A stretch of DNA of 64,000 bases, from positions 1 to 64,000 of the forward strand of contig CANLYR010000008.1 in the NCBI GenBank assembly GCA_947495425.1, given 5' to 3'. Of this stretch, positions 1 to 64,000 are shown one piece after another. The position numbers and the translations under genes were made by a program. The notes beneath the pieces were generated by a model. The model saw only the letters and a list, made by a program, of their open reading frames with translations. It ran no database searches and had not been told where the DNA came from. The DNA is from an uncultured Aquimarina sp. (GTDB taxonomy: Bacteria > Bacteroidota > Bacteroidia > Flavobacteriales > Flavobacteriaceae). Position 1 is the first letter of the stretch. The number at the start of each line of letters is the position of its first letter.

Positions 1-524
1 CTAGAGAAATGACCATTGGGTGACTTTAAGTCACGAGCCTGAAACTATGGACTTCAAGTCCATAGTGGTTCATTTTAGAGCACTAGATCTAATTTGAAAT
101 GAAATGTATAGTAATTAAATGATAAATGAGCGATTAGAGATGAGTTTGATGTGAAATTGAATTGGTTGTCACAAGAGAATTGATCAGGATATATAAATAA
201 AGAAATGCCGTCATAAACTGACGGCATTTCGCCCCAAAATAAAATTGATAACAATGTATCAACTGTTGTAAATACGGTTATAATCCTTTATATAAAAATT
301 GATTTCTTTAATTTAATCTTAAATATATATAATAATATCTAAACGAAGTTACAAATAATAATCATACTTCTAAAAAGAAATCATTAAGATTTATGATTTT
401 ATAAGATAACGTCTTTTCAAGCGTTTTGTTATTTAAGTGTATTATATCGTTAATTTTTACTTAAAAACAGTAAGAAATTAAAAAGGAGGGATAGTTTTGC
501 TCTGTTAAAACATTTGAATATTTT
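1..524. other. Gene-free left edge with palindromes
   Basis: No reading frame here is open long enough to be a gene, and neither strand carries a recognisable partial protein at the window edge. The stretch contains two short interrupted palindromes (21-33 and 45-65), a perfect 12-bp hairpin (202-230), and a small inverted repeat TTGATA-N6-TATCAA (245-262). The rest is very AT-rich. A purine-rich GGAGGG lies at 485-490, but it is about 35 bases from the next start codon and is probably not its ribosome binding site. Confidence 0.6.
202..230. terminator. Perfect 12-bp hairpin, terminator-like
   Basis: GAAATGCCGTCA (202-213) pairs perfectly with TGACGGCATTTC (219-230) around a 5-base loop. Read on the minus strand the stem is followed by TTTATTTATAT, as in an intrinsic terminator. 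On the plus strand the following bases are GCCCC, so the plus-strand case is weaker. No gene is visible directly before it in either direction within the window. Confidence 0.5.
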
Positions 525-1763
525 ATGCGCTGGTTACTACCTTTAATTTTATACGTTCTTCTTGAGATTTATGCATTTCAAGCTATAAAAACCATAACTA
601 AGAATCAATGGCTTCAAATAGGATATCTGGTTTTGTCTTTACTGATTTTGGGATATGCTATTTACATTTTTGCAAATTACGACAGGAGTATAGGACCTAC
701 AAAGTATACCTTAAGAGCTAGTGGTTTGTTATTACTTACCTTGGTTCCAAAATTAATCCTTGTGTTGTTTATGTTTGGTGAGGATATTATCAGGATATGT
801 ATAGCAGGGTATACGTATCTTACTAATACTTTTTTTGAAGGCACTGCAACCCAGTATCTCCCTGATCGCAGAAAGTTTATAAGTCAGATTGCTATTGGTG
901 TTGCCGCAATCCCTTTTGCTGGATTATTACATGGTATTTTTAAAGGAAAATATAATTTTAAAGTAATACACCATGTGTTACATTATGATGATTTGCCAAC
1001 TGCCTTTGATGGATTTCGGATCACTCAGATTTCTGATATTCATTCCGGTAGTTTTGATGATCCTGAAAAAATTGAATACGCTGTGGATTTGATTAACGAA
1101 CAAGAAACAGATCTGCTTCTTTTTACTGGTGATATAGTCAATACTGTGGCAGAAGAGATGGATGATTGGATTGATACATTTAAACGAATCAAAACTCCTG
1201 AGCATGGTAAATATTCAGTTTTAGGAAACCATGACTATGGAGAATATGTTACCTGGGATAGTGAGGCAGAAAAAGAAGCTAATTTTGAGGCGATAAAAGA
1301 GGTTCATACTAAAATCGATTTTAATCTGTTACTTAATGATAGTGCTTTTGTAGAAAAGGATGGAGAACGTATTGCGATAATAGGAGTAGAAAATTGGGGA
1401 CATAATTTCAAAAAAGCTGGTGATTTGGAGAAGGCTTCTGAAAAAGTGACTCCAGAAGATTTTAAGGTATTACTTAGCCACGATCCTTCACATTGGGAAT
1501 ATGAAGTAAAGAAACATACGAATCATTATCACCTTACACTAAGCGGTCATACACATGGGTTTCAATTCGGAATCGAGATTCCAGGATTTATACGATGGAG
1601 CCCTGTACAATATGTATATAAGCAGTGGGCAGGTATGTATAATGAAATGGGTCGTTATCTAAACGTGAATAGAGGGTTTGGATTTCATGCTTTTCCTGGA
1701 AGGGTAGGTATTTGGCCAGAAATTACAGTTATTGAATTAAGAAAAGGTAAGCAACCATCTTAA
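525..1763 (+). CDS. Membrane-anchored metallophosphoesterase (calcineurin-like)
   Basis: This is a 412-aa protein. Several hydrophobic helices lie in residues 1-135, and a C-terminal calcineurin-like phosphoesterase domain follows. The metal-binding signature is complete: D171-x-H173, G202-D203, GNHD at 234-237, H319 and GHTH at 341-344. This predicts a two-metal phosphodiesterase or phosphomonoesterase tethered to the inner membrane; such proteins often act on lipid or envelope substrates, but the substrate cannot be read from the sequence. The ATG at 525 is the only plausible start, because a TAG occurs in frame at 492-494 with no other start codon between. It is followed at short distance by a thioredoxin-fold gene. 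Confidence 0.85.
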   Translation: MRWLLPLILYVLLEIYAFQAIKTITKNQWLQIGYLVLSLLILGYAIYIFANYDRSIGPTKYTLRASGLLLLTLVPKLILVLFMFGEDIIRICIAGYTYLTNTFFEGTATQYLPDRRKFISQIAIGVAAIPFAGLLHGIFKGKYNFKVIHHVLHYDDLPTAFDGFRITQISDIHSGSFDDPEKIEYAVDLINEQETDLLLFTGDIVNTVAEEMDDWIDTFKRIKTPEHGKYSVLGNHDYGEYVTWDSEAEKEANFEAIKEVHTKIDFNLLLNDSAFVEKDGERIAIIGVENWGHNFKKAGDLEKASEKVTPEDFKVLLSHDPSHWEYEVKKHTNHYHLTLSGHTHGFQFGIEIPGFIRWSPVQYVYKQWAGMYNEMGRYLNVNRGFGFHAFPGRVGIWPEITVIELRKGKQPS

Positions 1764-1843
1764 TCCATAGAAAGTATTATATTTACAATCGTTTAATGAT
1801 CTGTGAATTAATAAAAAAGATCTAAACATAAAAGTTTTTGAAC

Positions 1844-2140
1844 ATGTCAAAGTTTGGAGATATAATTGGGATTAATATTCCGGTATTATTGGATTTTTAT
1901 ACCGAATGGAATGAACCTTCATTAGCGATGCATCCCGTGTTAAAGGATGTGGCAGCAGCGCTTGGAGATAAAGGAAAAGTTGTGAAAATTGATGTAGACA
2001 AGAATGAAGAGCTTGCTACAGCACTTCGTATCAAAGGACTACCAACATTAATGATATATAAAGAAGGTGAGATGGTCTGGAGACAGAGTGGGGAGCAGGA
2101 TGCTAATACTTTGATAGGTCTTATGAAAGAATATGTTTAA
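1844..2140 (+). CDS. Thioredoxin-fold protein lacking the CXXC redox motif
   Basis: This is a 98-aa single thioredoxin domain. The fold markers are present: DFYTEW at 17-22, the central KVVKIDVD strand, the cis-proline segment GLPTLMIY, and a C-terminal helix. The active-site WCGPC is replaced by W22-N-E-P-S26, so both catalytic cysteines are gone and disulfide exchange is not expected. It may act as a binding or chaperone-type thioredoxin-like protein. An upstream in-frame TTG at 1838 would add two residues, but the ATG at 1844 is preferred. Its stop codon overlaps the stop of the convergent deacetylase gene within the shared bases TTAA at 2137-2140. Confidence 0.8.
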   Translation: MSKFGDIIGINIPVLLDFYTEWNEPSLAMHPVLKDVAAALGDKGKVVKIDVDKNEELATALRIKGLPTLMIYKEGEMVWRQSGEQDANTLIGLMKEYV

Positions 2141-2826
2141 TATTCAATCTTATCTAATAAGAACCCTTGTTCCTTAAAATAGGCCAAGGCTTTTGGTAAC
2201 ATAAACCTTAGATTTTTTGAAGCTTTTATACTATCGTGAAAAACGATAATACTCCCTTGTACCGTATTTTGGATTACATTTTGCAAACATTGCTCAGGAG
2301 ATACGGTTTTATCCCAATCTTTTGATAAAACATCCCAAAGAATGATTTTGTACCCTAATTTGATAAGTAATTTAAACTTGGAAAGGCTTATCTGTCCATA
2401 GGGAGGTCTAAATAGAAGTTGTGTAGTATAGGTATTAGCATGTTTTAGGATAATATGATTACAAGCATTTGTATTGTCAATATATGTTTTTGAATTACTA
2501 CCCCATGCTTTTATATGGTTCATAGTGTGATTGCCTATAGCATGTCCTTCTGATAGGATTTTGGCAAAAATATCTGGATGCTTTCGAATGTTATCTCCGA
2601 TACAAAAAAAAGTGGCCTTAGCGTTGTATTCTTTGAGTTGTTCAAGCACAAATTCTGTTACATCTGGGATAGGTCCGTCATCAAAAGTGAAGTAGATTTT
2701 CTTTTGACTTTCAGCGTAGAAATCCCAAGTATAATCAGAGAAAAGGCGTTTTACAATATTGGGCGTTTTATTTGGAATCAAAGATAGTATATACATTAAT
2801 AAAAGGTAAGCCTTAATAAGACTCAC
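2137..2826 (-). CDS. Polysaccharide deacetylase family protein (NodB domain)
   Basis: This is a 229-aa protein with a hydrophobic N-terminus followed by a NodB homology domain of carbohydrate esterase family 4. The motifs appear in the expected order: FDDGP (catalytic base and metal Asp), the zinc ligands HTMNH, RPPYG, a DW-containing motif 4, and the closing FHDS. The family removes N-acetyl groups from peptidoglycan, chitin-type or exopolysaccharide sugars, usually in the envelope. It begins 9 bases after the stop of the GT117/DUF2723 gene on the same strand, so the two are probably co-transcribed and work on envelope glycans or glycoproteins. It converges with the thioredoxin-fold gene. 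Confidence 0.88.
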   Translation of the reverse strand: MSLIKAYLLLMYILSLIPNKTPNIVKRLFSDYTWDFYAESQKKIYFTFDDGPIPDVTEFVLEQLKEYNAKATFFCIGDNIRKHPDIFAKILSEGHAIGNHTMNHIKAWGSNSKTYIDNTNACNHIILKHANTYTTQLLFRPPYGQISLSKFKLLIKLGYKIILWDVLSKDWDKTVSPEQCLQNVIQNTVQGSIIVFHDSIKASKNLRFMLPKALAYFKEQGFLLDKIEY

Positions 2827-2835
2827 CTTTTATGA

Positions 2836-5800
2836 TTAGTTTGATAGCGAGTCTAAGGTGTCTACTGCCTTTTCCTGATTCTGAAACTCCTTAATTAGAT
2901 CTTCTTCTTGTTTTTGTATGGCTTCTTCGTTATCATATTCTTCATCTGAGGAGTATAGTCTGGTAAATAATCTTAAATATTTGTTGAACTCCTCTGCTTT
3001 TTCTTCTACCATTTCTCGATCCTGGTTGATCAATAATAGATCTACAACACTTCGATAACGTTCTACATTGGTTACAATATCTTCGGCATAATAGTACTGA
3101 TCTTTTAGTTCAAGGCTTCCAAAGTAAGTTAGTTGTTCTTGATATTTTTTAGCAATTTTATTCCAAAGATCACGTGCTTTTTCTTTTTCTCCTACCTGGT
3201 AGTACCCCGTCACGTATGGTTCTAATAGCGTGTAATATTCATAATGTTCGATAGGCATTTTTTCCATCGCCAGGTCTATAATTTCTTTAGCTTTTTCTTT
3301 TTTATTTTCCTGGATTAATGTTTCTACCAATCTTGCTAAATTACTTCTATATGTGATCGCATTTCTTCTGGTTTCAGGGTCATGATATATATCTGGGTCA
3401 TTGCTGTTGCCCCAATCCCAGCTTTTTACATTTTTATACATAAGATCACTATCAATCCTACCCATTTCAAAAGGATTGCGTTTATCTACTTTAGTTCTAA
3501 TAGGAACTAATTTGTAGGTTACTCCGTCTAATTGTAAATAATCTTTCATCCACAAGAAGTCATCATCACCGTAGCTTCCGCCAGTAAAATAGATAGGTCT
3601 TTCCCAGTTGTTATTGGCTAGAATATCAAGCATTAACAAACGGTTTTTGAATAATAAGTCGCCTTTTAAATGGATATCGATATAAGGAACGATAAGATCA
3701 GCATCTTTTGGAGATACAATTCCATTTCTAAGTACAGCATCTTTGTCTACAGGGATTCTAATGTGTTTAGAAGGAAATGTATTAACTTTTTTTCCACTTT
3801 GTAAGTCGCCTTTGGTTCTTGGATCACTACTCTCAATCCATCGCATCCAGTTCTTGATCAACATGGTGTCTTTTGTCACTGGTTTGAAATATATGGCGTC
3901 ATTGTTCCCCCACCTGTAGAACTCATGTGTTAATTGAGAAGGTATGGGTTTACTGTCGTATGCCGCTTTTTTCATCTGATCGATGTACCAATCGGTTGCA
4001 AAAAGGCTTGTGTTTACGGTTCTTACATCGGTTCGATATCCTTCAATATCCTGTGCATACCATAATGCAAACGTATCATTGTCTCCAATGGTAAAAAGAA
4101 TAGCATCCTCCTGGCAAGATTGCAAATACATTTTTGCCATAGATTGTGCTGTATAACGGTTAGAACGATCATGATCATCCCAGTTCTCTGAAGCTAATAA
4201 TACAGGGACAGCTAGTAGGCAAACTACAGTAATAATAGGAGCCAGAAGTTTTGGTTTTAAGTATTCTTTCAATAAATCGAATAGTGCATAAACTCCAAAT
4301 CCTATCCAGATAGCAAATACATAAAATGAGCCTACCAAGGCATAATCTCTTTCTCTAGGCTCAAAAGGTCTCTCGTTTAGGTATATTTTAAGTGCCAAAC
4401 CAGTAAACAGGAAAAAGACAAGGAGTACCCAAAAATTTTTCTTATCTCGTTGAAACATAAAAACAAACCCTATGAGGCCTAATAAAAATGGCAAAAAGTA
4501 ATAGGTGTTACGCGCTTTATTCTTCAATGCATCACTAGGTAGATTGTCTTGTGAGCCTAAACGTGCTTCGTCAATAAATGTAATGCCACTTAACCAGTTT
4601 CCTTCTAAATCAGTAAGTCTACCTTGATTATCGTCTTGCCTTCCGGTGAAATTCCACATAAAATAACGCCAGTACATATATCCCATTTGATAATCAAATA
4701 AGTAGGTGATATTATCCCAGAAAGAAGGTTTTTCTACAGTAAGATAATTGCCAAACGACTGAAGAAACTTATGATAATCGTCGTTGTCTAACTTTCCATT
4801 GGCATATTCTCTTCTAAATTGAGTAACAGCGTTTAATAGTTCGTCTTGATCTTGGTATTCTGGTTTTATGGTGAATTTTATTGGCCCGGTAAATTCCATA
4901 TAATTAGCAATGTGCTCTGTGCTCCACATTCTGGGTAATATTGCTTTGTGAGCATTATCTAGATTTTGTCTCGCATTTTTCCAATCGTTAACGATGATGT
5001 ATTTGCCTGTTTTTTCATCCTTTTCATATTTAGGTTTATCATCTTCATACGGGTTATTTTCGTCTAATTGAGAGTAGATTTCTGTAAACTGTGGTCCATA
5101 AAAAAGATGAGTTTCAGGATATTGTTCTAAGTTATAGTAGGCTAGTAGTTCTCGGGCATTATTAGGGTTATTTTCGTTAATTACTGTACCTGCGTTTGCT
5201 CTAATGGGTAGCATAATCCAGCTTGAAAATCCAACAAGGATAAATAGAACACATAGTAATAATGTGTTCAATTGTGGATATTCCTTTTTTCGAGTATATT
5301 TTATAGCATAGTAAAAGGCTGCGATAATAATAAGTCCGGCAATTATGGTTCCTGAATTAAAAGGGAGCCCGACAGAATTAACAAAGAATACTTCAGCAAA
5401 ACCAAAGAATTTTAAAGTAGAGGGTAGTAATAACTTGAAAATAAAGAGTAGAATAGCCACTACAATTACATTGGCAGCAATGAAATTTTTTAATGTGATT
5501 TCTTTATAATTTTTAAAATAATAAAGTAGTCCTATAGCAGGAATTGATAAAAGCCCCATAAAGTGAACACCAAAGGATAGACCTACAACAAAAGATATTA
5601 AAATAAGCCATTTGTTGCCTCTTGGAGTGTGCATATCGCGTTCCCATAATAATCCCAAATAAAAAAGAACGGATAATATACAAGTTGCCATGGCATATAC
5701 TTCTGCTTCGACAGCATTAAACCAAAAACTATCTGTAAATGTAAACGCTAAAGAACCAACCAATGCGCTACCAAGAACAGCTATTGCTCTGCCTTTTGTA

Positions 5801-6138
5801 AACTCTTCGTCTTTTAGTATTATTTTTTTTACGAGGATCGTAATAGACCAAAACATAAATAGTATGGCAAAGGCACTGGCAACAGCAGAGGTCATATTGA
5901 CCATAAGTGCAATCTGAGTTGAGTCTGAAGCAAATGCTGATGCAAAAGCTCCTATCATTTGAAATAATGGTGCTCCCGGGGGGTGGCCGACTTGTAACTT
6001 TGATGAAGTAGCTATATATTCGCCTGCATCCCAAAAACTAGCTGTAGGCTCTACTGTCATCGAGTATACAAGTAGTGCTATAGCAAAAACTACCCAACCT
6101 AATATTTTATTCCACTTGGTAAAGTTGAATGTATTCAT
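2836..6138 (-). CDS. DUF2723/GT117 multispanning membrane protein
   Basis: This is a 1100-aa protein. About a dozen membrane helices fill the first half, with another cluster around residues 550-650, then a large soluble region and a C-terminal helical, TPR-like part rich in Glu and Lys. Near the N-terminus is an acidic motif SFWDAGEYIA, followed by a GHPPGAP motif. These are typical of the DUF2723 family, classed as glycosyltransferase family 117 and related to protein O-mannosyltransferases. Such proteins are common in Bacteroidota, where they are thought to transfer sugars from lipid-linked donors; the acceptor here is unknown. The downstream deacetylase in the same operon supports an envelope-glycan role. 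Confidence 0.85.
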   Translation of the reverse strand: MNTFNFTKWNKILGWVVFAIALLVYSMTVEPTASFWDAGEYIATSSKLQVGHPPGAPLFQMIGAFASAFASDSTQIALMVNMTSAVASAFAILFMFWSITILVKKIILKDEEFTKGRAIAVLGSALVGSLAFTFTDSFWFNAVEAEVYAMATCILSVLFYLGLLWERDMHTPRGNKWLILISFVVGLSFGVHFMGLLSIPAIGLLYYFKNYKEITLKNFIAANVIVVAILLFIFKLLLPSTLKFFGFAEVFFVNSVGLPFNSGTIIAGLIIIAAFYYAIKYTRKKEYPQLNTLLLCVLFILVGFSSWIMLPIRANAGTVINENNPNNARELLAYYNLEQYPETHLFYGPQFTEIYSQLDENNPYEDDKPKYEKDEKTGKYIIVNDWKNARQNLDNAHKAILPRMWSTEHIANYMEFTGPIKFTIKPEYQDQDELLNAVTQFRREYANGKLDNDDYHKFLQSFGNYLTVEKPSFWDNITYLFDYQMGYMYWRYFMWNFTGRQDDNQGRLTDLEGNWLSGITFIDEARLGSQDNLPSDALKNKARNTYYFLPFLLGLIGFVFMFQRDKKNFWVLLVFFLFTGLALKIYLNERPFEPRERDYALVGSFYVFAIWIGFGVYALFDLLKEYLKPKLLAPIITVVCLLAVPVLLASENWDDHDRSNRYTAQSMAKMYLQSCQEDAILFTIGDNDTFALWYAQDIEGYRTDVRTVNTSLFATDWYIDQMKKAAYDSKPIPSQLTHEFYRWGNNDAIYFKPVTKDTMLIKNWMRWIESSDPRTKGDLQSGKKVNTFPSKHIRIPVDKDAVLRNGIVSPKDADLIVPYIDIHLKGDLLFKNRLLMLDILANNNWERPIYFTGGSYGDDDFLWMKDYLQLDGVTYKLVPIRTKVDKRNPFEMGRIDSDLMYKNVKSWDWGNSNDPDIYHDPETRRNAITYRSNLARLVETLIQENKKEKAKEIIDLAMEKMPIEHYEYYTLLEPYVTGYYQVGEKEKARDLWNKIAKKYQEQLTYFGSLELKDQYYYAEDIVTNVERYRSVVDLLLINQDREMVEEKAEEFNKYLRLFTRLYSSDEEYDNEEAIQKQEEDLIKEFQNQEKAVDTLDSLSN

Positions 6139-6299
6139 AAAATCTTTATCTGGTTATAACTTGTGGCGAATTTAGTAATAAAAATACTTTCGCGTTTATT
6201 TTTTTAGTAAACGCTTAACAGAAGTTTATGTTTTAAGTTATGAGGAGTAAGTTTTCAAAACATAATCTAACATTTTTTTGAAATAATTTTTCGAAAATG

Positions 6300-6330
6300 T
6301 TTGTATACATAAAAGAAAGTTTTAAATTTG
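6300..6330 (+). promoter_or_regulatory. Promoter of tRNA-Gln
   Basis: TTTG (6300-6303) and TAAATTTG (6323-6330) are separated by 19 bases. This matches the Bacteroidota primary sigma factor consensus TTTG-N19-TANNTTTG. Transcription would begin about 6337, some 10 bases before the mature tRNA. Confidence 0.8.
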
Positions 6331-6347
6331 CATCCGCATTCGCGTAT

Positions 6348-6420
6348 TGGTCTATGGTGTAACTGGCAACACGTCTGTTTTTGGTACAGAAGAGTCTAGG
6401 TTCGAGCCCTAGTAGACCAA
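6348..6420 (+). tRNA. tRNA-Gln (anticodon UUG)
   Basis: A full cloverleaf can be folded. The acceptor stem TGGTCTA (6348-6354) pairs with TAGACCA (6413-6419), with discriminator A at 6420. The anticodon stem TCTGT/ACAGA encloses the loop TTTTGGT with anticodon TTG. The T arm is CTAGG-TTCGAGC-CCTAG. CCA is not encoded. The last 16 bases (6405-6420) belong to the 55-bp direct repeat that marks the integration site of the downstream element, so the gene is intact at the left boundary and is the attachment site. Confidence 0.95.
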
Positions 6421-6459
6421 CTTAAATCCCTTTAAAACATTTGTTTTTAAAGGGATTTT
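6405..6459 (+). repeat. attL: 55-bp direct repeat, left copy
   Basis: These 55 bases are identical to 19709-19763. They cover the last 16 bases of tRNA-Gln and the whole following terminator hairpin. The base before (G versus T) and the base after (A versus G) differ, which fixes the repeat length. Position at a tRNA 3' end, an integrase gene near the other copy, and mobilization genes between the copies identify it as an attachment site. Confidence 0.92.
6424..6458 (+). terminator. tRNA-Gln terminator, lying inside attL
   Basis: AAATCCCTTTAAAA (6424-6437) pairs with TTTTAAAGGGATTT (6445-6458) around a 7-base loop, and is followed by a T-rich run. An identical copy lies at 19728-19762 inside attR, so the tRNA keeps a terminator whether the element is integrated or excised. 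Confidence 0.8.
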
Positions 6460-6467
6460 ACTTTTTT

Positions 6468-6489
6468 AGGGGGATGAATAGGGGGAAAA
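6468..6489 (+). repeat. Left GGGGG-pair motif near attL
   Basis: AGGGGG (6468-6473) and GGGGG (6481-6485) lie 7 bases apart and are followed by AAAA, starting 9 bases past the att repeat. The same 22-base pattern, with three differences, occurs at 19579-19600 near the right end in the same orientation. It is a candidate binding site for the integrase or an accessory factor. Confidence 0.5.
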
Positions 6490-6601
6490 TGAAGGGTCAA
6501 GGGATCGGATCAAGCCTACTCTATTATATTTAAGTTGGATCAAGACTTAAAGTTTAGTACTTTGGTTAATCTGAATAAGAATTATTATATATTTTTAGAA
6601 T

Positions 6602-7258
6602 ATGTCAGATTATGTAAATTTTTTAGATAGTAGGGATGAGTATTATCGAAAGAAAAGTAAGGATAGTGATTTTGATTATCTTTTGAATTTTGAGAAGGCT
6701 AGAAATAATAATACGAAATTCGGTCTACAAATTCCAAATTTTAACTTCGATAATGAATTTAGTTGTCTTTCCGTTAATGAACCACGTGAAGATATACATA
6801 AAGTATTGATTAAGAGTAACACACAACATGGAAGTACTATTAGTAAATGTTTTAGTTCTTCTTTGGCAGCTCAAAAAGCTATAAAGAATGAATTAGGTAT
6901 TGATTCTATAATAACTCTTGGTAGTCTAATAAGAAATGATAATAAGGAAAAAATGTTTTATGAATCCTTGGAAAAGCTAGAGTATAGACTGAAAAATACA
7001 GACTTTCATTCAAAAGGTATTCATCTACATGCTTGGCTTACTTTACCTGATGGTTTTATTGTAGATGTTAGTGTTGTTGGAACAATGAAAACTAAGGGTA
7101 ATTTTCAAGATGCAACAGGTAACGAAATATTTTTTATTGACGGGAAAAAACAAATTGACTATATTGATAATAAAGATATTTTATCTTATTATCCAATGTT
7201 GTTAGGTATCGAATATAGAGATAGAATAAATATTAGTTCTAAACACCATTCTTCTTAG
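6602..7258 (+). CDS. Cargo protein, possible transglutaminase-like fold
   Basis: This 218-aa soluble protein has no signal peptide or membrane helix, and no family is recognised with certainty. Residues 77-160 show a spaced Cys-His-Asp arrangement: C83 at the start of a predicted helix that runs into LGI, then HAW at 143-145 in a strand of the type HAWLTLPDG, then D155. This spacing and the HAW/PDG context resemble transglutaminase-like or papain-like cysteine enzymes, so a catalytic triad is inferred but not shown. It is the only plus-strand gene of the element, sits at the left end typical of cargo, and is convergent with the phosphoesterase gene. Confidence 0.55.
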   Translation: MSDYVNFLDSRDEYYRKKSKDSDFDYLLNFEKARNNNTKFGLQIPNFNFDNEFSCLSVNEPREDIHKVLIKSNTQHGSTISKCFSSSLAAQKAIKNELGIDSIITLGSLIRNDNKEKMFYESLEKLEYRLKNTDFHSKGIHLHAWLTLPDGFIVDVSVVGTMKTKGNFQDATGNEIFFIDGKKQIDYIDNKDILSYYPMLLGIEYRDRINISSKHHSS

Positions 7259-7390
7259 TGTAATTATAATTAAAATTAATTTTAGCAAGCGTAGCGCGCA
7301 GCCCCAATCTACCAAAACTAATACTATGAAATGAACGGCAAAAAACCTTTAATCTTATTTATCATGAATGAACTTGACTTTAAAAGCGTA

Positions 7391-7460
7391 CCAAAATGCA
7401 CGTGGTTTTAAAAAAGTAAATATCTTGCAAATGTGAACTCAAAAAACCACGTGCATTTGG
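7391..7460. repeat. Inverted repeat centred on CACGTG arms
   Basis: CCAAAATGCACGTGGTTTT (7391-7409) is matched by its reverse complement, less one base, at 7443-7460 across a 33-base spacer. It lies between the convergent cargo genes. It could be a bidirectional transcription end, a protein-binding pair, or the scar of a small mobile sequence. Neither arm is followed by a clear T run. Confidence 0.55.
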
Positions 7461-7470
7461 GGGCATTTTA

Positions 7471-8004
7471 TCATGTTTTCTTATCCATAATATCAATGAT
7501 ATCTTCATACGAAATCGGATAAAAGTTATGACAATCTACCCCCACATCTATTGCTAAACGTTTTTTAAACGATGGAGCTTTACCATGAGAGTGACCATAT
7601 AAATGAAATGAAAAACTATGTTTACCCCTCCAGGTCATCATTGGATAGTGCATTAATACAATGAGTTTATTATTCACAGAGTTGAGATCTGGTAGTTTTA
7701 ATTCATGATAATGTCTTATCCATTCGAACCTGCTTCTACAGTCCTCATTAAATGTATCATGATTACCCTTTACTAAATGAATCTTTCCTTGTAACTGATT
7801 TAGAATTTCTAAAAGTTTACATGATGCATAGGATTTTGTAATATCTCCCAAATGGTATACATGATCTTCGTTTGAGACTTTTTCATTCCAACGATGTATC
7901 ATAATCTCATTCATTTCATCTACAGATTCAAAAGGCCGTTTAGCTAGTTTTATGATATTAGCATCACCAAAATGATGATCTGCAGTAAAAAATATTTTAC
8001 TCAT
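7471..8004 (-). CDS. Calcineurin-like phosphoesterase
   Basis: This is a 177-aa single-domain metallophosphoesterase with all metal-binding motifs: ADHHFGD near the start, HLGDI, GNHD, HYP and GHSHG. Family members hydrolyse phosphodiesters or phosphomonoesters with a dinuclear metal centre, but the substrate here is unknown. A longer frame begins at 8031, but the ATG at 8004 is preferred: it directly precedes the first conserved motif, and it overlaps the stop of the upstream gene as ATGAGTAA, a typical coupled arrangement. It is cargo of the mobile element, downstream of two small secreted proteins. Confidence 0.85.
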   Translation of the reverse strand: MSKIFFTADHHFGDANIIKLAKRPFESVDEMNEIMIHRWNEKVSNEDHVYHLGDITKSYASCKLLEILNQLQGKIHLVKGNHDTFNEDCRSRFEWIRHYHELKLPDLNSVNNKLIVLMHYPMMTWRGKHSFSFHLYGHSHGKAPSFKKRLAIDVGVDCHNFYPISYEDIIDIMDKKT

Positions 8005-8479
8005 TAGCTGCTTTTTTACCTTCAAAATCACAATGATATGCCAACTCTTCTAAAATGTATAAGTTATCATCTTCTAGACAATTATATTTACCGTCAGGAT
8101 CACATATACCAATAGCTTTGATATAATTGATTTCGAAGCTATCCAAAATTTTACTCATTTTGAATTCAGTTATTAATGATCTAAAATTGCCGTGATTAGT
8201 AATGAATTCCAAAGAAGACAACACCAAATAATCGTCACAACCAATTCCTAAGTCTTCAAAAATGGATGATCCTTGGGCTAAGGGCTTCACTTCTAAAATT
8301 CTGATATTTGATGTTTCAAAACTTTTAGTTGAATCATATTTATTCAGTAAAACTTTTATCCTCGATAAGTTATGCTGTATAGAAGTGTTAACTTTTTCTT
8401 TAATGCGATCATAACTAAGTCCTTGAGAGGTCATACTTAGCGTAGTAAATAAGATTAATGTAGCTATTATCTTTTTCAT
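7997..8479 (-). CDS. Small secreted protein of unknown function, paralogue A
   Basis: This 160-aa protein has an N-terminal Sec signal peptide (about residues 1-19, ending near SQG) and no further membrane helix. I do not recognise a family. It resembles the next gene upstream (8495-9004) in layout: a signal peptide, an early amphipathic segment with IKEKVNTS, a strand with ILEVK, and near the end SFEINYIKAIG followed by YILEEL. It overlaps the phosphoesterase gene by 8 bases and follows its paralogue after 15 bases, so the three form one transcription unit. Periplasmic or outer-membrane location is inferred. Confidence 0.6.
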   Translation of the reverse strand: MKKIIATLILFTTLSMTSQGLSYDRIKEKVNTSIQHNLSRIKVLLNKYDSTKSFETSNIRILEVKPLAQGSSIFEDLGIGCDDYLVLSSLEFITNHGNFRSLITEFKMSKILDSFEINYIKAIGICDPDGKYNCLEDDNLYILEELAYHCDFEGKKAANE

Positions 8480-8494
8480 TGTTATCTTTTTTAG

Positions 8495-9004
8495 TTATTT
8501 ATTAATGTCTAATCGATTCAAAACATAATACTCAGGGTCTTGAATGGGTTCATAATATTCATGCATACTTTTACGCCCCTTGATTTTGATATAATCAATC
8601 TCATATCCATCGATAATCTTTTTGATTGTACATTCTAAAATAGCAGTACCATAGTGACTTATATTCTCAGCACTATATGCGAAATCAAGGGAAGCATTAA
8701 TTCGATAATACTTTGGTGGTACAAAATCAATTTCATTTACTTCTTCTTCGAAATGACCAGCTATTATTTCGATAATTCTAAAGTCAGTAATCGTATCAAA
8801 CTTTAATTTTTGACAATGCTTGGGAAACCGATCACACTTTTGATAAAAGACTTGTCGAAATGATTTGATTGAATTAAAACGAACAGGGAAGTTAGCTTCT
8901 ACAGCCGTATATAATTTTGATTTGATTTCTTGATGCTTTAATTCCTGACCTAATGTGATAAAGCTTATACAAAGCATTAATAATGTTATTATGGTAGTTT
9001 TCAT
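8495..9004 (-). CDS. Small secreted protein of unknown function, paralogue B
   Basis: This 169-aa protein has a signal peptide (about residues 1-19, ending LGQ). No known domain is recognised. Segments IKSKLYTAVEAN, FRIIEI, GYEIDYIKIKG and YYVLNRL correspond in order to similar segments of the downstream protein (7997-8479), suggesting a duplicated gene pair. Its cysteines CDRFPKHC are not shared with the partner. It probably starts the cargo operon, being followed 15 bases later by its paralogue and then by the phosphoesterase. Confidence 0.6.
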   Translation of the reverse strand: MKTTIITLLMLCISFITLGQELKHQEIKSKLYTAVEANFPVRFNSIKSFRQVFYQKCDRFPKHCQKLKFDTITDFRIIEIIAGHFEEEVNEIDFVPPKYYRINASLDFAYSAENISHYGTAILECTIKKIIDGYEIDYIKIKGRKSMHEYYEPIQDPEYYVLNRLDINK

Positions 9005-9179
9005 ATTGTGGTATTTTGATTTTAAAAACGATTTTATTCTATATGGTGTTTTAGTTTTTCAGACCAACTTAGCGCAGTGAAGCAAGCAAAGATTTATGGT
9101 AAGTGCCTGTATAGGCCTTAACGGGAATTTTGTGAAGCTGAACAAGATAAGCTGGTTTAAAAAGAATTAACTCTAGCTA

Positions 9180-10250
9180 TCAGTCATAAAATTCAACATT
9201 AGCGGTAGTCTCGTATTTAGCTCCATTTGAATCTTTAAAAAAGAGAGTAATAGTACCTGTTCTTGCTGATCCTACACCTAGCTCTATTAGCTTACATCCA
9301 AGTAAATTGTTTGCCTCAGTAGTTAGGTCAACTTCAAAGCCTGGAGTGGTATTTATTTCTTCACCAAAATTATATATCGTCATATACAAATCACCTAATT
9401 CTATAGATGTGAAGTACATTGAATAGTTGATTTCTTGCTCTAAATTATCTGGTGGTAAGATTAGCATTCTAAATTCAATTCCATAACGGTAATTTCCTTT
9501 AAGAGGGGTTGGGGTTATAGTTACTTCAAAGTCCGTTTGTAAAGATGTATATTCAACCTTTTGAGACTTTATAATACCGTTGGAGGATTCTATAATAAAT
9601 TCTACTTCTTTATTTTCAACTTCTAGTGACTTAAATCTTCCTTGAATAACTTCTCCTTCTATTTCAAAAAAATCATTTTGTCTAAAACTCTCTTCATTGT
9701 CTAATAATATCAACTCACCATCAATATTTTTGAAATAAGCTTTGTATGTTGCTCCTTCTTCATTTTTTGTTGTATCTAAGCGAAGAATAAAATCCGTGTA
9801 TTCATTAACATAATTCTCATTTTTCTCAAAAGTAATAGTGAAATCAAAGTCTTCTTTTACAATTTGATAAGCTAGTTTATGTTCTTTTCGTAATCCTTTA
9901 TCGTTTTCCAAAAAGGTCTTAACTTGATGTTGTCCTTCTGTTTTAGCAACATACTTTGGAATAATCTCAAGATCGGTGAATTCATACTGTTGCCCTGGCG
10001 AAAGAATACTATTTTCTAGTTTATAGAAGCCTTCTCCTTCTTGTATTTCATATTCGAAGGTATAGGTAGTACCTTCTACAATATGATTAGGAACAATATC
10101 GATAAAAGTGAGTATTTCGGTGTTGATTTTGTTAATAGATAGGTATTGACTTTTGATTTGAAAATCAAATGAATCTTTTACGTTTACTTCGACTGGTTCA
10201 CAGCTTATTATAAATGATAATGCGAACAAAATTAAGATTGATTTTTTCAT
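9180..10250 (-). CDS. TraQ-like conjugation lipoprotein with three repeated domains
   Basis: This 356-aa protein starts with a lipoprotein signal (IISC, C17). It contains three beta-rich units of about 100 residues (about 27-132, 134-236 and 240-355). Each opens with a DF-x-F/V-x-I strand and has the Y-x-F/Y strand and late KDSNG/ENDKG turn seen in TraQ proteins of Bacteroides conjugative transposons, which normally have one such unit. This assignment is by pattern and by position after a TraO-like gene. The start overlaps the traO-like stop by four bases (ATGA). It is the last gene of the mobilization operon. It should lie on the periplasmic face of the outer membrane. Confidence 0.6.
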   Translation of the reverse strand: MKKSILILFALSFIISCEPVEVNVKDSFDFQIKSQYLSINKINTEILTFIDIVPNHIVEGTTYTFEYEIQEGEGFYKLENSILSPGQQYEFTDLEIIPKYVAKTEGQHQVKTFLENDKGLRKEHKLAYQIVKEDFDFTITFEKNENYVNEYTDFILRLDTTKNEEGATYKAYFKNIDGELILLDNEESFRQNDFFEIEGEVIQGRFKSLEVENKEVEFIIESSNGIIKSQKVEYTSLQTDFEVTITPTPLKGNYRYGIEFRMLILPPDNLEQEINYSMYFTSIELGDLYMTIYNFGEEINTTPGFEVDLTTEANNLLGCKLIELGVGSARTGTITLFFKDSNGAKYETTANVEFYD

Positions 10251-10924
10251 TGTGCTTGATTTTTAAGAATTGAATATTTTAGACCTAGACCCACAAAGAA
10301 TTTTGTTTTGCCTATGTCACTATTAGCATGGTAGTATATATTGGTTTTAGTGTTTAAGGATAATCTTTCGGAGATATGAATATCTGCATCGAGACCTCCA
10401 AATCCACCATAAATGACTTTGCTTTCATCTGTTATCATAGCTCCATTTGACAATTGAAGCTCACCTTTATTAATATCTTCATAACCTATTATGCCTCCTG
10501 CACCCATTGCAATTACGAATTGTTTGTTAGCTGCACTTAGTATTGGCAGTTTCACAAAATATCCTGCATTTAGAGTGTATTGATCTATAGAAATATTGTA
10601 GTCGGATTCTTTCTCTTTTAGAAATGATGCTAAAAAGCTCAGTTCTAAAAAGTTGTTTTTTCTTTTTTCAGCATTGCTATTATAATAACTGTAGCTCCCT
10701 AAAATTGAAAATCCGTTCTCTGAATATCCTCCCAGAATAGAAAATGCTTGCTTTTTTAGTCCTACTTCGAGAATGCTTTCTTTTAAATCGTATAGACCGG
10801 TAAGCAATTTCTCATTTTCTTCTTTTAGGGTTTCAAGCAATGCTACTGTTTGATCTTCCGATTTTTGTGCGAATAGATTAAGGCTACTCAATAGAAGTAA
10901 TCCCCATAAAATTGTGTTTTTCAT
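10247..10924 (-). CDS. TraO-like conjugal transfer outer-membrane protein
   Basis: This 225-aa protein has a signal peptide ending FAQ (about residue 20), a short coiled-coil-like segment (about 24-55, Leu/Glu-rich), and then a small beta-barrel domain. The barrel part has the run GYF, a hydrophobic strand ending in GAGGIIGYED, and later YGGFGGLDAD, matching the TraO family of CTnDOT-type elements. TraO is needed for mating-pair formation in those systems. Here it stands without traA-N and lies between the coupling-protein gene and a TraQ-like gene. The coiled-coil N-terminus may be an addition relative to the usual family. Confidence 0.7.
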   Translation of the reverse strand: MKNTILWGLLLLSSLNLFAQKSEDQTVALLETLKEENEKLLTGLYDLKESILEVGLKKQAFSILGGYSENGFSILGSYSYYNSNAEKRKNNFLELSFLASFLKEKESDYNISIDQYTLNAGYFVKLPILSAANKQFVIAMGAGGIIGYEDINKGELQLSNGAMITDESKVIYGGFGGLDADIHISERLSLNTKTNIYYHANSDIGKTKFFVGLGLKYSILKNQAQ

Positions 10925-10957
10925 ATGTGTGATTTTTATTGATTTGTGTATTTGTTT

Positions 10958-12775
10958 TCAGAGATCTATTAATCCAGATTGTACTTTTTCATCAGATAGA
11001 ATACTTTTTGCTTCTTGAATGATTTTGGAGTAATTGAAATCAAGCAAGTATTGATCTGCAGCTCTTGTTTTAATGACATCTTTATGAACTTCTGTTTTGT
11101 CATAGCTAAATTGATGTTTGATAAATTCACGCGGCTTACCTTCGGCTATAAGTCCATAGAATTGCCCTGGTTCCGCTTTGAGTATTTCGCTGATTTTTAC
11201 CCGATCTCTTTCCTGGATACTTTGACTTTTCCCTCTTCCATCATTTGTATTGAAGTGTACCATGGTGCCAGAAGATCCTGTATTCCTATTTTTAGCCCAA
11301 TACACTTTATCTTCTTTGCTAAACAAGCTTTTAATCATTTCTGCAGTTTTAGCATTAGAAGTTCTTCCATAGAATTGATTTCCTAAGTTGGATAGTAATA
11401 CTTGTGCTTTATCCTGTCCGTATTTTTCTACAGTTTGACTAAAATCCTGTACTCCAAATACAGTTGATATTTTATTGCTTCGCCCTGTGGCAGGTAATTG
11501 TTCTATGTTTGGTAAATATAATGTGGGAGCTTCGTCAAGAATTAATGCACTTGGATGCTTATCAGGTTGATTCATCAGCCTTGTACATACAGATATGATT
11601 AATGAAATGGCAGGAGCATACGTACTAGGTAATGTACTATCATTTCCAATACATAAAAACTTAGGTTCACTCGGGTCGTTTAAATCTAGTGTCAAGTCAT
11701 CACCAGTAAGCAACCAAAAAATATCTGGTGTATTTAATCTAGATAAAGCTGTCTGCAAAGTAGATATAACCCCTGCAACTTGCTTTTCAGCACCTCTTTG
11801 CATAGCCTGTCTTAGACTTACTACCATTCCTGCAGTTTCTGGATCAGAGCTTACCTTGTCAAGTAATGTCTTAGTGTCTGTTTCTAGGATTAATGCTATA
11901 ATATGTGGCAGACTACAGTATTCCTGATGGTTTTTTTTGATATACCAAATGATACCTGTTAGAATAGACTGCGCATCTCGATCCCAAAACTTACGCTCTT
12001 TGATAGTCTCAGGCAATAGATTATTTATGATTACTTCGGCATACTCAAAGGCATAAGCCGATTTCATTAAGTATGCAGGGTGTAAAGGATTTACCCGATT
12101 ACTTTTTAATGGGTTTTTGAAATCAATAAAATAAGCTTCAGTAGAACTCTGGAAATGGTTAATGTAGTAGTATAGATATTTTGTAAGTTCTCCACTCTTG
12201 AAATCATATAGTATTCCAGAATATGATTGTTCTACAAATTTTCTGATGATGGGTTTGAAAATACTTTCAGATTTACCAGATCCTGCACCACCTTGAATAT
12301 ATATACCTCTTGCAGGATTGTCTAAATAAACTTTGTTTGGCTTTGCATCAAATACTATTCTCGAAGGGTTTGCAATAGATTTTTCAGACTTCTTTTTACT
12401 TGTTGTCTTTCTTTTAAAAGCAAAAATTAATACGGATAGAAGAATCAAAAATGCATTTACAGCTAAATATATTTGGTGCCCTGACTCTGCATTTTCGATT
12501 TTTTCTAAACCGAGTAGCATAGTCCAAGCTTGACCTTCAATAATTAGAAAAACACTAGTGATGAGTAAAGATTTAAAGAATCTCTTGGCTAGCTTTGTAA
12601 TAGGAATAAATATTAATATCGGATGTATCATAAATGATGCCTGATAAAGAATTGACAATTCCGATTCTTCAGACATTATCATACGGGTAATTCCTAAACC
12701 TATCCAAGCAATGGGCACCATGATGATGGATAGATAAATTACATATTTGGCTAGTTTTAATACGATTGAAATCAT
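10958..12775 (-). CDS. Type IV coupling protein (VirD4/TraG-like)
   Basis: This is a 605-aa protein with membrane helices in the first about 120 residues, followed by a cytosolic ATPase. Walker A is GGAGSGKS at 162-169, and Walker B is LILDE at 411-415 followed by the TraM-recognition-type segment. Coupling proteins bring the relaxase-DNA complex to the secretion channel. In Bacteroides elements the equivalent is often called MobC. The gene overlaps the relaxase gene by four bases, and the pair forms the core mobilization unit. The length is typical. The C-terminus has no unusual extension. Confidence 0.9.
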   Translation of the reverse strand: MISIVLKLAKYVIYLSIIMVPIAWIGLGITRMIMSEESELSILYQASFMIHPILIFIPITKLAKRFFKSLLITSVFLIIEGQAWTMLLGLEKIENAESGHQIYLAVNAFLILLSVLIFAFKRKTTSKKKSEKSIANPSRIVFDAKPNKVYLDNPARGIYIQGGAGSGKSESIFKPIIRKFVEQSYSGILYDFKSGELTKYLYYYINHFQSSTEAYFIDFKNPLKSNRVNPLHPAYLMKSAYAFEYAEVIINNLLPETIKERKFWDRDAQSILTGIIWYIKKNHQEYCSLPHIIALILETDTKTLLDKVSSDPETAGMVVSLRQAMQRGAEKQVAGVISTLQTALSRLNTPDIFWLLTGDDLTLDLNDPSEPKFLCIGNDSTLPSTYAPAISLIISVCTRLMNQPDKHPSALILDEAPTLYLPNIEQLPATGRSNKISTVFGVQDFSQTVEKYGQDKAQVLLSNLGNQFYGRTSNAKTAEMIKSLFSKEDKVYWAKNRNTGSSGTMVHFNTNDGRGKSQSIQERDRVKISEILKAEPGQFYGLIAEGKPREFIKHQFSYDKTEVHKDVIKTRAADQYLLDFNYSKIIQEAKSILSDEKVQSGLIDL

Positions 12776-13662
12776 AATTCTAGGGATTTAGTGTTAGACA
12801 TTTCTTGTGCTTTCTCTTTTTCGATTCTGTTTTGAATCTTATACTTTTCTTCGGGAGATCCGTTTTTGAGAGTATTTTGAACTTCAAATTTTTCTACTTC
12901 CTTTCTCTGGTATTGAAATTTTTGATCAAAGGTTTTCTCGTTTTTGTTGATCCATTCTTTGCGATCAAAACCAACCGTGTAGTTATTTTTACCAATAGTG
13001 CGTTTTGTGTTTTTTTCATTAGCTACTGGACTAAGCTTTAATCGTTGTGTTTTATCCTTTCTGCTCACGATAATGTGTATATGAGATTGCAGTCCTGGTT
13101 TGTTTTCTCCCGACTTTGCATTACCATTTAAAACCTCGGGATCTGTACCTTTATATTTTCTTTGATGTTCTATTTTACCGAAGTAGACCAAATCGCCACC
13201 ATGTTTTAAGCCTTTCTCTTGTCGATTAAAATTCTCAGCATAATTATTCATAGCCGATCGACCATATTCTCTAAGGTTTTGATTGTATTTATCAAATTCG
13301 CTTTTACTCATTTCTGATACATTTTGTATTTCTCGACCATTCGTTGCTTTTTGTGTAAGATGATTTAATTCCTCTTTGCTAAAGTTGATTGTTGGGGCAT
13401 AGAATTTTGCATCATTTTGTCCTAATTTCCTTTTGTTTTGGTCAATAGTATCTCGCACATCGATTCTAGAATGATGATCATTCTCATGAGAAAAAAAACC
13501 TTGTTTTCTGTCGAGGTGTTCCTGTCCTTTTTCCTTATCCTTTTCATTCAAAGCAAGCTTATCTAGTTCTTGATTTTCTTTATCTAGATACTCTACAAGA
13601 TTTGCACTACTTCCAGTATTATTTCCTCCTGCACTACTATGTGGTTTACTAATTGGCATCAT
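12772..13662 (-). CDS. Relaxase (MobB/DUF5712-like)
   Basis: This 296-aa, strongly charged protein has a core motif SHIHIIVSR around H194 and H196, which fits the histidine pair of HUH-type relaxases that hold the metal at oriT. Upstream Tyr residues (Y133, Y141 in the NNYAENFNR context) are candidates for the nicking tyrosine. The overall pattern resembles the DUF5712 relaxases of Bacteroidota elements. Two adjacent ATG codons (ATGATG) overlap the stop of the BfmA-like gene, and the stop overlaps the coupling protein start, so the three are translationally coupled. The relaxase would nick the candidate oriT at 14243-14281. Confidence 0.8.
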   Translation of the reverse strand: MMPISKPHSSAGGNNTGSSANLVEYLDKENQELDKLALNEKDKEKGQEHLDRKQGFFSHENDHHSRIDVRDTIDQNKRKLGQNDAKFYAPTINFSKEELNHLTQKATNGREIQNVSEMSKSEFDKYNQNLREYGRSAMNNYAENFNRQEKGLKHGGDLVYFGKIEHQRKYKGTDPEVLNGNAKSGENKPGLQSHIHIIVSRKDKTQRLKLSPVANEKNTKRTIGKNNYTVGFDRKEWINKNEKTFDQKFQYQRKEVEKFEVQNTLKNGSPEEKYKIQNRIEKEKAQEMSNTKSLEL

Positions 13663-14123
13663 TTAAAAATGTCTTTGATTTGGCTTGTTAATCCTGATCT
13701 GTTTTTGGGATCTAAATTTTGAGCAATAGTCAGAATAGAGTTTTGTTGTTTAATCAATTCCTGTTGCACAAGTTGTGTTCTGTCTTTATCTGCACCATTC
13801 ATTTTATCTAATAATTCTTTGAGTGATTGAGTCAGGCTTTCTATTTTCGCTTGCTGCTCTTTTGAATACGAGTAGACTTCATTTCGCATTGGCTTTAGAA
13901 TGTCTCTTTCTTGTACTTTCAGGAAAGAAACTATCCTTTTGTCTAATGCTTTTACCATCACAGAAGGGTTTTTGTTTGAAGCATCTTTTGGATCAATTCC
14001 AGTCTTTTTGAAATACAATATCATATGCTCTACAAGAGCACCTAATGGTAGATTTAAAGTCTGAGAAAGTAACTTTAAGTCGTTATGATATTTTTGATTT
14101 ATTAGGATACTTTTCTTGTTCAT
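13659..14123 (-). CDS. BfmA/BtgA-like mobilization accessory protein
   Basis: This is a 154-aa protein with an N-terminal ribbon-helix-helix-like DNA-binding segment (about 1-50, with YFKKTGIDPKD), then a long helical region likely to form a coiled coil (about 75-135). The sequence pattern resembles the BfmA/BtgA mobilization proteins of Bacteroides plasmids and transposons, which bind near oriT and assist the relaxase. It is the first gene of the mobilization operon, directly downstream of the candidate oriT, and overlaps the relaxase gene by four bases. Confidence 0.75.
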   Translation of the reverse strand: MNKKSILINQKYHNDLKLLSQTLNLPLGALVEHMILYFKKTGIDPKDASNKNPSVMVKALDKRIVSFLKVQERDILKPMRNEVYSYSKEQQAKIESLTQSLKELLDKMNGADKDRTQLVQQELIKQQNSILTIAQNLDPKNRSGLTSQIKDIFK

Positions 14124-14164
14124 TTTATAATTATTGTATTTGTAAATCAGTGATTTATATGTTG

Positions 14165-14194
14165 GATTATAATTTTGTTATAACTCGTTATAAT
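14165..14194. promoter_or_regulatory. Helically phased TTATAA boxes upstream of mobilization operon
   Basis: TTATAA occurs at 14167-14172, 14178-14183 and 14188-14193, spaced 11 and 10 bases apart, that is about one helical turn. The middle copy lies in the palindrome GTTATAAC. The array sits between the candidate oriT hairpin and the BfmA-like gene, where a relaxosome or regulator site is expected. Confidence 0.45.
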
Positions 14195-14242
14195 CTTTGA
14201 TTCTTTGTTAAAGCAGGTTTTACCTGTGTTTAGCCCCGCAGG

Positions 14243-14281
14243 GCAAGTCGGATAGGGGGTGTAAGCCCCTGTCCGACTTGC
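14243..14281. other. Candidate oriT hairpin
   Basis: GCAAGTCGGATAGGGG (14243-14258) pairs with CCCCTGTCCGACTTGC (14266-14281), with only one T-G wobble, around a 7-base loop. This is the most stable inverted repeat in the element and is GC-rich against an AT-rich background. It lies between the replication-type genes and the mobilization operon and lacks a T run on either strand, so oriT is preferred over a terminator. A shorter GCCC-CGCA-GGGC hairpin abuts it at 14232-14243. Confidence 0.5.
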
Positions 14282-14296
14282 TTCCTTACAGTAACA

Positions 14297-15049
14297 TTAA
14301 AACCTTCTGGTTTTACCACCTAGTTCAATGAAATTGAACATTTCAAAAATCCTATCATAAACTTGTTTCCCGTAGATTTTTCTTAATGATTGGATGGATA
14401 AGTTGGTAGTTACAAAAGTCTTTGTTCCTTTCTCCTTAAAATTGTTGTAACGTATCTGTAGAAGTCGTTCAAATAAGTGCTCTTTTACACCCCAAGCTTG
14501 CACCATTTTTTCAGTACCTAAATCGTCAAAATGCACCATTCCTCTGCTATATTTTTCGACAACAGATTCTCCTTCTAAATTGAATTCAGTAATTACTTGA
14601 TGAACAGAAACATTTGAAAACCAAAATTGTATGAGGTTATAATGTTTGCTTATGTTTCTTACAATATCAAACACAGAACTTTTACCAGTACCACATGGAC
14701 CATAAATAAATAATCCTTTCCGTAACTCTCCGTCAGTTCGTTTTTCAAATTCTTCATCATTTGCAAAGTATCTGCATATCAAATCAAGAAATTCTTTATT
14801 ATGCTCGTCCACTATAAATTTCCTGTTTAGCTTTCTGAAATAAGTCTTGCCGTGTTTCCAAAAGAGCGTCTTAAACTGTTCTGTTGGTATGTGATGATAT
14901 TTTATTGGTTCTGGTTGAGATAGAATACGATCAAAATATTCCTTGATTGGTGTGTAATCTTTTTTTTCTTGCGCAACTCTTTTTTTTCTTTCTTCATCCG
15001 TTTCCAATCCCATTTCTATTTTTATGCGTTGTCCTAATGAATTTTTCAT
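14297..15049 (-). CDS. DnaC/IstB-like AAA+ ATPase
   Basis: This is a 250-aa protein. After a charged N-terminal region comes an AAA+ core with Walker A GPCGTGKS (117-124), Walker B VHFDDLG (172-178), the sensor segment TKTFVTTNLS, and a terminal arginine-containing region DRIFEMF. This is the helicase-loader type (DnaC-like), also related to IstB. The upstream overlapping gene encodes a winged-helix protein of the replication-initiator kind and no transposase is nearby, so a role in replicating the excised circle is more likely than transposition. It overlaps the preceding gene by four bases. Confidence 0.8.
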   Translation of the reverse strand: MKNSLGQRIKIEMGLETDEERKKRVAQEKKDYTPIKEYFDRILSQPEPIKYHHIPTEQFKTLFWKHGKTYFRKLNRKFIVDEHNKEFLDLICRYFANDEEFEKRTDGELRKGLFIYGPCGTGKSSVFDIVRNISKHYNLIQFWFSNVSVHQVITEFNLEGESVVEKYSRGMVHFDDLGTEKMVQAWGVKEHLFERLLQIRYNNFKEKGTKTFVTTNLSIQSLRKIYGKQVYDRIFEMFNFIELGGKTRRF

Positions 15050-15471
15050 TGTTTTCGGGGATTTACATTTTTGATATTTTTAACCTTTTTCTTTAAATAA
15101 TTATTAGATTTATTATTTAAAACTTTATTATTATCTATCAAGATATCTTGTATAGGCCTATTCAAGTTTTCTTGTATAGGCTTCTCAAAAATTGTGATAT
15201 ACCTATTCAAGATTTCTTTAGTACCCCTATCTCTATACACAAACCGTTTTATATATCCGTATTTCTCTAATTGCTGAAGCCAGGTGTTTATTGATTGAGT
15301 AGATACTTTATATAATTCTTCAAAATATCTATTGCTTGCATAACAAAACCCTACTTGATTGGTTAAAGATGTTATCTCTGCATAAAGAATTTTCGCATTG
15401 GGAGTAAGCCGCTTATCATATCTAACAGGTGCAGGCAAAATAGAATAATATGAAGGTTCTATATTTTTCAT
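15046..15471 (-). CDS. Winged-helix protein, replication-module type
   Basis: This 141-aa protein has an N-terminal winged helix (about 20-95). Its segment LTPNAKILYAEI, followed by the turn and recognition helix STQSINTWLQQLEKYGYI, is typical of HTH_36 domains of phage and plasmid replisome organizers. The C-terminal 45 residues are Asn/Lys-rich and low in complexity. Together with the DnaC-like gene it forms a replication pair like that of many phages and mobile elements. It overlaps the next gene by four bases and the previous gene by one base. Confidence 0.7.
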   Translation of the reverse strand: MKNIEPSYYSILPAPVRYDKRLTPNAKILYAEITSLTNQVGFCYASNRYFEELYKVSTQSINTWLQQLEKYGYIKRFVYRDRGTKEILNRYITIFEKPIQENLNRPIQDILIDNNKVLNNKSNNYLKKKVKNIKNVNPRKQ

Positions 15472-15773
15472 TATTTTCGACTTGCCTTGACTAGATTAGT
15501 ATTTTTCCTTGCTTGTTCCAGAAGTTCTTTTTTGGAATAGAATACGGATCTACCGATCTGATAAAAGGGTATTAGTTTTTTCTTTTTCCACTTAATTAGA
15601 CATTGAACAGAAACACCCATTAGTTCTGCAGCTTCTTTTTGAGTTAAGCGATCTTCTTCTGGATTGGTAGAGGATTCATTGATAAGCTCGGTTCTTCTAA
15701 GACGATTAACTACTAATTCAATAGTGTGTTCTAAGTCCTTTTTTGTGAAACCGTATAATATTGGATTATTCAT
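15471..15773 (-). CDS. Excisionase-like helix-turn-helix protein
   Basis: This 100-aa protein carries a MerR/HTH_17-type DNA-binding domain (about 43-92). It has LTQKEAAELMGVSVQCLIKW, then a short wing with IGRSVFYSKKEL. Such small proteins in integrative elements of Bacteroidota serve as recombination directionality factors or as activators of excision and mobilization operons. It is the first gene of the unit that continues into the winged-helix and DnaC-like genes. A CACTGT-N9-ACAGTG inverted repeat lies only a few bases upstream of its start and may be its own operator. Confidence 0.75.
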   Translation of the reverse strand: MNNPILYGFTKKDLEHTIELVVNRLRRTELINESSTNPEEDRLTQKEAAELMGVSVQCLIKWKKKKLIPFYQIGRSVFYSKKELLEQARKNTNLVKASRK

Positions 15774-15778
15774 GTTAA

Positions 15779-15799
15779 CACTGTTTTAATTCGACAGTG
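15779..15799. promoter_or_regulatory. Possible operator before the excisionase-like gene
   Basis: CACTGT (15779-15784) and ACAGTG (15794-15799) form a perfect inverted repeat with 9 bases between the arms. It begins 6 bases upstream of the start codon of the HTH gene at 15773. A self-regulatory site is the simplest reading, but no experimental analogue is known to me. Confidence 0.35.
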
Positions 15800-15928
15800 C
15801 TAATCTATTTTAAGGTTACCTTTTAGAGAATTATAATTTTTAGAAAAAGCCGATCGGGAAAGTTCCTAAATTATTGTTATTCAGGTGTTTGAAAGTTGTT
15901 AAAAAAATGGATTTAAGTTGAAATAAAC

Positions 15929-17245
15929 TTAATAATTTCTCGTTCTCATCTCATTTGATAATGCTTTAACCGAGGTAAGGCCATTAAAGTTGAACTCTTT
16001 TTCTGCTTCAACAGTCTTATGGATTTTATTTAAACTTGGATAAGAAAATCCTCTTGAATCGTAATTCAAATTATCACTAATTAATTTTGGTATAGAAATT
16101 TTCTTATCTATTAGATACTGTTTACTATCTCTTAAGAAAACAATAAATTCGATAAGGACAACATTGTTAATTTTGATTGATGTGTCAATGATGTGCTCTT
16201 CTGGTTCTGTACTGCTAGAGTAAAATAAATTATCTATAATTTTTTTTGCTATCTGATATAGTTCGGATTTCGGGAGGTTAGAGTTTTCTTTTGATAATAG
16301 CCAAGCCATTCCTTTTGTAATCGGTTTTAAGTGCTTTACTTCTCGAACTTCTATCCTATTTCTCTTAAGTTGAGTTTTTAATCTCTTAACGGTCTTTTTT
16401 GTTTCATTGTACCTCCTTATAAGAGCTTTGTTAAAATCCCTTTTCAGTTTATTATTACCCAAAGATTCAAGGAAGTGTTTTTTACGTCCAAGCCAAAAAT
16501 GTATAGGATAAATAAATAAATCCTTGTGTTCATTCCAATAATGTAGCCAGTAGTCTGTTTCATTAACATCAATCAATGGAATATTGTTTAAGGTGTAGGG
16601 CAGTAGTACTTCAAGCTCAATTAAATTTTCTGTAAATTTTATTTTCTTTTGGATTACTTCTTCTAATGAATTGGAAAGCATTAATTCATTTAAAATTATC
16701 TTTTCCCATTGCTCATGTCTAAACAATAGCGGGCTGTATAGACTTATCTTCGAATCATATAAAATCGACGCACTATCCTTCATTTTTTTATCTACGCTTT
16801 TTAAGTCATATTCAAAACGTATTTTTTCAAGAGTATTTGCATATTCAGTGAGAAGGTATAAGACACTACCACAGTAATACTCTAAACGAAGTTCTTCAAT
16901 TTTTACATCACTCAATTTACTTATTTGATACTCATCTTCATCGATGAATTCTTTTGGAGATAGTTCTAATATTTTTTTATATAACTGGTTGGTTTCTTTA
17001 TCGAAATAAATATTTGAATTAAGTCTTTCTCTGTCATATTCATATTGGTTTATTTCATCCTTGAATATTTCATCAATACCAATGAGATCAACTATTTGAT
17101 TCATATGGTCACTTCCTTTTAGAATTCCTAAGCTGTTCAAGAGCGTAAGGTTACATAGAAAATTTTTGAAGTGATCTAAATCTTCAAGTGTATTTTTCTT
17201 TTCAAAAACAATTAGTTCATCTACTTTGTTAATTTTGACTGACAT
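15929..17245 (-). CDS. Unrecognised 438-aa protein next to the integrase
   Basis: I do not recognise a family. The protein is 438 aa, soluble, with no signal peptide. Secondary structure appears mostly helical, with many Leu/Ile/Lys/Glu residues. A basic coiled-coil-like stretch (about residues 268-300) is rich in Arg and Lys. The segment WLHYWNEHKDLFIYPIHFW contains several tryptophans. It begins only 3 bases after the integrase stop on the same strand, so it is probably co-expressed with the integrase and may be a partner or regulator of recombination. An RteC-like role was considered, but its C-terminal signature could not be found. Confidence 0.6.
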   Translation of the reverse strand: MSVKINKVDELIVFEKKNTLEDLDHFKNFLCNLTLLNSLGILKGSDHMNQIVDLIGIDEIFKDEINQYEYDRERLNSNIYFDKETNQLYKKILELSPKEFIDEDEYQISKLSDVKIEELRLEYYCGSVLYLLTEYANTLEKIRFEYDLKSVDKKMKDSASILYDSKISLYSPLLFRHEQWEKIILNELMLSNSLEEVIQKKIKFTENLIELEVLLPYTLNNIPLIDVNETDYWLHYWNEHKDLFIYPIHFWLGRKKHFLESLGNNKLKRDFNKALIRRYNETKKTVKRLKTQLKRNRIEVREVKHLKPITKGMAWLLSKENSNLPKSELYQIAKKIIDNLFYSSSTEPEEHIIDTSIKINNVVLIEFIVFLRDSKQYLIDKKISIPKLISDNLNYDSRGFSYPSLNKIHKTVEAEKEFNFNGLTSVKALSNEMRTRNY

Positions 17246-17248
17246 AAC

Positions 17249-18487
17249 TTACTTAATTTTATTCCAGGTGTCATCCATTTCTTTCTTCTTAAAATCATCT
17301 GCAATTTCTACATAACGCTTGAAGGATGATTCGTCTTGATGTCCTGTAATATTTCTAACGATCATTTCTTTCATCCCAAGAATAAGACTGTTAGTGACAA
17401 AAGTTTTTCTTGCCGTATGACTTGTAATTAGCTCGTATTTAGGAAGCTCTTTGTCTACTCTTCTTTGACCAATATATCTAGTGATGTTCATCGGAGTATT
17501 GATTTTTACAATCTGGCAACACTCTTTGATATACTTGTTGAATTTCTGAGTAGATATTGCGGGAAGTGGTTCGTATAAAGTGTCTTTATATTTGTCTAGG
17601 ATCGCTTTAGCATAGTTATTTAGGGGTATTTTATGGTCAATAGATTTTGTTTTCTGAATATTTAATCGAATATGATCCTTGAACACATTGGATGATCTTA
17701 GTTGTTTTATATCAGAAAATCTAAGTCCAGTAAAGCAGCCAAAGCAGTAAAAATCTCTTACATGTTCCAGGCGTTTTGAATCAAATTGATAATTGTATAA
17801 AGTCATTAACTCGTCCATCGTCAAGTAGATCACTTCAATAGTATTGCTTACGGTTTTGAATTTTTTAAACTCTAGATTCTCATGGTATTTGCGGTCAAAT
17901 GACCAATTCATAAAAGTTTTGAGTACGGATATAATTCTGCCGAAGTAGTTGTTTAAAGTATTCCTTTCATTAAAAGCATAGTCTCTGAAATCTTCATAGA
18001 AGTTAATGCTTACAGTATCAAATCGAAGGTTATAATTTTTGGCAGTATCAAAGTCTTGTATGAAATTTTTACAGGAAACATATTTCTTGATAGTTCCTTT
18101 TGCTTTAGTGGTCTTATTGGTTTCAATAAATTCTTGGAACGAATCAAAAAATGCAGGTGCAAGGTTATTTGTGCCAAAATTATCACTGTCCAATTTATCA
18201 AGGATATGCTCTTTTGTGAGCGGAACATTATTCAATAATGCGTGTCTGTAAATCAGTTTTACTTTGGTTTCAATATCATCAAGTTCTTTGTTATATTCTA
18301 CATGATAATTATAGATTTCACTTTTTAAGTTGGGTTTGATGCGTTGATTCTTCCAGTCCTTTTCTTTAGCCTTTACATTCTTCACGTTTCTTCTAATGCG
18401 CTTCCCATTTATGGTAATGAGCATTCGTACTGGAATGAAACCATCTTTGTTTATTTTATCTTTTCGTAATGTGAATGAAACTTGCAT
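17249..18487 (-). CDS. Tyrosine site-specific integrase
   Basis: This 412-aa integrase has three parts. Residues about 1-95 form an arm-type DNA-binding domain (MQVSFTLRKDK opening), about 110-205 a SAM-like core-binding domain, and about 220-400 the catalytic domain. The catalytic residues can be placed: R256 in TGLR, a lysine near 279-281, H357-x-x-R360, H383 in TGHQ, and the nucleophile Y392. It would recombine the 55-bp att sequences at the tRNA-Gln 3' end. It lies about 1.2 kb from attR. It sits between the YhcG-type gene (13 bases upstream) and an unknown protein (3 bases downstream), forming a three-gene unit. Confidence 0.93.
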   Translation of the reverse strand: MQVSFTLRKDKINKDGFIPVRMLITINGKRIRRNVKNVKAKEKDWKNQRIKPNLKSEIYNYHVEYNKELDDIETKVKLIYRHALLNNVPLTKEHILDKLDSDNFGTNNLAPAFFDSFQEFIETNKTTKAKGTIKKYVSCKNFIQDFDTAKNYNLRFDTVSINFYEDFRDYAFNERNTLNNYFGRIISVLKTFMNWSFDRKYHENLEFKKFKTVSNTIEVIYLTMDELMTLYNYQFDSKRLEHVRDFYCFGCFTGLRFSDIKQLRSSNVFKDHIRLNIQKTKSIDHKIPLNNYAKAILDKYKDTLYEPLPAISTQKFNKYIKECCQIVKINTPMNITRYIGQRRVDKELPKYELITSHTARKTFVTNSLILGMKEMIVRNITGHQDESSFKRYVEIADDFKKKEMDDTWNKIK

Positions 18488-18500
18488 ACTCCAATTTTTG

Positions 18501-19508
18501 TTAATTATCGAGTATCATTTTTACTCTTTCCTGCAGCTCTTTTTTGTCAGGTAGATATAATTGATATTTTGATACAAATAGTTTATTGGATAAACCGCCA
18601 GTAGCATATTCGACAATCACATCATCTTTATCTGCAGAAAGTATAATGCCTATCGGTTCTTTATCCCCTTCTGTGTTTTCTTCTTTTTTAAAATAATTGA
18701 GGTATAGATTCATTTGACCAATATCCTGATGCTTAACCTCATTGATTTTAAGATCAATCAGGACAAAACACTTTAGAATTCGATGGTAGAAAACTAGATC
18801 AACAAAGAAATGCGTGTTGGCAATAGAAATTCGGTACTGGCTTCCAATAAAGGCAAAACCTTTTCCTAATTCCAATAAAAAATGTTGTAGATGATGTAAT
18901 AGTTTTTGTTCTAGTTCGGATTCGGTTTTCAAACCTTTTTCTGAAATCCCTAGAAATTCAAATACATAAGGATCCTTAACAATGATATCATCGACCTTTG
19001 GAATGAAGCCTTTTTTTGATAATTGCAAAATTTCTTCTTTGTTTTTACTTAAAGCAATCCTTTGAAAAATGGCACTGTCCTTTTGTCGTTTTAGCTCTCG
19101 GATAGACCAATTTTCGATTATCGATTGTTTTTCGTAGAAACTTCTCTCGAGATCATCTCCAATTTTAAGTAATTCAAAATAATGAGACCAACTCAATTTG
19201 TGAGACAGTGTCTCACATTTTGGGTATTTTAAATAAAGCATTCTCATATAGGTAAGATTGCTTCTACTAAATCCTTTGCCAAAACTTGTTTTAAGGTCTT
19301 TTGATAATCGGGTCATAAGAGTAGTTCCGTAATCGGCTTTCTGCTTCCCTTTTTGCTCAAACTCTACAATATGTTTGCCTATCTCCCAATAAGATAATAG
19401 CATTTCATTATGGATGGTTTGGATGGTTTTTTGACGTGCGTTAGTAAAAGTGTTTCCGATTTTAGAAATTAAGTCGGTATATTGCTTTTCTGGAAGTGTA
19501 TTACTCAT
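18501..19508 (-). CDS. YhcG-type PDDEXK nuclease (DUF1016)
   Basis: This is a 335-aa protein with two domains. Residues 1-150 form the DUF1016 N-terminal helical domain (SYWEIGKHIVEFEQ). The C-terminal part (about 190-320) is a PDDEXK nuclease fold with D237 (FFVDLVF), D252-x-K254 (LIDLK) and Q265, where Asp stands in place of the usual Glu. YhcG family members are widespread in mobile elements and close to restriction or defence genes; a DNA-processing or defence role is presumed. It is the gene closest to attR and begins the transcription unit containing the integrase. Confidence 0.85.
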   Translation of the reverse strand: MSNTLPEKQYTDLISKIGNTFTNARQKTIQTIHNEMLLSYWEIGKHIVEFEQKGKQKADYGTTLMTRLSKDLKTSFGKGFSRSNLTYMRMLYLKYPKCETLSHKLSWSHYFELLKIGDDLERSFYEKQSIIENWSIRELKRQKDSAIFQRIALSKNKEEILQLSKKGFIPKVDDIIVKDPYVFEFLGISEKGLKTESELEQKLLHHLQHFLLELGKGFAFIGSQYRISIANTHFFVDLVFYHRILKCFVLIDLKINEVKHQDIGQMNLYLNYFKKEENTEGDKEPIGIILSADKDDVIVEYATGGLSNKLFVSKYQLYLPDKKELQERVKMILDN

Positions 19509-19578
19509 TGTAAAGTTTAATAGCGTATTGCCTATGTTAATTTAACACCTAGTAAATATGGATTAACTTGCATTAATC

Positions 19579-19600
19579 AGGGGGAAGTATAGGGGGAAAG
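19579..19600 (+). repeat. Right GGGGG-pair motif near attR
   Basis: AGGGGG (19579-19584) and AGGGGG (19591-19596), followed by AAAG, repeat the motif at 6468-6489. The spacing and orientation are the same, with three base differences over 22. It lies 108 bases before attR, inside the element. It is a candidate arm-type site for the integrase. Confidence 0.5.
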
Positions 19601-19708
19601 ATTATGGTTAATTTTTGTGAAACAGTAATAACTTTCACTCCTATAAAACCCTTATGTATTCAAATATAAGGAATTAAATAGAAGTAAACAGAATTTAAAA
19701 AGTATGGT

Positions 19709-19763
19709 AGCCCTAGTAGACCAACTTAAATCCCTTTAAAACATTTGTTTTTAAAGGGATTTT
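19709..19763 (+). repeat. attR: 55-bp direct repeat, right copy
   Basis: Identical to 6405-6459. It contains the last 16 bases of tRNA-Gln (without the rest of the gene) and the complete terminator hairpin (19728-19762). It marks the right boundary of the element. Chromosomal sequence resumes at about 19764. Confidence 0.92.
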
Positions 19764-19877
19764 GTTTTTGTAGGAGATATGTATACAAGGAAATAATGGT
19801 TTATACTAATTTTTACATGATATCATGATTTGCTTTTTTTTGATGTGATTGAAACTTTCATATATAGATTATTTTAG

Positions 19878-21011
19878 CTAATTATTAAGTAATGAATTAT
19901 TGAACAAGTCAGAATGTATCTGATATGATACATTTCGTCCTTTTCCAATGGATTCAAATACTCCAAGTTGTAATAAGGATTGAAGGTCCCTTGTTGCTGT
20001 AGCTTTAGAGGTTTTGGTAATACCTACATATTTTCTTGCATTCATTCCTCCTTCAAACCCATCAATACCTTCTTTAAACATTCTTCTAATCACTTTTTGT
20101 TGACGGTCGTTTAATACGTCTTCGTATTGGTCAAAAAAACGTGTCTTTAACAATGTAAAATGAATCATTGCTTCAGACGTTTCTAAAGCATCTAAAATCA
20201 TATCTACGAAGAAGTGAAGCCAGGGTGTTATTTCGTTACTTCGTTGTCCTTTTTCCAAAGCCTGGTAGTATAAGTTTTTGTTTTTCTCTATGCTTGTAGA
20301 CAGGCTAATGAGTAAAGGGCTTCCTAAAGATTGTATAAGTGCCTTCTCTGCTATAGATCTTCCAATTCTTCCGTTTCCATCTTCAAATGGGTGTATACTC
20401 TCAAAATATAGATGAGAAATAGCCGATCGGATAGGAGAATGTTTTATGCATTTTGCTCCACTTGGCCCCGAATCATTAAACCAGGTTATAAAGTTATCCA
20501 TTTCTTTAGGTACAACTTTAGAAGAAGGGGCTTCAAAATGTATTTTTTCCTTTCCCATAGCACCAGATATTACTTGCATTGGTTCTTGATGTGTACGCCA
20601 CTTTCCGATGGTAATTGTAGTATCGTGCATTAATAGATGTTTGTGCCAATTGAAAAGCATTTCTCTTGTCAAAGGAGATTGGAGATTATTCTGTACATCA
20701 GTTACTAATTTTCCTATTCCTTTTGCTCTTAGATCAGATACTTTTTCAGTTTGTGTGTTAAGGTTTAAATTGTTTCTAACCGAAGACATCACATCTTTAC
20801 GACTAAGGAATTCTCCTTCGATTTCAGAAGTTTTGATAGCTTCAGACACCAACATGTCTACCAAAGTTTGTGTATGATAGTGTTTAGAAAGCCCTTTTGT
20901 GATTCCTTTTACCTGACCTGTTTTTTCAGCAAATACGTATAGTTTGTCTTCTAATTCTTTTATGTTGTACCTAAATTTAGTCCAGTCTTTTTGTTGCCAG
21001 TTGTATTTCAT
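19878..21011 (-). CDS. Fic family protein with DUF4172-type N-terminus
   Basis: This is a 377-aa protein. The N-terminal DUF4172-like region (MKYNWQQKDW opening) includes the inhibitory helix motif T-x-x-x-E-G (TSEIEG), 69-74 counted from an upstream TTG, that is 61-66 from the chosen ATG. The Fic core contains the full catalytic motif HPFEDGNGRIGR, about residues 207-218. A C-terminal winged helix (about 295-377) contains a KTSKATATRDL recognition segment. Fic enzymes transfer AMP or other phosphate-linked groups to protein side chains, and the inhibitory helix keeps the enzyme off until relieved. A TTG eight codons upstream is possible, but the ATG at 21011 gives the usual family start. It lies just outside the mobile element. 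Confidence 0.88.
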   Translation of the reverse strand: MKYNWQQKDWTKFRYNIKELEDKLYVFAEKTGQVKGITKGLSKHYHTQTLVDMLVSEAIKTSEIEGEFLSRKDVMSSVRNNLNLNTQTEKVSDLRAKGIGKLVTDVQNNLQSPLTREMLFNWHKHLLMHDTTITIGKWRTHQEPMQVISGAMGKEKIHFEAPSSKVVPKEMDNFITWFNDSGPSGAKCIKHSPIRSAISHLYFESIHPFEDGNGRIGRSIAEKALIQSLGSPLLISLSTSIEKNKNLYYQALEKGQRSNEITPWLHFFVDMILDALETSEAMIHFTLLKTRFFDQYEDVLNDRQQKVIRRMFKEGIDGFEGGMNARKYVGITKTSKATATRDLQSLLQLGVFESIGKGRNVSYQIHSDLFNNSLLNN

Positions 21012-21139
21012 GAGCTGATTATTTTTTATAATCAAATCAAATATAATAAAAAAATGAGCCGATTATAGAATCACTTCTCTTTTTAATGATTATATAACAT
21101 CTGGTGCGAACGACTAATTCCTTCTTTAAGGAGATGCTT

Positions 21140-21973
21140 TTATATTTTAAAAGTCAGAACAGGTCTTTTGGCATGGTTTACAACATCTTCGCCTAAGCTT
21201 CCATTAATGAAATGTGATATTCCTTTTCTGCCATGGGTGCTAATACCGATCATGCCTGCGTTTACAGAATCAGCAAAATTTAGAATTCCTTTCTCTACGG
21301 TATTGTCGTTATAAATATTAAGGGTATAATTATTTATGGTTAAACCAGATATCATATGATTCATTTTTTCTTCGGTTTCGTATGTGGTTTTAAAACCATT
21401 AGCCGTATTTACCCAGACCAGATGAAGTTTTGCTTCTATAGCTTCAGCAAATTCATTTGCAGCTAGTAGGCACGGTTTGTCTTCATCATCAAAATTAGTG
21501 GCATACACAAGATCATTAACTTCAAAAATTTCACAATCCTCTTTGATTACTAACACTGGTTTTTTTGAAGTGCGAACAATTTTTTCTGCATTAGAACCGA
21601 TAAATAATTCTTCAAAGCCAGTAGATCCATGCGATCCCATGATGATGATATCAACATTGTTTTTCGTGCTGGAGTCTATAATGCCATGCATCACATCTTC
21701 AAAACTTACGGTTTCAATTACTTCTATACCTTTTAAATAATCAGCTTCCAAGACTTCTTCAAATTTTTTATGCGTTTGTTTCATAAAAAAAATAGCCTCA
21801 GGAGCGGGAGCAGGTGTGCCAGATGACATTAAATCTGTAAGATGCATAGGTAGCTCTAATATATGTAATAGGTAGATGGTTGCATTGTTTTTTTTTGCAA
21901 TTTGTGCAGCTACTTTTAGTGCGCTCTCAGCCTGTTTAGAAAAATCTGTTGGAACTAGTATGCTTTTGATCAT
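21140..21973 (-). CDS. Universal stress protein, two UspA domains
   Basis: This 277-aa protein contains two tandem Usp domains (about 1-147 and 150-277). Both keep the ATP-binding signature G-2x-G-9x-G-S: GSHGSTG...GSNAEKI in the first, and STHGRKG...GSLGEDV in the second. Each is preceded by the usual opening strand (SILVPTDFS in the first). Such proteins are cytosolic and respond to starvation or oxygen stress, and the ATP-binding type may act as an energy sensor. It is transcribed away from rimP from an independent upstream region and has no operon partner. Confidence 0.9.
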   Translation of the reverse strand: MIKSILVPTDFSKQAESALKVAAQIAKKNNATIYLLHILELPMHLTDLMSSGTPAPAPEAIFFMKQTHKKFEEVLEADYLKGIEVIETVSFEDVMHGIIDSSTKNNVDIIIMGSHGSTGFEELFIGSNAEKIVRTSKKPVLVIKEDCEIFEVNDLVYATNFDDEDKPCLLAANEFAEAIEAKLHLVWVNTANGFKTTYETEEKMNHMISGLTINNYTLNIYNDNTVEKGILNFADSVNAGMIGISTHGRKGISHFINGSLGEDVVNHAKRPVLTFKI

Positions 21974-22144
21974 AATGTAGTTTTTTAAATATGTTAGTTA
22001 ACAAAAGTTTGTAATTTCTGAATTCGTGAAACAAGTAAAATATAGAAATCAAATAGTGATTAGAAGCGTCAAACTTCTTCGCGATTTGGGATCTATCTTT
22101 GTAGGATACTTAAATTTACGAAATAAATTCATTCCTTACGATAT

Positions 22145-22174
22145 TTTGTATATAAGATATTATTGCTATCTTTG
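22145..22174 (+). promoter_or_regulatory. Promoter of rimP-nusA-infB
   Basis: TTTG (22145-22148), 18 bases, then TATCTTTG (22167-22174) matches the Bacteroidota promoter consensus almost perfectly. Transcription should begin near 22181, so the message starts about 20 bases before a terminator-like hairpin. Confidence 0.8.
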
Positions 22175-22200
22175 CACCGTTGAAATTAAAAAACCAGAAT

Positions 22201-22226
22201 GAGGGGACGAAAAGTCCCCTCTTTTT
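22201..22226 (+). terminator. Attenuator-like hairpin before rimP
   Basis: GAGGGGAC (22201-22208) pairs perfectly with GTCCCCTC (22214-22221) around a GAAAA loop and is directly followed by TTTTT. It has the form of an intrinsic terminator, but it lies between the operon promoter and the first gene. It could therefore control how much transcript enters rimP-nusA-infB. Confidence 0.65.
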
Positions 22227-22234
22227 ATCTATTT

Positions 22235-22699
22235 ATGTCATTAAAAGATAATGTTCAAAGATTATTAGACGAAGCACTCAAAGGAAGTCCTTCATTATTT
22301 CTTATAAGTCATAAGATTCATCCAGATAATAGTATTGAGGTTATTATAGATGGAGACAACGGAGTTAAAGTCGAAGATTGTATTGCTGTAAGTAGAGCGA
22401 TAGAGCATAATCTGGATAGAGAAGAAGAAGATTTTTCTCTTCAGGTGATGTCTGCCGGGGTTTCTGAGGGATTAACACACAGCCGACAATACAAAAAAAA
22501 TGTAGGTAGGAAACTTAAGGTAAAAACTAGTGAGGAGACAGTAGAAGGAGAGTTAACTTCGGTTACAGATGATGAAATTACGCTAGTTTGGAAAGCCAGA
22601 GAACCAAAACCGATAGGAAAAGGTAAAATAACAGTTACCAAAGAAGCTAGTATAGCATACAAAGACATTGTAGAAGCAAAAGTTATGATAACATTTTAA
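22235..22699 (+). CDS. Ribosome maturation factor RimP
   Basis: This 154-aa protein helps mature the 30S ribosomal subunit. It has the two-domain layout of RimP: an N-terminal alpha/beta domain with IDGDNGVKVEDC and the motif REEEDFSLQVMSAGV, followed by a C-terminal SH3-like barrel with VGRKLKVKT. An in-frame ATG at 22199 would add 12 residues, but it lies before the attenuator-like hairpin. The ATG at 22235 gives the normal N-terminus and is preferred. The gene opens the conserved rimP-nusA-infB operon, and nusA follows after 13 bases. Confidence 0.93.
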   Translation: MSLKDNVQRLLDEALKGSPSLFLISHKIHPDNSIEVIIDGDNGVKVEDCIAVSRAIEHNLDREEEDFSLQVMSAGVSEGLTHSRQYKKNVGRKLKVKTSEETVEGELTSVTDDEITLVWKAREPKPIGKGKITVTKEASIAYKDIVEAKVMITF

Positions 22700-22712
22700 T
22701 TATAATATTGAT

Positions 22713-23945
22713 ATGGAAAATATCGCATTAATAGAATCATTTTCAGAATTCAAAGATGATAAGTTTATAGATCGTGTTACATTAATGTCGATCTTAGAAG
22801 ATGTGTTTAGAAATGCTCTAAAGAAGAAATTTGGTAGTGATGATAATTTCGATATTATTATAAATCCTGATAAAGGTGATTTAGAAATTTGGAGAAATCG
22901 TATTGTTGTTGGTGATGGAGAGGTTGAAGATGATAATCAAGAAATATCGTTAACAGCAGCACAGAAAATAGAGCCAGATTTTGAAGTTGGAGAAGATGTA
23001 TCTGAAGAGGTTAAGCTTATTGATCTTGGAAGACGTTCAATTTTGGCGTTACGTCAAAACTTAATCTCCAAAATACATGAGCACGATAATACAAATATCT
23101 ATAAGCAGTTTAAAGAATTAGAAGGCGAAATATACACAGCAGAAGTTCATCATATCAGGCATAGAGCTATTATTATGCTCGATGATGAAGGAAACGAAAT
23201 CATATTGCCTAAAGAAAGACAAATACCATCTGATTTTTTCCGTAAAGGAGAAAACGTAAGAGGAGTGATAGAATCTGTAGAGTTAAAAGGTAATAAACCG
23301 TCTATAATCATGTCGAGAACATCGCCTTTGTTTTTAGAGAAACTTTTTGAATCAGAAATACCTGAAGTTTTTGATGGGTTAATTACCGTTAAAAAAGTGG
23401 TGAGAATCCCAGGGGAAAAAGCAAAAGTGGCAGTAGATTCATACGATGATAGAATTGATCCTGTTGGTGCATGTGTTGGGATGAAAGGTTCTCGTATACA
23501 CGGTATTGTAAGAGAATTAGGTAACGAAAACATAGACGTTATCAATTACACAAATAACCTACAATTATACATCACAAGAGCGCTAAGCCCTGCAAAAGTA
23601 ACCTCTATTAAAATCAATGAAGAGACTAGCAGAGCAGAGGTGATGCTAAGACCAGAAGAAGTTTCAAAAGCTATCGGTAGAGGAGGGCATAACATTAGAT
23701 TAGCAGGACAATTAACAGGTTTTGAAATAGATGTATTCAGAGAAGGTGTAGAGGAAGATGTGGAGCTTACAGAATTTTCTGATGAAATAGATTCTTGGAT
23801 TATTGAAGAATTTGCTAAAATCGGTTTAGATACGGCAAAGAGTATTTTGGAACAAGAAGTTAGTGATTTAGTAAAACGAACTGATCTCGAAGAAGAGACA
23901 GTGAGTGAGGTGGTTAAAATTTTAAAATCAGAATTTGAGGATTAA
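22713..23945 (+). CDS. Transcription elongation/termination factor NusA
   Basis: This 410-aa protein has the expected order of domains: the N-terminal RNA polymerase-binding domain (about 1-130), an S1 domain (about 135-200), then two KH domains (about 210-345) with their G-x-x-G loops GMKGSRIHGI and GRGGHNIRLA. A short acidic helical C-terminus follows, without the acidic repeats of the E. coli protein. NusA controls pausing, termination and antitermination. Its own operon leader carries a terminator-like hairpin, which would allow feedback. Confidence 0.95.
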   Translation: MENIALIESFSEFKDDKFIDRVTLMSILEDVFRNALKKKFGSDDNFDIIINPDKGDLEIWRNRIVVGDGEVEDDNQEISLTAAQKIEPDFEVGEDVSEEVKLIDLGRRSILALRQNLISKIHEHDNTNIYKQFKELEGEIYTAEVHHIRHRAIIMLDDEGNEIILPKERQIPSDFFRKGENVRGVIESVELKGNKPSIIMSRTSPLFLEKLFESEIPEVFDGLITVKKVVRIPGEKAKVAVDSYDDRIDPVGACVGMKGSRIHGIVRELGNENIDVINYTNNLQLYITRALSPAKVTSIKINEETSRAEVMLRPEEVSKAIGRGGHNIRLAGQLTGFEIDVFREGVEEDVELTEFSDEIDSWIIEEFAKIGLDTAKSILEQEVSDLVKRTDLEEETVSEVVKILKSEFED

Positions 23946-23990
23946 TCATCACAATTAATTTATATTTGAGCATTAAATAATAAGGTGTTT

Positions 23991-26834
23991 ATGGCTGAGG
24001 CAAAAACAATGAGATTAAACAAAGTATTACGCGAATTCAATATCTCGCTAGATCGGGCTGTTGACTTTTTGGATTCAAAAGGTCACGAGATAGATGCGCG
24101 TCCTACTACAAAAATTTCTCAAGAAGTATATCAGCTCTTATTTGATGAATTTCAGACAGATAAGAGTAAAAAGGTAGCTTCAAAAGAAGTTGGTGAGGAG
24201 AAAAGGAAGGAGAAAGAGGCATTACGTGTGCAGATTGAGAATGAACAGGAAGAAAAACGTAAACTTGCTGAAGCTCGTGAAGTTGTAAAAGCCAAGGCTC
24301 AATTAACCGGACCTAAACAAGTCGGAAAGATTGAATTAGATAAAAAAGAGAAGGAGGTCAAAGTAGCGCAGTCCGAACAAAAAGTACAAGACACTCCTAA
24401 AAAAGAAAAACAAGAAACAAAAAAGAAAGAACCAGAAGTCGTTTCTAATAGACCTGAAAAGAAAACTATTAAAATAACCAAAGAAGCACCGAAGAAAACA
24501 GAAGATAAAAAGGAGGTTGAAAAACCTGCTGCTACTGTTCCTGTTGAAGAAAAAGAAACACCCAAAGTTGCTAAGGGTGAAGTTAAATCAGAAACTGAAA
24601 CTGTAGAAACAGAAGAAGGAACTGTTGAGGCTGCAAAGGTTAAAACGCAATATAAGGTTTTAGATGGTCCTAACTTTACGGGTCAGAAAATTGACTTAAG
24701 TAAATTTAAAAAACCAGCTAAAAAGAAAGAGGACAAATCTGATAAGAAGACAGCCGGTGGAGGAGATCCTAAAAAGCGTCGACGAAGAATAAGTAAAGAA
24801 AGCGGTGGGCAATCTGGAGGCAACAGAGGTCCTGGTAACAGAGGACCGGGTAATAGAGGCCCTGGCAACAGAGGTCCTGGTAACAGAGGGCCGGCAAAAG
24901 GAAAGAGAACCCCTGTAGTAAAAGAAGAGCCAAGCGAGGAAGAAGTACAAAAGCAGGTTAGAGAAACTCTAGAAAAATTACAAGGAAAAACTAACAAGTC
25001 TAAAGCTGCAAAGTATCGTAGAGATAAAAGAGATCAGCACCGTCAAAAAGCTGAAGATGATGTTGCACAACAAGAACAAGAAAGCAAAGTACTTAAGGTA
25101 ACAGAATTTGTTACTGCTTCAGAAGTAGCGACTATGATGGGAGTGCCAACAACAGATATAATTTCTGCTTGTATGTCTCTTGGTATCATGGTAACAATGA
25201 ATCAACGCTTGGATGCCGAAACACTGTCTATTGTAGCAGATGAATTCGGTTACGAAGTAGATTTTGTAACTACAGATATAGAAGATTCGATTGAAGAAAT
25301 TGTCGATGCTCCTGAGGATTTAGAGAATAGGGCGCCAATTGTAACCGTAATGGGTCACGTAGACCACGGTAAAACATCATTGCTCGATTATATAAGAGAA
25401 GAAAATGTAATCGCTGGAGAAAGCGGTGGTATTACACAGCATATAGGAGCATATGGAGTGCAGCTAGAAAGTGGACAAAAAATTGCATTTTTGGATACGC
25501 CAGGTCACGAGGCCTTTACAGCAATGCGTGCTCGTGGTGCGCAAGTAACGGATTTAGCAATTATCGTAATTGCAGCTGATGATGATGTAATGCCGCAAAC
25601 AAAAGAAGCTATTAGTCACGCTCAGGCTGCCGGAGTTCCTATCGTATTTGCAATTAACAAAGTGGATAGGCAAGAAGCAAATCCTGAAAAGATAAAAGAA
25701 AAGCTAGCTTCTATGAATTTGTTGGTAGAAGATTGGGGAGGAAAGATTCAATCCCATGATATTTCTGCAAAAACAGGGCTGGGTGTTAAAGAATTACTTG
25801 AGAAAGTATTGCTTGAGGCAGAAATTCTCGAGCTAAAGGCTAATCCTGATAGATTTGCTTCAGGTACGGTTGTTGAAGCTTTCTTAGATAAAGGACGCGG
25901 TTATGTATCTACCATACTTGTTCAAACAGGAACACTTCGAGTAGGAGATTATGTTCTTGCAGGAAAGAATAGTGGTAAAGTGAAGGCAATGCATGATGAG
26001 CGAGGAAATAATGTAAAAGAAGCTGGTCCTTCTACACCGGTTTCAATCTTAGGATTAGATGGAGCGCCGCAAGCAGGAGATAAATTTAGCGTGTTAGAAG
26101 ATGAGCGAGAAGCCAAAGATATTGCGTCTAAACGTGCTCAATTACACAGAGAACAATCAGTACGTACACAACGACATATTACATTAGACGAGATAGGACG
26201 TAGAATAGCGCTTGGAGACTTTAAAGAACTGAATATTATTCTTAAAGGGGATGTTGATGGTTCTGTGGAAGCTTTAACAGATTCATTCCAGAAATTATCT
26301 ACAGAAGAAATACATGTAAATATCATACATAAAGCAGTTGGTGCAATTACAGAAAGTGATGTGTTACTTGCTTCAGCATCAGATGCGATAATCATCGGAT
26401 TTAATGTAAGACCAGCTGGTAATGCCAGACAGGTAGCTGATAAAGAAGAAATTGACATCAGAACATACTCAATCATTTATGATGCTATAAATGATCTTAA
26501 GGATGCAATGGAAGGAATGCTTTCTCCTGTGATGAAAGAAGAAATTACAGGTACTGCAGAGATAAGAGAAACATTTAAAATTTCTAAAGTAGGAACTATT
26601 GCCGGATGTATGGTGCAGAGTGGTAAGATCTTCAGGAATTCAGGAATTCGACTTATTAGAGAAGGCGTAGTGGTCTATACCGGTGAGCTTGCTTCATTAA
26701 AGCGATTCAAAGATGATGTGAAAGAAGTGAGTAAAGGTTACGATTGTGGCATGCAAGTTAAGAACTACAATGACATCAGAATTGATGATATTATAGAAGC
26801 CTATCAAGAAGTAGCAGTAAAAAAGAAGCTTTAA
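23991..26834 (+). CDS. Translation initiation factor IF-2
   Basis: This is a GTPase that places initiator tRNA on the 30S subunit. The protein is 947 aa from the ATG at 23991; a GTG two codons earlier is less likely. It has an N-terminal IF2_N domain, a very long Lys/Glu-rich linker with five tandem GNRGP units (about residues 277-301), and a second IF2_N-like segment. The G domain follows with GHVDHGKT (about 454-461), DTPGHEAF and NKVD, then domains II to IV. The linker is low in complexity and variable in Bacteroidota. Last gene of the rimP operon, followed by a strong terminator. Confidence 0.95.
24819..24893 (+). repeat. Five tandem 15-bp units in infB
   Basis: Five copies of a 15-base unit encode Gly-Asn-Arg-Gly-Pro each time. 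The copies differ only at codon third positions (for example GGT/GGC/GGA and AAC/AAT). The reading frame is kept throughout. The array lies in the flexible linker of IF-2. Confidence 0.85.
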
Positions 26835-26850
26835 AGCTTTATAAATAACC

Positions 26851-26893
26851 AAAAACAAAGCCTCTATAATAAGAACATAGAGACTTTGTTTTT
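26851..26893. terminator. Bidirectional terminator between infB and SPOR gene
   Basis: AAAAACAAAG and CTCTAT (26851-26867) pair with ATAGAG and CTTTGTTTTT (26877-26893), interrupted by one unpaired base on each side. A-runs and T-runs on the outer ends make it work for both convergent genes. Confidence 0.85.
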
Positions 26894-26927
26894 GATACAC
26901 CAATAGTACTGTATTGAAGTATGTTTA

Positions 26928-27389
26928 TTATTGCTCTGGCTTAAAAATAAATGCGCTTGGAAACTTAGTGTGTATTTCCTTTAGCGCTCTATCAGCTTCA
27001 AGCCTGTTTCGAAAATTGCCCAACCAAACTTTATAATTGGGAGTTTCCCATTTAATCGACGAATCCCATTGCGAAAATGATTCTTTAGATGACTTCATGA
27101 TTTCATTTGCTTTATTGAGGTTTCCGTAGTATAACTGTATCTTATACCGATCGCTAAAATCACCGCTTTTTTCCATTTTCGTTTTGATATCTAATAGCCT
27201 CTTAATTTTTGGATCTTGATTGATCGTAACTGAAGCTTCAGGAGATTGAGGGATGTTTACAGTTACAAAATTACTGGTATTTGAAAGATCAACCTCAGGA
27301 TTCGGGTTGTCTTGAGCATTTAATGAAAGTACAGATGTTAGGTAAACACCTAATGGCAAAAGATAGATTTTTGTATTTAACATTCTCAT
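26928..27389 (-). CDS. SPOR-domain secreted protein
   Basis: This 153-aa protein has a signal peptide (about 1-25, ending LNAQD) and a C-terminal SPOR-type domain (about 75-151) with YKIQLYYG, KVWLGNFRNRLEA and the closing FPSAFIFKPE. SPOR domains bind denuded glycan strands of peptidoglycan at division sites. Its middle part is short and unstructured. Two ATG codons two codons apart are both possible starts. It is convergent with infB and divergent from the respiratory operon, and it has no operon partner. Confidence 0.85.
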   Translation of the reverse strand: MRMLNTKIYLLPLGVYLTSVLSLNAQDNPNPEVDLSNTSNFVTVNIPQSPEASVTINQDPKIKRLLDIKTKMEKSGDFSDRYKIQLYYGNLNKANEIMKSSKESFSQWDSSIKWETPNYKVWLGNFRNRLEADRALKEIHTKFPSAFIFKPEQ

Positions 27390-27489
27390 TACAAATTAAT
27401 TTGGTGTAAAGGTAAAGTTTAATAACTCAAAATGGATGAAAATTATTATTTAGAATTGTTATAAATTAATCATTAACGGTTCGGTAACA

Positions 27490-27520
27490 TTTCCAAAATC
27501 GACTTATTATAGTACTTTTG
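27490..27520 (+). promoter_or_regulatory. Promoter of the act-cox operon
   Basis: TTTC (27490-27493), 19 bases, then TACTTTTG (27513-27520) fits the Bacteroidota promoter pattern with one mismatch in the upstream box. The expected start is near 27527, giving a leader of about 85 bases before actA. Confidence 0.65.
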
Positions 27521-27610
27521 TCGACGAATTAAAAGTGGTCGTTTTATGTTTTTTTGAGACATAGAATGAAAAAACCATACCAAATTAAGACGATAATTCT
27601 ACTTAATAAT

Positions 27611-28942
27611 ATGAAACAGGTGAAACACCGAAATTCAGCCTCTAAACTCCTAATTCTAGGAACTGTTTTTTTATTTACTTTTTTTAATCCTGTCTTTGCA
27701 CAGGATGAAGTAGCTGTTGATCCGGCAGCTTCGACCGAAACTGCATCTGGAGGAGATGTGGCTAAAGGTGAAGAGTTATTTAAATCACTTTGTGCTGCTT
27801 GCCATAAGCGGTATAAGAAAATGACGGGGCCAGCTCTTTTTGGAGTGGCAGATAAGTATGAACGAGAATGGTTGTATGCTTGGATAAAGAATAGTGCTGC
27901 GCTAATTGCTTCTGGTGACGCGCAAGCTATTGCTATCTACGAAGAATACAATAAAACAGCAATGAACGCTTTTCCTCAGTTAAGTAATACTGATATAGAT
28001 AACATTCTTGCTTATGTGATGGTTCCCAAAGCTGAGCCAGTCGCAGCTACTGGTACAGCAACAGCAGTTTCTGATTCGGGTAGTGGCGGTTCTGGGATTT
28101 CTACAAATATTCTTTTAGCGATATTGGCATTAGTTTTTCTTATGCTTATGGCAGTTCTTTTCTTGGTAAATAATACTTTGAGACGTTTTGCTGAAGCTAA
28201 TAATATAGAGTTACCAAAGCAAGAAGAAGAGGCTAGGACACCAATTTGGAAAGCATTTGTTCAAAATCAATTTTTAGTATTAGTAACGGCTATTTTGTTG
28301 TTATTAACCAGTGGTTACTTTGTGTATGGCTACTTTATGCAAGTAGGTATCGATCAGGGATATGCACCTATACAACCCATACACTATTCACACAAAATCC
28401 ATGCGGGAGCAAATCAGATTGAATGTAAATATTGTCATTCTTCTGCAAGAGTTTCTAAGCATTCGGGAATTCCATCACTTAACGTATGTATGAATTGCCA
28501 TAAAGCCATCGCAGAAGTTGCAGAAACTACAGCTACTGAAGAATATTCTAAAGAATTTTATGATGGTGAAATTCAAAAACTATATAAAGCTGTAGGTTGG
28601 GATGAAGATTCACAGGCCTATACAGGAGAAACTGAGCCTGTAAAATGGGTTCGTATTCATAATTTACCTGATTTTGCATATTTTAATCATTCTCAGCATG
28701 TAAGTGTTGCCGGAATCGAATGTCAGAAATGTCATGGTCCTGTAGAAGAAATGGAAATTATGTATCAGCATGCTCCGTTGACTATGGGATGGTGTATTAA
28801 TTGTCATAGAGAAACAAATATAAAGGTTGCTGATAATGAGTATTATGAAAAAATTCATAAAGAGCTCTCAAAAAAGTATGGTGTTGATCAGTTGACAGCT
28901 GCTCAGATGGGTGGTCTGGAATGTGGTAAATGTCATTATTAA
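27611..28942 (+). CDS. Alternative complex III subunit ActA, multiheme cytochrome c
   Basis: ActA is the multiheme cytochrome of alternative complex III, which oxidises menaquinol and passes electrons to cytochrome c or the oxidase. The 443-aa protein has a signal peptide ending VFAQ and six CXXCH heme sites: CAACH near residue 61, then CKYCH, CMNCH, CQKCH, CINCH and CGKCH between about 272 and 443. Two hydrophobic helices separate the first heme domain from the five-heme domain. The ATG at 27611 is preferred because it directly precedes the signal peptide, although an in-frame ATG lies 19 codons upstream. It opens the operon. Confidence 0.92.
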   Translation: MKQVKHRNSASKLLILGTVFLFTFFNPVFAQDEVAVDPAASTETASGGDVAKGEELFKSLCAACHKRYKKMTGPALFGVADKYEREWLYAWIKNSAALIASGDAQAIAIYEEYNKTAMNAFPQLSNTDIDNILAYVMVPKAEPVAATGTATAVSDSGSGGSGISTNILLAILALVFLMLMAVLFLVNNTLRRFAEANNIELPKQEEEARTPIWKAFVQNQFLVLVTAILLLLTSGYFVYGYFMQVGIDQGYAPIQPIHYSHKIHAGANQIECKYCHSSARVSKHSGIPSLNVCMNCHKAIAEVAETTATEEYSKEFYDGEIQKLYKAVGWDEDSQAYTGETEPVKWVRIHNLPDFAYFNHSQHVSVAGIECQKCHGPVEEMEIMYQHAPLTMGWCINCHRETNIKVADNEYYEKIHKELSKKYGVDQLTAAQMGGLECGKCHY

Positions 28943-28995
28943 TAAAAATTTTGTCCGAAATTCGGAAAATAGTAAGAAGCTAATATCAATTATAT

Positions 28996-31900
28996 ATGTC
29001 ATCAAACAAGAAATACTGGAAAAGTGTTGAGGAGCTAAACGAAGATAGCTCTATTGTTGAGGCGCTACAACAAAACGAATTCGTTCAGGAAATTCCAACG
29101 GATGAGTTTTTAGGAGATAAATCATCGTTAGAGAATTCTTCGACATCGCGTCGTGATTTCCTTAAGTATGTAGGTTTTAGTACAGCTGCAGCCTCGTTAG
29201 CGGCTTGTGAAGGTCCGGTTGTAAAATCAATACCTTATGTAGTTCAGCCAGAAAGAATCATTCCTGGCGTTGCAAATTATTATGCGACTACAATAGCAGA
29301 TGGATATGATTTTGCTAGTGTATTGATTAAAACACGAGAAGGACGACCCATAAAAGTTGAGAATAATAATCTTGCAACTTCTAATGGAGATGCTAATGCT
29401 AGAGTGCATGCCTCAGTATTATCAATGTATGATAGTACTCGTCTTCAAGGACCTAAAAAAGCGGGTGAAAATATTAGTTGGGATGAGCTGGATAAAGAAG
29501 TGGCTGGTAAGTTGAATACCTTAGGCGGTAAACAAATTGTCTTACTTACACAAACTTTCGCTAGTCCTTCCACTTCAAAATTAATTTCAGAATTTAAATC
29601 AAAATATCAAAATGTAAAGCATGTTGTCTACGATGCAGTTTCGCAAAGTGAAGCTTTGGATGCATATCAGATGACATACGGAGAAAGAGCACTAGCGGAT
29701 TATGATTTTGCTAAAGTGAATACTATAGTAAGTGTTGCAGCAGATTTTTTAGGAGACTGGCAAGGAGGAGGATATGATGGTGGCTATGCAAAAGGGCGTG
29801 TTCCGGCAAACGGTAAAATGTCTAAGCATATTCATTTTGAATCTAATATGTCATTAACAGGTGCAAATGCTGATAAAAGAGTGCCTGTAACGCCATCACA
29901 ACAAAAACAAGTGCTTGCAGCATTGTATGCTTATGTTACAGGGTCTGGGTCTAAAAGTTCTCTAGGAGCAAATCTCGATGCAGAAGTAGTTAGTGTTGCT
30001 AAATATATTCAAAAAGCAGGAAGTAATGCTGTAGTGGTTACTGGGATTCAAGATGTTGATGCTCAGTTGTTAGTGTTGGCTATTAATAAAGCAATACAAA
30101 GTAAAGCATTTAATGAGAGCACGCCACGTAAAATTCGCCAAGGAAATACAAAAGCTGTAAATCAGCTTGTAAACGACATGAATGCAGGTCGAGTAGGTGG
30201 TTTGATCATCGCTGGTGTAAATCCAATGTATACCTTGCCAAATGCGAGTGAGTTTATGGCAGGTCTTGATAAAGTTTCCGTTTCTGTAGCTTTCAGCATG
30301 CATAATGATGAAACTGCTTCAATGTGTGATTATGTTGCGACTACGCCACATTATTTAGAATCATGGGGAGATGTTGAGTTTAAAAAAGGAAGCTATAGTT
30401 TAATGCAACCTACCATCAAACCCTTATTTGATACGCGTCAATTTCAAGAAACTTTATTGAAATGGACAGGTAATTCTTCATCATATCGTGACTATATAAA
30501 AGATGCATGGACAGGAATCCTTGGAAATACATCCTGGAACCAAGCATTACATGATGGGGTTTTAGTACAACCATCACTTCCAAAGCAAGATTTAGTAGCA
30601 GCTCTTGAGGTGCAAGAAGGTGAAGCAGAAATTGTAGATGATAATTCAGAAAATGTGGTAGACGAAGCTGTTCCTGTTGCAACAGTGCCCAATCTTGGTG
30701 CTGCAGCAAGAAGACTTTCTAACGCACAATCAAATGGATTAGAACTTACATTGTATACCAAAACCTCACTTGGTGATGGGCAACAGGCAAATAATCCTTG
30801 GTTACAAGAAATGCCTGATCCTATTACAAGAGCATCATGGGATAATTATTTAACAGTTTCTAAAGCAGATGCAGAGCAATTAGGCTTGAGTAATGAAAAT
30901 GTAGCTAATGGAGCATTAAATGGAAGCTATGCTAAAATTACTGTTGGAGAAGCAGAAGTAATAGCACCTGTGATTATACAACCAGGGCAAGCTAAAGGTT
31001 CTGTTGGGTTGGCTCTGGGGTATGGTAAGTCTGAAGGGCTAAAAGAAGAGATGAGCGTTGGTGTGAACGCATATCCTTTATATCAAAATCTAAATGCAGT
31101 ACAAAATGTTTCTGTAACTGCAGCAGAAGGAGTACATGAATTTGCATGTGTACAGTTGCATAATACACTTATGGGACGTGGTGACATTGTAAAAGAAACT
31201 ACGCTCGAAATATTTAATACAAAAGATAAGCACGAGTGGAATGCAATACCTGAAGTAAGTAAGAATCATATCGAATATGAGGTTACTTCTCCAGAAGTTG
31301 ATCTATGGGATGAATTTGATCGTTCAATTGGGCATCACTTTAATCTTTCAATAGATCTTAATGCATGCACAGGATGTGGTGCTTGTGTAATCGCATGTCA
31401 TGCAGAGAATAACGTTCCGGTTGTAGGGAAATCAGAAATACGTAGATCACGTGATATGCACTGGTTGCGTATTGATCGTTATTATTCTTCTCAGGATAGT
31501 TTTGAGGGTGATAATGAAAAGAAAAATAATATATCTGGTCTGAGCAGCTCTCTGTCAGAGTTTGGTAACATGGAGAGTCCATCAGACAACCCTCAGGTTG
31601 TATTTCAACCGGTAATGTGTCAGCACTGTAATCATGCACCTTGTGAAACTGTTTGTCCAGTTGCGGCAACAGCACATAGTAGACAAGGTCAGAATCACAT
31701 GGCATACAATCGTTGTGTAGGTACAAGATATTGTGCAAACAACTGCCCTTATAAAGTAAGACGATTTAACTGGTTCTTGTATAATAACAATGATGAGTTT
31801 GATTATCATATGAATAATGATTTGGGTAGAATGGTTGTTAATCCAGATGTTACTGTGCGTTCTAGAGGGGTTATGGAAAAATGTTCTATGTGTATTCAAA

Positions 31901-32142
31901 TGACCCAAAAAACTATTTTGGATGCTAAGAGAGACGGTAGAGTAATTAAAGATGGAGAATTCCAAACAGCTTGTTCTGCGGCTTGTTCATCAGGTGCAAT
32001 GATATTTGGTGATGTCAATGATAAAGATAGTAAAGTAGCTAAATTAAAAGAGGATGATCGTATGTATCACTTACTGGAGCATGTAGGTACAAAACCTAAT
32101 GTGATGTACCATACTAAAGTAAGAAATACTACAGAAGCCTAA
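28996..32142 (+). CDS. Alternative complex III subunit ActB (iron-sulfur, molybdopterin-like)
   Basis: This 1048-aa periplasmic subunit carries iron-sulfur clusters that relay electrons in the complex. A Tat-type SRRDFLK motif (51-57) is followed by a lipobox-like LAAC. Residues about 100-740 form a molybdopterin-oxidoreductase-like domain that in this family has no cofactor. The C-terminal part (from about 780) has four cysteine clusters: CTGCGACVIACH, CQHCNHAPCETVCP, CVGTRYCANNCP and CSMC with CSAACSS. These fit three [4Fe-4S] clusters and one [3Fe-4S] cluster. The domain order matches the known fused ActB. Confidence 0.93.
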   Translation: MSSNKKYWKSVEELNEDSSIVEALQQNEFVQEIPTDEFLGDKSSLENSSTSRRDFLKYVGFSTAAASLAACEGPVVKSIPYVVQPERIIPGVANYYATTIADGYDFASVLIKTREGRPIKVENNNLATSNGDANARVHASVLSMYDSTRLQGPKKAGENISWDELDKEVAGKLNTLGGKQIVLLTQTFASPSTSKLISEFKSKYQNVKHVVYDAVSQSEALDAYQMTYGERALADYDFAKVNTIVSVAADFLGDWQGGGYDGGYAKGRVPANGKMSKHIHFESNMSLTGANADKRVPVTPSQQKQVLAALYAYVTGSGSKSSLGANLDAEVVSVAKYIQKAGSNAVVVTGIQDVDAQLLVLAINKAIQSKAFNESTPRKIRQGNTKAVNQLVNDMNAGRVGGLIIAGVNPMYTLPNASEFMAGLDKVSVSVAFSMHNDETASMCDYVATTPHYLESWGDVEFKKGSYSLMQPTIKPLFDTRQFQETLLKWTGNSSSYRDYIKDAWTGILGNTSWNQALHDGVLVQPSLPKQDLVAALEVQEGEAEIVDDNSENVVDEAVPVATVPNLGAAARRLSNAQSNGLELTLYTKTSLGDGQQANNPWLQEMPDPITRASWDNYLTVSKADAEQLGLSNENVANGALNGSYAKITVGEAEVIAPVIIQPGQAKGSVGLALGYGKSEGLKEEMSVGVNAYPLYQNLNAVQNVSVTAAEGVHEFACVQLHNTLMGRGDIVKETTLEIFNTKDKHEWNAIPEVSKNHIEYEVTSPEVDLWDEFDRSIGHHFNLSIDLNACTGCGACVIACHAENNVPVVGKSEIRRSRDMHWLRIDRYYSSQDSFEGDNEKKNNISGLSSSLSEFGNMESPSDNPQVVFQPVMCQHCNHAPCETVCPVAATAHSRQGQNHMAYNRCVGTRYCANNCPYKVRRFNWFLYNNNDEFDYHMNNDLGRMVVNPDVTVRSRGVMEKCSMCIQMTQKTILDAKRDGRVIKDGEFQTACSAACSSGAMIFGDVNDKDSKVAKLKEDDRMYHLLEHVGTKPNVMYHTKVRNTTEA

Positions 32143-32178
32143 TAACTAAATAAAGAATCAATTCAATTATAAAGGATT

Positions 32179-33915
32179 ATGTCTCATTACGAAGCACCTA
32201 TTAGAAAGCCTTTAGTCACCGGCGATAAAACATACCATGATGTAACAGTGGATGTTGCCGCTCCGGTTGAAGGTAAAGCAAATAAATCTTGGTGGATTGT
32301 ATTTTCTATCGCGCTTATTGCTTTCCTTTGGGGGATAGGTTGTATTATATATACAGTTTCTACAGGTATAGGAACCTGGGGGTTAAACAAAACAGTAGGA
32401 TGGGCCTGGGATATTACCAACTTTGTTTGGTGGGTAGGTATCGGTCATGCAGGAACATTAATTTCTGCGGTACTATTACTATTCCGTCAGAAATGGAGAA
32501 TGGCAATTAACCGATCTGCAGAAGCGATGACTATTTTTTCTGTTATCCAGGCAGGTTTATTTCCAATCATTCACATGGGGCGCCCTTGGTTAGCATACTG
32601 GGTATTGCCAATCCCTAATCAATTTGGATCGTTGTGGGTGAACTTTAATTCTCCGCTGCTTTGGGATGTATTTGCAATCTCTACATATCTTTCAGTATCA
32701 TTGGTGTTCTGGTGGACTGGGTTATTACCTGACTTTGCAATGATAAGAGACCGGGCGATTACTCCATTTAATAAAAAAATATATAGTATTCTTTCTTTTG
32801 GTTGGAGTGGAAGAGCAAAAGACTGGCAACGTTTTGAAGAAGTATCTTTAGTACTGGCAGGTTTAGCAACGCCATTAGTGCTTTCGGTACATACTATTGT
32901 ATCATTTGATTTTGCTACTTCGGTAATTCCAGGATGGCATACAACGATATTTCCACCGTATTTTGTGGCAGGAGCAATTTTTTCTGGATTTGCAATGGTA
33001 AACACCTTGCTTATTATCATGAGGAAAGTTTCTAATCTTGAAAACTATATTACCATACAACATATAGAATTAATGAATATTGTAATCATGATTACAGGTT
33101 CTATAGTTGGGGTAGCTTATATTACAGAACTATTTGTCGCATGGTATTCTGGAGTAGAATATGAACAATATGCCTTTCTAAACAGAGCAACCGGACCATA
33201 TTGGTGGGCCTACTGGGCAATGATGTCTTGTAATGTATTTTCACCACAGTTTATGTGGTTTCCAAAACTAAGAAGAAGTATAATGTTCTCTTTCATCATT
33301 TCTATTGTGGTAAATATAGGAATGTGGTTTGAGCGATTTGTTATTATTGTGACCTCACTTCATAGAGATTACCTACCGTCATCATGGACAATGTTCTCTC
33401 CTACGTTTGTAGACATAGGCATATTTATAGGAACTATAGGGTTTTTCTTTGTACTATTTTTGTTGTATGCACGTACTTTCCCCGTGATTGCACAAGCCGA
33501 AGTGAAAACAATCTTGAAATCTTCAGGAGAAAAATATAAAAAATTAAGAGAAGCAGGGATAGATCATAGAGATGAGTTACCTAAAACTGGAGTAAAAGTG
33601 TCTTCAGATATTATTGAAGAAAAAGTAAAAACGAAAGATGTTATTACAGCGACAGAAGATCAACTTAATGATTTATTAGGAAATTTAGGAACTTTTGATC
33701 CATCAACACAAACTGCTGATGATCTTAAAAAAGTGAATGGGATCGGACCTGTAATGGAAAAGAAACTAAATGAGATTGGGATATTTACCTTTGACCAAGT
33801 TAGTAAAATGACTAAAACAGAATACGATTTATTAGATAATATCACAGGATCTTTCCCAGGAAGAGCACAACGTGATGATTGGGCTGGTCAAGCTGAAAAC
33901 CTTAAAAATAATTAG
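32179..33915 (+). CDS. ActC, NrfD-like membrane subunit, with C-terminal HhH domain
   Basis: ActC is the multispanning, quinol-binding subunit of alternative complex III. The 578-aa protein has about ten membrane helices in residues 35-440 with NrfD-family features (VGIGHAGTLISA, IHMGRPW). Unusually, after a charged linker (about 440-513) it ends in a helix-hairpin-helix domain (514-578) with VNGIGPVMEKKLNEIGI and the motif FPGR-x-x-RDDW. That domain type also occurs at the C-termini of some NuoE and ribosomal L21 proteins. Its job here is unknown; it would lie on the membrane side of the ActC C-terminus, probably cytoplasmic. Confidence 0.92.
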   Translation: MSHYEAPIRKPLVTGDKTYHDVTVDVAAPVEGKANKSWWIVFSIALIAFLWGIGCIIYTVSTGIGTWGLNKTVGWAWDITNFVWWVGIGHAGTLISAVLLLFRQKWRMAINRSAEAMTIFSVIQAGLFPIIHMGRPWLAYWVLPIPNQFGSLWVNFNSPLLWDVFAISTYLSVSLVFWWTGLLPDFAMIRDRAITPFNKKIYSILSFGWSGRAKDWQRFEEVSLVLAGLATPLVLSVHTIVSFDFATSVIPGWHTTIFPPYFVAGAIFSGFAMVNTLLIIMRKVSNLENYITIQHIELMNIVIMITGSIVGVAYITELFVAWYSGVEYEQYAFLNRATGPYWWAYWAMMSCNVFSPQFMWFPKLRRSIMFSFIISIVVNIGMWFERFVIIVTSLHRDYLPSSWTMFSPTFVDIGIFIGTIGFFFVLFLLYARTFPVIAQAEVKTILKSSGEKYKKLREAGIDHRDELPKTGVKVSSDIIEEKVKTKDVITATEDQLNDLLGNLGTFDPSTQTADDLKKVNGIGPVMEKKLNEIGIFTFDQVSKMTKTEYDLLDNITGSFPGRAQRDDWAGQAENLKNN

Positions 33916-33919
33916 AAGT

Positions 33920-34459
33920 ATGGCATCAAAAGTTATACATGCATTATACATCGACGACGACGTTCTAATGGACGCAGTAAAAAAAGTTCGTGAAGAACGG
34001 TATCATATTGAAGAGGTATTTTGTCCTTTTCCTGTTCACGGATTAGATAAAGCGATGGGAATACCTCATACACGTCTTGCTATCACATCTTTTATGTATG
34101 GGTGTGTAGGATTGACAGTAGCTATTTTGATGATGAATTTTATCATGATCGAAGATTGGCCACAGGATATAGGTGGTAAACCAAGCTTTAGTTATCTAGA
34201 AAACATGCCTGCTTTTGTTCCTATTATGTTTGAACTTACTGTGTTTTTTGCAGCACATTTGATGGTAATTACTTTTTATATGAGAAGTAGATTGTGGCCA
34301 TTCAAAAAAGCCGAAAACCCAGATGTGAGAACCACTGATGATCATTTCTTGATGGAAGTAGATGCTGGAAAACATGATGTAAATCAACTTACTAGTTTAT
34401 TGAGTGACACCGGAGCAGTAGAGATTAAAGTAATAGATAAGGAAGAAGATAACCATTAG
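33920..34459 (+). CDS. ActD (DUF3341) subunit of alternative complex III
   Basis: This 179-aa protein has a short cytoplasmic DUF3341 domain (about 1-50, with HALYIDDD), two membrane helices (about 60-85 and 100-130), and an acidic C-terminal tail. The ATG at 33920 begins 4 bases after the ActC stop; a longer frame reaching into actC is not needed. ActD is a structural membrane subunit that packs against ActC and ActF. Confidence 0.9.
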   Translation: MASKVIHALYIDDDVLMDAVKKVREERYHIEEVFCPFPVHGLDKAMGIPHTRLAITSFMYGCVGLTVAILMMNFIMIEDWPQDIGGKPSFSYLENMPAFVPIMFELTVFFAAHLMVITFYMRSRLWPFKKAENPDVRTTDDHFLMEVDAGKHDVNQLTSLLSDTGAVEIKVIDKEEDNH

Positions 34460-34464
34460 TAATA

Positions 34465-35133
34465 ATGAAGAATACTATAAAAATATTAATAGCGGTAGCA
34501 GTAATGATTAGTATTGTTTCTTGTCAAAACGACAAAAAACCAAACTATCAATACATGCCAAATATGTATGAGTCTGTAGGATATGAAGCATATGGGGAGT
34601 ATGATGTTTTCCAAGGAGAACAAGAAGCTATGCAACCTGTTGCAGGTTCAATTCCTAGAGGATGGATGCCATATGATTTTGAGAATTCAAATACAGGGTA
34701 TCAGCTTGCAAAAGACACATTGAAAAACCCTATTAAGTACACCGCAGAAAATGAAGCTAATGGAAAAGCACTATATGATATCTATTGTGCTATATGTCAT
34801 GGAGCTAAAGGAAAAGGAAAAGGATATTTAGTAGAAAGAGAAAAAATTCTTGGGGTACCAAGTTATGATGATGCAGGGAGAGCAATTACTGAAGGAAGCA
34901 TATACCATGTAATGTATTATGGGATCAACTCAATGGGATCTTATGCTTCTCAAACAAGTGAACACGAGCGTTGGCAGATTGTTCAGTACGTACAGAAGTT
35001 AAAGGCTGAATTAGAAGGAAAAACACCAAGAATTGATCCTGAAAGTGATATGGCGTCCAGTTTAATACCCGCTGTAAATAAGAGGCCCGAAGAAGTGGAT
35101 CAGGACAAGGAAGATCATAATAACGCACAGTAG
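34465..35133 (+). CDS. ActE, monoheme cytochrome c lipoprotein
   Basis: This 222-aa protein has a lipoprotein signal (SIVSC, C20), so it should be anchored to the membrane facing the periplasm. One heme site CAICH lies at 111-115, and methionines in the NSMGSY region can serve as axial ligand. ActE takes electrons from ActA and passes them to soluble cytochrome c or directly to the oxidase. It follows ActD after 5 bases. The C-terminal tail is charged. Confidence 0.92.
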   Translation: MKNTIKILIAVAVMISIVSCQNDKKPNYQYMPNMYESVGYEAYGEYDVFQGEQEAMQPVAGSIPRGWMPYDFENSNTGYQLAKDTLKNPIKYTAENEANGKALYDIYCAICHGAKGKGKGYLVEREKILGVPSYDDAGRAITEGSIYHVMYYGINSMGSYASQTSEHERWQIVQYVQKLKAELEGKTPRIDPESDMASSLIPAVNKRPEEVDQDKEDHNNAQ

Positions 35134-35174
35134 TGCATAGTAGAAAAAGTTAAGAACAACGATATTATAAAGAT

Positions 35175-36515
35175 ATGTATACGCTATCAAATAGATTAAG
35201 ATTATTTTCTATCATTCTTATGGTTGTGGGTCTGATAGGTCTTGTTATAGGATTTGCTCAGAGACCGGGATCTATAGAAGAGGTAAAGCAAATGATGGCA
35301 TCACACGACGCTCATGGAGGTGGTCATGGCGAGTCTGATACAAAAACGTATAGTGGTAACACAGTGCACGAAAAGGATGATCTAGAAAAAGATACCCATA
35401 GCGGAGATGCACATTATGAGCATATTCTACATCAATTACAGAATAAGCCTTGGGCTTCATTATATGTAGCAGCATTCTTCTTCTTTATGATTGCACTCGG
35501 GGTATTAGCATTTTATGCAATACAATTTGCCGCTCAAGCTGGGTGGTCCCCAGTACTCTTCAGAGTTATGGAAGCTATAACAGCATATTTGGTTCCAGGG
35601 GGGCTAATTCTTTTTGTAATCTTAGCACTTTCTGGATTTCATGTAAATCATTTATTTATCTGGGCAGACCCAGAAGTTGTAGCGCATGATAAACTAATTC
35701 AAGGCAAAGTAGGCTGGTTAAACGGAACAGGATTTATCATCAGGGCTGCAATCTTTTTGGGAGGTTGGTTATTATATCGACACTTTGCTGTAAAATATTC
35801 AAGAAAACAAGACGAAGATTCTGAAGGAAATAAGTGGTACAAAAAAAGTTTTAAAATATCAGCAGGATTTCTAGTGTTCTTTATCTACACAGAATCAATG
35901 ATGTCTTGGGATTGGATAATGAGTTTTGATCCACACTGGTTTAGTACATTGTTTGGATGGTATGTTTTTGCGAGTCTATTTGTATCAGGAATTACTACAA
36001 TCGCTTTGATTACAATATACCTAAAGTCAAAAGGATATATGGATTTTGTAAATAATAGTCATATCCATGATTTAGCTAAATTTATGTTTGGTATCAGTAT
36101 TTTCTGGACTTATCTTTGGTTTTCTCAGTTTATGTTAATCTGGTATTCTAACATACCTGAGGAAGTTACATATTTCATAACCCGAATAGAAGATTATAAT
36201 TTACCTTTTTTCGGAATGCTGGTAATGAATTTTATTTTCCCATTATTAGTATTAATGAACAGTGATTTTAAAAGAGTAAACTGGTTTGTTGTAATGGCAG
36301 GAATCGTAATCCTTTGTGGTCATTATATCGATGTATATAATATGGTAATGCCTGCAACTGTTGGGAAATCCTGGTTTATCGGCATTAGCGAAATAAGCGC
36401 AGTGTTATTATTTCTTGGATTGTTCTTGTTTGTAGTATTTAGAGCGCTCACAAAAGCTCCATTACTGGCAAAAGGAAATCCATATATAGAAGAAAGTAAA
36501 CACTTTCATTATTAA
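35175..36515 (+). CDS. ActF, membrane subunit of alternative complex III
   Basis: This 446-aa protein has about ten membrane helices and belongs to the NrfD-like superfamily as a second, shorter relative of ActC. Between the first and second helices is a hydrophilic His-rich loop (HDAHGGGHGE and more), likely periplasmic and possibly metal-binding. Motifs such as SMMSWDWIMSFDPHWFSTLF are typical of the ActF family. It closes the act part of the operon, and coxB follows 32 bases later. Confidence 0.9.
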   Translation: MYTLSNRLRLFSIILMVVGLIGLVIGFAQRPGSIEEVKQMMASHDAHGGGHGESDTKTYSGNTVHEKDDLEKDTHSGDAHYEHILHQLQNKPWASLYVAAFFFFMIALGVLAFYAIQFAAQAGWSPVLFRVMEAITAYLVPGGLILFVILALSGFHVNHLFIWADPEVVAHDKLIQGKVGWLNGTGFIIRAAIFLGGWLLYRHFAVKYSRKQDEDSEGNKWYKKSFKISAGFLVFFIYTESMMSWDWIMSFDPHWFSTLFGWYVFASLFVSGITTIALITIYLKSKGYMDFVNNSHIHDLAKFMFGISIFWTYLWFSQFMLIWYSNIPEEVTYFITRIEDYNLPFFGMLVMNFIFPLLVLMNSDFKRVNWFVVMAGIVILCGHYIDVYNMVMPATVGKSWFIGISEISAVLLFLGLFLFVVFRALTKAPLLAKGNPYIEESKHFHY

Positions 36516-36547
36516 AATTTGAATTGTAAAAAAGAAGATAGATAAAA

Positions 36548-37624
36548 ATGACTGTATTCTTAACCATAGTAGTTATAGCACTTTTTGGAATCACATTGTG
36601 GCAAATGTCCAAAATATTGAAATTGTCTCAATCTAAAGGTGCAGATGTTTCCCAGGTAGCAAATGATAAGGATAATAATTTACATGGTAAATTAATGCTT
36701 GCGTTTGTAATATTTATGTACTTATTGACCATATATTGTTTCGTACAGTACCATACTTTTTTTCTTCCAGAGTCCGCTTCTGAACATGGGGTAGACTATG
36801 ATTTATTAATGTTTATCTCGATGGTGTTGATTTTCATTGTGCAAATTCTTACACAAGGACTATTACACTTCTTTGCATATAAGTATAGAGGTAAGAAAGA
36901 AAACAAAGCATTGTTTTTTGCTGATAATGATAAGTTAGAATTTATCTGGACAATTATTCCTGTTATAGTACTTGCTGGATTAATTATATACGGATTATTT
37001 ACCTGGACAGATATTATGAATATCGATGAGGAAGAAGGGGATCCATTAATAATTGAGTTATATGCCTATCAATTTGACTGGAGAGCACGTTATTCTGGAG
37101 CGGATAATGAATTAGGTAAAGCAAACGTTCGTTTCATAGAAGGTATCAATGTACTAGGACTGGATATATCAGATAACTACGGGAAGGATGATAAAATTAC
37201 GAATGAATTACACTTGCCCGTAAACAGGAAAGTAATTTTCAAAATGAGATCCCAAGATGTATTACATTCTGCATATATGCCATTTTTTAGAGCACAAATG
37301 AATGTTGTACCGGGTATGATTACTGAATTTTCGTATACCCCAACGCTCACTACCGAAGAAATGAGGAATAGCGAGTTTATGATAGAAAAAGTTGCTACAA
37401 TTAATAAAATAAGAAAAGAAAAAAGTAAAAAACTTATCGCAGCAGGAGATGAGGCTTTAGAAGAATATACTTTTGATTATTATCTATTATGTAACAAAAT
37501 ATGTGGCGCCTCACATTACAATATGCAAATGAAAATTGTTGTAGATTCTGAAGAAGATTATAATGAATGGCTAAAGACACAACAAACTTTTGGAGAGCAG
37601 TTATCAGCTCAGGCAAGTAATTAA
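36548..37624 (+). CDS. Cytochrome c oxidase subunit II
   Basis: This 358-aa subunit receives electrons from the complex through its CuA centre. It has an N-terminal hydrophobic helix and two further membrane helices (about 50-75 and 85-160 region), then the periplasmic cupredoxin domain. The CuA ligand motif CNKICGASHYNM (about 315-326) is complete with two Cys, His and Met, and the acidic FDWR segment is present. Membership in one operon with act genes suggests a supercomplex between alternative complex III and the oxidase. Confidence 0.93.
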   Translation: MTVFLTIVVIALFGITLWQMSKILKLSQSKGADVSQVANDKDNNLHGKLMLAFVIFMYLLTIYCFVQYHTFFLPESASEHGVDYDLLMFISMVLIFIVQILTQGLLHFFAYKYRGKKENKALFFADNDKLEFIWTIIPVIVLAGLIIYGLFTWTDIMNIDEEEGDPLIIELYAYQFDWRARYSGADNELGKANVRFIEGINVLGLDISDNYGKDDKITNELHLPVNRKVIFKMRSQDVLHSAYMPFFRAQMNVVPGMITEFSYTPTLTTEEMRNSEFMIEKVATINKIRKEKSKKLIAAGDEALEEYTFDYYLLCNKICGASHYNMQMKIVVDSEEDYNEWLKTQQTFGEQLSAQASN

Positions 37625-37674
37625 TTGAGAAAGAAAAAGAGAAATTATATAGTTTACTTAAAAAAAATAGCGGT

Positions 37675-39489
37675 ATGTCAGCAATAGCACACGCGGATGA
37701 TCATGCACATGAGCACGAGCACCACCATAAAGAAACTTTTATTACTAAGTATATTTTTAGTCAGGATCATAAAATGATCTCTAAGCAGTACCTGATTACT
37801 GGTCTGATTATGGGTATTATAGGTATTGCAATGTCTTTATTGTTTAGAATGCAGTTAGCCTGGCCTGATCATCAGTTTACAATATATGAGATTTTCCTAG
37901 GGAAATTTGGTAAAGATGGAGTTATGGATCCAAGTATCTATCTGGCATTGGTGACCATACATGGTACTATTATGGTATTCTTTGTATTAACAGCTGGTCT
38001 AAGTGGTACCTTCAGTAACTTACTTATTCCATTACAAATCGGAGCTCGCGATATGGCCTCTGGGTTTTTAAATATGGTATCGTATTGGCTATTTTTCATA
38101 AGTAGTGTTATTATGATACTTTCTTTATTTGCCGAAGCTGGACCCGCATCTGCTGGTTGGACTATCTATCCTCCACTAAGTGCATTACCACAAGCTATCG
38201 GAGGTTCTGGTACAGGAATGACACTATGGTTGGTTTCTATGGCAATATTCATTGCATCCTCGTTATTAGGTTCATTGAATTATGTAGTTACTGTAATCAA
38301 TCTACGTACCAAAGGAATGTCGATGACGCGTATGCCACTAACAATATGGGCGTTTTTTGTAACAGCCATTATTGGTATTGTTTCGTTCCCTGTATTATTA
38401 TCTGCTGCTTTGTTATTAATCATGGATAGAAGTTTTGGTACTTCATTTTATTTAAGTGATATATACATTCAAGGCGAAGTACTACACAATCAAGGAGGTT
38501 CACCTGTTCTTTTTGAGCATTTATTCTGGTTTCTAGGACATCCAGAAGTTTATATAGTATTGTTACCAGCATTAGGAATAACGTCAGAGATTATAGCAAC
38601 AAATGCGCGTAAACCTATTTTTGGATACAGAGCAATGGTTGCTTCAATATTGGCAATTGCATTTTTATCTACAATTGTTTGGGGGCATCACATGTTTATC
38701 TCAGGTATGAATCCCTTCTTAGGTTCTGTATTTACATTTACGACCTTATTAATTGCGATTCCTTCAGCAGTAAAAGCATTCAACTATATCACGACGTTAT
38801 GGAAAGGTAATTTGCAACTCAATCCTGCCATGTTATTTTCAATAGGATTGGTTTCTACATTCATTACCGGTGGTCTTACAGGAATTATTCTTGGGGATAG
38901 TACACTAGATATCAATGTTCATGATACCTATTTTGTAGTAGCACATTTCCACCTTGTGATGGGTATCTCTGCATTATACGGATTATTTGCAGGAGTTTAT
39001 CATTGGTTCCCAAAAATGTATGGCAAGATGATGAATAAAAATTTGGGTTACGTACACTTCTGGGTTACTGCCATTGGAGCATATGGTGTCTTTTTCCCAA
39101 TGCACTTCATAGGAATGGCTGGATTACCACGTCGTTACTATACCAATTCAAATTTCCCTTATTTTGATGATTTAGCAGATACTAACGTGTTGATTACTGT
39201 ATTTGCACTCATTACTGCAGCAGCACAACTTGTATTCTTATATAATTTTATAATTTCTATTTTTTACGGTAAAAAAGCAGTACAAAACCCTTGGAGATCT
39301 AATACGCTAGAATGGACTACTCCAGTTGAGCATATGCATGGTAACTGGCCAGGTGCGATACCATCTGTTCATAGATGGCCTTATGATTATAGTAAGACTA
39401 ATGAAGATGGAGAATACGTAATCGCAGGGCAAGATTACGTGTCTCAGATTGTACCATTACAAGAAAATGAAGAAGAAATGCATCACTAG
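37675..39489 (+). CDS. Cytochrome c oxidase subunit I
   Basis: This 604-aa subunit contains the heme and CuB site that reduces oxygen. Twelve or so membrane helices are present, and the ligands can be recognised: HGTIMVFF for the low-spin heme, GHPEVYI for CuB and the cross-linked Tyr, HHMF for two further CuB His, and HDTYFVVAHFH for both hemes. The N-terminus is His-rich (HADDHAHEHEHHH), probably a flexible metal-binding tail. No genes for subunit III or IV follow, so these must be elsewhere. A hairpin terminator lies just downstream. Confidence 0.94.
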   Translation: MSAIAHADDHAHEHEHHHKETFITKYIFSQDHKMISKQYLITGLIMGIIGIAMSLLFRMQLAWPDHQFTIYEIFLGKFGKDGVMDPSIYLALVTIHGTIMVFFVLTAGLSGTFSNLLIPLQIGARDMASGFLNMVSYWLFFISSVIMILSLFAEAGPASAGWTIYPPLSALPQAIGGSGTGMTLWLVSMAIFIASSLLGSLNYVVTVINLRTKGMSMTRMPLTIWAFFVTAIIGIVSFPVLLSAALLLIMDRSFGTSFYLSDIYIQGEVLHNQGGSPVLFEHLFWFLGHPEVYIVLLPALGITSEIIATNARKPIFGYRAMVASILAIAFLSTIVWGHHMFISGMNPFLGSVFTFTTLLIAIPSAVKAFNYITTLWKGNLQLNPAMLFSIGLVSTFITGGLTGIILGDSTLDINVHDTYFVVAHFHLVMGISALYGLFAGVYHWFPKMYGKMMNKNLGYVHFWVTAIGAYGVFFPMHFIGMAGLPRRYYTNSNFPYFDDLADTNVLITVFALITAAAQLVFLYNFIISIFYGKKAVQNPWRSNTLEWTTPVEHMHGNWPGAIPSVHRWPYDYSKTNEDGEYVIAGQDYVSQIVPLQENEEEMHH

Positions 39490-39516
39490 TGTAATGAAAG
39501 ATGCTTAATAGTATAA

Positions 39517-39548
39517 GAAAGCCTTTTCATTTTTATGAAAAGGCTTTC
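39517..39548 (+). terminator. Terminator of the act-cox operon
   Basis: GAAAGCCTTTTCAT (39517-39530) pairs perfectly with ATGAAAAGGCTTTC (39535-39548) around a TTTT loop. It is followed by TCCTTTTGT and lies 28 bases after coxA. Confidence 0.8.
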
Positions 39549-39569
39549 TCCTTTTGTATAACTGCCTTC

Positions 39570-39672
39570 ATCCCTCCTGGATATGGTTTTGATGTTTCGA
39601 AATCATGTAAGATTAATTTTTGCATTTTATTATTGTAGAGAGATTCGCTAAATTAGTTTTTCATAAAAAAGA
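39570..39672 (+). repeat. Degenerate intergenic repeat, copy 1
   Basis: About 100 bases similar to 43109-43210. Shared blocks, in order, are ATC-CTCCT, TGTTTCGAAAT, TTTATTATTGTAGA and GATTCGCTAAATTAGTT. It lies between the act-cox terminator and the AsmA-like gene. Confidence 0.65.
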
Positions 39673-39765
39673 TAAATAGTTACATTTAGTAATTATATAA
39701 AATTTTTCATACGAATTCACTACTTTTAAAGTCAAACATTTTTTTTAACCTTAAAAGCATCTACT

Positions 39766-42700
39766 TTGAAGATTAAAAAATTCCAGAAACGAGTTTTATT
39801 AGTACTAACCTTAGTTCCTTCTTTATTAGTAGGAGGCCTAATCCTATACATTCAGAGTAACCAATCTGAAATTATCAAAGGCGAGATCGCAAAACTAAAC
39901 AAAGAACACAAAGGCCTTATCCGTGTTGGTGAAAGTAAACTATCCCTTTTTAGCAACTTTCCAGATATCTCTATAAAAGTATATGATGTAAAAATTTTAG
40001 AAACCAAAGAAGATAATGCGTCTATTATAATGGATGTAAAAGATATATACGTAGGCTTTAACCTATGGGATATGGTGAAAGGAAATTATGATGTTCAGTC
40101 TTTAAAAGTAGAAGAAGGCGTTTTTAATATTGTGATTCACGAAAATAATACAACGAATATTCAAAACTCCCTAGCCAGTACTTCTGAAACAGAAACACCG
40201 GCTACCAATATTCATCTAAAAAAAATTCGTTTCAAAAATCTGGACATCCATACCTTAGATGAAGCTACTAATACAGATGTCGAAAAATTTATATACGCTG
40301 GTACAGGTGGCTTTAGCCAAAAAGATAGTATCATAGCCGGGCATATAGATACCCATTTTGAATTAAATGTAATAAAAGATAGCGATACTACCTTTATCCA
40401 TAATAAACATTTTGAAGTGCATACCGACTTGGTATTTAATGAAAATACTGGTATTCTAGATATACAGCCTTCCAGTATTGCCATGGAAAATGGTGATTTT
40501 GAATTAGAAGGATCTATAGACACAAAGAATGATGTAGATCTTGATCTTTCTATAAAAGGAACAAAGCCCAATTTTGATATGTTAATTGCTTTTGCTCCAT
40601 CAGATGTAATACCCATATTAGAGAAATACAAAAATGCTGGTGAAATCTATTTTAATGCTAGTATCCAAGGCCCTTCTAACAAAGGAAATAGGCCTTTTAT
40701 CAATGCTAATTTTGGAGCCGGAAAAGCCTTTTTAGAAAATACCAAAAGAGCCAAAAAGATTGATAATATGGGGTTCAACGGTCATTTTACGAATGGAGAA
40801 AATAGAGATCTAAGTACCATGGAATTTTCTCTGACTGATATGACTGCGTCTTTGGAAAAGGGAGAGTTTGAAGGGGCTATTTTTGTAAAGAATTTTGAAT
40901 CTCCAGAAGTGGATATGAAAATAAACTCCAATTTTAACCTCGATTTTATTGCAGATTTTCTAGAATTAGAGCAAGTACAAGATATCTCTGGAGAGATTTC
41001 CTTGAAAATGAATTTTCACGATATTATTGATATTGACGAACCCGAAAAAGCATTGCAAAAACTCAATCAAGCGTACTTTACAGAATTGATCGTAAAAGAC
41101 TTGAGTTTAGTGGCCAAACAACTTCCTGCGCCTTTGCACAATCTGAATGTTCATTTAGTAATGAATGGCAAAGAAGCAACCTTGAATCAGTTCGAATTGT
41201 TGATAGGAAATACTGATCTATCTGTACGTGGTTTTCTTTCAGACTTACCTGCTATTGTACATCATACGAGTATCCCAGTAGAAGCGCATTTAGATATTGC
41301 CTCCAAATACTTAGATATTGGCGAATTAACTGGTTTTTCAACACAGGACACTACTCACACAGGTTTCGATGAACAAATCAAAGAGCTCAGTTTGGGACTT
41401 TCTTTTAAGGCTTCAGCCAAGGATTTTACAGCATCTAAGTATGTACCCAAAGGTGAATTTTTTATCGATAGTTTATATGCAGACTTGAAGCATTATCCGC
41501 ATAAACTACATGATTTTCATGCCGATGTGTTAATAGATGAGAAAGACTTAGAAATAATTGATTTCACGGGTTATATAGATGATAGTGATTTTCATCTTGA
41601 TGGGCTCATACATGATTATGCTTTTTGGATGCAACCACAACTAAACGGAGATGTAGATTTAGATATCAATCTTACTTCTGGTAAGTTAAGATTGGAAGAT
41701 GTCTTTTCGTATCAGGGAGAAAATTATGTTCCAGAAGAGTACCGCCATGAAGCGTTTGATGATTTGGCATTGCATGTTGCCTCCAGTATGCATTATAAAG
41801 ATTCTGCTCTACATGCTATCGATCTGACATTAGATAAGTTAGATGCAAAAATGAAATTGCATCCACTTCGCTTTGATAAATTTAGAGGAAACATACGTTA
41901 CGAAGAGGATCACTTGGTGATAAAAGACTTTCATGGAGAAATAGGAGCGACGAATTTTAATTTCGATTTAAACTATTATTTGGGAGAAGATCCGCAAATA
42001 AAGAAAAGAGATAATTATCTAGAATTAAAGGCGAATTACATCGACTTTGATGCCCTTTTCAATTTCGATTTAAATCCTCCAAAACCTATAGAAGGCGTTA
42101 CTTCAAAAACTGCAGATGTAAAAGAACACGCAGATGCCTTCAATATATATGAATTACCATTTACCGATATGCAATTTAAAGTAGATGTCGCTCATTTTAT
42201 CTACCATAGAATAGATCTTCAAAATATCAAAGCAGATTTAAGAACAACACCCAACCATTCCATTTATATAGATACGTTAAACATGGACGCTGCTGGAGGA
42301 AATATCGAATTAAGTGGGTATTTTAATGGTAGTGATCCAAAACATATCTATATGCAGCCGGATCTGGTCATGAATAATGTTGATTTAGATAAATTGTTGT
42401 TCAAATTCGAAAATTTTGGACAAGACCATCTTGTTTCCGAAAATTTACAAGGAAAACTCACCTCTAGAATTAAAGGTAAGATTAGAGTATATCCAGATAT
42501 GGTGCCAGATTTGGATCAATCTACTATAGAAATGGACGTAAAAGTATTAAATGGAAGATTAAAAAATTACGATCCAATGCTGGCACTTTCAGATTATATG
42601 GAAGCTAAAAATCTACAAAACATTCGTTTTGACACTTTACAAAATAGCTTAAATATAAAAAAAGGAAAGATTAATATTCCGGCTATGAGGATCGAATCTA

Positions 42701-42966
42701 CTTTGGGTCATATAGAATTGTCTGGTACGCATGATAATAATCAAAATATTGATTATTATTTACGTATTCCCTGGAAAACTGTAAGAAAAGCTGCTTGGCA
42801 AAAATTATTTGGAAACAAAAAAGAGGCTGATGTTGCTATTAATGAGGAACAAGAAGATAAGGTTGTAGAAGTAGATCCTAACAAAAAAATAAAGTATCTT
42901 AATCTAAATATCAAAGGGCGCATAGATGACTATAAGGTTTCATTAGGTAAGAAAAAAGGAAAGTAA
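39766..42966 (+). CDS. AsmA-like family protein (very large)
   Basis: This 1066-aa protein has one N-terminal membrane helix (about 8-28) and a long beta-rich region made of repeating strands. AsmA/TamB-type segments include an N-terminal ISIKVYDVKI with a LSLFSNFPDI-like motif and a C-terminal domain with GKINIPAMRIESTLGHIELSGTHD. AsmA-like proteins span the envelope and are thought to move phospholipids between membranes. The start appears to be TTG at 39766; no in-frame ATG precedes the membrane helix. A repeat similar to one downstream lies before it. Confidence 0.82.
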   Translation: MKIKKFQKRVLLVLTLVPSLLVGGLILYIQSNQSEIIKGEIAKLNKEHKGLIRVGESKLSLFSNFPDISIKVYDVKILETKEDNASIIMDVKDIYVGFNLWDMVKGNYDVQSLKVEEGVFNIVIHENNTTNIQNSLASTSETETPATNIHLKKIRFKNLDIHTLDEATNTDVEKFIYAGTGGFSQKDSIIAGHIDTHFELNVIKDSDTTFIHNKHFEVHTDLVFNENTGILDIQPSSIAMENGDFELEGSIDTKNDVDLDLSIKGTKPNFDMLIAFAPSDVIPILEKYKNAGEIYFNASIQGPSNKGNRPFINANFGAGKAFLENTKRAKKIDNMGFNGHFTNGENRDLSTMEFSLTDMTASLEKGEFEGAIFVKNFESPEVDMKINSNFNLDFIADFLELEQVQDISGEISLKMNFHDIIDIDEPEKALQKLNQAYFTELIVKDLSLVAKQLPAPLHNLNVHLVMNGKEATLNQFELLIGNTDLSVRGFLSDLPAIVHHTSIPVEAHLDIASKYLDIGELTGFSTQDTTHTGFDEQIKELSLGLSFKASAKDFTASKYVPKGEFFIDSLYADLKHYPHKLHDFHADVLIDEKDLEIIDFTGYIDDSDFHLDGLIHDYAFWMQPQLNGDVDLDINLTSGKLRLEDVFSYQGENYVPEEYRHEAFDDLALHVASSMHYKDSALHAIDLTLDKLDAKMKLHPLRFDKFRGNIRYEEDHLVIKDFHGEIGATNFNFDLNYYLGEDPQIKKRDNYLELKANYIDFDALFNFDLNPPKPIEGVTSKTADVKEHADAFNIYELPFTDMQFKVDVAHFIYHRIDLQNIKADLRTTPNHSIYIDTLNMDAAGGNIELSGYFNGSDPKHIYMQPDLVMNNVDLDKLLFKFENFGQDHLVSENLQGKLTSRIKGKIRVYPDMVPDLDQSTIEMDVKVLNGRLKNYDPMLALSDYMEAKNLQNIRFDTLQNSLNIKKGKINIPAMRIESTLGHIELSGTHDNNQNIDYYLRIPWKTVRKAAWQKLFGNKKEADVAINEEQEDKVVEVDPNKKIKYLNLNIKGRIDDYKVSLGKKKGK

Positions 42967-43108
42967 TATCTGATTTTGGAAATTTTATTGGAGGGTGTAC
43001 TCTTGATATTGCTGAAATCCAAATAGACTCTATATCTCTCTGGAAACCTATACAGAATGATGACAAAAATACAGAAAAGGATTTTTCCTTTTAGTGGGGT
43101 TATCTTAA

Positions 43109-43210
43109 TCTCTCCTAAACAGTATTTTGGTGTTTCGAAATAGGTTAAGGTTGATTTTACTTTATTATTGTAGAAGGATTCGCTAAATTAGTTCTTCGTC
43201 AAAAATGTAT
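43109..43210 (+). repeat. Degenerate intergenic repeat, copy 2
   Basis: Second copy of the sequence at 39570-39672, in the same orientation. The best-conserved blocks are TGTTTCGAAAT, TTTATTATTGTAGA and GGATTCGCTAAATTAGTT. It ends about 45 bases before the cysteine-synthase-like gene. Confidence 0.65.
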
Positions 43211-43255
43211 AATTACTAAGGAGAATCATACAGTTCTTATACACAATTGGAAAAA

Positions 43256-44167
43256 ATGGAAGGAATAGGAAATACGCCACTAATCAAATTAAAAAACCTT
43301 ACTAATTCTAATGATGCCGATGTTTATGTAAAGGTTGAAGGAGCCAATCCTACTGGAAGTATGAAAGACAGAATGGCGTTGTCAATGATTGAAGGTGCTG
43401 AAAAAAGAGGAGATTTAAAAAAAGGAGGAGCCGTTGTTGATTATACAGGCGGTAGTACAGGAAGTTCTTTGGCTATGATATGTTCTGCCAGGGGATACAA
43501 AGCACATTTCGTTTCGTCTGATGCTTTTGCCAAAGAAAAATTACAAACGATGAGAGCCTTTGGAGCAAAGCTAGAATTGATTCCTAGCGAAAACGGAAAA
43601 ATAACGGCCAAAGTTATTGATAAGGCCCTCGAAAGAGTGAGAGCACTAGCAAAACGACCAAATACATTCTATACCGACCAATTTAATAATATTGATAATC
43701 GTAATGCTTATCATAAAATGGCTTACGAAATAATGCATGTTTTAGGAAACGATATTGATGAATTTATGGCTGGCGTAGGTACCGGAGGATGTTTCTCTGG
43801 AAATTCTGAAATATTCAAAAAAGAAATTGCAGGAGTTAGATGTATTCCTATCGAACCTTTTGGCGTGAGAACCTTATCAGGTGGAGATACTTCAGGAACA
43901 CATAGACTTGAAGGTATGGGAGCTGGATTTATTCCCGACATATGTAGAATGGACTTGGCTGATGAAATAATTTCTGTAAAAGATAAAGATGCATATGAAA
44001 CCACAAGAAATTTGGCAAGAAAAGAAGGTCTTTTTGGTGGGATTACTTCTGGAGCTAATGTTTGGGCAGCATTGCAAAGAGCAAAAATAATTGGAAAGGG
44101 GAAAACGATTGTAACGGTTATTTGCGATTCGGGCTTAAAGTATTTGAACGGAGATCTATACAAATAA
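43256..44167 (+). CDS. PLP-dependent cysteine synthase-like protein
   Basis: This 303-aa enzyme is of the fold type II PLP family. The PLP lysine is K37 in GSMKDR, and the phosphate-binding loop is GGSTGSS at about 65-71. Later come GTGGCFSG and a C-terminal SG with CDSG. Members of this branch make cysteine from O-acetylserine and sulfide or act as related synthases. The sequence is somewhat divergent from classic CysK, so the exact substrate is uncertain. An in-frame TTG three codons upstream is possible; the ATG at 43256 is preferred. It stands alone between the repeat and ruvB. Confidence 0.8.
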   Translation: MEGIGNTPLIKLKNLTNSNDADVYVKVEGANPTGSMKDRMALSMIEGAEKRGDLKKGGAVVDYTGGSTGSSLAMICSARGYKAHFVSSDAFAKEKLQTMRAFGAKLELIPSENGKITAKVIDKALERVRALAKRPNTFYTDQFNNIDNRNAYHKMAYEIMHVLGNDIDEFMAGVGTGGCFSGNSEIFKKEIAGVRCIPIEPFGVRTLSGGDTSGTHRLEGMGAGFIPDICRMDLADEIISVKDKDAYETTRNLARKEGLFGGITSGANVWAALQRAKIIGKGKTIVTVICDSGLKYLNGDLYK

Positions 44168-44313
44168 ATACCCTACAAGTGCTGGTCACAAATATATCAT
44201 ATCCCGAATAAAAATTTAGATTTGTATTCATCCACTTTGGATTTAAAAATTAGCAGGTAATATTCAAAAAGATAATTACTGCCCTACACAAAGCAATCGG
44301 AATCTCTTTTTAT

Positions 44314-44321
44314 TATATTTG
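44314..44321 (+). promoter_or_regulatory. Possible promoter of ruvB
   Basis: TATATTTG (44314-44321) matches the TANNTTTG downstream box exactly and lies about 35 bases before the ruvB start. No TTTG box is seen at the expected distance upstream, so only half of the promoter is supported. Confidence 0.35.
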
Positions 44322-44357
44322 TTTTATTCAGAAAATAAAAGAGTCAGCCAGAAGTAT

Positions 44358-45380
44358 ATGAACGAGAATCTAGATCCCACAAACGAAAATTTTTCAGGAG
44401 AAGACCTTGATATCGAAAGAGCGTTAAGGCCACTTGCCTTCGAGGATTTTGCTGGACAAGATCAGGTGCTAGAAAATTTAAAGATTTTTGTGCAAGCTGC
44501 AAATCTTAGAGATGAGGCTTTGGATCATACTCTATTTCATGGTCCTCCGGGTTTGGGGAAAACTACACTGGCACACATCTTAGCCAATGAATTGAGTGTC
44601 GGTATAAAAGTTACTTCGGGTCCTGTATTAGATAAACCAGGAGATTTAGCTGGGTTGTTAACTAACCTAGATGATCGAGATGTGCTTTTTATCGATGAGA
44701 TTCATCGTTTGAGTCCCATTGTTGAAGAATATTTGTATTCTGCAATGGAGGATTATAAAATCGATATTATGATCGAGAGTGGGCCAAATGCGCGTACCGT
44801 GCAGATCAATCTCAATCCTTTTACATTGGTAGGGGCAACCACACGCTCAGGGTTGCTTACAGCACCTATGAGAGCACGTTTCGGGATTCAATCTCGATTA
44901 CAGTATTATACCACAGAATTATTATCTACCATTGTAGAACGTAGTGCACATATTCTTAAAGTACCTATTACTATGGAAGCTGCTATCGAGATTGCAGGAC
45001 GAAGTAGAGGCACCCCAAGAATTGCTAATGCATTATTGCGTAGAGTACGTGATTTTGCTCAAATTAAAGGAAATGGAAAGATAGATATTGAAATTTCAAG
45101 ATTCGCTCTAAAAGCACTTAATGTAGATGCCCATGGCTTAGATGAGATGGATAATAAGATTCTAACGACTTTAATTGATAAGTTTAAAGGTGGCCCAGTT
45201 GGCATAACCACATTAGCTACTGCTGTTAGTGAAAGTGCAGAGACTATAGAAGAAGTATACGAACCATTTTTGATTCAACAAGGATTTATTATGCGCACGC
45301 CACGAGGTCGAGAAGTTACTGAAGCCGCATATAAACACTTAGGTAGAGTAAAAGGCGCTATACAAGGAGGGTTGTTTTAA
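44358..45380 (+). CDS. Holliday junction helicase subunit RuvB
   Basis: This 340-aa AAA+ motor drives branch migration with RuvA and RuvC. Walker [10 protein letters not shown] (about 61-69), Walker B FIDEIH (about 110), the sensor GATTRSGLL, and the arginine finger region MRARFG are all present. A C-terminal winged helix follows ([11 protein letters not shown]). The ATG at 44358 gives the standard N-terminus; a longer frame starting at 44319 is not needed. ruvA is in this window but about 11 kb away. Confidence 0.95.
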
Positions 45381-45409
45381 CAGCTATAACTTAAATAATA
45401 TCATCAATC

Positions 45410-47425
45410 ATGAATAAATCATCAATATATACCGTAATGGTCATTATCTCACTGATTATTGTTTCCTGTCAAAAAGAAGCTAAAGAACCAGGTAAGCCTT
45501 ATAATGACTTAGTATATAATATATACATGGGAGGTAAACTTGCTGGATATCAAAAAAGCGCCATAGGAGAAGATGGGAGCTATTATTATACTTATGAGTA
45601 TAATGATAGAGGAAGAGGACCGAAAATTAATGAAAGAGTAACCCTAAATGAGGATGGCATAATTGTACATCATGAAATCTTTGGTCATAACTACCTTAAA
45701 GATACAGTTAATGAAATATTTAAGGTTGAGAATGGAATCGCAACGTGGAAAAGCAGTTCTGAAAATGGAGAAGTAAAGTTTGATAATGTCTCTTTTTTTT
45801 CTGCTATCAATAGTTCTTATGGAGTACAAGATTTATTAATTAAGAAGCTACTGGCATCAAGTGATAAAGAAGTAAAGCTTTTGCCAAGCGGTTCAATAAA
45901 GATAACTTCGATAGATACTCACATAATAAATGACTCAATCAATCTTAAATTATTAGAACTCTCAGGGCAATCTTTTACTCCAACATATGCTTGGATTGAC
46001 AAAAATGATAGATTTTTTGGGTATACATCTTCATGGTTTACATGCGTACAAAAAGGATATGACAGTATAGCAAAACAATTGCAGCCCATCCAAAAACAAA
46101 AAGAAGAACAATATTTGAAAAACCTTTCAAAATCTTTAGTCGAAATTCCGTCTGGGAAAATTCTTATAAAAAATGTAAAATTATTTGATGCTAATACTAA
46201 AAAGGTTAGATCAAATATGTTTGTCCTTCTCAATGGAGATAAGATAGAAAGGGTTTCTAATATAGAAATCAAAGAAAGTGATAATCTTCATATTATTGAT
46301 GGTTCAGGAAAGATGTTGTTGCCGGGATTGTTTGATATGCATACACACATTGATGAGACAGATGGAATTATGCAATTAGCTGCAGGAATTACATCTGTAA
46401 GAGATTTGGGAAATTCATCTAATTTGCCAGAATTAAAAGAGAATTTTGATACTAATAAGCTAGTAGGGCCAAGGATTTTGGTAATGAGCGGGTTTATCGA
46501 TAAAGCAGGGCCTTATGCAGGGCCAATTGGTACAATTATCAATAACCTTGAGGAAGGGATTAAAGCGATCGCAGATTATCATAATAAAGGATATAAGCAA
46601 ATTAAACTATATAGTTCTATCAATCCCGAGTGGGTTAAACCGTTGGCAAAAAAGGCTCATGAATTAGGCATGAGAGTAAGTGGGCATATTCCTGCATTTA
46701 TGATTGCCGAGCAAGCTATAAACAATGGATATGATGAAATACAGCATGTTAATATGTTAGCGTTAAATTTTCTATCAGATACCATAGATACAAGACAGCC
46801 GTTAAGGTTTACTATGGTGGCAGAGCATGGTCATAAGTTAGATTTTGAGTCAAGAGAATTTAAATCCTTTGTTAAATTACTAAAAGAAAAAGATATAGTC
46901 ATTGATCCAACAGTTTCTATTTTTGATGGAATGTTCACCGTAAAAGCAGGAGTAGTAAATCCGTCTTTTGCTACCATTTTAGATCGATTACCATTAAGCG
47001 TACAGAGAGGTTATTATTCTGGAGGACTTCCAATACCAGAAGGGAAAGAGCGACAGTATAAAGCTTCTTATGATAAGCTGTTAGGTATTGTAAATGAACT
47101 TTATAAAAATGGGGTTACGATTGTGCCAGGAACGGATTCAATGGCAGGGTTTGGATTACATACAGAATTAGAGAATTATGTAAAAGCAGGAATTCCAGCT
47201 TCAGAAGTTTTAAAAATAGCAACATCTGTTTCGGCAAAGGTTGCAGGAGTAGCAGAGCACTTAGGAACCATTGAAGAAGAAAAATTGGCCGATCTTATAT
47301 TGATAGATGGAGATCCTCTTGTTAATATTAGCGATATCAGAAAAGTAGAGCTCACTATTAAAAATGGAGTTATTTATACTCCAAAGAAATTATATGATGC
47401 AATAGGAGTGAAGCATTTTAGGTAA
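45410..47425 (+). CDS. Amidohydrolase family lipoprotein
   Basis: This 671-aa protein has a lipoprotein signal (IIVSC, about C20). Residues about 30-240 form an N-terminal domain of unknown type. Residues about 250-660 are an amidohydrolase TIM barrel with the metal ligands DMHTHID (about 308), later SGHIP, QHVN and GTDS. Such enzymes hydrolyse amide, ester or peptide bonds, and related secreted forms act as prolidase- or imidazolonepropionase-like enzymes; the substrate is not evident. It begins 29 bases after ruvB and precedes a P450 gene. Confidence 0.82.
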   Translation: MNKSSIYTVMVIISLIIVSCQKEAKEPGKPYNDLVYNIYMGGKLAGYQKSAIGEDGSYYYTYEYNDRGRGPKINERVTLNEDGIIVHHEIFGHNYLKDTVNEIFKVENGIATWKSSSENGEVKFDNVSFFSAINSSYGVQDLLIKKLLASSDKEVKLLPSGSIKITSIDTHIINDSINLKLLELSGQSFTPTYAWIDKNDRFFGYTSSWFTCVQKGYDSIAKQLQPIQKQKEEQYLKNLSKSLVEIPSGKILIKNVKLFDANTKKVRSNMFVLLNGDKIERVSNIEIKESDNLHIIDGSGKMLLPGLFDMHTHIDETDGIMQLAAGITSVRDLGNSSNLPELKENFDTNKLVGPRILVMSGFIDKAGPYAGPIGTIINNLEEGIKAIADYHNKGYKQIKLYSSINPEWVKPLAKKAHELGMRVSGHIPAFMIAEQAINNGYDEIQHVNMLALNFLSDTIDTRQPLRFTMVAEHGHKLDFESREFKSFVKLLKEKDIVIDPTVSIFDGMFTVKAGVVNPSFATILDRLPLSVQRGYYSGGLPIPEGKERQYKASYDKLLGIVNELYKNGVTIVPGTDSMAGFGLHTELENYVKAGIPASEVLKIATSVSAKVAGVAEHLGTIEEEKLADLILIDGDPLVNISDIRKVELTIKNGVIYTPKKLYDAIGVKHFR

Positions 47426-47456
47426 ATAACAATGTTATAAAGAATGAAGAGTATCA

Positions 47457-48782
47457 ATGAGTAGTATCCCCACAGTTTCATTTTTTGAAGTACTTAGAAA
47501 TGCTAGCCGCATTCTCAAGAACCCACTACCATTTCACAATAAGAATTTCGAGAAACACGGAGACTTATTTAGAGTTCAGTTAGGGTTTGGTAAAAGCGTA
47601 TTGTTTACAAGAGATAATGCGCTCGCAAAACACATGCTACAAGATCAACATCGCAAGTATTATAAATCAGAGCTACAAACCAAAGATCTTGGTCGCTATA
47701 TAGGTAAAGGGGTGCTGACCTCTAATGGAGAACATTGGTTGAGACAAAGAAGGCTAATCCAACCTGCATTTTATAAGAAAAAGCTTGATGTTATTGCCGA
47801 AACCATAAAAGAAGCTATAGATCAGCAACTATCAAAAATTCAACCTGGCGAAACAATAGATATCTTCCCATTAATGAATGATTTGGCATTTGATGTTGTT
47901 GCAAAGTCATTATTTAGTTATACCGATACCGGAAATACAATTGCCAGACTTCAATATATAACAGAACAAGTTCAAAAAGCGTTAATCAAGGAAATCAGGC
48001 AGCCCTACAAACGTTGGTGGTTCCATCTTAGCGGTCAGATTAAAAAAACACATGTGTTAAAAGTTGAAGTTCGAGATATTCTCAATACGATTATCGAAGA
48101 ACGTAAGGCATCCAACAAAACCTATGATGATCTTCTCGACATGCTTCTGGCATCTCGATACGAGGATGGATCAGCAATGGATAATGAGCAGCTGATTGAT
48201 GAAATTCTAATATTATTCGTTGCAGGTCATGAAACAACATCTAATGCATTGTCTTTTTCAATAACCTTGTTAGCGATGCATCCCAAAATTCAGGAGCAGG
48301 TATATACTGAAATCACGGCCTCTTCACAAGAAACCCTCTCCCTGATGGAGCAATTTGCAAAAAGTCAATACACTAAACAATGTATTGAGGAAGCCATGCG
48401 ATTGTATCCACCAGTATATTTTTCTGATCGTGAAGCTATAGAAAATGATGAATATAAAGGGATTTCATTGCCCAAAAAAACTACGGTACTCATTTCATTC
48501 TTTGAAATACACAGGCATAAAAAGTTCTGGAAAAATCCTTCAAAATTTGATCCGGATAGATTTGATCCAAAATATAAAAAAGAATATGCAGATTGGTATT
48601 ATCCATTTGGAGCAGGACCGAGAATGTGTGTAGGCAGCAATTTTGCTATGTACGAAATGATAGTTACTATCTGTAAGTTAGTAAAAAAATATAAAATCAC
48701 TACCGATATTGATGCCATAGAAATTAAACCTTTGATTACCTTAAAACCCTCAAATACTAAAGTAAAATTTATATCGCGGTAA
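47457..48782 (+). CDS. Cytochrome P450
   Basis: This 441-aa monooxygenase has no membrane anchor. The conserved features are present: the C-helix WLRQRR, the I-helix oxygen-activating motif AGHETTS (about 256-262), the K-helix E-x-x-R in EEAMR, and the heme loop [10 protein letters not shown] with the ligand Cys at about 390. It will need separate ferredoxin-type partners, none of which lie nearby. The substrate is unknown; fatty acids or terpenoids are usual for similar soluble bacterial P450s. It lies 8 bases before queG. Confidence 0.92.
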
Positions 48783-48789
48783 TCTTTGT

Positions 48790-49716
48790 ATGAATTTGAA
48801 AGCAACCTATACCAAACAAATTAAAACTGAAGCCAAGCGTCTTGGTTTTTTGTCTTGTGGTATAAGTAAAGCAGAATTTTTAGAGCAAGAAGCCCCACGA
48901 TTAGAGAAATGGTTAAAACAAAACATGCATGGTGAAATGCAGTACATGGAAAATCACTTTGATAAGCGTTTAGACCCTACTAAATTAGTTAATGATGCAA
49001 AAAGTGTGATTTCTGTATTGCTCAATTACTTCCCTTCAGAAGAACAGCACGACCCCGAAGCTCCCAAAATATCTAAATACGCATATGGAACCGACTACCA
49101 TTTTGTGATTAAGGATAAGTTGAAACAATTACTCCATTATATTCAAGAAGAAATAGGGGAGGTACACGGGCGAGCTTTTGTAGATTCTGCTCCGGTGTTG
49201 GATAAAGCCTGGGCGGCAAAAAGTGGCTTAGGTTGGATTGGTAAAAATAGTAACCTCCTCACACAACAAGTAGGCTCATTTTATTTTATTGCAGAACTGA
49301 TCGTCGATCTGGATTTAGATTATGATATGCCAGTTACCGACCATTGTGGCACCTGTACAGCCTGTATAGATGCTTGTCCGACGCAAGCGATTGTTGATCC
49401 TTATGTGGTCGATGGTAGTAAATGTATTTCCTATTTTACAATTGAACTCAAAGAAGAAATTCCAAACAGCTATCAAGGCAAGTTTGATAATTGGATGTTT
49501 GGTTGTGATGTCTGTCAGGATGTGTGTCCATGGAATAGTTTTTCGAAGCCACATAATGAACCCTTATTTAATCCTAAACCAGAATTGTTGGAGATGACTA
49601 AAAAAGATTGGGAAGAAATCACCCAAGACGTATTTTCAAGGATTTTTCAGAAATCTGCGGTGAAGCGAACTAAGTTTTCCGGACTAAATAGAAACATTAG
49701 ATTTTTAAAGGATTAA
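48790..49716 (+). CDS. Epoxyqueuosine reductase QueG
   Basis: QueG carries out the last step of queuosine synthesis in tRNA, reducing epoxyqueuosine with a cobalamin cofactor and two [4Fe-4S] clusters. The 308-aa protein has an N-terminal cobalamin-binding region (with [20 protein letters not shown]) and two ferredoxin-like cysteine motifs: [12 protein letters not shown] (from about 187) and [10 protein letters not shown] (from about 239). The family's C-terminal HEAT-like part found in E. coli is absent, which is common in Bacteroidota. Confidence 0.93.
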
Positions 49717-49739
49717 TGATTTTTGTTGAAAATTTAATA

Positions 49740-49755
49740 ATACAAACGTTTGTAT
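49740..49755. promoter_or_regulatory. 16-bp palindrome, LacI-type operator candidate
   Basis: ATACAAACGTTTGTAT is a perfect 16-base palindrome centred on CG. It has the form of operators bound by LacI-family sugar regulators. It lies about 170 bases upstream of the symporter start and could control the symporter and trehalase genes. No regulator gene is nearby. Confidence 0.5.
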
Positions 49756-49926
49756 ATTAGATTTTAACGTTTTCGATTCCTAAAAACCTACTAATTTTAT
49801 GATAATCTTGTATATTCAACCAGATTTTTAACATAAAACGAATAATTTTAGTTTTTAAAGTTGCTCCCCAAGTCCCTTTTCTTTAAAAACATATAACCTT
49901 AAGGTTTAGCACAAAATACTTCACAC

Positions 49927-51645
49927 ATGAATGAGTTATCGTATATTGACATTGGCGTCATTGTAGTTTATTTGATAGGGATTATTATCTATGGAATATC
50001 AAAATCTAAAAGAGAAAGTTCTGAAGATTATTTTTTAGGAGGAAGAACAATGACCTGGCCTATTGTTGGGATTGCATTATTCTCTGCTAATATTTCGAGC
50101 TCTACATTAGTTGGGTTAGCATCGGATGCATATCAGACAAATATTAATGTTTACAACTACGAGTGGTTTGCTGTAGTTGTTTTGATCTTTTTTGCAATCT
50201 TCTTTTTACCTTTTTATCTAAGATCTGGGGTGTACACCATGCCTGAATTTTTAGAAAGACGATATGATAGTAGATCCAGATATTACTTTTCTTTTATTAC
50301 TGTAGTAGGTAATATTTTAGTAGATACTGCAGCAGGATTGTATGTTGGTAAAATTGTTTTAACATTATTATTCCCCTCTTTAGACTCGACACTAATTCTG
50401 ATAATTCTTGCTGTTGCGGCAGCGGCATATACAATCCCAGGAGGATTAAATGCTGTAATTCAAACCGAGGTTATTCAGGCTATTTTATTGATTCTGGGCT
50501 CATGCTTGCTTACATATTTTGCGTTTGATCAATTGGGAGGAGGCTGGTCGGGCATGATGGCAAAATTAGACGGGATGTTATCTGCTGGTGAAGTTAATTT
50601 TGGAGATCGAGCATCTGAAGGGAAATTTATACCTAAAAATTCTGACGAAGTGTTTAGTTTGGTTCGACCTAGTAATGACGAATTTATGCCCTGGTGGGGG
50701 TTACTAACAGGGGTTCCATTGTTGGGATTCTATTTTTGGGCAAACAATCAGTTTATGGTACAGCGTGTGCTAGGAGCCAAAGATTTGAATCACGGTCGAT
50801 GGGGTGCGCTATTTGCAGGCTTACTCAAATTACCTGTGATCTTTATTATGGTTGTACCTGGAGTTTTAGCATTATTATTATTTAGCACTTTAGATATTTC
50901 AGGGCTTAATTATGAATTGACCAATGGCACAGTATGTAATAATCTGGCTGATTGCCCAAACTTAACCTACCCCGTATTGTTGTTCCAGTTGTTACCGGTA
51001 GGAGTTTTAGGTTTGGTGGTGGCAGGTTTGATGGCTGCAATGATGTCGTCGGTCTCAGCAACATTTAATTCGGCTTCTACATTAGTAACTATGGATTTTG
51101 TGAAGCAGTTAAGACCCGAACTCACTAGTAAACAACTAGTAAGAGTTGGACAAATCACGACTATTATCTTAGTTGTATTAGCAGTATCCTGGGTTCCATT
51201 TATAGAAAGTGTAAGTGATTCATTATGGACGTATTTACAACTAGTAATTGCGTATACCTGTCCTCCGGCAGTTTCAACCTTTATTTTGGGTATGTTTTGG
51301 AAACGAGCAAATGGCAATGGTTCGATTGTAAGTTTATTAATAGGGTTCTCTTTGGCAATTTTAATGATACTCTCACAAACTTTTGATTGGGTGCCCGAAG
51401 TAAATGAGCTTCATTTCTTAGCAAAAGCAACTTGGTTATTTGTAATATGTGTTGTAATTCATGTCATAGTGAGTTTGATATCGAAACCACAATCAGAACA
51501 GCAGATCAAAGAATATACATATAAGAAAGAAATGTTTTCAGAAGAATCCAAAGAACTTGCGCTATTGCCATGGTATAAAAACTATAGAACATTATCGGTG
51601 ATTCTTTTAATTATTACTACTATTGTTGTAGGTTTCTTTTGGTAA
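49927..51645 (+). CDS. Sodium/solute symporter (SSS family, likely sugar)
   Basis: This 572-aa protein has about 13-14 membrane helices, with the SSS-family LeuT-like fold. Typical segments are an early GGRTMTWP, and the sodium-related MSSVSATFNSAST in the TM8 region. The family brings sugars, amino acids or vitamins into the cell with sodium. The gene is followed after 15 bases by a trehalase, so its likely substrate is glucose or trehalose set free by that enzyme. It is the first gene of the pair and lies downstream of a CG-centred palindrome. Confidence 0.9.
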   Translation: MNELSYIDIGVIVVYLIGIIIYGISKSKRESSEDYFLGGRTMTWPIVGIALFSANISSSTLVGLASDAYQTNINVYNYEWFAVVVLIFFAIFFLPFYLRSGVYTMPEFLERRYDSRSRYYFSFITVVGNILVDTAAGLYVGKIVLTLLFPSLDSTLILIILAVAAAAYTIPGGLNAVIQTEVIQAILLILGSCLLTYFAFDQLGGGWSGMMAKLDGMLSAGEVNFGDRASEGKFIPKNSDEVFSLVRPSNDEFMPWWGLLTGVPLLGFYFWANNQFMVQRVLGAKDLNHGRWGALFAGLLKLPVIFIMVVPGVLALLLFSTLDISGLNYELTNGTVCNNLADCPNLTYPVLLFQLLPVGVLGLVVAGLMAAMMSSVSATFNSASTLVTMDFVKQLRPELTSKQLVRVGQITTIILVVLAVSWVPFIESVSDSLWTYLQLVIAYTCPPAVSTFILGMFWKRANGNGSIVSLLIGFSLAILMILSQTFDWVPEVNELHFLAKATWLFVICVVIHVIVSLISKPQSEQQIKEYTYKKEMFSEESKELALLPWYKNYRTLSVILLIITTIVVGFFW

Positions 51646-51660
51646 CATAAAGTAAATATT

Positions 51661-53589
51661 ATGAGTAAGAAAAAGATCGGTTTCCAATTTCTTATAACGT
51701 TTATAGTGTTTTGGGTGGTGGTAAGCTGCCAAAACAAAAATCAAGCACAGATAGATTATACGCTTACATTGGAAAATTTAATCAATCAAGAAGATACCGA
51801 TGGAGATAAGAAGATAACCATTGAGGATAAAGGACCTAAGAAATTTACTTTTGTAGATTTAAATGGTAAACCTCATGTTGTAGAAGGCACCTATCACCTG
51901 TCTAATCTACTTCAGGAATTAGCCATAGTAAAAGAAGGAGATACCATATCTGTAGATCGAATAACCGAAGCGCCCTCAGACCGTATTTCCCGATTAATCA
52001 AAACTCGATTTTGGGATAACCTTACCCGGTCTATTGATAAGGATGGTTTGCAAAAAGTTCTTGAGGATACCAAATCTAATTCAGATTCACTACGACTATA
52101 TATTCCCTTCAATGATAAAGAAGCAATTGCATATTTTAAGCCTTTAGAGGCTGAAATTAAAAAACTGAAGGTTGGCATTCTTCCCGAAGAGATCACACCA
52201 ACATATGTAAAAACCTTAAACGATACCCCTGGTATTTTAAATCTTGCACATACTACCGAAAATAAACAATATAAAGGTACGCCATTTGTAGTACCAGGAG
52301 GAAGATTTAATGAAATGTATGGTTGGGATAGTTATTTTGAGTCTGTAGGACTATTAATCGATGGTAGAGAAGATTTAGCAATGGCGATGGCGGATAATTT
52401 TGGATATCAGATACAACATTACGGAAAAATATTAAATGCCAATAGAAGCTATTATCTTACGCGAACTCAACCACCGTTTTTTAGTTCTTTACTCAAAGAA
52501 ATATATCAGAATAAACCAAAAGTTTCTTTAGCTTGGCTTGCAAATAATTTAAAAATGGTCATAAAAGAATATGAAACGGTGTGGATGAAAGAAGGGAAAC
52601 GTCTAACTAATACAGGGCTAAATCGGTTTTATGCCGAAGGAATAGGCATACCACCAGAAACAGAAGAAGGACATTTTGATTTTGTATTAAAAGAATATGC
52701 TGATAAACACAAGCCTGATTTCAAATCTTTTAAAGTGATGTATCAGGATGGTAGGATTAAAGATAAAGAACTGGATCAATACTTTATCCATGATCGGTCT
52801 ATGAGAGAAAGTGGTCATGATACCTCTAATCGTTTGGATAATATATGTGCAGATCTAAATACAGTTGGGTTGAATAGCTTGCTATACAAATATGAAACTG
52901 ATATAGCTTATCTGATTAAGAATGTTTTTGATAATAGTTTTGAAGTAAATGATACCAAGTACACTGCAGGATTTTGGCTAGCAAAAGCAGAACAGCGTAA
53001 AAAACTAATGAATACGTTGATGTGGAATGAAGAACATGCCGTTTTCTATGATTATAATTTCGTCACCCAGAAACAGGTTTTGATTGAATCAGCTACGAAT
53101 TATTATCCCCTCTGGGCGGGTATCTGTTCCAAAGAACAGGCGTCTTCTTTAGTAAAAAGTCTATTCAAAAACCTTGTTCAAAAAGGAGGTATCGCAGGCA
53201 CAACTGATATTGCTGATAAAACAAATAGAAACGCTCCTCAACGCCAATGGGATTTTCCTAATGGCTGGGCACCACACCAAATGATGCTCTGGCGCGGATT
53301 GCGTGAGTATGGGTATGATAAAGAAGCCCAGGAATTAGCATACAGATGGCTTTGGATGATTACTAAAAATGCAGTACAGTATAATGGAACAATACCCGAA
53401 AAGTACGATGTCGTAAAATGTACGCATAAAGTATATGCAGAATATGGTAATGTCGGAACCGATTTTGATTATATAACGCCTAGTGGTTTTGGTTGGATGA
53501 ACGCCTCGTATCAGTTAGGATTACGTTTTTTAGAAAGAAGCCAGATAGATAGCCTTAATACATTAATAGATCCTGATGAAATTTTTTAA
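51661..53589 (+). CDS. Trehalase (GH37), lipoprotein
   Basis: This 642-aa enzyme cleaves trehalose to two glucose. A lipoprotein signal (VVSC) sends it to the envelope. An N-terminal region includes a calcium-loop-like DTDGDKKITIED. The GH37 domain has signature 1, PGGRFNEMYGWDSYF (from about 212), and signature 2, QWDFPNGWAP. The neighbouring symporter would take up the product. The gene is longer than E. coli TreA mainly because of its N-terminal extension. Confidence 0.93.
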   Translation: MSKKKIGFQFLITFIVFWVVVSCQNKNQAQIDYTLTLENLINQEDTDGDKKITIEDKGPKKFTFVDLNGKPHVVEGTYHLSNLLQELAIVKEGDTISVDRITEAPSDRISRLIKTRFWDNLTRSIDKDGLQKVLEDTKSNSDSLRLYIPFNDKEAIAYFKPLEAEIKKLKVGILPEEITPTYVKTLNDTPGILNLAHTTENKQYKGTPFVVPGGRFNEMYGWDSYFESVGLLIDGREDLAMAMADNFGYQIQHYGKILNANRSYYLTRTQPPFFSSLLKEIYQNKPKVSLAWLANNLKMVIKEYETVWMKEGKRLTNTGLNRFYAEGIGIPPETEEGHFDFVLKEYADKHKPDFKSFKVMYQDGRIKDKELDQYFIHDRSMRESGHDTSNRLDNICADLNTVGLNSLLYKYETDIAYLIKNVFDNSFEVNDTKYTAGFWLAKAEQRKKLMNTLMWNEEHAVFYDYNFVTQKQVLIESATNYYPLWAGICSKEQASSLVKSLFKNLVQKGGIAGTTDIADKTNRNAPQRQWDFPNGWAPHQMMLWRGLREYGYDKEAQELAYRWLWMITKNAVQYNGTIPEKYDVVKCTHKVYAEYGNVGTDFDYITPSGFGWMNASYQLGLRFLERSQIDSLNTLIDPDEIF

Positions 53590-53686
53590 AAACAATCAAA
53601 TCACTATTAATTCATTAATATAATCGTTAAAAATTTCATTTTTTTTTGTGATTCCTGATTTTTTAGAAGATTACAGGCTTTATATT

Positions 53687-53715
53687 TTTGCATCTCAGAC
53701 AGAGGTGTACCTTTG
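53687..53715 (+). promoter_or_regulatory. Promoter of maeB
   Basis: TTTG (53687-53690), 17 bases, then TACCTTTG (53708-53715) is a good Bacteroidota promoter. The downstream box lies inside the inverted repeat TGTAC-CTTT-GTACA (53707-53720), where a repressor could bind. Expected start is near 53722. Confidence 0.65.
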
Positions 53716-53724
53716 TACATATAA

Positions 53725-53756
53725 TCAAAACCATCATAACATTATGATGGTTTTGA
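53725..53756 (+). other. Leader hairpin of maeB
   Basis: TCAAAACCATCATAA (53725-53739) is the exact reverse complement of TTATGATGGTTTTGA (53742-53756), giving a near-continuous stem. It would stand at the very 5' end of the maeB transcript, about 100 bases before the start codon. There is no strong T run, so a role in RNA stability or regulation is as likely as termination. Confidence 0.55.
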
Positions 53757-53859
53757 TGTTTAGTTTTAAAAGACTAAAATGAATCTGATTTCTAGGCATT
53801 TTTATTGCCTGGTTTCGTTTAAGAATTATGATATAATCACACATTTATCTTGATTTAGT

Positions 53860-56169
53860 ATGAGTATTGAAAGTAAAAGAAGAGAAGCTTTAGTATATCA
53901 CGCAAAGCCAACCCCCGGAAAAATTAAAGTAGTTCCCACTAAAAAATATGCTACGCAAAGGGATTTGTCACTAGCATATTCTCCTGGTGTAGCAGAACCA
54001 TGCCTGGAAATAGAAAAAGAAAAATCTGATGTTTATAAATATACAGCCAAAGGAAATCTAGTAGCTGTAATTTCTAATGGTACTGCAGTTTTGGGATTAG
54101 GAGATATTGGTCCTGAAGCTTCAAAACCAGTCATGGAAGGTAAAGGATTGCTGTTTAAGATTTTTGCAGATATCGACGTTTTTGATATTGAGGTCGATAC
54201 CAAAGATGTGGATGCTTTTATTGAAACCGTGAAAAATATTGCACCCACTTTTGGAGGAATTAATTTAGAAGACATTAAAGCTCCGGAAGCCTTTGAGATT
54301 GAAAGAAGACTCAAAGAAGAGCTTGATATACCTGTAATGCATGATGATCAGCACGGAACTGCAATAATTTCTGCTGCCGCATTATTAAATGCATTAGAGA
54401 TTGCAGATAAGAAAATTAGCGAAGTAAAAATAGTGATCAGCGGAGCAGGAGCCGCCGCTGTTTCTTGTACACGACTTTATAAAGCCTTTGGGGCGAAAGC
54501 AGAACATATTGTGATGACTGATAGTAAAGGGGTGATCAGAAAAGATCGTGATAACCTAACTACAGAAAAAGCAGAGTTTGCTACAAATAGAGATTTGAAT
54601 GAACTGGAAGATGCCATGAAGGATGCCGATGTGTTTATCGGGTTATCTATGGCTAATCTGGTTACACCAGAAATGTTAGTGTCTATGGCAGATAATCCTA
54701 TCGTCTTTGCTATGGCTAATCCAGATCCAGAAATAAAATATGATCTCGCAATAAAAGCTCGAAAAGATGTTATTATGGCAACGGGTAGAAGCGATCATCC
54801 TAATCAGGTCAATAATGTATTGGGATTTCCTTTCATCTTCAGAGGCGCATTAGATGTAAGAGCTACCGGGATCAATGAAGAAATGAAAATGGCTGCTGTT
54901 AAAGCACTGGCAGAATTGGCAAAAGAGCCTGTCCCCGAACAAGTAAATATCGCCTATGGTGAAACCCGCCTTAATTTTGGTCGAGAATATATAATTCCAA
55001 AGCCATTTGACCCTAGATTAATTGCCAAAGTACCTCCTGCTGTGGCAAAAGCAGCTATAGCAAGTGGTGTGGCAACAGAACCTATAACTGACTGGCAAAA
55101 ATATGAAGATGAATTGCTGGAAAGGATGGGGAACGACAATAAACTGGTAAGGTTGCTTTTAGATAGGGCTAGAACAAATCCAAAACGAGTTGTTTTTGCA
55201 GAAGCAGATCATCTGGATGTACTCAAGGCTGCTCAAACTGTAATAGAAGAAGGGATCGCTATCCCAATATTGCTAGGTCGTAAAGATGTGATACTTGAGT
55301 TGATGAAAGAGATCGATTTTGATCCTAACGGAATAGAAATAATCGATCCAAAAGCAGATGAAGAACAAGAAAGAAAAAATCATTATGCCAAAAAACATTG
55401 GGAAACAAATAAACGCAAAGGGATTACATTATATGATGCGCAACGCTTACTAAGAGAGCGTAATTATTTTGCCGCTATGATGGTTAATGAAGGTGATGCA
55501 GACGCATTACTCTCAGGGTATTCTCGTAGCTACCCAACAGTAGTTAAGCCCATGTTAGAACTTATCGGTTTGGCCAAAGGCGCTAACCGTATTGCTACAG
55601 TGAATGTGATGATGACTGATAAAGGACCATTATTTATAAGTGATACATCTATCAATATTGATCCTTCTTCTAAAGAGTTGGCAAAAATAGCCCAGATGAC
55701 TGCAAGAACAGTAGAAATGTTTGGAATAAAGCCGATAATTGCAATGATTTCTTATGCAAATTTTGGCTCATCAAAACATCCTAACGCTTCCAAAGTACAG
55801 GATGCAGTAGCTTATTTACATCGTTACTACCCCAATTTAGTTGTAGATGGTGGGTTGCAAATGAATTTTGCCTTGAATAAAAAAATGAGAAAAGATAAAT
55901 TTCCGTTTTCTAAATTAAATGGGCAAAAAGTAAATACATTGGTATTTCCTAATTTAGATTCAGCCAATAGTAACTATAAGTTGATAAGTGAATTAAACAA
56001 TGCAGAATCAATAGGACCAATTATGATGGGAATGAATAAACCTGTACATATCCTTCAATTAGGGGCAAGTGTAGAAGAGATTATTAATATGGCTGCAGTA
56101 GCAGTAATAGATGCACAAGAAAAAGAGAAAAGAGAAAAAGAACTCTCATTAATCGCTAAAGGCTTGTAA
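53860..56169 (+). CDS. NADP-dependent malic enzyme, MaeB type
   Basis: This 769-aa enzyme decarboxylates malate to pyruvate and yields NADPH. Residues about 1-430 are the malic and NAD(P)-binding domains, with [18 protein letters not shown], and the nucleotide loop SGAGAAAVS (about 193). Residues about 430-769 are the phosphotransacetylase-like regulatory domain, with GYSRSYP and a conserved C-terminal segment. This fusion is the standard form of MaeB, and the second half senses acetyl-CoA. The gene has its own promoter and leader hairpin and is followed by a terminator. Confidence 0.95.
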
Positions 56170-56213
56170 AATAATGTTTAGCTAATTTTCTTTCAAAAAA
56201 GTATATGTTTTAA

Positions 56214-56241
56214 AAGCTTCAGAAAATATCTTCTGAAGCTT
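56214..56241 (+). terminator. Terminator of maeB
   Basis: AAGCTTCAGAA (56214-56224) pairs with TTCTGAAGCTT (56231-56241) around a 6-base loop and is followed by ATTTTTTA. It separates maeB from ruvA. Confidence 0.88.
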
Positions 56242-56306
56242 ATTTTTTATCCTGATTTATGTAGTATAATTTTATTACATTTGGCTTCTTAACATCAACT
56301 TAACTA

Positions 56307-56888
56307 ATGATCACACATATCAAGGGGAGGCTTATAGAAAAAAACCCTACCGATGTAATTATAGATTGTGGAGGAATAGGGTATTTATTACATATCTCAT
56401 TACATACTTTTTCTTTGATTCCAGATGAAGAAGTGCTGCAATTATATACACATCTACAGGTTAAAGAAGATTCCCACACCTTATTCGGTTTTTCTGAAAA
56501 GTCTGAAAGAGAAATTTTTAGGCTTTTAATCTCTGTCTCTGGGATTGGAGCAAGTACTGCTAGAACTATGCTCTCCTCATTACATCCAGATCAAATCAAA
56601 GAAGCAATAGCTTCTAATGATGTGGCTACAATCCAATCTATTAAAGGAATTGGAGTTAAAACAGCACAACGTGTCATTATAGACCTGAAGGACAAAATAC
56701 TTAAAGTTTATAATATTGATGAAGTTTCAGTATCCCAAAACAATACTAATAAAGATGAAGCGTTATCTGCATTAGAAACCCTTGGATTTAATCGAAAGCT
56801 TGCAGAGAAAGCCATTGATAGAGTTCTAAAGATCACCCCCAAAGAAACCGTTGAAAATATCATTAAACAGGCACTGAAAAATTTATAA
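56307..56888 (+). CDS. Holliday junction branch migration protein RuvA
   Basis: This 193-aa subunit binds the four-way junction and loads RuvB. It has an N-terminal OB fold (about 1-63), two helix-hairpin-helix motifs (VSGIGASTA at about 76 and IKGIGVKTA at about 111), and a C-terminal domain (about 145-193) that contacts RuvB. The start ATG is a good fit to the family, opening MITHIKGRL. sprA begins five bases after the stop. Confidence 0.95.
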   Translation: MITHIKGRLIEKNPTDVIIDCGGIGYLLHISLHTFSLIPDEEVLQLYTHLQVKEDSHTLFGFSEKSEREIFRLLISVSGIGASTARTMLSSLHPDQIKEAIASNDVATIQSIKGIGVKTAQRVIIDLKDKILKVYNIDEVSVSQNNTNKDEALSALETLGFNRKLAEKAIDRVLKITPKETVENIIKQALKNL

Positions 56889-56893
56889 AAACA

Positions 56894-59800
56894 TTGAGTT
56901 CGTTGAATTACTTACAGTTTAATTTTTTTAGAATATTAGTATGTTTGATAGCACTTTACAGTGGGGTGTTACATAGCCAGGAAAACGAAACGGTTCGTGA
57001 TTCTACTAGTACTACATATTCTTTGGGAGAGATGTCCTTACCAGACCCTAATAGCATCGTTACGAAATATGAATACGATCCGATCACGAATCGGTATATT
57101 TATCGCGAGATGTTGGGGGATTTTAATGTGCGATATCCTTTGTTTCTAACTCCTAAAGAATTTGAAGCTCTGGTGGCCGAAGAACAACGAAGAGCATATT
57201 TCAAAGAAAAAATAGAAGCATTTAGCGGAAAAAAAGAGGGAAGTGAGGAAAAGAGAAAAAATTTACTTCCAATTTTTTATGTCAATTCTAATTTTTTCTC
57301 CTCTGTATTTGGCGGTAGTGAAATCGAAATTATTCCTCAAGGATCTGTAGAAATGGATTTGGGATTGCTATATACCAAGCAAGATAACCCTGCATTTTCA
57401 CCACGTAACAGAAGTAATTTTACGTTTGATTTTGATCAAAGAATTAGCCTTAGTTTGTTGGGGAAAATTGGGACTAGATTACAGATTACTGCAAACTATG
57501 ATACCGAGGCTACCTTTGATTTTCAAGAACAACTAAAATTAGAATATACCCCAACAGAAGATGATATTATCCAAAGTATAGAAGTGGGTAATGTGAGTAT
57601 GCCATTAAATAGTTCTTTAATTCAGGGAGCACAAAGTCTTTTTGGTGTCAAAATGGGGTTGCAATTTGGAAGAACGACAATTACAGGTGTGTATTCTGAG
57701 CAACGATCAGAAACCCGATCGGTAAATGTAGAGGGAGGGGGTACTATTGAAGATTTTGAGCTTTTTGCATTAGACTATGACGAGAATCGACATTTCTTTC
57801 TGGCGCATTATTTTAGAGATACCTATAGTAAAAGTTTAGCCAATTATCCTTTTATTAATAACAATATACAAATAACCAGATTGGAAGTTTGGGTCACCAA
57901 TCGAGCAACAAGTGCGCAAACACTCACCAATGCACGTAATATTGTTGCATTACAAGATCTAGGAGAATCAGCGGTTGTGGGGAATTTTACTATTCCATCC
58001 AATCTCTTTAATCCCGGCGGGGGATCTTTTCCGGATAATGGAAATAATGACTTGGATCCGGTGGCTATAGGTCGTGCAGGTAGTCCAATAACTGACGCGG
58101 TTCGTCAGATATCTACGGTGCAACAAGGGTTTACCGGGCCTATAGCAAGTTTTAATGAAGGATTTGATTATGCAATTTTAGAAAATGCCAGAAAGCTAAA
58201 TACTAGTGAATATACATTAAATACACAATTAGGATATATTTCATTAAATCAACGTTTAAACAATGATGAGGTTCTAGCCGTCGCATTTCAATATACCGTT
58301 GGAGGGAGAGTTTTTCAGGTGGGAGAATTTGCTAATGATGGGGTTGATGCGACTGTAGGTGATGATACTGGTACAGATAATGTGCAAGCAGGTTCTAGTC
58401 AAAGTTTAGTAGTTAAAATGCTAAAAAGTCCAATAGTTAATGTTACCTTACCTATATGGGATTTGATGATGAAGAATATCTATAGTACAGGTGCTTTTAG
58501 ACTAGAGCAAAATGATTTTAGGCTTAACATTTTGTATTCGAATCCATCCCCGGTAAATTATATTACTGCTGCTGAAGGATCATCGGTTCCATTACCGGAT
58601 GATGTAGAGCAGACAACATTACTCAAAGTATTTAATCTCGATCGCCTTAATCCTAATAATGACCCGGTACAGGGTGGAGACGGATTCTTTGATTATGTGC
58701 CCGGGGTTACTATAGACTCAGAAAACGGTCGTATTATCTTTACGACGATAGAGCCTTTTGGAGAACATCTCTTTGATAAACTTGATAATGGCCCGGTAGG
58801 TGCAAACTATACGAATCCTGAAACCTATAATCCTAATCAGGCGGCGTATGTATTTCGAGATTTATATACACAAACTAAAGTTATTGCCGAACAACGATCA
58901 GCTGATAAAAACTATTTTCAACTTAAAGGTAGATACAAGTCATCTGGTCAGGATGGTATTGCTTTGGGCGCATTTAATGTGCCTCAAGGTTCTGTAAACG
59001 TTACTGCAGGAGGAAGGATATTGCAAGAAGGGGTAGATTATTCTGTAAATTATCAATTAGGGCGAGTGACTATTTTGGATGAAGCCTTATTGGCTTCTAA
59101 TACACCAATTGAAGTTTCTACAGAAAATAATGCCGTATTTGGTCAACAAACAAAACGTTTTACAGGTTTAAATATCGAACATAAGTTTAGTGATGATTTT
59201 ATAATAGGAGGAACATTTCTAAATCTTAACGAGAGACCCGTTACCCAAAAATCAAATTATGATTTTGAACCTATAAATAACACCATATTAGGACTTAACG
59301 CGGCATATTCTACCGAGGTGCCTTTTCTTACGAGAATGGTTAACAAGCTGCCGAATATTGATACTGATGTCCCTTCAAACATATCCGTAAGAACAGAAGG
59401 CGCATATCTTATTGCTGGTGCACCTAGAGGAGCAGATTTTGATGGTAAGGTTACTACATATATAGATGATTTTGAAGGAGCGCAAACTAGAATAGATGTA
59501 AGTTCGCCTTTGTCGTGGGAGCTTTCGAGTGTACCGATCGGATTTGGCAATCCGACAAATCCAAATGCAGGAAATGTAGTTGATGGAATAGAGTCAGGTT
59601 ATAAAAGAGCTAAATTATCATGGTATTCTATTGATCCTATTTTTTATAGCAATGGTAGGCCTAGTGGCGTGTCTGAAGAAGACTTGGCGACTAATGCAAC
59701 AAGGAGAGTGTTTATTGATGAGGTTTTTCCGGAGACTGATATCGCGCAAGGGCAGACCACAGCACTTTTTACTCTGGATCTCAATTATGATCCTAATACA

Positions 59801-62800
59801 AGAGGGCAGTATAATTTTAACCCAGCATACGCTCCAGGAAATTCTTTACCGCAACCTGACCCAAGAGATAATTTTGCAGGGATTACCCGACAAATCACAT
59901 CGACTAATTTTGAACAAGCCAATGTAGAATTTATCGAGTTTTGGCTCATGGATCCTTTTGCAACAGATGATGTAGATAACCCAGGAGGAACAATTGTTTT
60001 TAACTTAGGAAACATTAGCGAAGATGTTCTTAAAGATGGTAGAAAACAATATGAAAATGGTTTGCCTGCAAATAATGTGGATGACGGTGTAGTAAATACA
60101 GACTATGCTCGAGTTCCTGTGAATCAATCTTTGATTTATGCATTTGATTCTGAGGGTCAGGCAAGAACAGCTCAGGATGCCGGATTTGATGGATTAAGTG
60201 ATCAAGGAGAACAACAAAAATATTCAGAATTTAGCGCTTTGGATGATCCGTCTGGGGACAATTACACGTATTTTCTTCAGGCTGGTGGAGGTGTTTTAGA
60301 ACGATATAGAAATTACAACGGTACTCAAGGAAATTCACCAACAGAGGTTACTAATGATGACCGTGGGAATACTACGTTTCCTACTGCTGAGGATGTGAAT
60401 AGAGATAATACGATGAATACTATAGATAGTTATTTTGAGTATGAAATCCCAGTATTTAGAGGTATGGGCGTTGGTAATGACGGAGGAACAGGCTACATTT
60501 CTGACATCAGAGAAATAAATGTTACGGTGTCTGGGCGTCAAATACCGACACGATGGGTGCGATTTAAAGTTCCTATTTACGAACCCACTACGGCTAGAAA
60601 CATTAGCGATTTTAGATCGATACGATTTATGCGGATGTATCTTACCGATTTTTCTCAACCAACACTGCTGCGTTTTGCAAATATGGATTTGGTACGAGGA
60701 GATTACAGAAGATATATTGTGGAAGGGAATCAGGCTACTGACCCTACGAGTGGTCTTAATGTGTTTGGAAATAGTGAAGTAATCGTAACTTCGGTAAGTG
60801 CAGAAGAAACCCCAAACTATACGACACCACCAGGCGTAGTTCGTGAACAATTAAACAATAATAATAATATCCTAAGAGAAGATGAAAGATCTTTGGCACT
60901 GACTGTTAATAATATGCGATCCGGAGATGCAAGAGGGGTGTATAAGAACTTTAGTGTAGATATGCGCCAGTATGAAAACTTGGAAATGTTCTTGCATTTA
61001 GAAACGGTGCCTAATCAGATAGAAGTTGAAGATGGAGATTTAAAAGCGTTTATAAGGATGGGTAATGATTTTACAAATAATTTTTATCAAATAGAACTGC
61101 CATTGACAGTTTCTGAGAGAAATGTTAAAAACCCATCTCCAAATCAGGTATGGCCAGAAGAAAATAGATTAAACCTTCCTTTAGAACTACTACAACAAGT
61201 AAAATCTGGTGTGCTGGGTAATGAAAATCTTAGTCCTACAGATCTTAATTTTATAGATGGGCCAAATAACCTTAGAGTTGGGATCAAAGGTAACCCTAAC
61301 TTTGGTGATATACGGGTATTGATGGTTGGTATCAAAAATGATAGTGGTAGTGAGCAATCCGGAACTGTATGGTTTAATGAAATGCGCTTGAGTGACCTAA
61401 AAAATCAAGGCGGTTGGGCTGCAGTTGGAAATTTGGATGCTAATATTGCTGATTTTGCCAATGTAAGTGCTTCAGGTAGAATAAGTACTATTGGATTTGG
61501 TAGTATTGAACAAGGACCCAATGAGCGTAGTAGAGAAGATCTTAGGCAATACGATTTAACTACCAATGTGAATTTAGGACAACTCCTGCCCAAAAAGTGG
61601 GGAATACAAATTCCATTTAATTATAGTAGAGGTGAAGAATTAATAACACCACAATTTGATCCCGAATTTCAGGATATAGAGCTTCAAGATCGATTGGATA
61701 ATGAAACTGATGCTGCTGAAAAAAAACGAATCGAAATACAATCTACGGATTATACCAAAAGACAAAGCTTTAACGTGATTGGATTGCGTAAAGAAAGAAC
61801 AGGTGACGCCAAGCCAATGCCTTATGATGTAGAGAACTTAACGTTTTCTGGAACATATAATCAAACCAATCATCGTGATTTCGAAATTGAAGGCTCTTTA
61901 GATCAAAATGTGAGAGTAGGTGCGACATATGATTTTAGTTTTCAACCAAAAGAGGTTGAGCCTTTTAAAAAAATTAAACTCTTAGGCAAAAGCAAATATT
62001 TCGACCTGTTCAAGGATTTTAATTTTAACCTTTTGCCTACAAGTATTTCTGTAAGCTCTAATATCAACAGGCAATACAATGAACAATCTTTTAGGGATAT
62101 CACACTTGGGCCGGATGATATAAGATCGCCAACATTGTTTCAGCGTAATTTTCTTTTTGATTGGCAATATGGTGTTAATTATAATTTGACAAAATCATTA
62201 AATCTAAACTTTACTTCATCCAACAACCGTATTGTCAAAAATTTTATTGATGAAAATAATGTCGTCGATAATACTATTGATGTATGGAGTGGTTTTTTCG
62301 AAATAGGTGATCCCAATACATTAAATCAACAACTTCAGGTTAATTATGAAATCCCATTTAAGAAAATACCTGTATTTAAATTTATGCGGGCCACGTATTC
62401 TTACAATGCAGACTTTCAGTGGGTAAAAGGGAGTGAAGCATTAAAAACACTTGAAGGTATCCCTGATTTAGGAAATACAATTCAGAACGCTAACGTACAT
62501 ACTATAAATGGTTCATTGGATATGAATACGTTGTATAAATATGTAGGATTGACCAAAAAGAAGCCAGGACGTAAAAACGTAAAAAGAGAAAAGAAGTCAA
62601 AAGGAAAAGAAGGAAAAGAAGGAAAAGGAAAAGATGGAGTAACAAGTGTTAGTGAAAATAAGACCACTCCAAAAAATGCCACCAAAACGCGTAGAGGAAA
62701 ACTAAGTGTTGGGGATAAGGTATTTAATACAGTAGTCGGATTAGCTACTGCTGTAAAAAAGGTAAACATAAATTATCAACAGGATAACGGAATTTTTCTA

Positions 62801-64000
62801 CCAGGATACACCAGAGAGCCTGGTTTTGTAGGAACTTTAAAACCTACAGTTGGTTTTACTTTTGGTAGTCAGGCAGAAATAAGAGATATAGCAGCACGCA
62901 ATGGCTGGCTTACCCTATATGACGATTTTAACGAGCAATATCAAGAGGTAGAAGGAAGGCAACTTAATATTCAGGCCTCTTTAGGATTATTAAAAGACCT
63001 TAAGATTGATATAAGTGCAACTAGAAATTATTCTGAAACCTATACCGAAAATTACCGTGTAAATAGCGATTTAGAGTATCAATCACTTACACCAAATACA
63101 TTTGGGAACTTTACAGTTTCTACCTTGCTTATCAAAACAGCATTTAGTACAAGTGATGAATTTAATTCTGAAGCTTTTGATGAGTTCAGAGAGAATAGAT
63201 TGATTGTAGCAAGGCGTTTGGCAATAGAGCGTGGTGATAACCCAAATAATACTGATGAAGAAGGTTTTCCGGTTGGCTACGGCAAAACCAACCAAGCTGT
63301 TTTATTACCTGCGTTTTTGGCAGCATATTCTGGATCAGATGCCTCCAAAGTTCAAAAAGGAGCGTTTAGAGATATTCCGCTACCAAACTGGGATTTGAAG
63401 TACACCGGGTTGATGAACCTAAAATGGTTTAAGAAGCGATTCAAGCGTTTTTCTGTAGCACACGGATATCGTGCAAATTATACAATTAATCAGTTTCAAA
63501 CCAATCTTGAATTTGAGGGCAGTGAATTTGATGAAGGGGGGAATTATAGAAATCCCATATTATACTCTAATATTAACCTAACAGAACAGTTCAGTCCGTT
63601 AGTACGATTAGATATGGAAATGAAAAGTTCAATAAAAATTCTGGCAGAATGGAAGAAAGATCGTGCTTTGTCCTTAAGTTTTGATAATAATCTCCTCACA
63701 GAAATTCAAGGTAATGAATATATCATCGGTTTGGGGTACAGATTACAAGACCTAACTTTTGCCACCAGAATTTCGGGAAGAAAACAGATTATAAAAAGTG
63801 ATCTTAATCTTAGGGCAGATTTATCATTACGCCAAAATGAGACGCTAATACGATATTTAGACCTAGAGAACAGTCAGGTTACAGCTGGTCAGGATATCTA
63901 TGGATTGAAACTTACTGCTGATTATGCGTTGAGTAAAAACCTAACGGCGTTATTCTTTTATGATCACACATTCTCAGAGTATTCTATATCTACTGCTTTT
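56894..64000 (+). CDS. SprA, type IX secretion outer-membrane translocon (cut by window end)
   Basis: This is the giant beta-barrel that forms the protein-conducting pore of the type IX secretion system, used for gliding motility and secretion of enzymes. At least 2369 codons are open from the TTG at 56894 to the window edge with no stop; full SprA is about 2400 aa, so little is missing. The start gives MSSLNYLQF and a signal peptide ending LHSQ. A second TTG at 56903 is possible. The visible end YDHTFSEYSISTAF fits the family C-terminus. A Lys/Gly/Glu-rich insert lies at about residues 1887-1920. It is probably in one unit with ruvA. Confidence 0.92.
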   Translation, partial: MSSLNYLQFNFFRILVCLIALYSGVLHSQENETVRDSTSTTYSLGEMSLPDPNSIVTKYEYDPITNRYIYREMLGDFNVRYPLFLTPKEFEALVAEEQRRAYFKEKIEAFSGKKEGSEEKRKNLLPIFYVNSNFFSSVFGGSEIEIIPQGSVEMDLGLLYTKQDNPAFSPRNRSNFTFDFDQRISLSLLGKIGTRLQITANYDTEATFDFQEQLKLEYTPTEDDIIQSIEVGNVSMPLNSSLIQGAQSLFGVKMGLQFGRTTITGVYSEQRSETRSVNVEGGGTIEDFELFALDYDENRHFFLAHYFRDTYSKSLANYPFINNNIQITRLEVWVTNRATSAQTLTNARNIVALQDLGESAVVGNFTIPSNLFNPGGGSFPDNGNNDLDPVAIGRAGSPITDAVRQISTVQQGFTGPIASFNEGFDYAILENARKLNTSEYTLNTQLGYISLNQRLNNDEVLAVAFQYTVGGRVFQVGEFANDGVDATVGDDTGTDNVQAGSSQSLVVKMLKSPIVNVTLPIWDLMMKNIYSTGAFRLEQNDFRLNILYSNPSPVNYITAAEGSSVPLPDDVEQTTLLKVFNLDRLNPNNDPVQGGDGFFDYVPGVTIDSENGRIIFTTIEPFGEHLFDKLDNGPVGANYTNPETYNPNQAAYVFRDLYTQTKVIAEQRSADKNYFQLKGRYKSSGQDGIALGAFNVPQGSVNVTAGGRILQEGVDYSVNYQLGRVTILDEALLASNTPIEVSTENNAVFGQQTKRFTGLNIEHKFSDDFIIGGTFLNLNERPVTQKSNYDFEPINNTILGLNAAYSTEVPFLTRMVNKLPNIDTDVPSNISVRTEGAYLIAGAPRGADFDGKVTTYIDDFEGAQTRIDVSSPLSWELSSVPIGFGNPTNPNAGNVVDGIESGYKRAKLSWYSIDPIFYSNGRPSGVSEEDLATNATRRVFIDEVFPETDIAQGQTTALFTLDLNYDPNTRGQYNFNPAYAPGNSLPQPDPRDNFAGITRQITSTNFEQANVEFIEFWLMDPFATDDVDNPGGTIVFNLGNISEDVLKDGRKQYENGLPANNVDDGVVNTDYARVPVNQSLIYAFDSEGQARTAQDAGFDGLSDQGEQQKYSEFSALDDPSGDNYTYFLQAGGGVLERYRNYNGTQGNSPTEVTNDDRGNTTFPTAEDVNRDNTMNTIDSYFEYEIPVFRGMGVGNDGGTGYISDIREINVTVSGRQIPTRWVRFKVPIYEPTTARNISDFRSIRFMRMYLTDFSQPTLLRFANMDLVRGDYRRYIVEGNQATDPTSGLNVFGNSEVIVTSVSAEETPNYTTPPGVVREQLNNNNNILREDERSLALTVNNMRSGDARGVYKNFSVDMRQYENLEMFLHLETVPNQIEVEDGDLKAFIRMGNDFTNNFYQIELPLTVSERNVKNPSPNQVWPEENRLNLPLELLQQVKSGVLGNENLSPTDLNFIDGPNNLRVGIKGNPNFGDIRVLMVGIKNDSGSEQSGTVWFNEMRLSDLKNQGGWAAVGNLDANIADFANVSASGRISTIGFGSIEQGPNERSREDLRQYDLTTNVNLGQLLPKKWGIQIPFNYSRGEELITPQFDPEFQDIELQDRLDNETDAAEKKRIEIQSTDYTKRQSFNVIGLRKERTGDAKPMPYDVENLTFSGTYNQTNHRDFEIEGSLDQNVRVGATYDFSFQPKEVEPFKKIKLLGKSKYFDLFKDFNFNLLPTSISVSSNINRQYNEQSFRDITLGPDDIRSPTLFQRNFLFDWQYGVNYNLTKSLNLNFTSSNNRIVKNFIDENNVVDNTIDVWSGFFEIGDPNTLNQQLQVNYEIPFKKIPVFKFMRATYSYNADFQWVKGSEALKTLEGIPDLGNTIQNANVHTINGSLDMNTLYKYVGLTKKKPGRKNVKREKKSKGKEGKEGKGKDGVTSVSENKTTPKNATKTRRGKLSVGDKVFNTVVGLATAVKKVNINYQQDNGIFLPGYTREPGFVGTLKPTVGFTFGSQAEIRDIAARNGWLTLYDDFNEQYQEVEGRQLNIQASLGLLKDLKIDISATRNYSETYTENYRVNSDLEYQSLTPNTFGNFTVSTLLIKTAFSTSDEFNSEAFDEFRENRLIVARRLAIERGDNPNNTDEEGFPVGYGKTNQAVLLPAFLAAYSGSDASKVQKGAFRDIPLPNWDLKYTGLMNLKWFKKRFKRFSVAHGYRANYTINQFQTNLEFEGSEFDEGGNYRNPILYSNINLTEQFSPLVRLDMEMKSSIKILAEWKKDRALSLSFDNNLLTEIQGNEYIIGLGYRLQDLTFATRISGRKQIIKSDLNLRADLSLRQNETLIRYLDLENSQVTAGQDIYGLKLTADYALSKNLTALFFYDHTFSEYSISTAF
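62552..62640 (+). repeat. Lys/Gly/Glu-rich low-complexity insert in sprA
   Basis: About 30 codons encode a run of Lys, Gly and Glu with repeated GKE and GKEGK units, in frame with the surrounding barrel strands. It probably forms an exposed loop. Confidence 0.7.

Follow-up and report, generated by a model that had tools for sequence, protein, structure and literature searches.

Integrative mobilizable elements of Flavobacteriaceae that carry TraO and TraQ without a transfer channel and may remodel the mating apparatus of a helper

The analysed window, 64,000 nucleotides of a contig of an uncultured Aquimarina sp. (CANLYR010000008.1), contains an element integrated at a tRNA-Gln(ttg) gene (Table 1). 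The element is bordered by 66-nt direct repeats that are 95% identical over their length and fully identical in the first 55 nt, and the left copy covers the last 17 bases of the tRNA gene, followed by a hairpin. The original prediction, made from the letters of the sequence, had given 55-bp repeats including the tRNA 3' end and an element of about 13.3 kb; near-identity in fact reaches 66 bp, and the element with one repeat copy included is 13,304 bp long. An identical stretch of 55 bases far exceeds what chance would produce, because the remaining direct repeats within positions 5500-21000 are only 19-23 nt long and 78-90% alike. The proposed comparison with empty sites also bore out the integration. 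The genes to the right of the element are Usp and Fic, and adjacency of one of them to tRNA-Gln was taken as the mark of an empty site; this was the case in 19 of the 29 tRNA-Gln loci fetched from other genomes of the genus, and the empty sites have a single copy of the att repeat at the tRNA. The element thus has a site-specific integration module with att repeats.

Table 1. Features of the element and its integration site
Feature	Position	Strand	Evidence
tRNA-Gln(ttg), integration site	6348..6421	+	ARAGORN
att repeat, tRNA side: tRNA-Gln 3' end and hairpin	6405..6470	+	66-nt direct repeat
Hypothetical protein, 218 aa; homologue in A. sediminis element L005	6602..7258	+	ORF, family scan, locus comparison
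Metallophosphoesterase	7471..8031	-	Pfam Metallophos_2 E 7.5e-8
Hypothetical protein, 160 aa, start signal-peptide-like (by eye)	7997..8479	-	ORF
Hypothetical protein, 169 aa, start signal-peptide-like (by eye)	8495..9004	-	Locus comparison
TraQ-like predicted lipoprotein, modelled as three Ig-like domains	9180..10250	-	PF12988 E 8.8e-9; AlphaFold2 pLDDT 81
TraO-like predicted 8-stranded outer-membrane beta-barrel, N-terminal helix	10247..10924	-	PF10626 E 2.7e-21; AlphaFold2 pLDDT 70
MobC-like VirD4-type coupling protein	10958..12775	-	NF041326 E 6.6e-83 (below cut-off); TraG-D_C E 8.3e-20
MobB relaxase (DUF5712)	12772..13662	-	PF18976 E 1.6e-72; NF041495 E 6.8e-71 (over cut-off)
MobA (BfmA/BtgA-type mobilization protein)	13659..14123	-	NF041200 E 2.2e-15 (over cut-off)
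Predicted oriT: long hairpin, then CTTGCCCTGCGGGGCTAA-like sequence	14223..14283	-	Position before mobA in 11 loci; fold; covariation
DnaC/DnaI-like ATPase	14297..15049	-	Best NCBIfam PRK08116 E 2.7e-14 (below cut-off)
HTH_36 protein, replication-initiator-like	15046..15471	-	Pfam E 2.5e-13
Excisionase-like HTH_17 protein	15471..15773	-	HTH_17 E 4.4e-9; excise TIGR01764 E 4.2e-6 (just below cut-off)
Hypothetical protein, 438 aa, just downstream of int; homologue in L054	15929..17245	-	ORF, locus comparison
Tyrosine integrase	17249..18487	-	Pfam Phage_integrase PF00589 E 5.5e-10; SAM_5; Arm-DNA-bind_5
DUF1016/YhcG PDDEXK nuclease, cargo	18501..19508	-	Pfam E 2.8e-60; PADLOC E 7.8e-135, candidate PDC-S02
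att repeat, integrase side	19709..19774	+	66-nt direct repeat

Pfam and NCBIfam matches substantiate the predicted integrase, excisionase-like HTH protein, HTH/DnaC-like pair, relaxase, coupling protein (CP), TraO and TraQ, and the scans of the 15 ORFs agree with the prediction of an own CP, plausible replication genes and no transfer channel; the candidate oriT, the metallophosphoesterase and the DUF1016/YhcG nuclease were not part of it. The CP scored 279 bits against NF041326, whose own cut-off is 900, and is therefore a relative of that subfamily rather than an exact member. Overlaps of 4 bp join mobA/mobB, mobB/mobC and traO/traQ, a gap of 33 bp separates mobC from traO, and the genes mobA-mobB-mobC-traO-traQ are read as one operon. 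The gene for the 169-aa hypothetical protein follows traQ in 5/13 related elements described below (dN/dS 0.147 between the window and L005), and the metallophosphoesterase gene recurs in the element on contig C16 of the same genome and in L007, L038, L081 and L083, and is split in two pieces in L005. The channel proteins TraG, TraI, TraJ, TraK, TraM and TraN had no Pfam or NCBIfam match among the 15 ORFs; the set that marks an MPF_B ICE of the CTnDOT-like kind, TraG (VirB4), TraJ, TraK, TraM and TraN, is thus missing. With its own relaxase and predicted oriT, and with TraO and TraQ alone in place of a mating-pair-formation system, the element is by gene content an integrative mobilizable element (IME).

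The candidate oriT was found upstream of mobA in 11 loci. Its DNA fold has a z of -4.9, 93.6% of the cells in the stem alignment are paired, and both-sided changes occur in 6 of 10 pairs. Four of five covariation measures exceeded all 500 shuffles, while the fifth, which counts further pair types, was matched by 110/500 shuffles and does not go beyond them. No match to plasmids was obtained by blastn. The best match to the 23-base core has 8-10 mismatches in the three elements with a Mob_Pre relaxase and in L010, L011, L013, L014 and L025; the match in L008 also has 8 mismatches and was accepted only on its position before mobA and its hairpin.

The original prediction regarded the mixed modules as an idiosyncratic combination, a view that does not hold, since the CP-traO-traQ arrangement without channel genes nearby recurs in 13 elements, the window's included (a locus retrieved under two ids entered the count a single time). 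The C16 element is a second, diverged member in the same genome. TraO and TraQ occur as a pair in all 13 elements, among which the replication genes and integration sites differ. The sites comprise tRNA-Gln, tRNA-Arg, tRNA-Leu and trmE, so the genes are not fixed at one locus, as had been expected of a mobile element. The 3' end of trmE is the site of six elements; for L005, L007, L008 and L080 this assignment rests on trmE adjoining int, the repeats detected there not exceeding 12 bases. The sites of L081 and L083 are tentative; L081 lies near tRNA-Leu, where no repeat was found.

TraO of the 13 elements formed one clade against TraO of type IV secretion systems (T4SS) and chromosomal loci, with an SH-aLRT of 98 in a first tree without frames above 300 aa, and with 99/94 and 100% of 200 bootstrap trees in a second, from which three long rows and every second row of 'solo' TraO were also left out. 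In three elements a Mob_Pre relaxase takes the place of MobB, and their CPs make up a separate clade (100) from that of the other ten elements (98); in this tree, two origins are not required by the starred branches, and long branches are flagged as meeting. The notion of CP and TraO as a single inseparable lineage is weakened, though a common origin of all 13 CPs may still hold. A TraO-independent search of 397 genomes of the family listed four places with a CP at least 50% identical to that of the window, all with TraO and TraQ, and a relaxase search of 66 genomes of the genus gave nine places, eight of them with CP-TraO-TraQ. Exceptions are L144 (G289, trmE site), with MobA-MobB and without CP, TraO or TraQ, and L009, with a relaxase of 41% and a CP fragment only, in which TraO and TraQ were not recognised. 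Among 395 class-level genomes, eight CP places were found at a cut-off of 1e-80 besides the two in the window's genome, with 37-43% identity; one of them, L147, encodes a complete T4SS (TraG, I, J, K, M and N). The profile search detected no TraO or TraQ in the stretches fetched around these eight places (L148 and L152 being short contigs), therefore carriage of TraO-TraQ by IMEs is seen only in Flavobacteriaceae in this sample.

TraO is predicted to be an eight-stranded outer-membrane barrel, its model of moderate confidence matching Ail/OmpA/OmpX in Foldseek, and TraQ a lipoprotein of three Ig domains, its model matching multi-Ig proteins including PrgB. Between the window and L005, dN/dS is low for CP (0.075), TraO (0.109) and TraQ (0.110). 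The first Ig domain of L007 TraQ is 93% identical to that of L005 and 23% to that of the C16 element, while the third is 48% identical to L005 and 63% to the C16 element; judging by these identities, TraQ is a mosaic whose last Ig domain was swapped between lineages. TraQ is 356 aa long in the window's element and between 251 and 565 aa long across the family, whereas in 13 T4SS loci with TraQ beside TraO it measures 142 aa once and 582-1118 aa in the other 12; no TraQ was shown in 3/16 T4SS rows with TraO, so full systems can have one protein without the other. To our knowledge, the function of TraO or TraQ has not been the subject of a published study, and none was suggested by titles among the literature matches listed.

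Any TraM was present in 3/11 IME hosts searched, therefore the helpers are mostly not resident. The window's genome has a TraM-bearing transfer system on contig C3. Neither there nor in the other full systems that share a genome with these IMEs (G281:C42, G253:C12) was a TraO or TraQ recognisable, thus for these systems the IME proteins would be an addition rather than a replacement of the SGI1 type. In 249 genomes of the family, a PF10626 TraO lay within 2 kb of TraM at only 9/102 TraM places.

On balance, we lean towards the hypothesis that the IME reshapes the outer portion of the MPF_B mating apparatus that a helper provides, by analogy with SGI1 and its TraN/H/G. The integrase and the excisionase-like protein would excise the element, HTH_36 and DnaC could provide a round of replication after excision, MobB would nick the predicted oriT, and MobC would dock the strand on a channel provided by an ICE or a conjugative plasmid, either co-resident or incoming. 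TraO as outer-membrane barrel and TraQ as Ig-domain lipoprotein would then replace, or add to, the outer, partner-facing part of the apparatus, and transfer could favour the IME, reach recipients closed to the helper, or escape the helper's exclusion. More tentatively, and with somewhat less than even confidence, we suggest that TraO-TraQ is a portable partner-facing MPF_B surface cassette by which IMEs re-dress any hijacked channel, that exchange of the outermost TraQ Ig domain sets the recipient, helper or exclusion group, and that the family is a convergent Bacteroidota counterpart of SGI1 remodelling down to the trmE site, which may even add a part absent from co-resident helpers.

The pair could instead serve general surface adhesion, a barrel with an Ig stalk for the host cell or for broad cell-cell contact, recruited repeatedly by T4SSs, the IME family and chromosomes with no specific remodelling of a helper pore. 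Adhesins are among the Ig-stack fold matches, the genus has chromosomal TraO-TraQ loci, and another genus has a TraQ that reaches 2420 aa. 'Solo' TraO without a recognised T4SS gene in the fetched stretch makes up 34/69 TraO rows, with TraQ adjacent in 21 of the 34, and hence the pair may act at the surface in ways that have nothing to do with conjugation. We consider adhesion unlikely, though deserving attention, in view of the separation of IME TraO from chromosomal TraO as one clade, and because a search of both relatives without an intact CP (L144 and L009) did not reveal the pair. An exclusion or surface-defence function, shielding the host from conjugative elements or keeping out destabilizing helpers as proposed for Sfx-bearing IMEs and IncC, appears distinctly unlikely. 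It would suit the predicted outer-membrane and lipoprotein nature and the diverged alleles of the two IMEs in one genome (TraO 40%, TraQ 37% identical), and IMEs with orphan surface-exclusion genes are described in PMC11493245; however, TraO and TraQ of full systems lie inside the tra cluster right after TraN, unlike a separate exclusion gene, and IME traO-traQ stands directly behind mobABC, as expected of transfer genes.

The scarcity of TraO near TraM and the three co-resident systems without it raise the question of whether the IME supplies an outer-membrane part missing from many TraO-less flavobacterial ICEs and needed for transfer of its coupling protein or DNA. This is improbable in our estimate, as TraO-less ICEs presumably transfer anyway, and a diverged TraO may escape PF10626. 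Decay of an ICE that lost its channel genes and left traO and traQ behind would explain their local order, which is that at the end of full tra clusters, but we rejected it as scarcely credible: the 13 elements, from several species, share a single TraO clade, the frames are intact and dN/dS is low; moreover, the pair persists while relaxase and replication genes change.

In the parts of the literature consulted, remodelling of a mating apparatus by hitch-hiking elements is worked out for one system, SGI1/IncC. If the remodelling hypothesis is true, the family would be a second, unrelated case in Bacteroidota, remodelling would count as a general strategy, and a first way would open to the role of TraO and TraQ, whose effect can be separated by comparing one helper in the presence and absence of the IME's pair. 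The question bears as well on the spread of mobile DNA in Bacteroidota; candidate anti-phage genes are carried by several family elements.

Among known systems, NBU-type Bacteroides IMEs are recognised by the NBU integrase, the PrmN1 primase and the MobN1 relaxase. Streptococcal IMEs have their own relaxase and coupling protein without a T4SS, as the window's element does, and we know of no pore or surface subunits on such IMEs, IEVchAut1 included. The SGI1 family proper is defined by IncC-type TraN, TraH and TraG, the mobilization proteins MpsA/MpsB and the activator SgaCD. With CTnDOT-type and other MPF_B ICEs and flavobacterial conjugative plasmids (L010, L011) the element shares the TraO and TraQ families, and with some of them (L011, C3) also MobA/B/C, HTH_36 and DnaC; unlike it, the stand-ins for the CTnDOT type (L010, L011 and the C3 ICE) encode the whole channel, with TraG, TraJ, TraK, TraM and TraN present, and TraO of MPF_B systems lies outside the IME clade. 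IEVchAut1 likewise combines relaxase and coupling protein without a T4SS (PMC11389934, PMC11493245). The prediction that this is not a described type holds in part: no IME with mating-pore subunits was found described in the Bacteroidota literature searched, subscription papers being mostly outside it, but such IMEs, SGI1 and GISul2, are known in Gammaproteobacteria (PMC5704250, PMC5389848). GISul2 resembles the family in carrying a small subset of pore genes and differs in that these are MPF_T genes (TrbJ/TrbK/TrbL) and that, according to PMC5704250, it has no relaxase or CP of its own. In SGI1, TraN/H/G take the place of the pore subunits of IncC plasmids and, when both cells bear IncC, TraG_S is crucial for transfer (PMC5389848), surface-exclusion specificity is set by TraN (PMC11493245), and the integration site is the trmE 3' end (PMC8409611). 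The family differs from SGI1 in its MPF_B TraO/TraQ instead of TraN/H/G (the 15 ORFs had no match to Pfam/NCBIfam profiles of the IncC-type families), in its own coupling protein and MobB or Mob_Pre relaxase, and in that no helper-induced activator was identified. Like SGI1 and other IncA/IncC-mobilized IMEs, it combines an integrase, its own oriT and mobilization protein, a replication gene and only a small selection of mating-apparatus subunits, here homologues of the TraO and TraQ families of MPF_B tra clusters. We count as a further likeness that TraO and TraQ are less identical between the window's and the C16 element than Int, Xis, CP, relaxase and DnaC, although HTH_36 and MobA have even lower identities. 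Finally, the trmE 3' end used by SGI1 is shared by the six family members noted above, the window's own site being tRNA-Gln.

The element is bounded by 66-nt direct repeats that are 95% identical overall and fully identical over their first 55 nt, and the left copy begins within the 3' end of tRNA-Gln, which bears out the original prediction of a repeat-flanked integrative mobilizable element (IME) in this tRNA gene. Counting a single repeat copy, its length is 13,304 bp. The gene content was confirmed with Pfam and NCBIfam, and, in line with the prediction of a missing transfer channel, none of the 15 ORFs scanned matched a channel gene. The mob-tra block is tight: mobA/mobB, mobB/mobC and traO/traQ each overlap by 4 bp, and a 33-bp gap lies ahead of traO.

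Coordinates of the element, its features and the related element on contig C16 of the same genome
Feature	Position	Strand	Remark
element	6405-19774		repeat to repeat
tRNA-Gln	6348-6421		holds start of left repeat
mobA	13659-14123	minus	mob-tra block
mobB	12772-13662	minus	mob-tra block
mobC	10958-12775	minus	mob-tra block
traO	10247-10924	minus	mob-tra block
traQ	9180-10250	minus	mob-tra block
metallophosphoesterase	7471-8031		behind tra genes
int-adjacent gene	15929-17245		
DUF1016 (PDC-S02), candidate anti-phage gene	18501-19508		variable region
C16 element (L003/L004)	about 43187-58961		in tRNA-Arg(acg)

The right-hand neighbours of the element are Fic and, next to it, Usp. A query of the tRNA plus repeat matched in 60 of 61 Aquimarina genomes, and 30 matched loci were read, 29 of them from other genomes. 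In 18 of these 29, Usp follows the tRNA at a distance of no more than about 1 kb (in L106, L108 and L109 just about 50% identical), and in one Fic does; the full repeat is recognisable beside Usp/Fic in the closest loci (L091, L092, L096), so the empty site foreseen in relatives exists at 19 loci. L105 has a second, partial repeat match of 23 bases. Two of the remaining ten loci (genomes G253 and G250) hold related elements, and eight show neither Usp nor Fic inside the short flank read.

The original prediction described mixed tra, rep and cargo modules; the element turns out to belong to a family. We annotated 88 loci by profiles and counted the context of 69 TraO rows, leaving out loci fetched twice. 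TraO occurs with channel genes in 16 rows, behind a coupling protein (CP; MobC-like and VirD4-type in the window) without channel genes in 12, with neither in 34 "solo" rows, and with TraN only in seven. With the window added, the CP-TraO-TraQ arrangement comprises 13 elements: the window, C16, A. sediminis (L005), G019 (L006/L027), G281 (L007/L065), Tenacibaculum sp. (L008), G177 (L038), G253 (L054), G250 (L079), G303 (L080), G256 (L081), G272 (L083) and G296 (L085). TraQ adjoins TraO in all 13, and a single branch separates their TraO sequences from all others (SH-aLRT 98, tree of 68 rows; 99/94, tree of 50 rows; 100% of 200 bootstrap trees).

The presence of TraO in every element is partly built in, because most were found via TraO. 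Searching 397 family genomes with the CP gave, among the matches listed, four places of at least 50% identity, all with TraO and TraQ; the next by score had 33%, and none of the other matches listed exceeded 37%. The relaxase found nine places in 66 genus genomes, eight with CP-TraO-TraQ and the ninth (L144) without CP and TraO/TraQ, and five loci in GTDB contigs, four with TraO-TraQ and one (L009) with a CP fragment only, where TraO/TraQ were not found. These searches therefore indicate that, within the sample, the TraO-TraQ pair accompanies the IME-type coupling protein in Flavobacteriaceae. At eight further CP places in 395 class genomes (37-43% identity), TraO/TraQ were found in none.

A predicted oriT directly upstream of mobA is common to the 11 MobB-type loci examined (ten of the 13 elements, plus L009); in it a hairpin precedes a CTTGCYCTGCGRGGCT-like stretch, and the core is weak in L008 (8/23 mismatches). 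Across the ten stem pairs, 93.6% of cells are paired, and six pairs changed on both sides (15 such cells). Paired fraction, both-side changes and covariation score were as high in 0/500 shuffles, "further pair types" in 110/500, and pairing is destroyed when partners are slid. Mob_Pre elements and five T4SS stretches match it at best with 8-10 mismatches, so the oriT sequence appears tied to the MobB relaxase of these IMEs.

Around TraO-TraQ, other modules vary. In L054, L079 and L080 the relaxase is of the Mob_Pre type, and the coupling proteins of these three group in a separate clade, in a tree with a long-branch warning; this clade may still share one origin with the other ten. Replication-like genes are HTH_36 plus DnaC, DUF5906 plus Toprim primase (L054) or Rep3 (L085). 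Sites could be assigned in 11 elements, all but L081 and L083: tRNA-Gln (window, L079, L054), tRNA-Arg (C16, 16-bp repeat), tRNA-Leu (L027, 15-bp repeat) and the trmE 3' end (L005, L007, L008, L038, L080, L085; repeats only for L038, 12 bp, and L085, 16 bp). The C16 element, a second, diverged family member, has an AbiEii-like gene, and a 3072-aa frame read as NRPS-like starts about 0.6 kb past its integrase-side end.

A gene of about 370-460 aa adjoins int in 8/8 elements inspected (window, L004, L008, L054, L079, L080, L085, L144), only that of L054 recognisably resembling the window's; our guess is that its position is that of RteC-like regulators. The variable region of the window, L054, L027, L083, L003, L038 and L065 (element ends provisional for L083 and L065) holds genes that are candidates for anti-phage defence: QatB/C/D, AbiD, AbiEii, type II restriction-modification genes and DUF1016 (PDC-S02). 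In 6/13 elements (window, L003, L007, L038, L081, L083) the tra genes are followed by a metallophosphoesterase gene, which in L005 is in two pieces; signal-degrading counter-defence would be a guess.

TraM was present in three of 11 IME hosts searched (the window's genome, G281, G253) and not found in G177, G019, G270, G250, G303, G256, G272 and G296. In the window's genome it occurs once, in an ICE-like region of contig C3 with Int, HTH_36, DnaC, TraG-I-J-K-M-N and MobA-B-C, where TraO and TraQ were not found; nor were they in the 19 kb read of the systems that share G281 and G253 with an IME, and in both genomes PF10626 matches the IME copy only. TraO lies within 2 kb of TraM at 9/102 TraM places in 249 family genomes, and at 6/38 in the genus; insofar as PF10626 can detect TraO, it is thus an accessory that only a minority of these systems have.

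TraO-TraQ pairs or lone TraO also stand amid chromosomal genes with no T4SS gene recognised nearby, e.g., near a gene read as fumarase-like (L051-L053, L055, L056, L060-L064, L067-L078 and L088 in Aquimarina; L031 in another genus). In eight genomes a single contig holds two such copies, separated by about 145-175 kb. L031 has two TraO-TraQ pairs, one TraQ of 2420 aa, adjoining genes read as ExbB/ExbD-like. TraN-TraO-TraQ trios occur at L029, L036 and L041-L044, with TraG-M not recognised in the fetched stretch, and their six TraO form one clade.

Between the window and L005, dN/dS was 0.075 for MobA, 0.058 for MobB, 0.075 for CP, 0.109 for TraO, 0.110 for TraQ and 0.147 for hyp169, with dS of TraQ (1.06) above the other genes' 0.37-0.56; between L006 and L007 it was 0.069 for CP, 0.144 for TraO and 0.318 for TraQ. 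The AlphaFold2 model of TraQ (pLDDT 81, pTM 0.51) is all beta and may be read as three Ig-like domains following a lipobox-like start. In L007, Ig1 shares 93% identity with L005 and 23% with C16, and Ig3 48% and 63%, respectively, so the exchange concerned the end of the protein opposite the presumed lipid anchor. Foldseek matched TraQ to many multi-Ig proteins, with the conjugation adhesin PrgB at rank 2, at low TM scores throughout. The TraO model (pLDDT 70) has an N-terminal helix, then eight long strands, and best matches Ail, OmpA and OmpX barrels (E from 2e-6).

We propose that the IME would use TraO-TraQ to re-dress the outermost part of a mating apparatus that it hijacks. The compactness of the mob-tra block, the conservation of the pair, its predicted location at the surface and the exchange of the TraQ tip fit this model. 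With a TraO-positive helper, and only then, the helper's TraO could be replaced; with a TraO-less helper, the pair would be an addition. Among the titles listed in literature searches, mostly without subscription papers so that absence is weak evidence, none describes TraO/TraQ-bearing IMEs in Bacteroidota. According to one study, TraN_S/H_S/G_S of SGI1 replace IncC subunits, this remodelling of the mating apparatus raises SGI1 transfer, and TraG_S permits transfer between IncC-bearing cells (PMC5389848). Other studies report that the specificity of surface exclusion is determined by TraN, an adhesin of the donor (PMC11493245), and that GISul2 has TrbJ/K/L-related genes (PMC5704250). By analogy, the present family would be a counterpart of SGI1 for MPF_B, the Bacteroidota-type channel class, but one with its own coupling protein.
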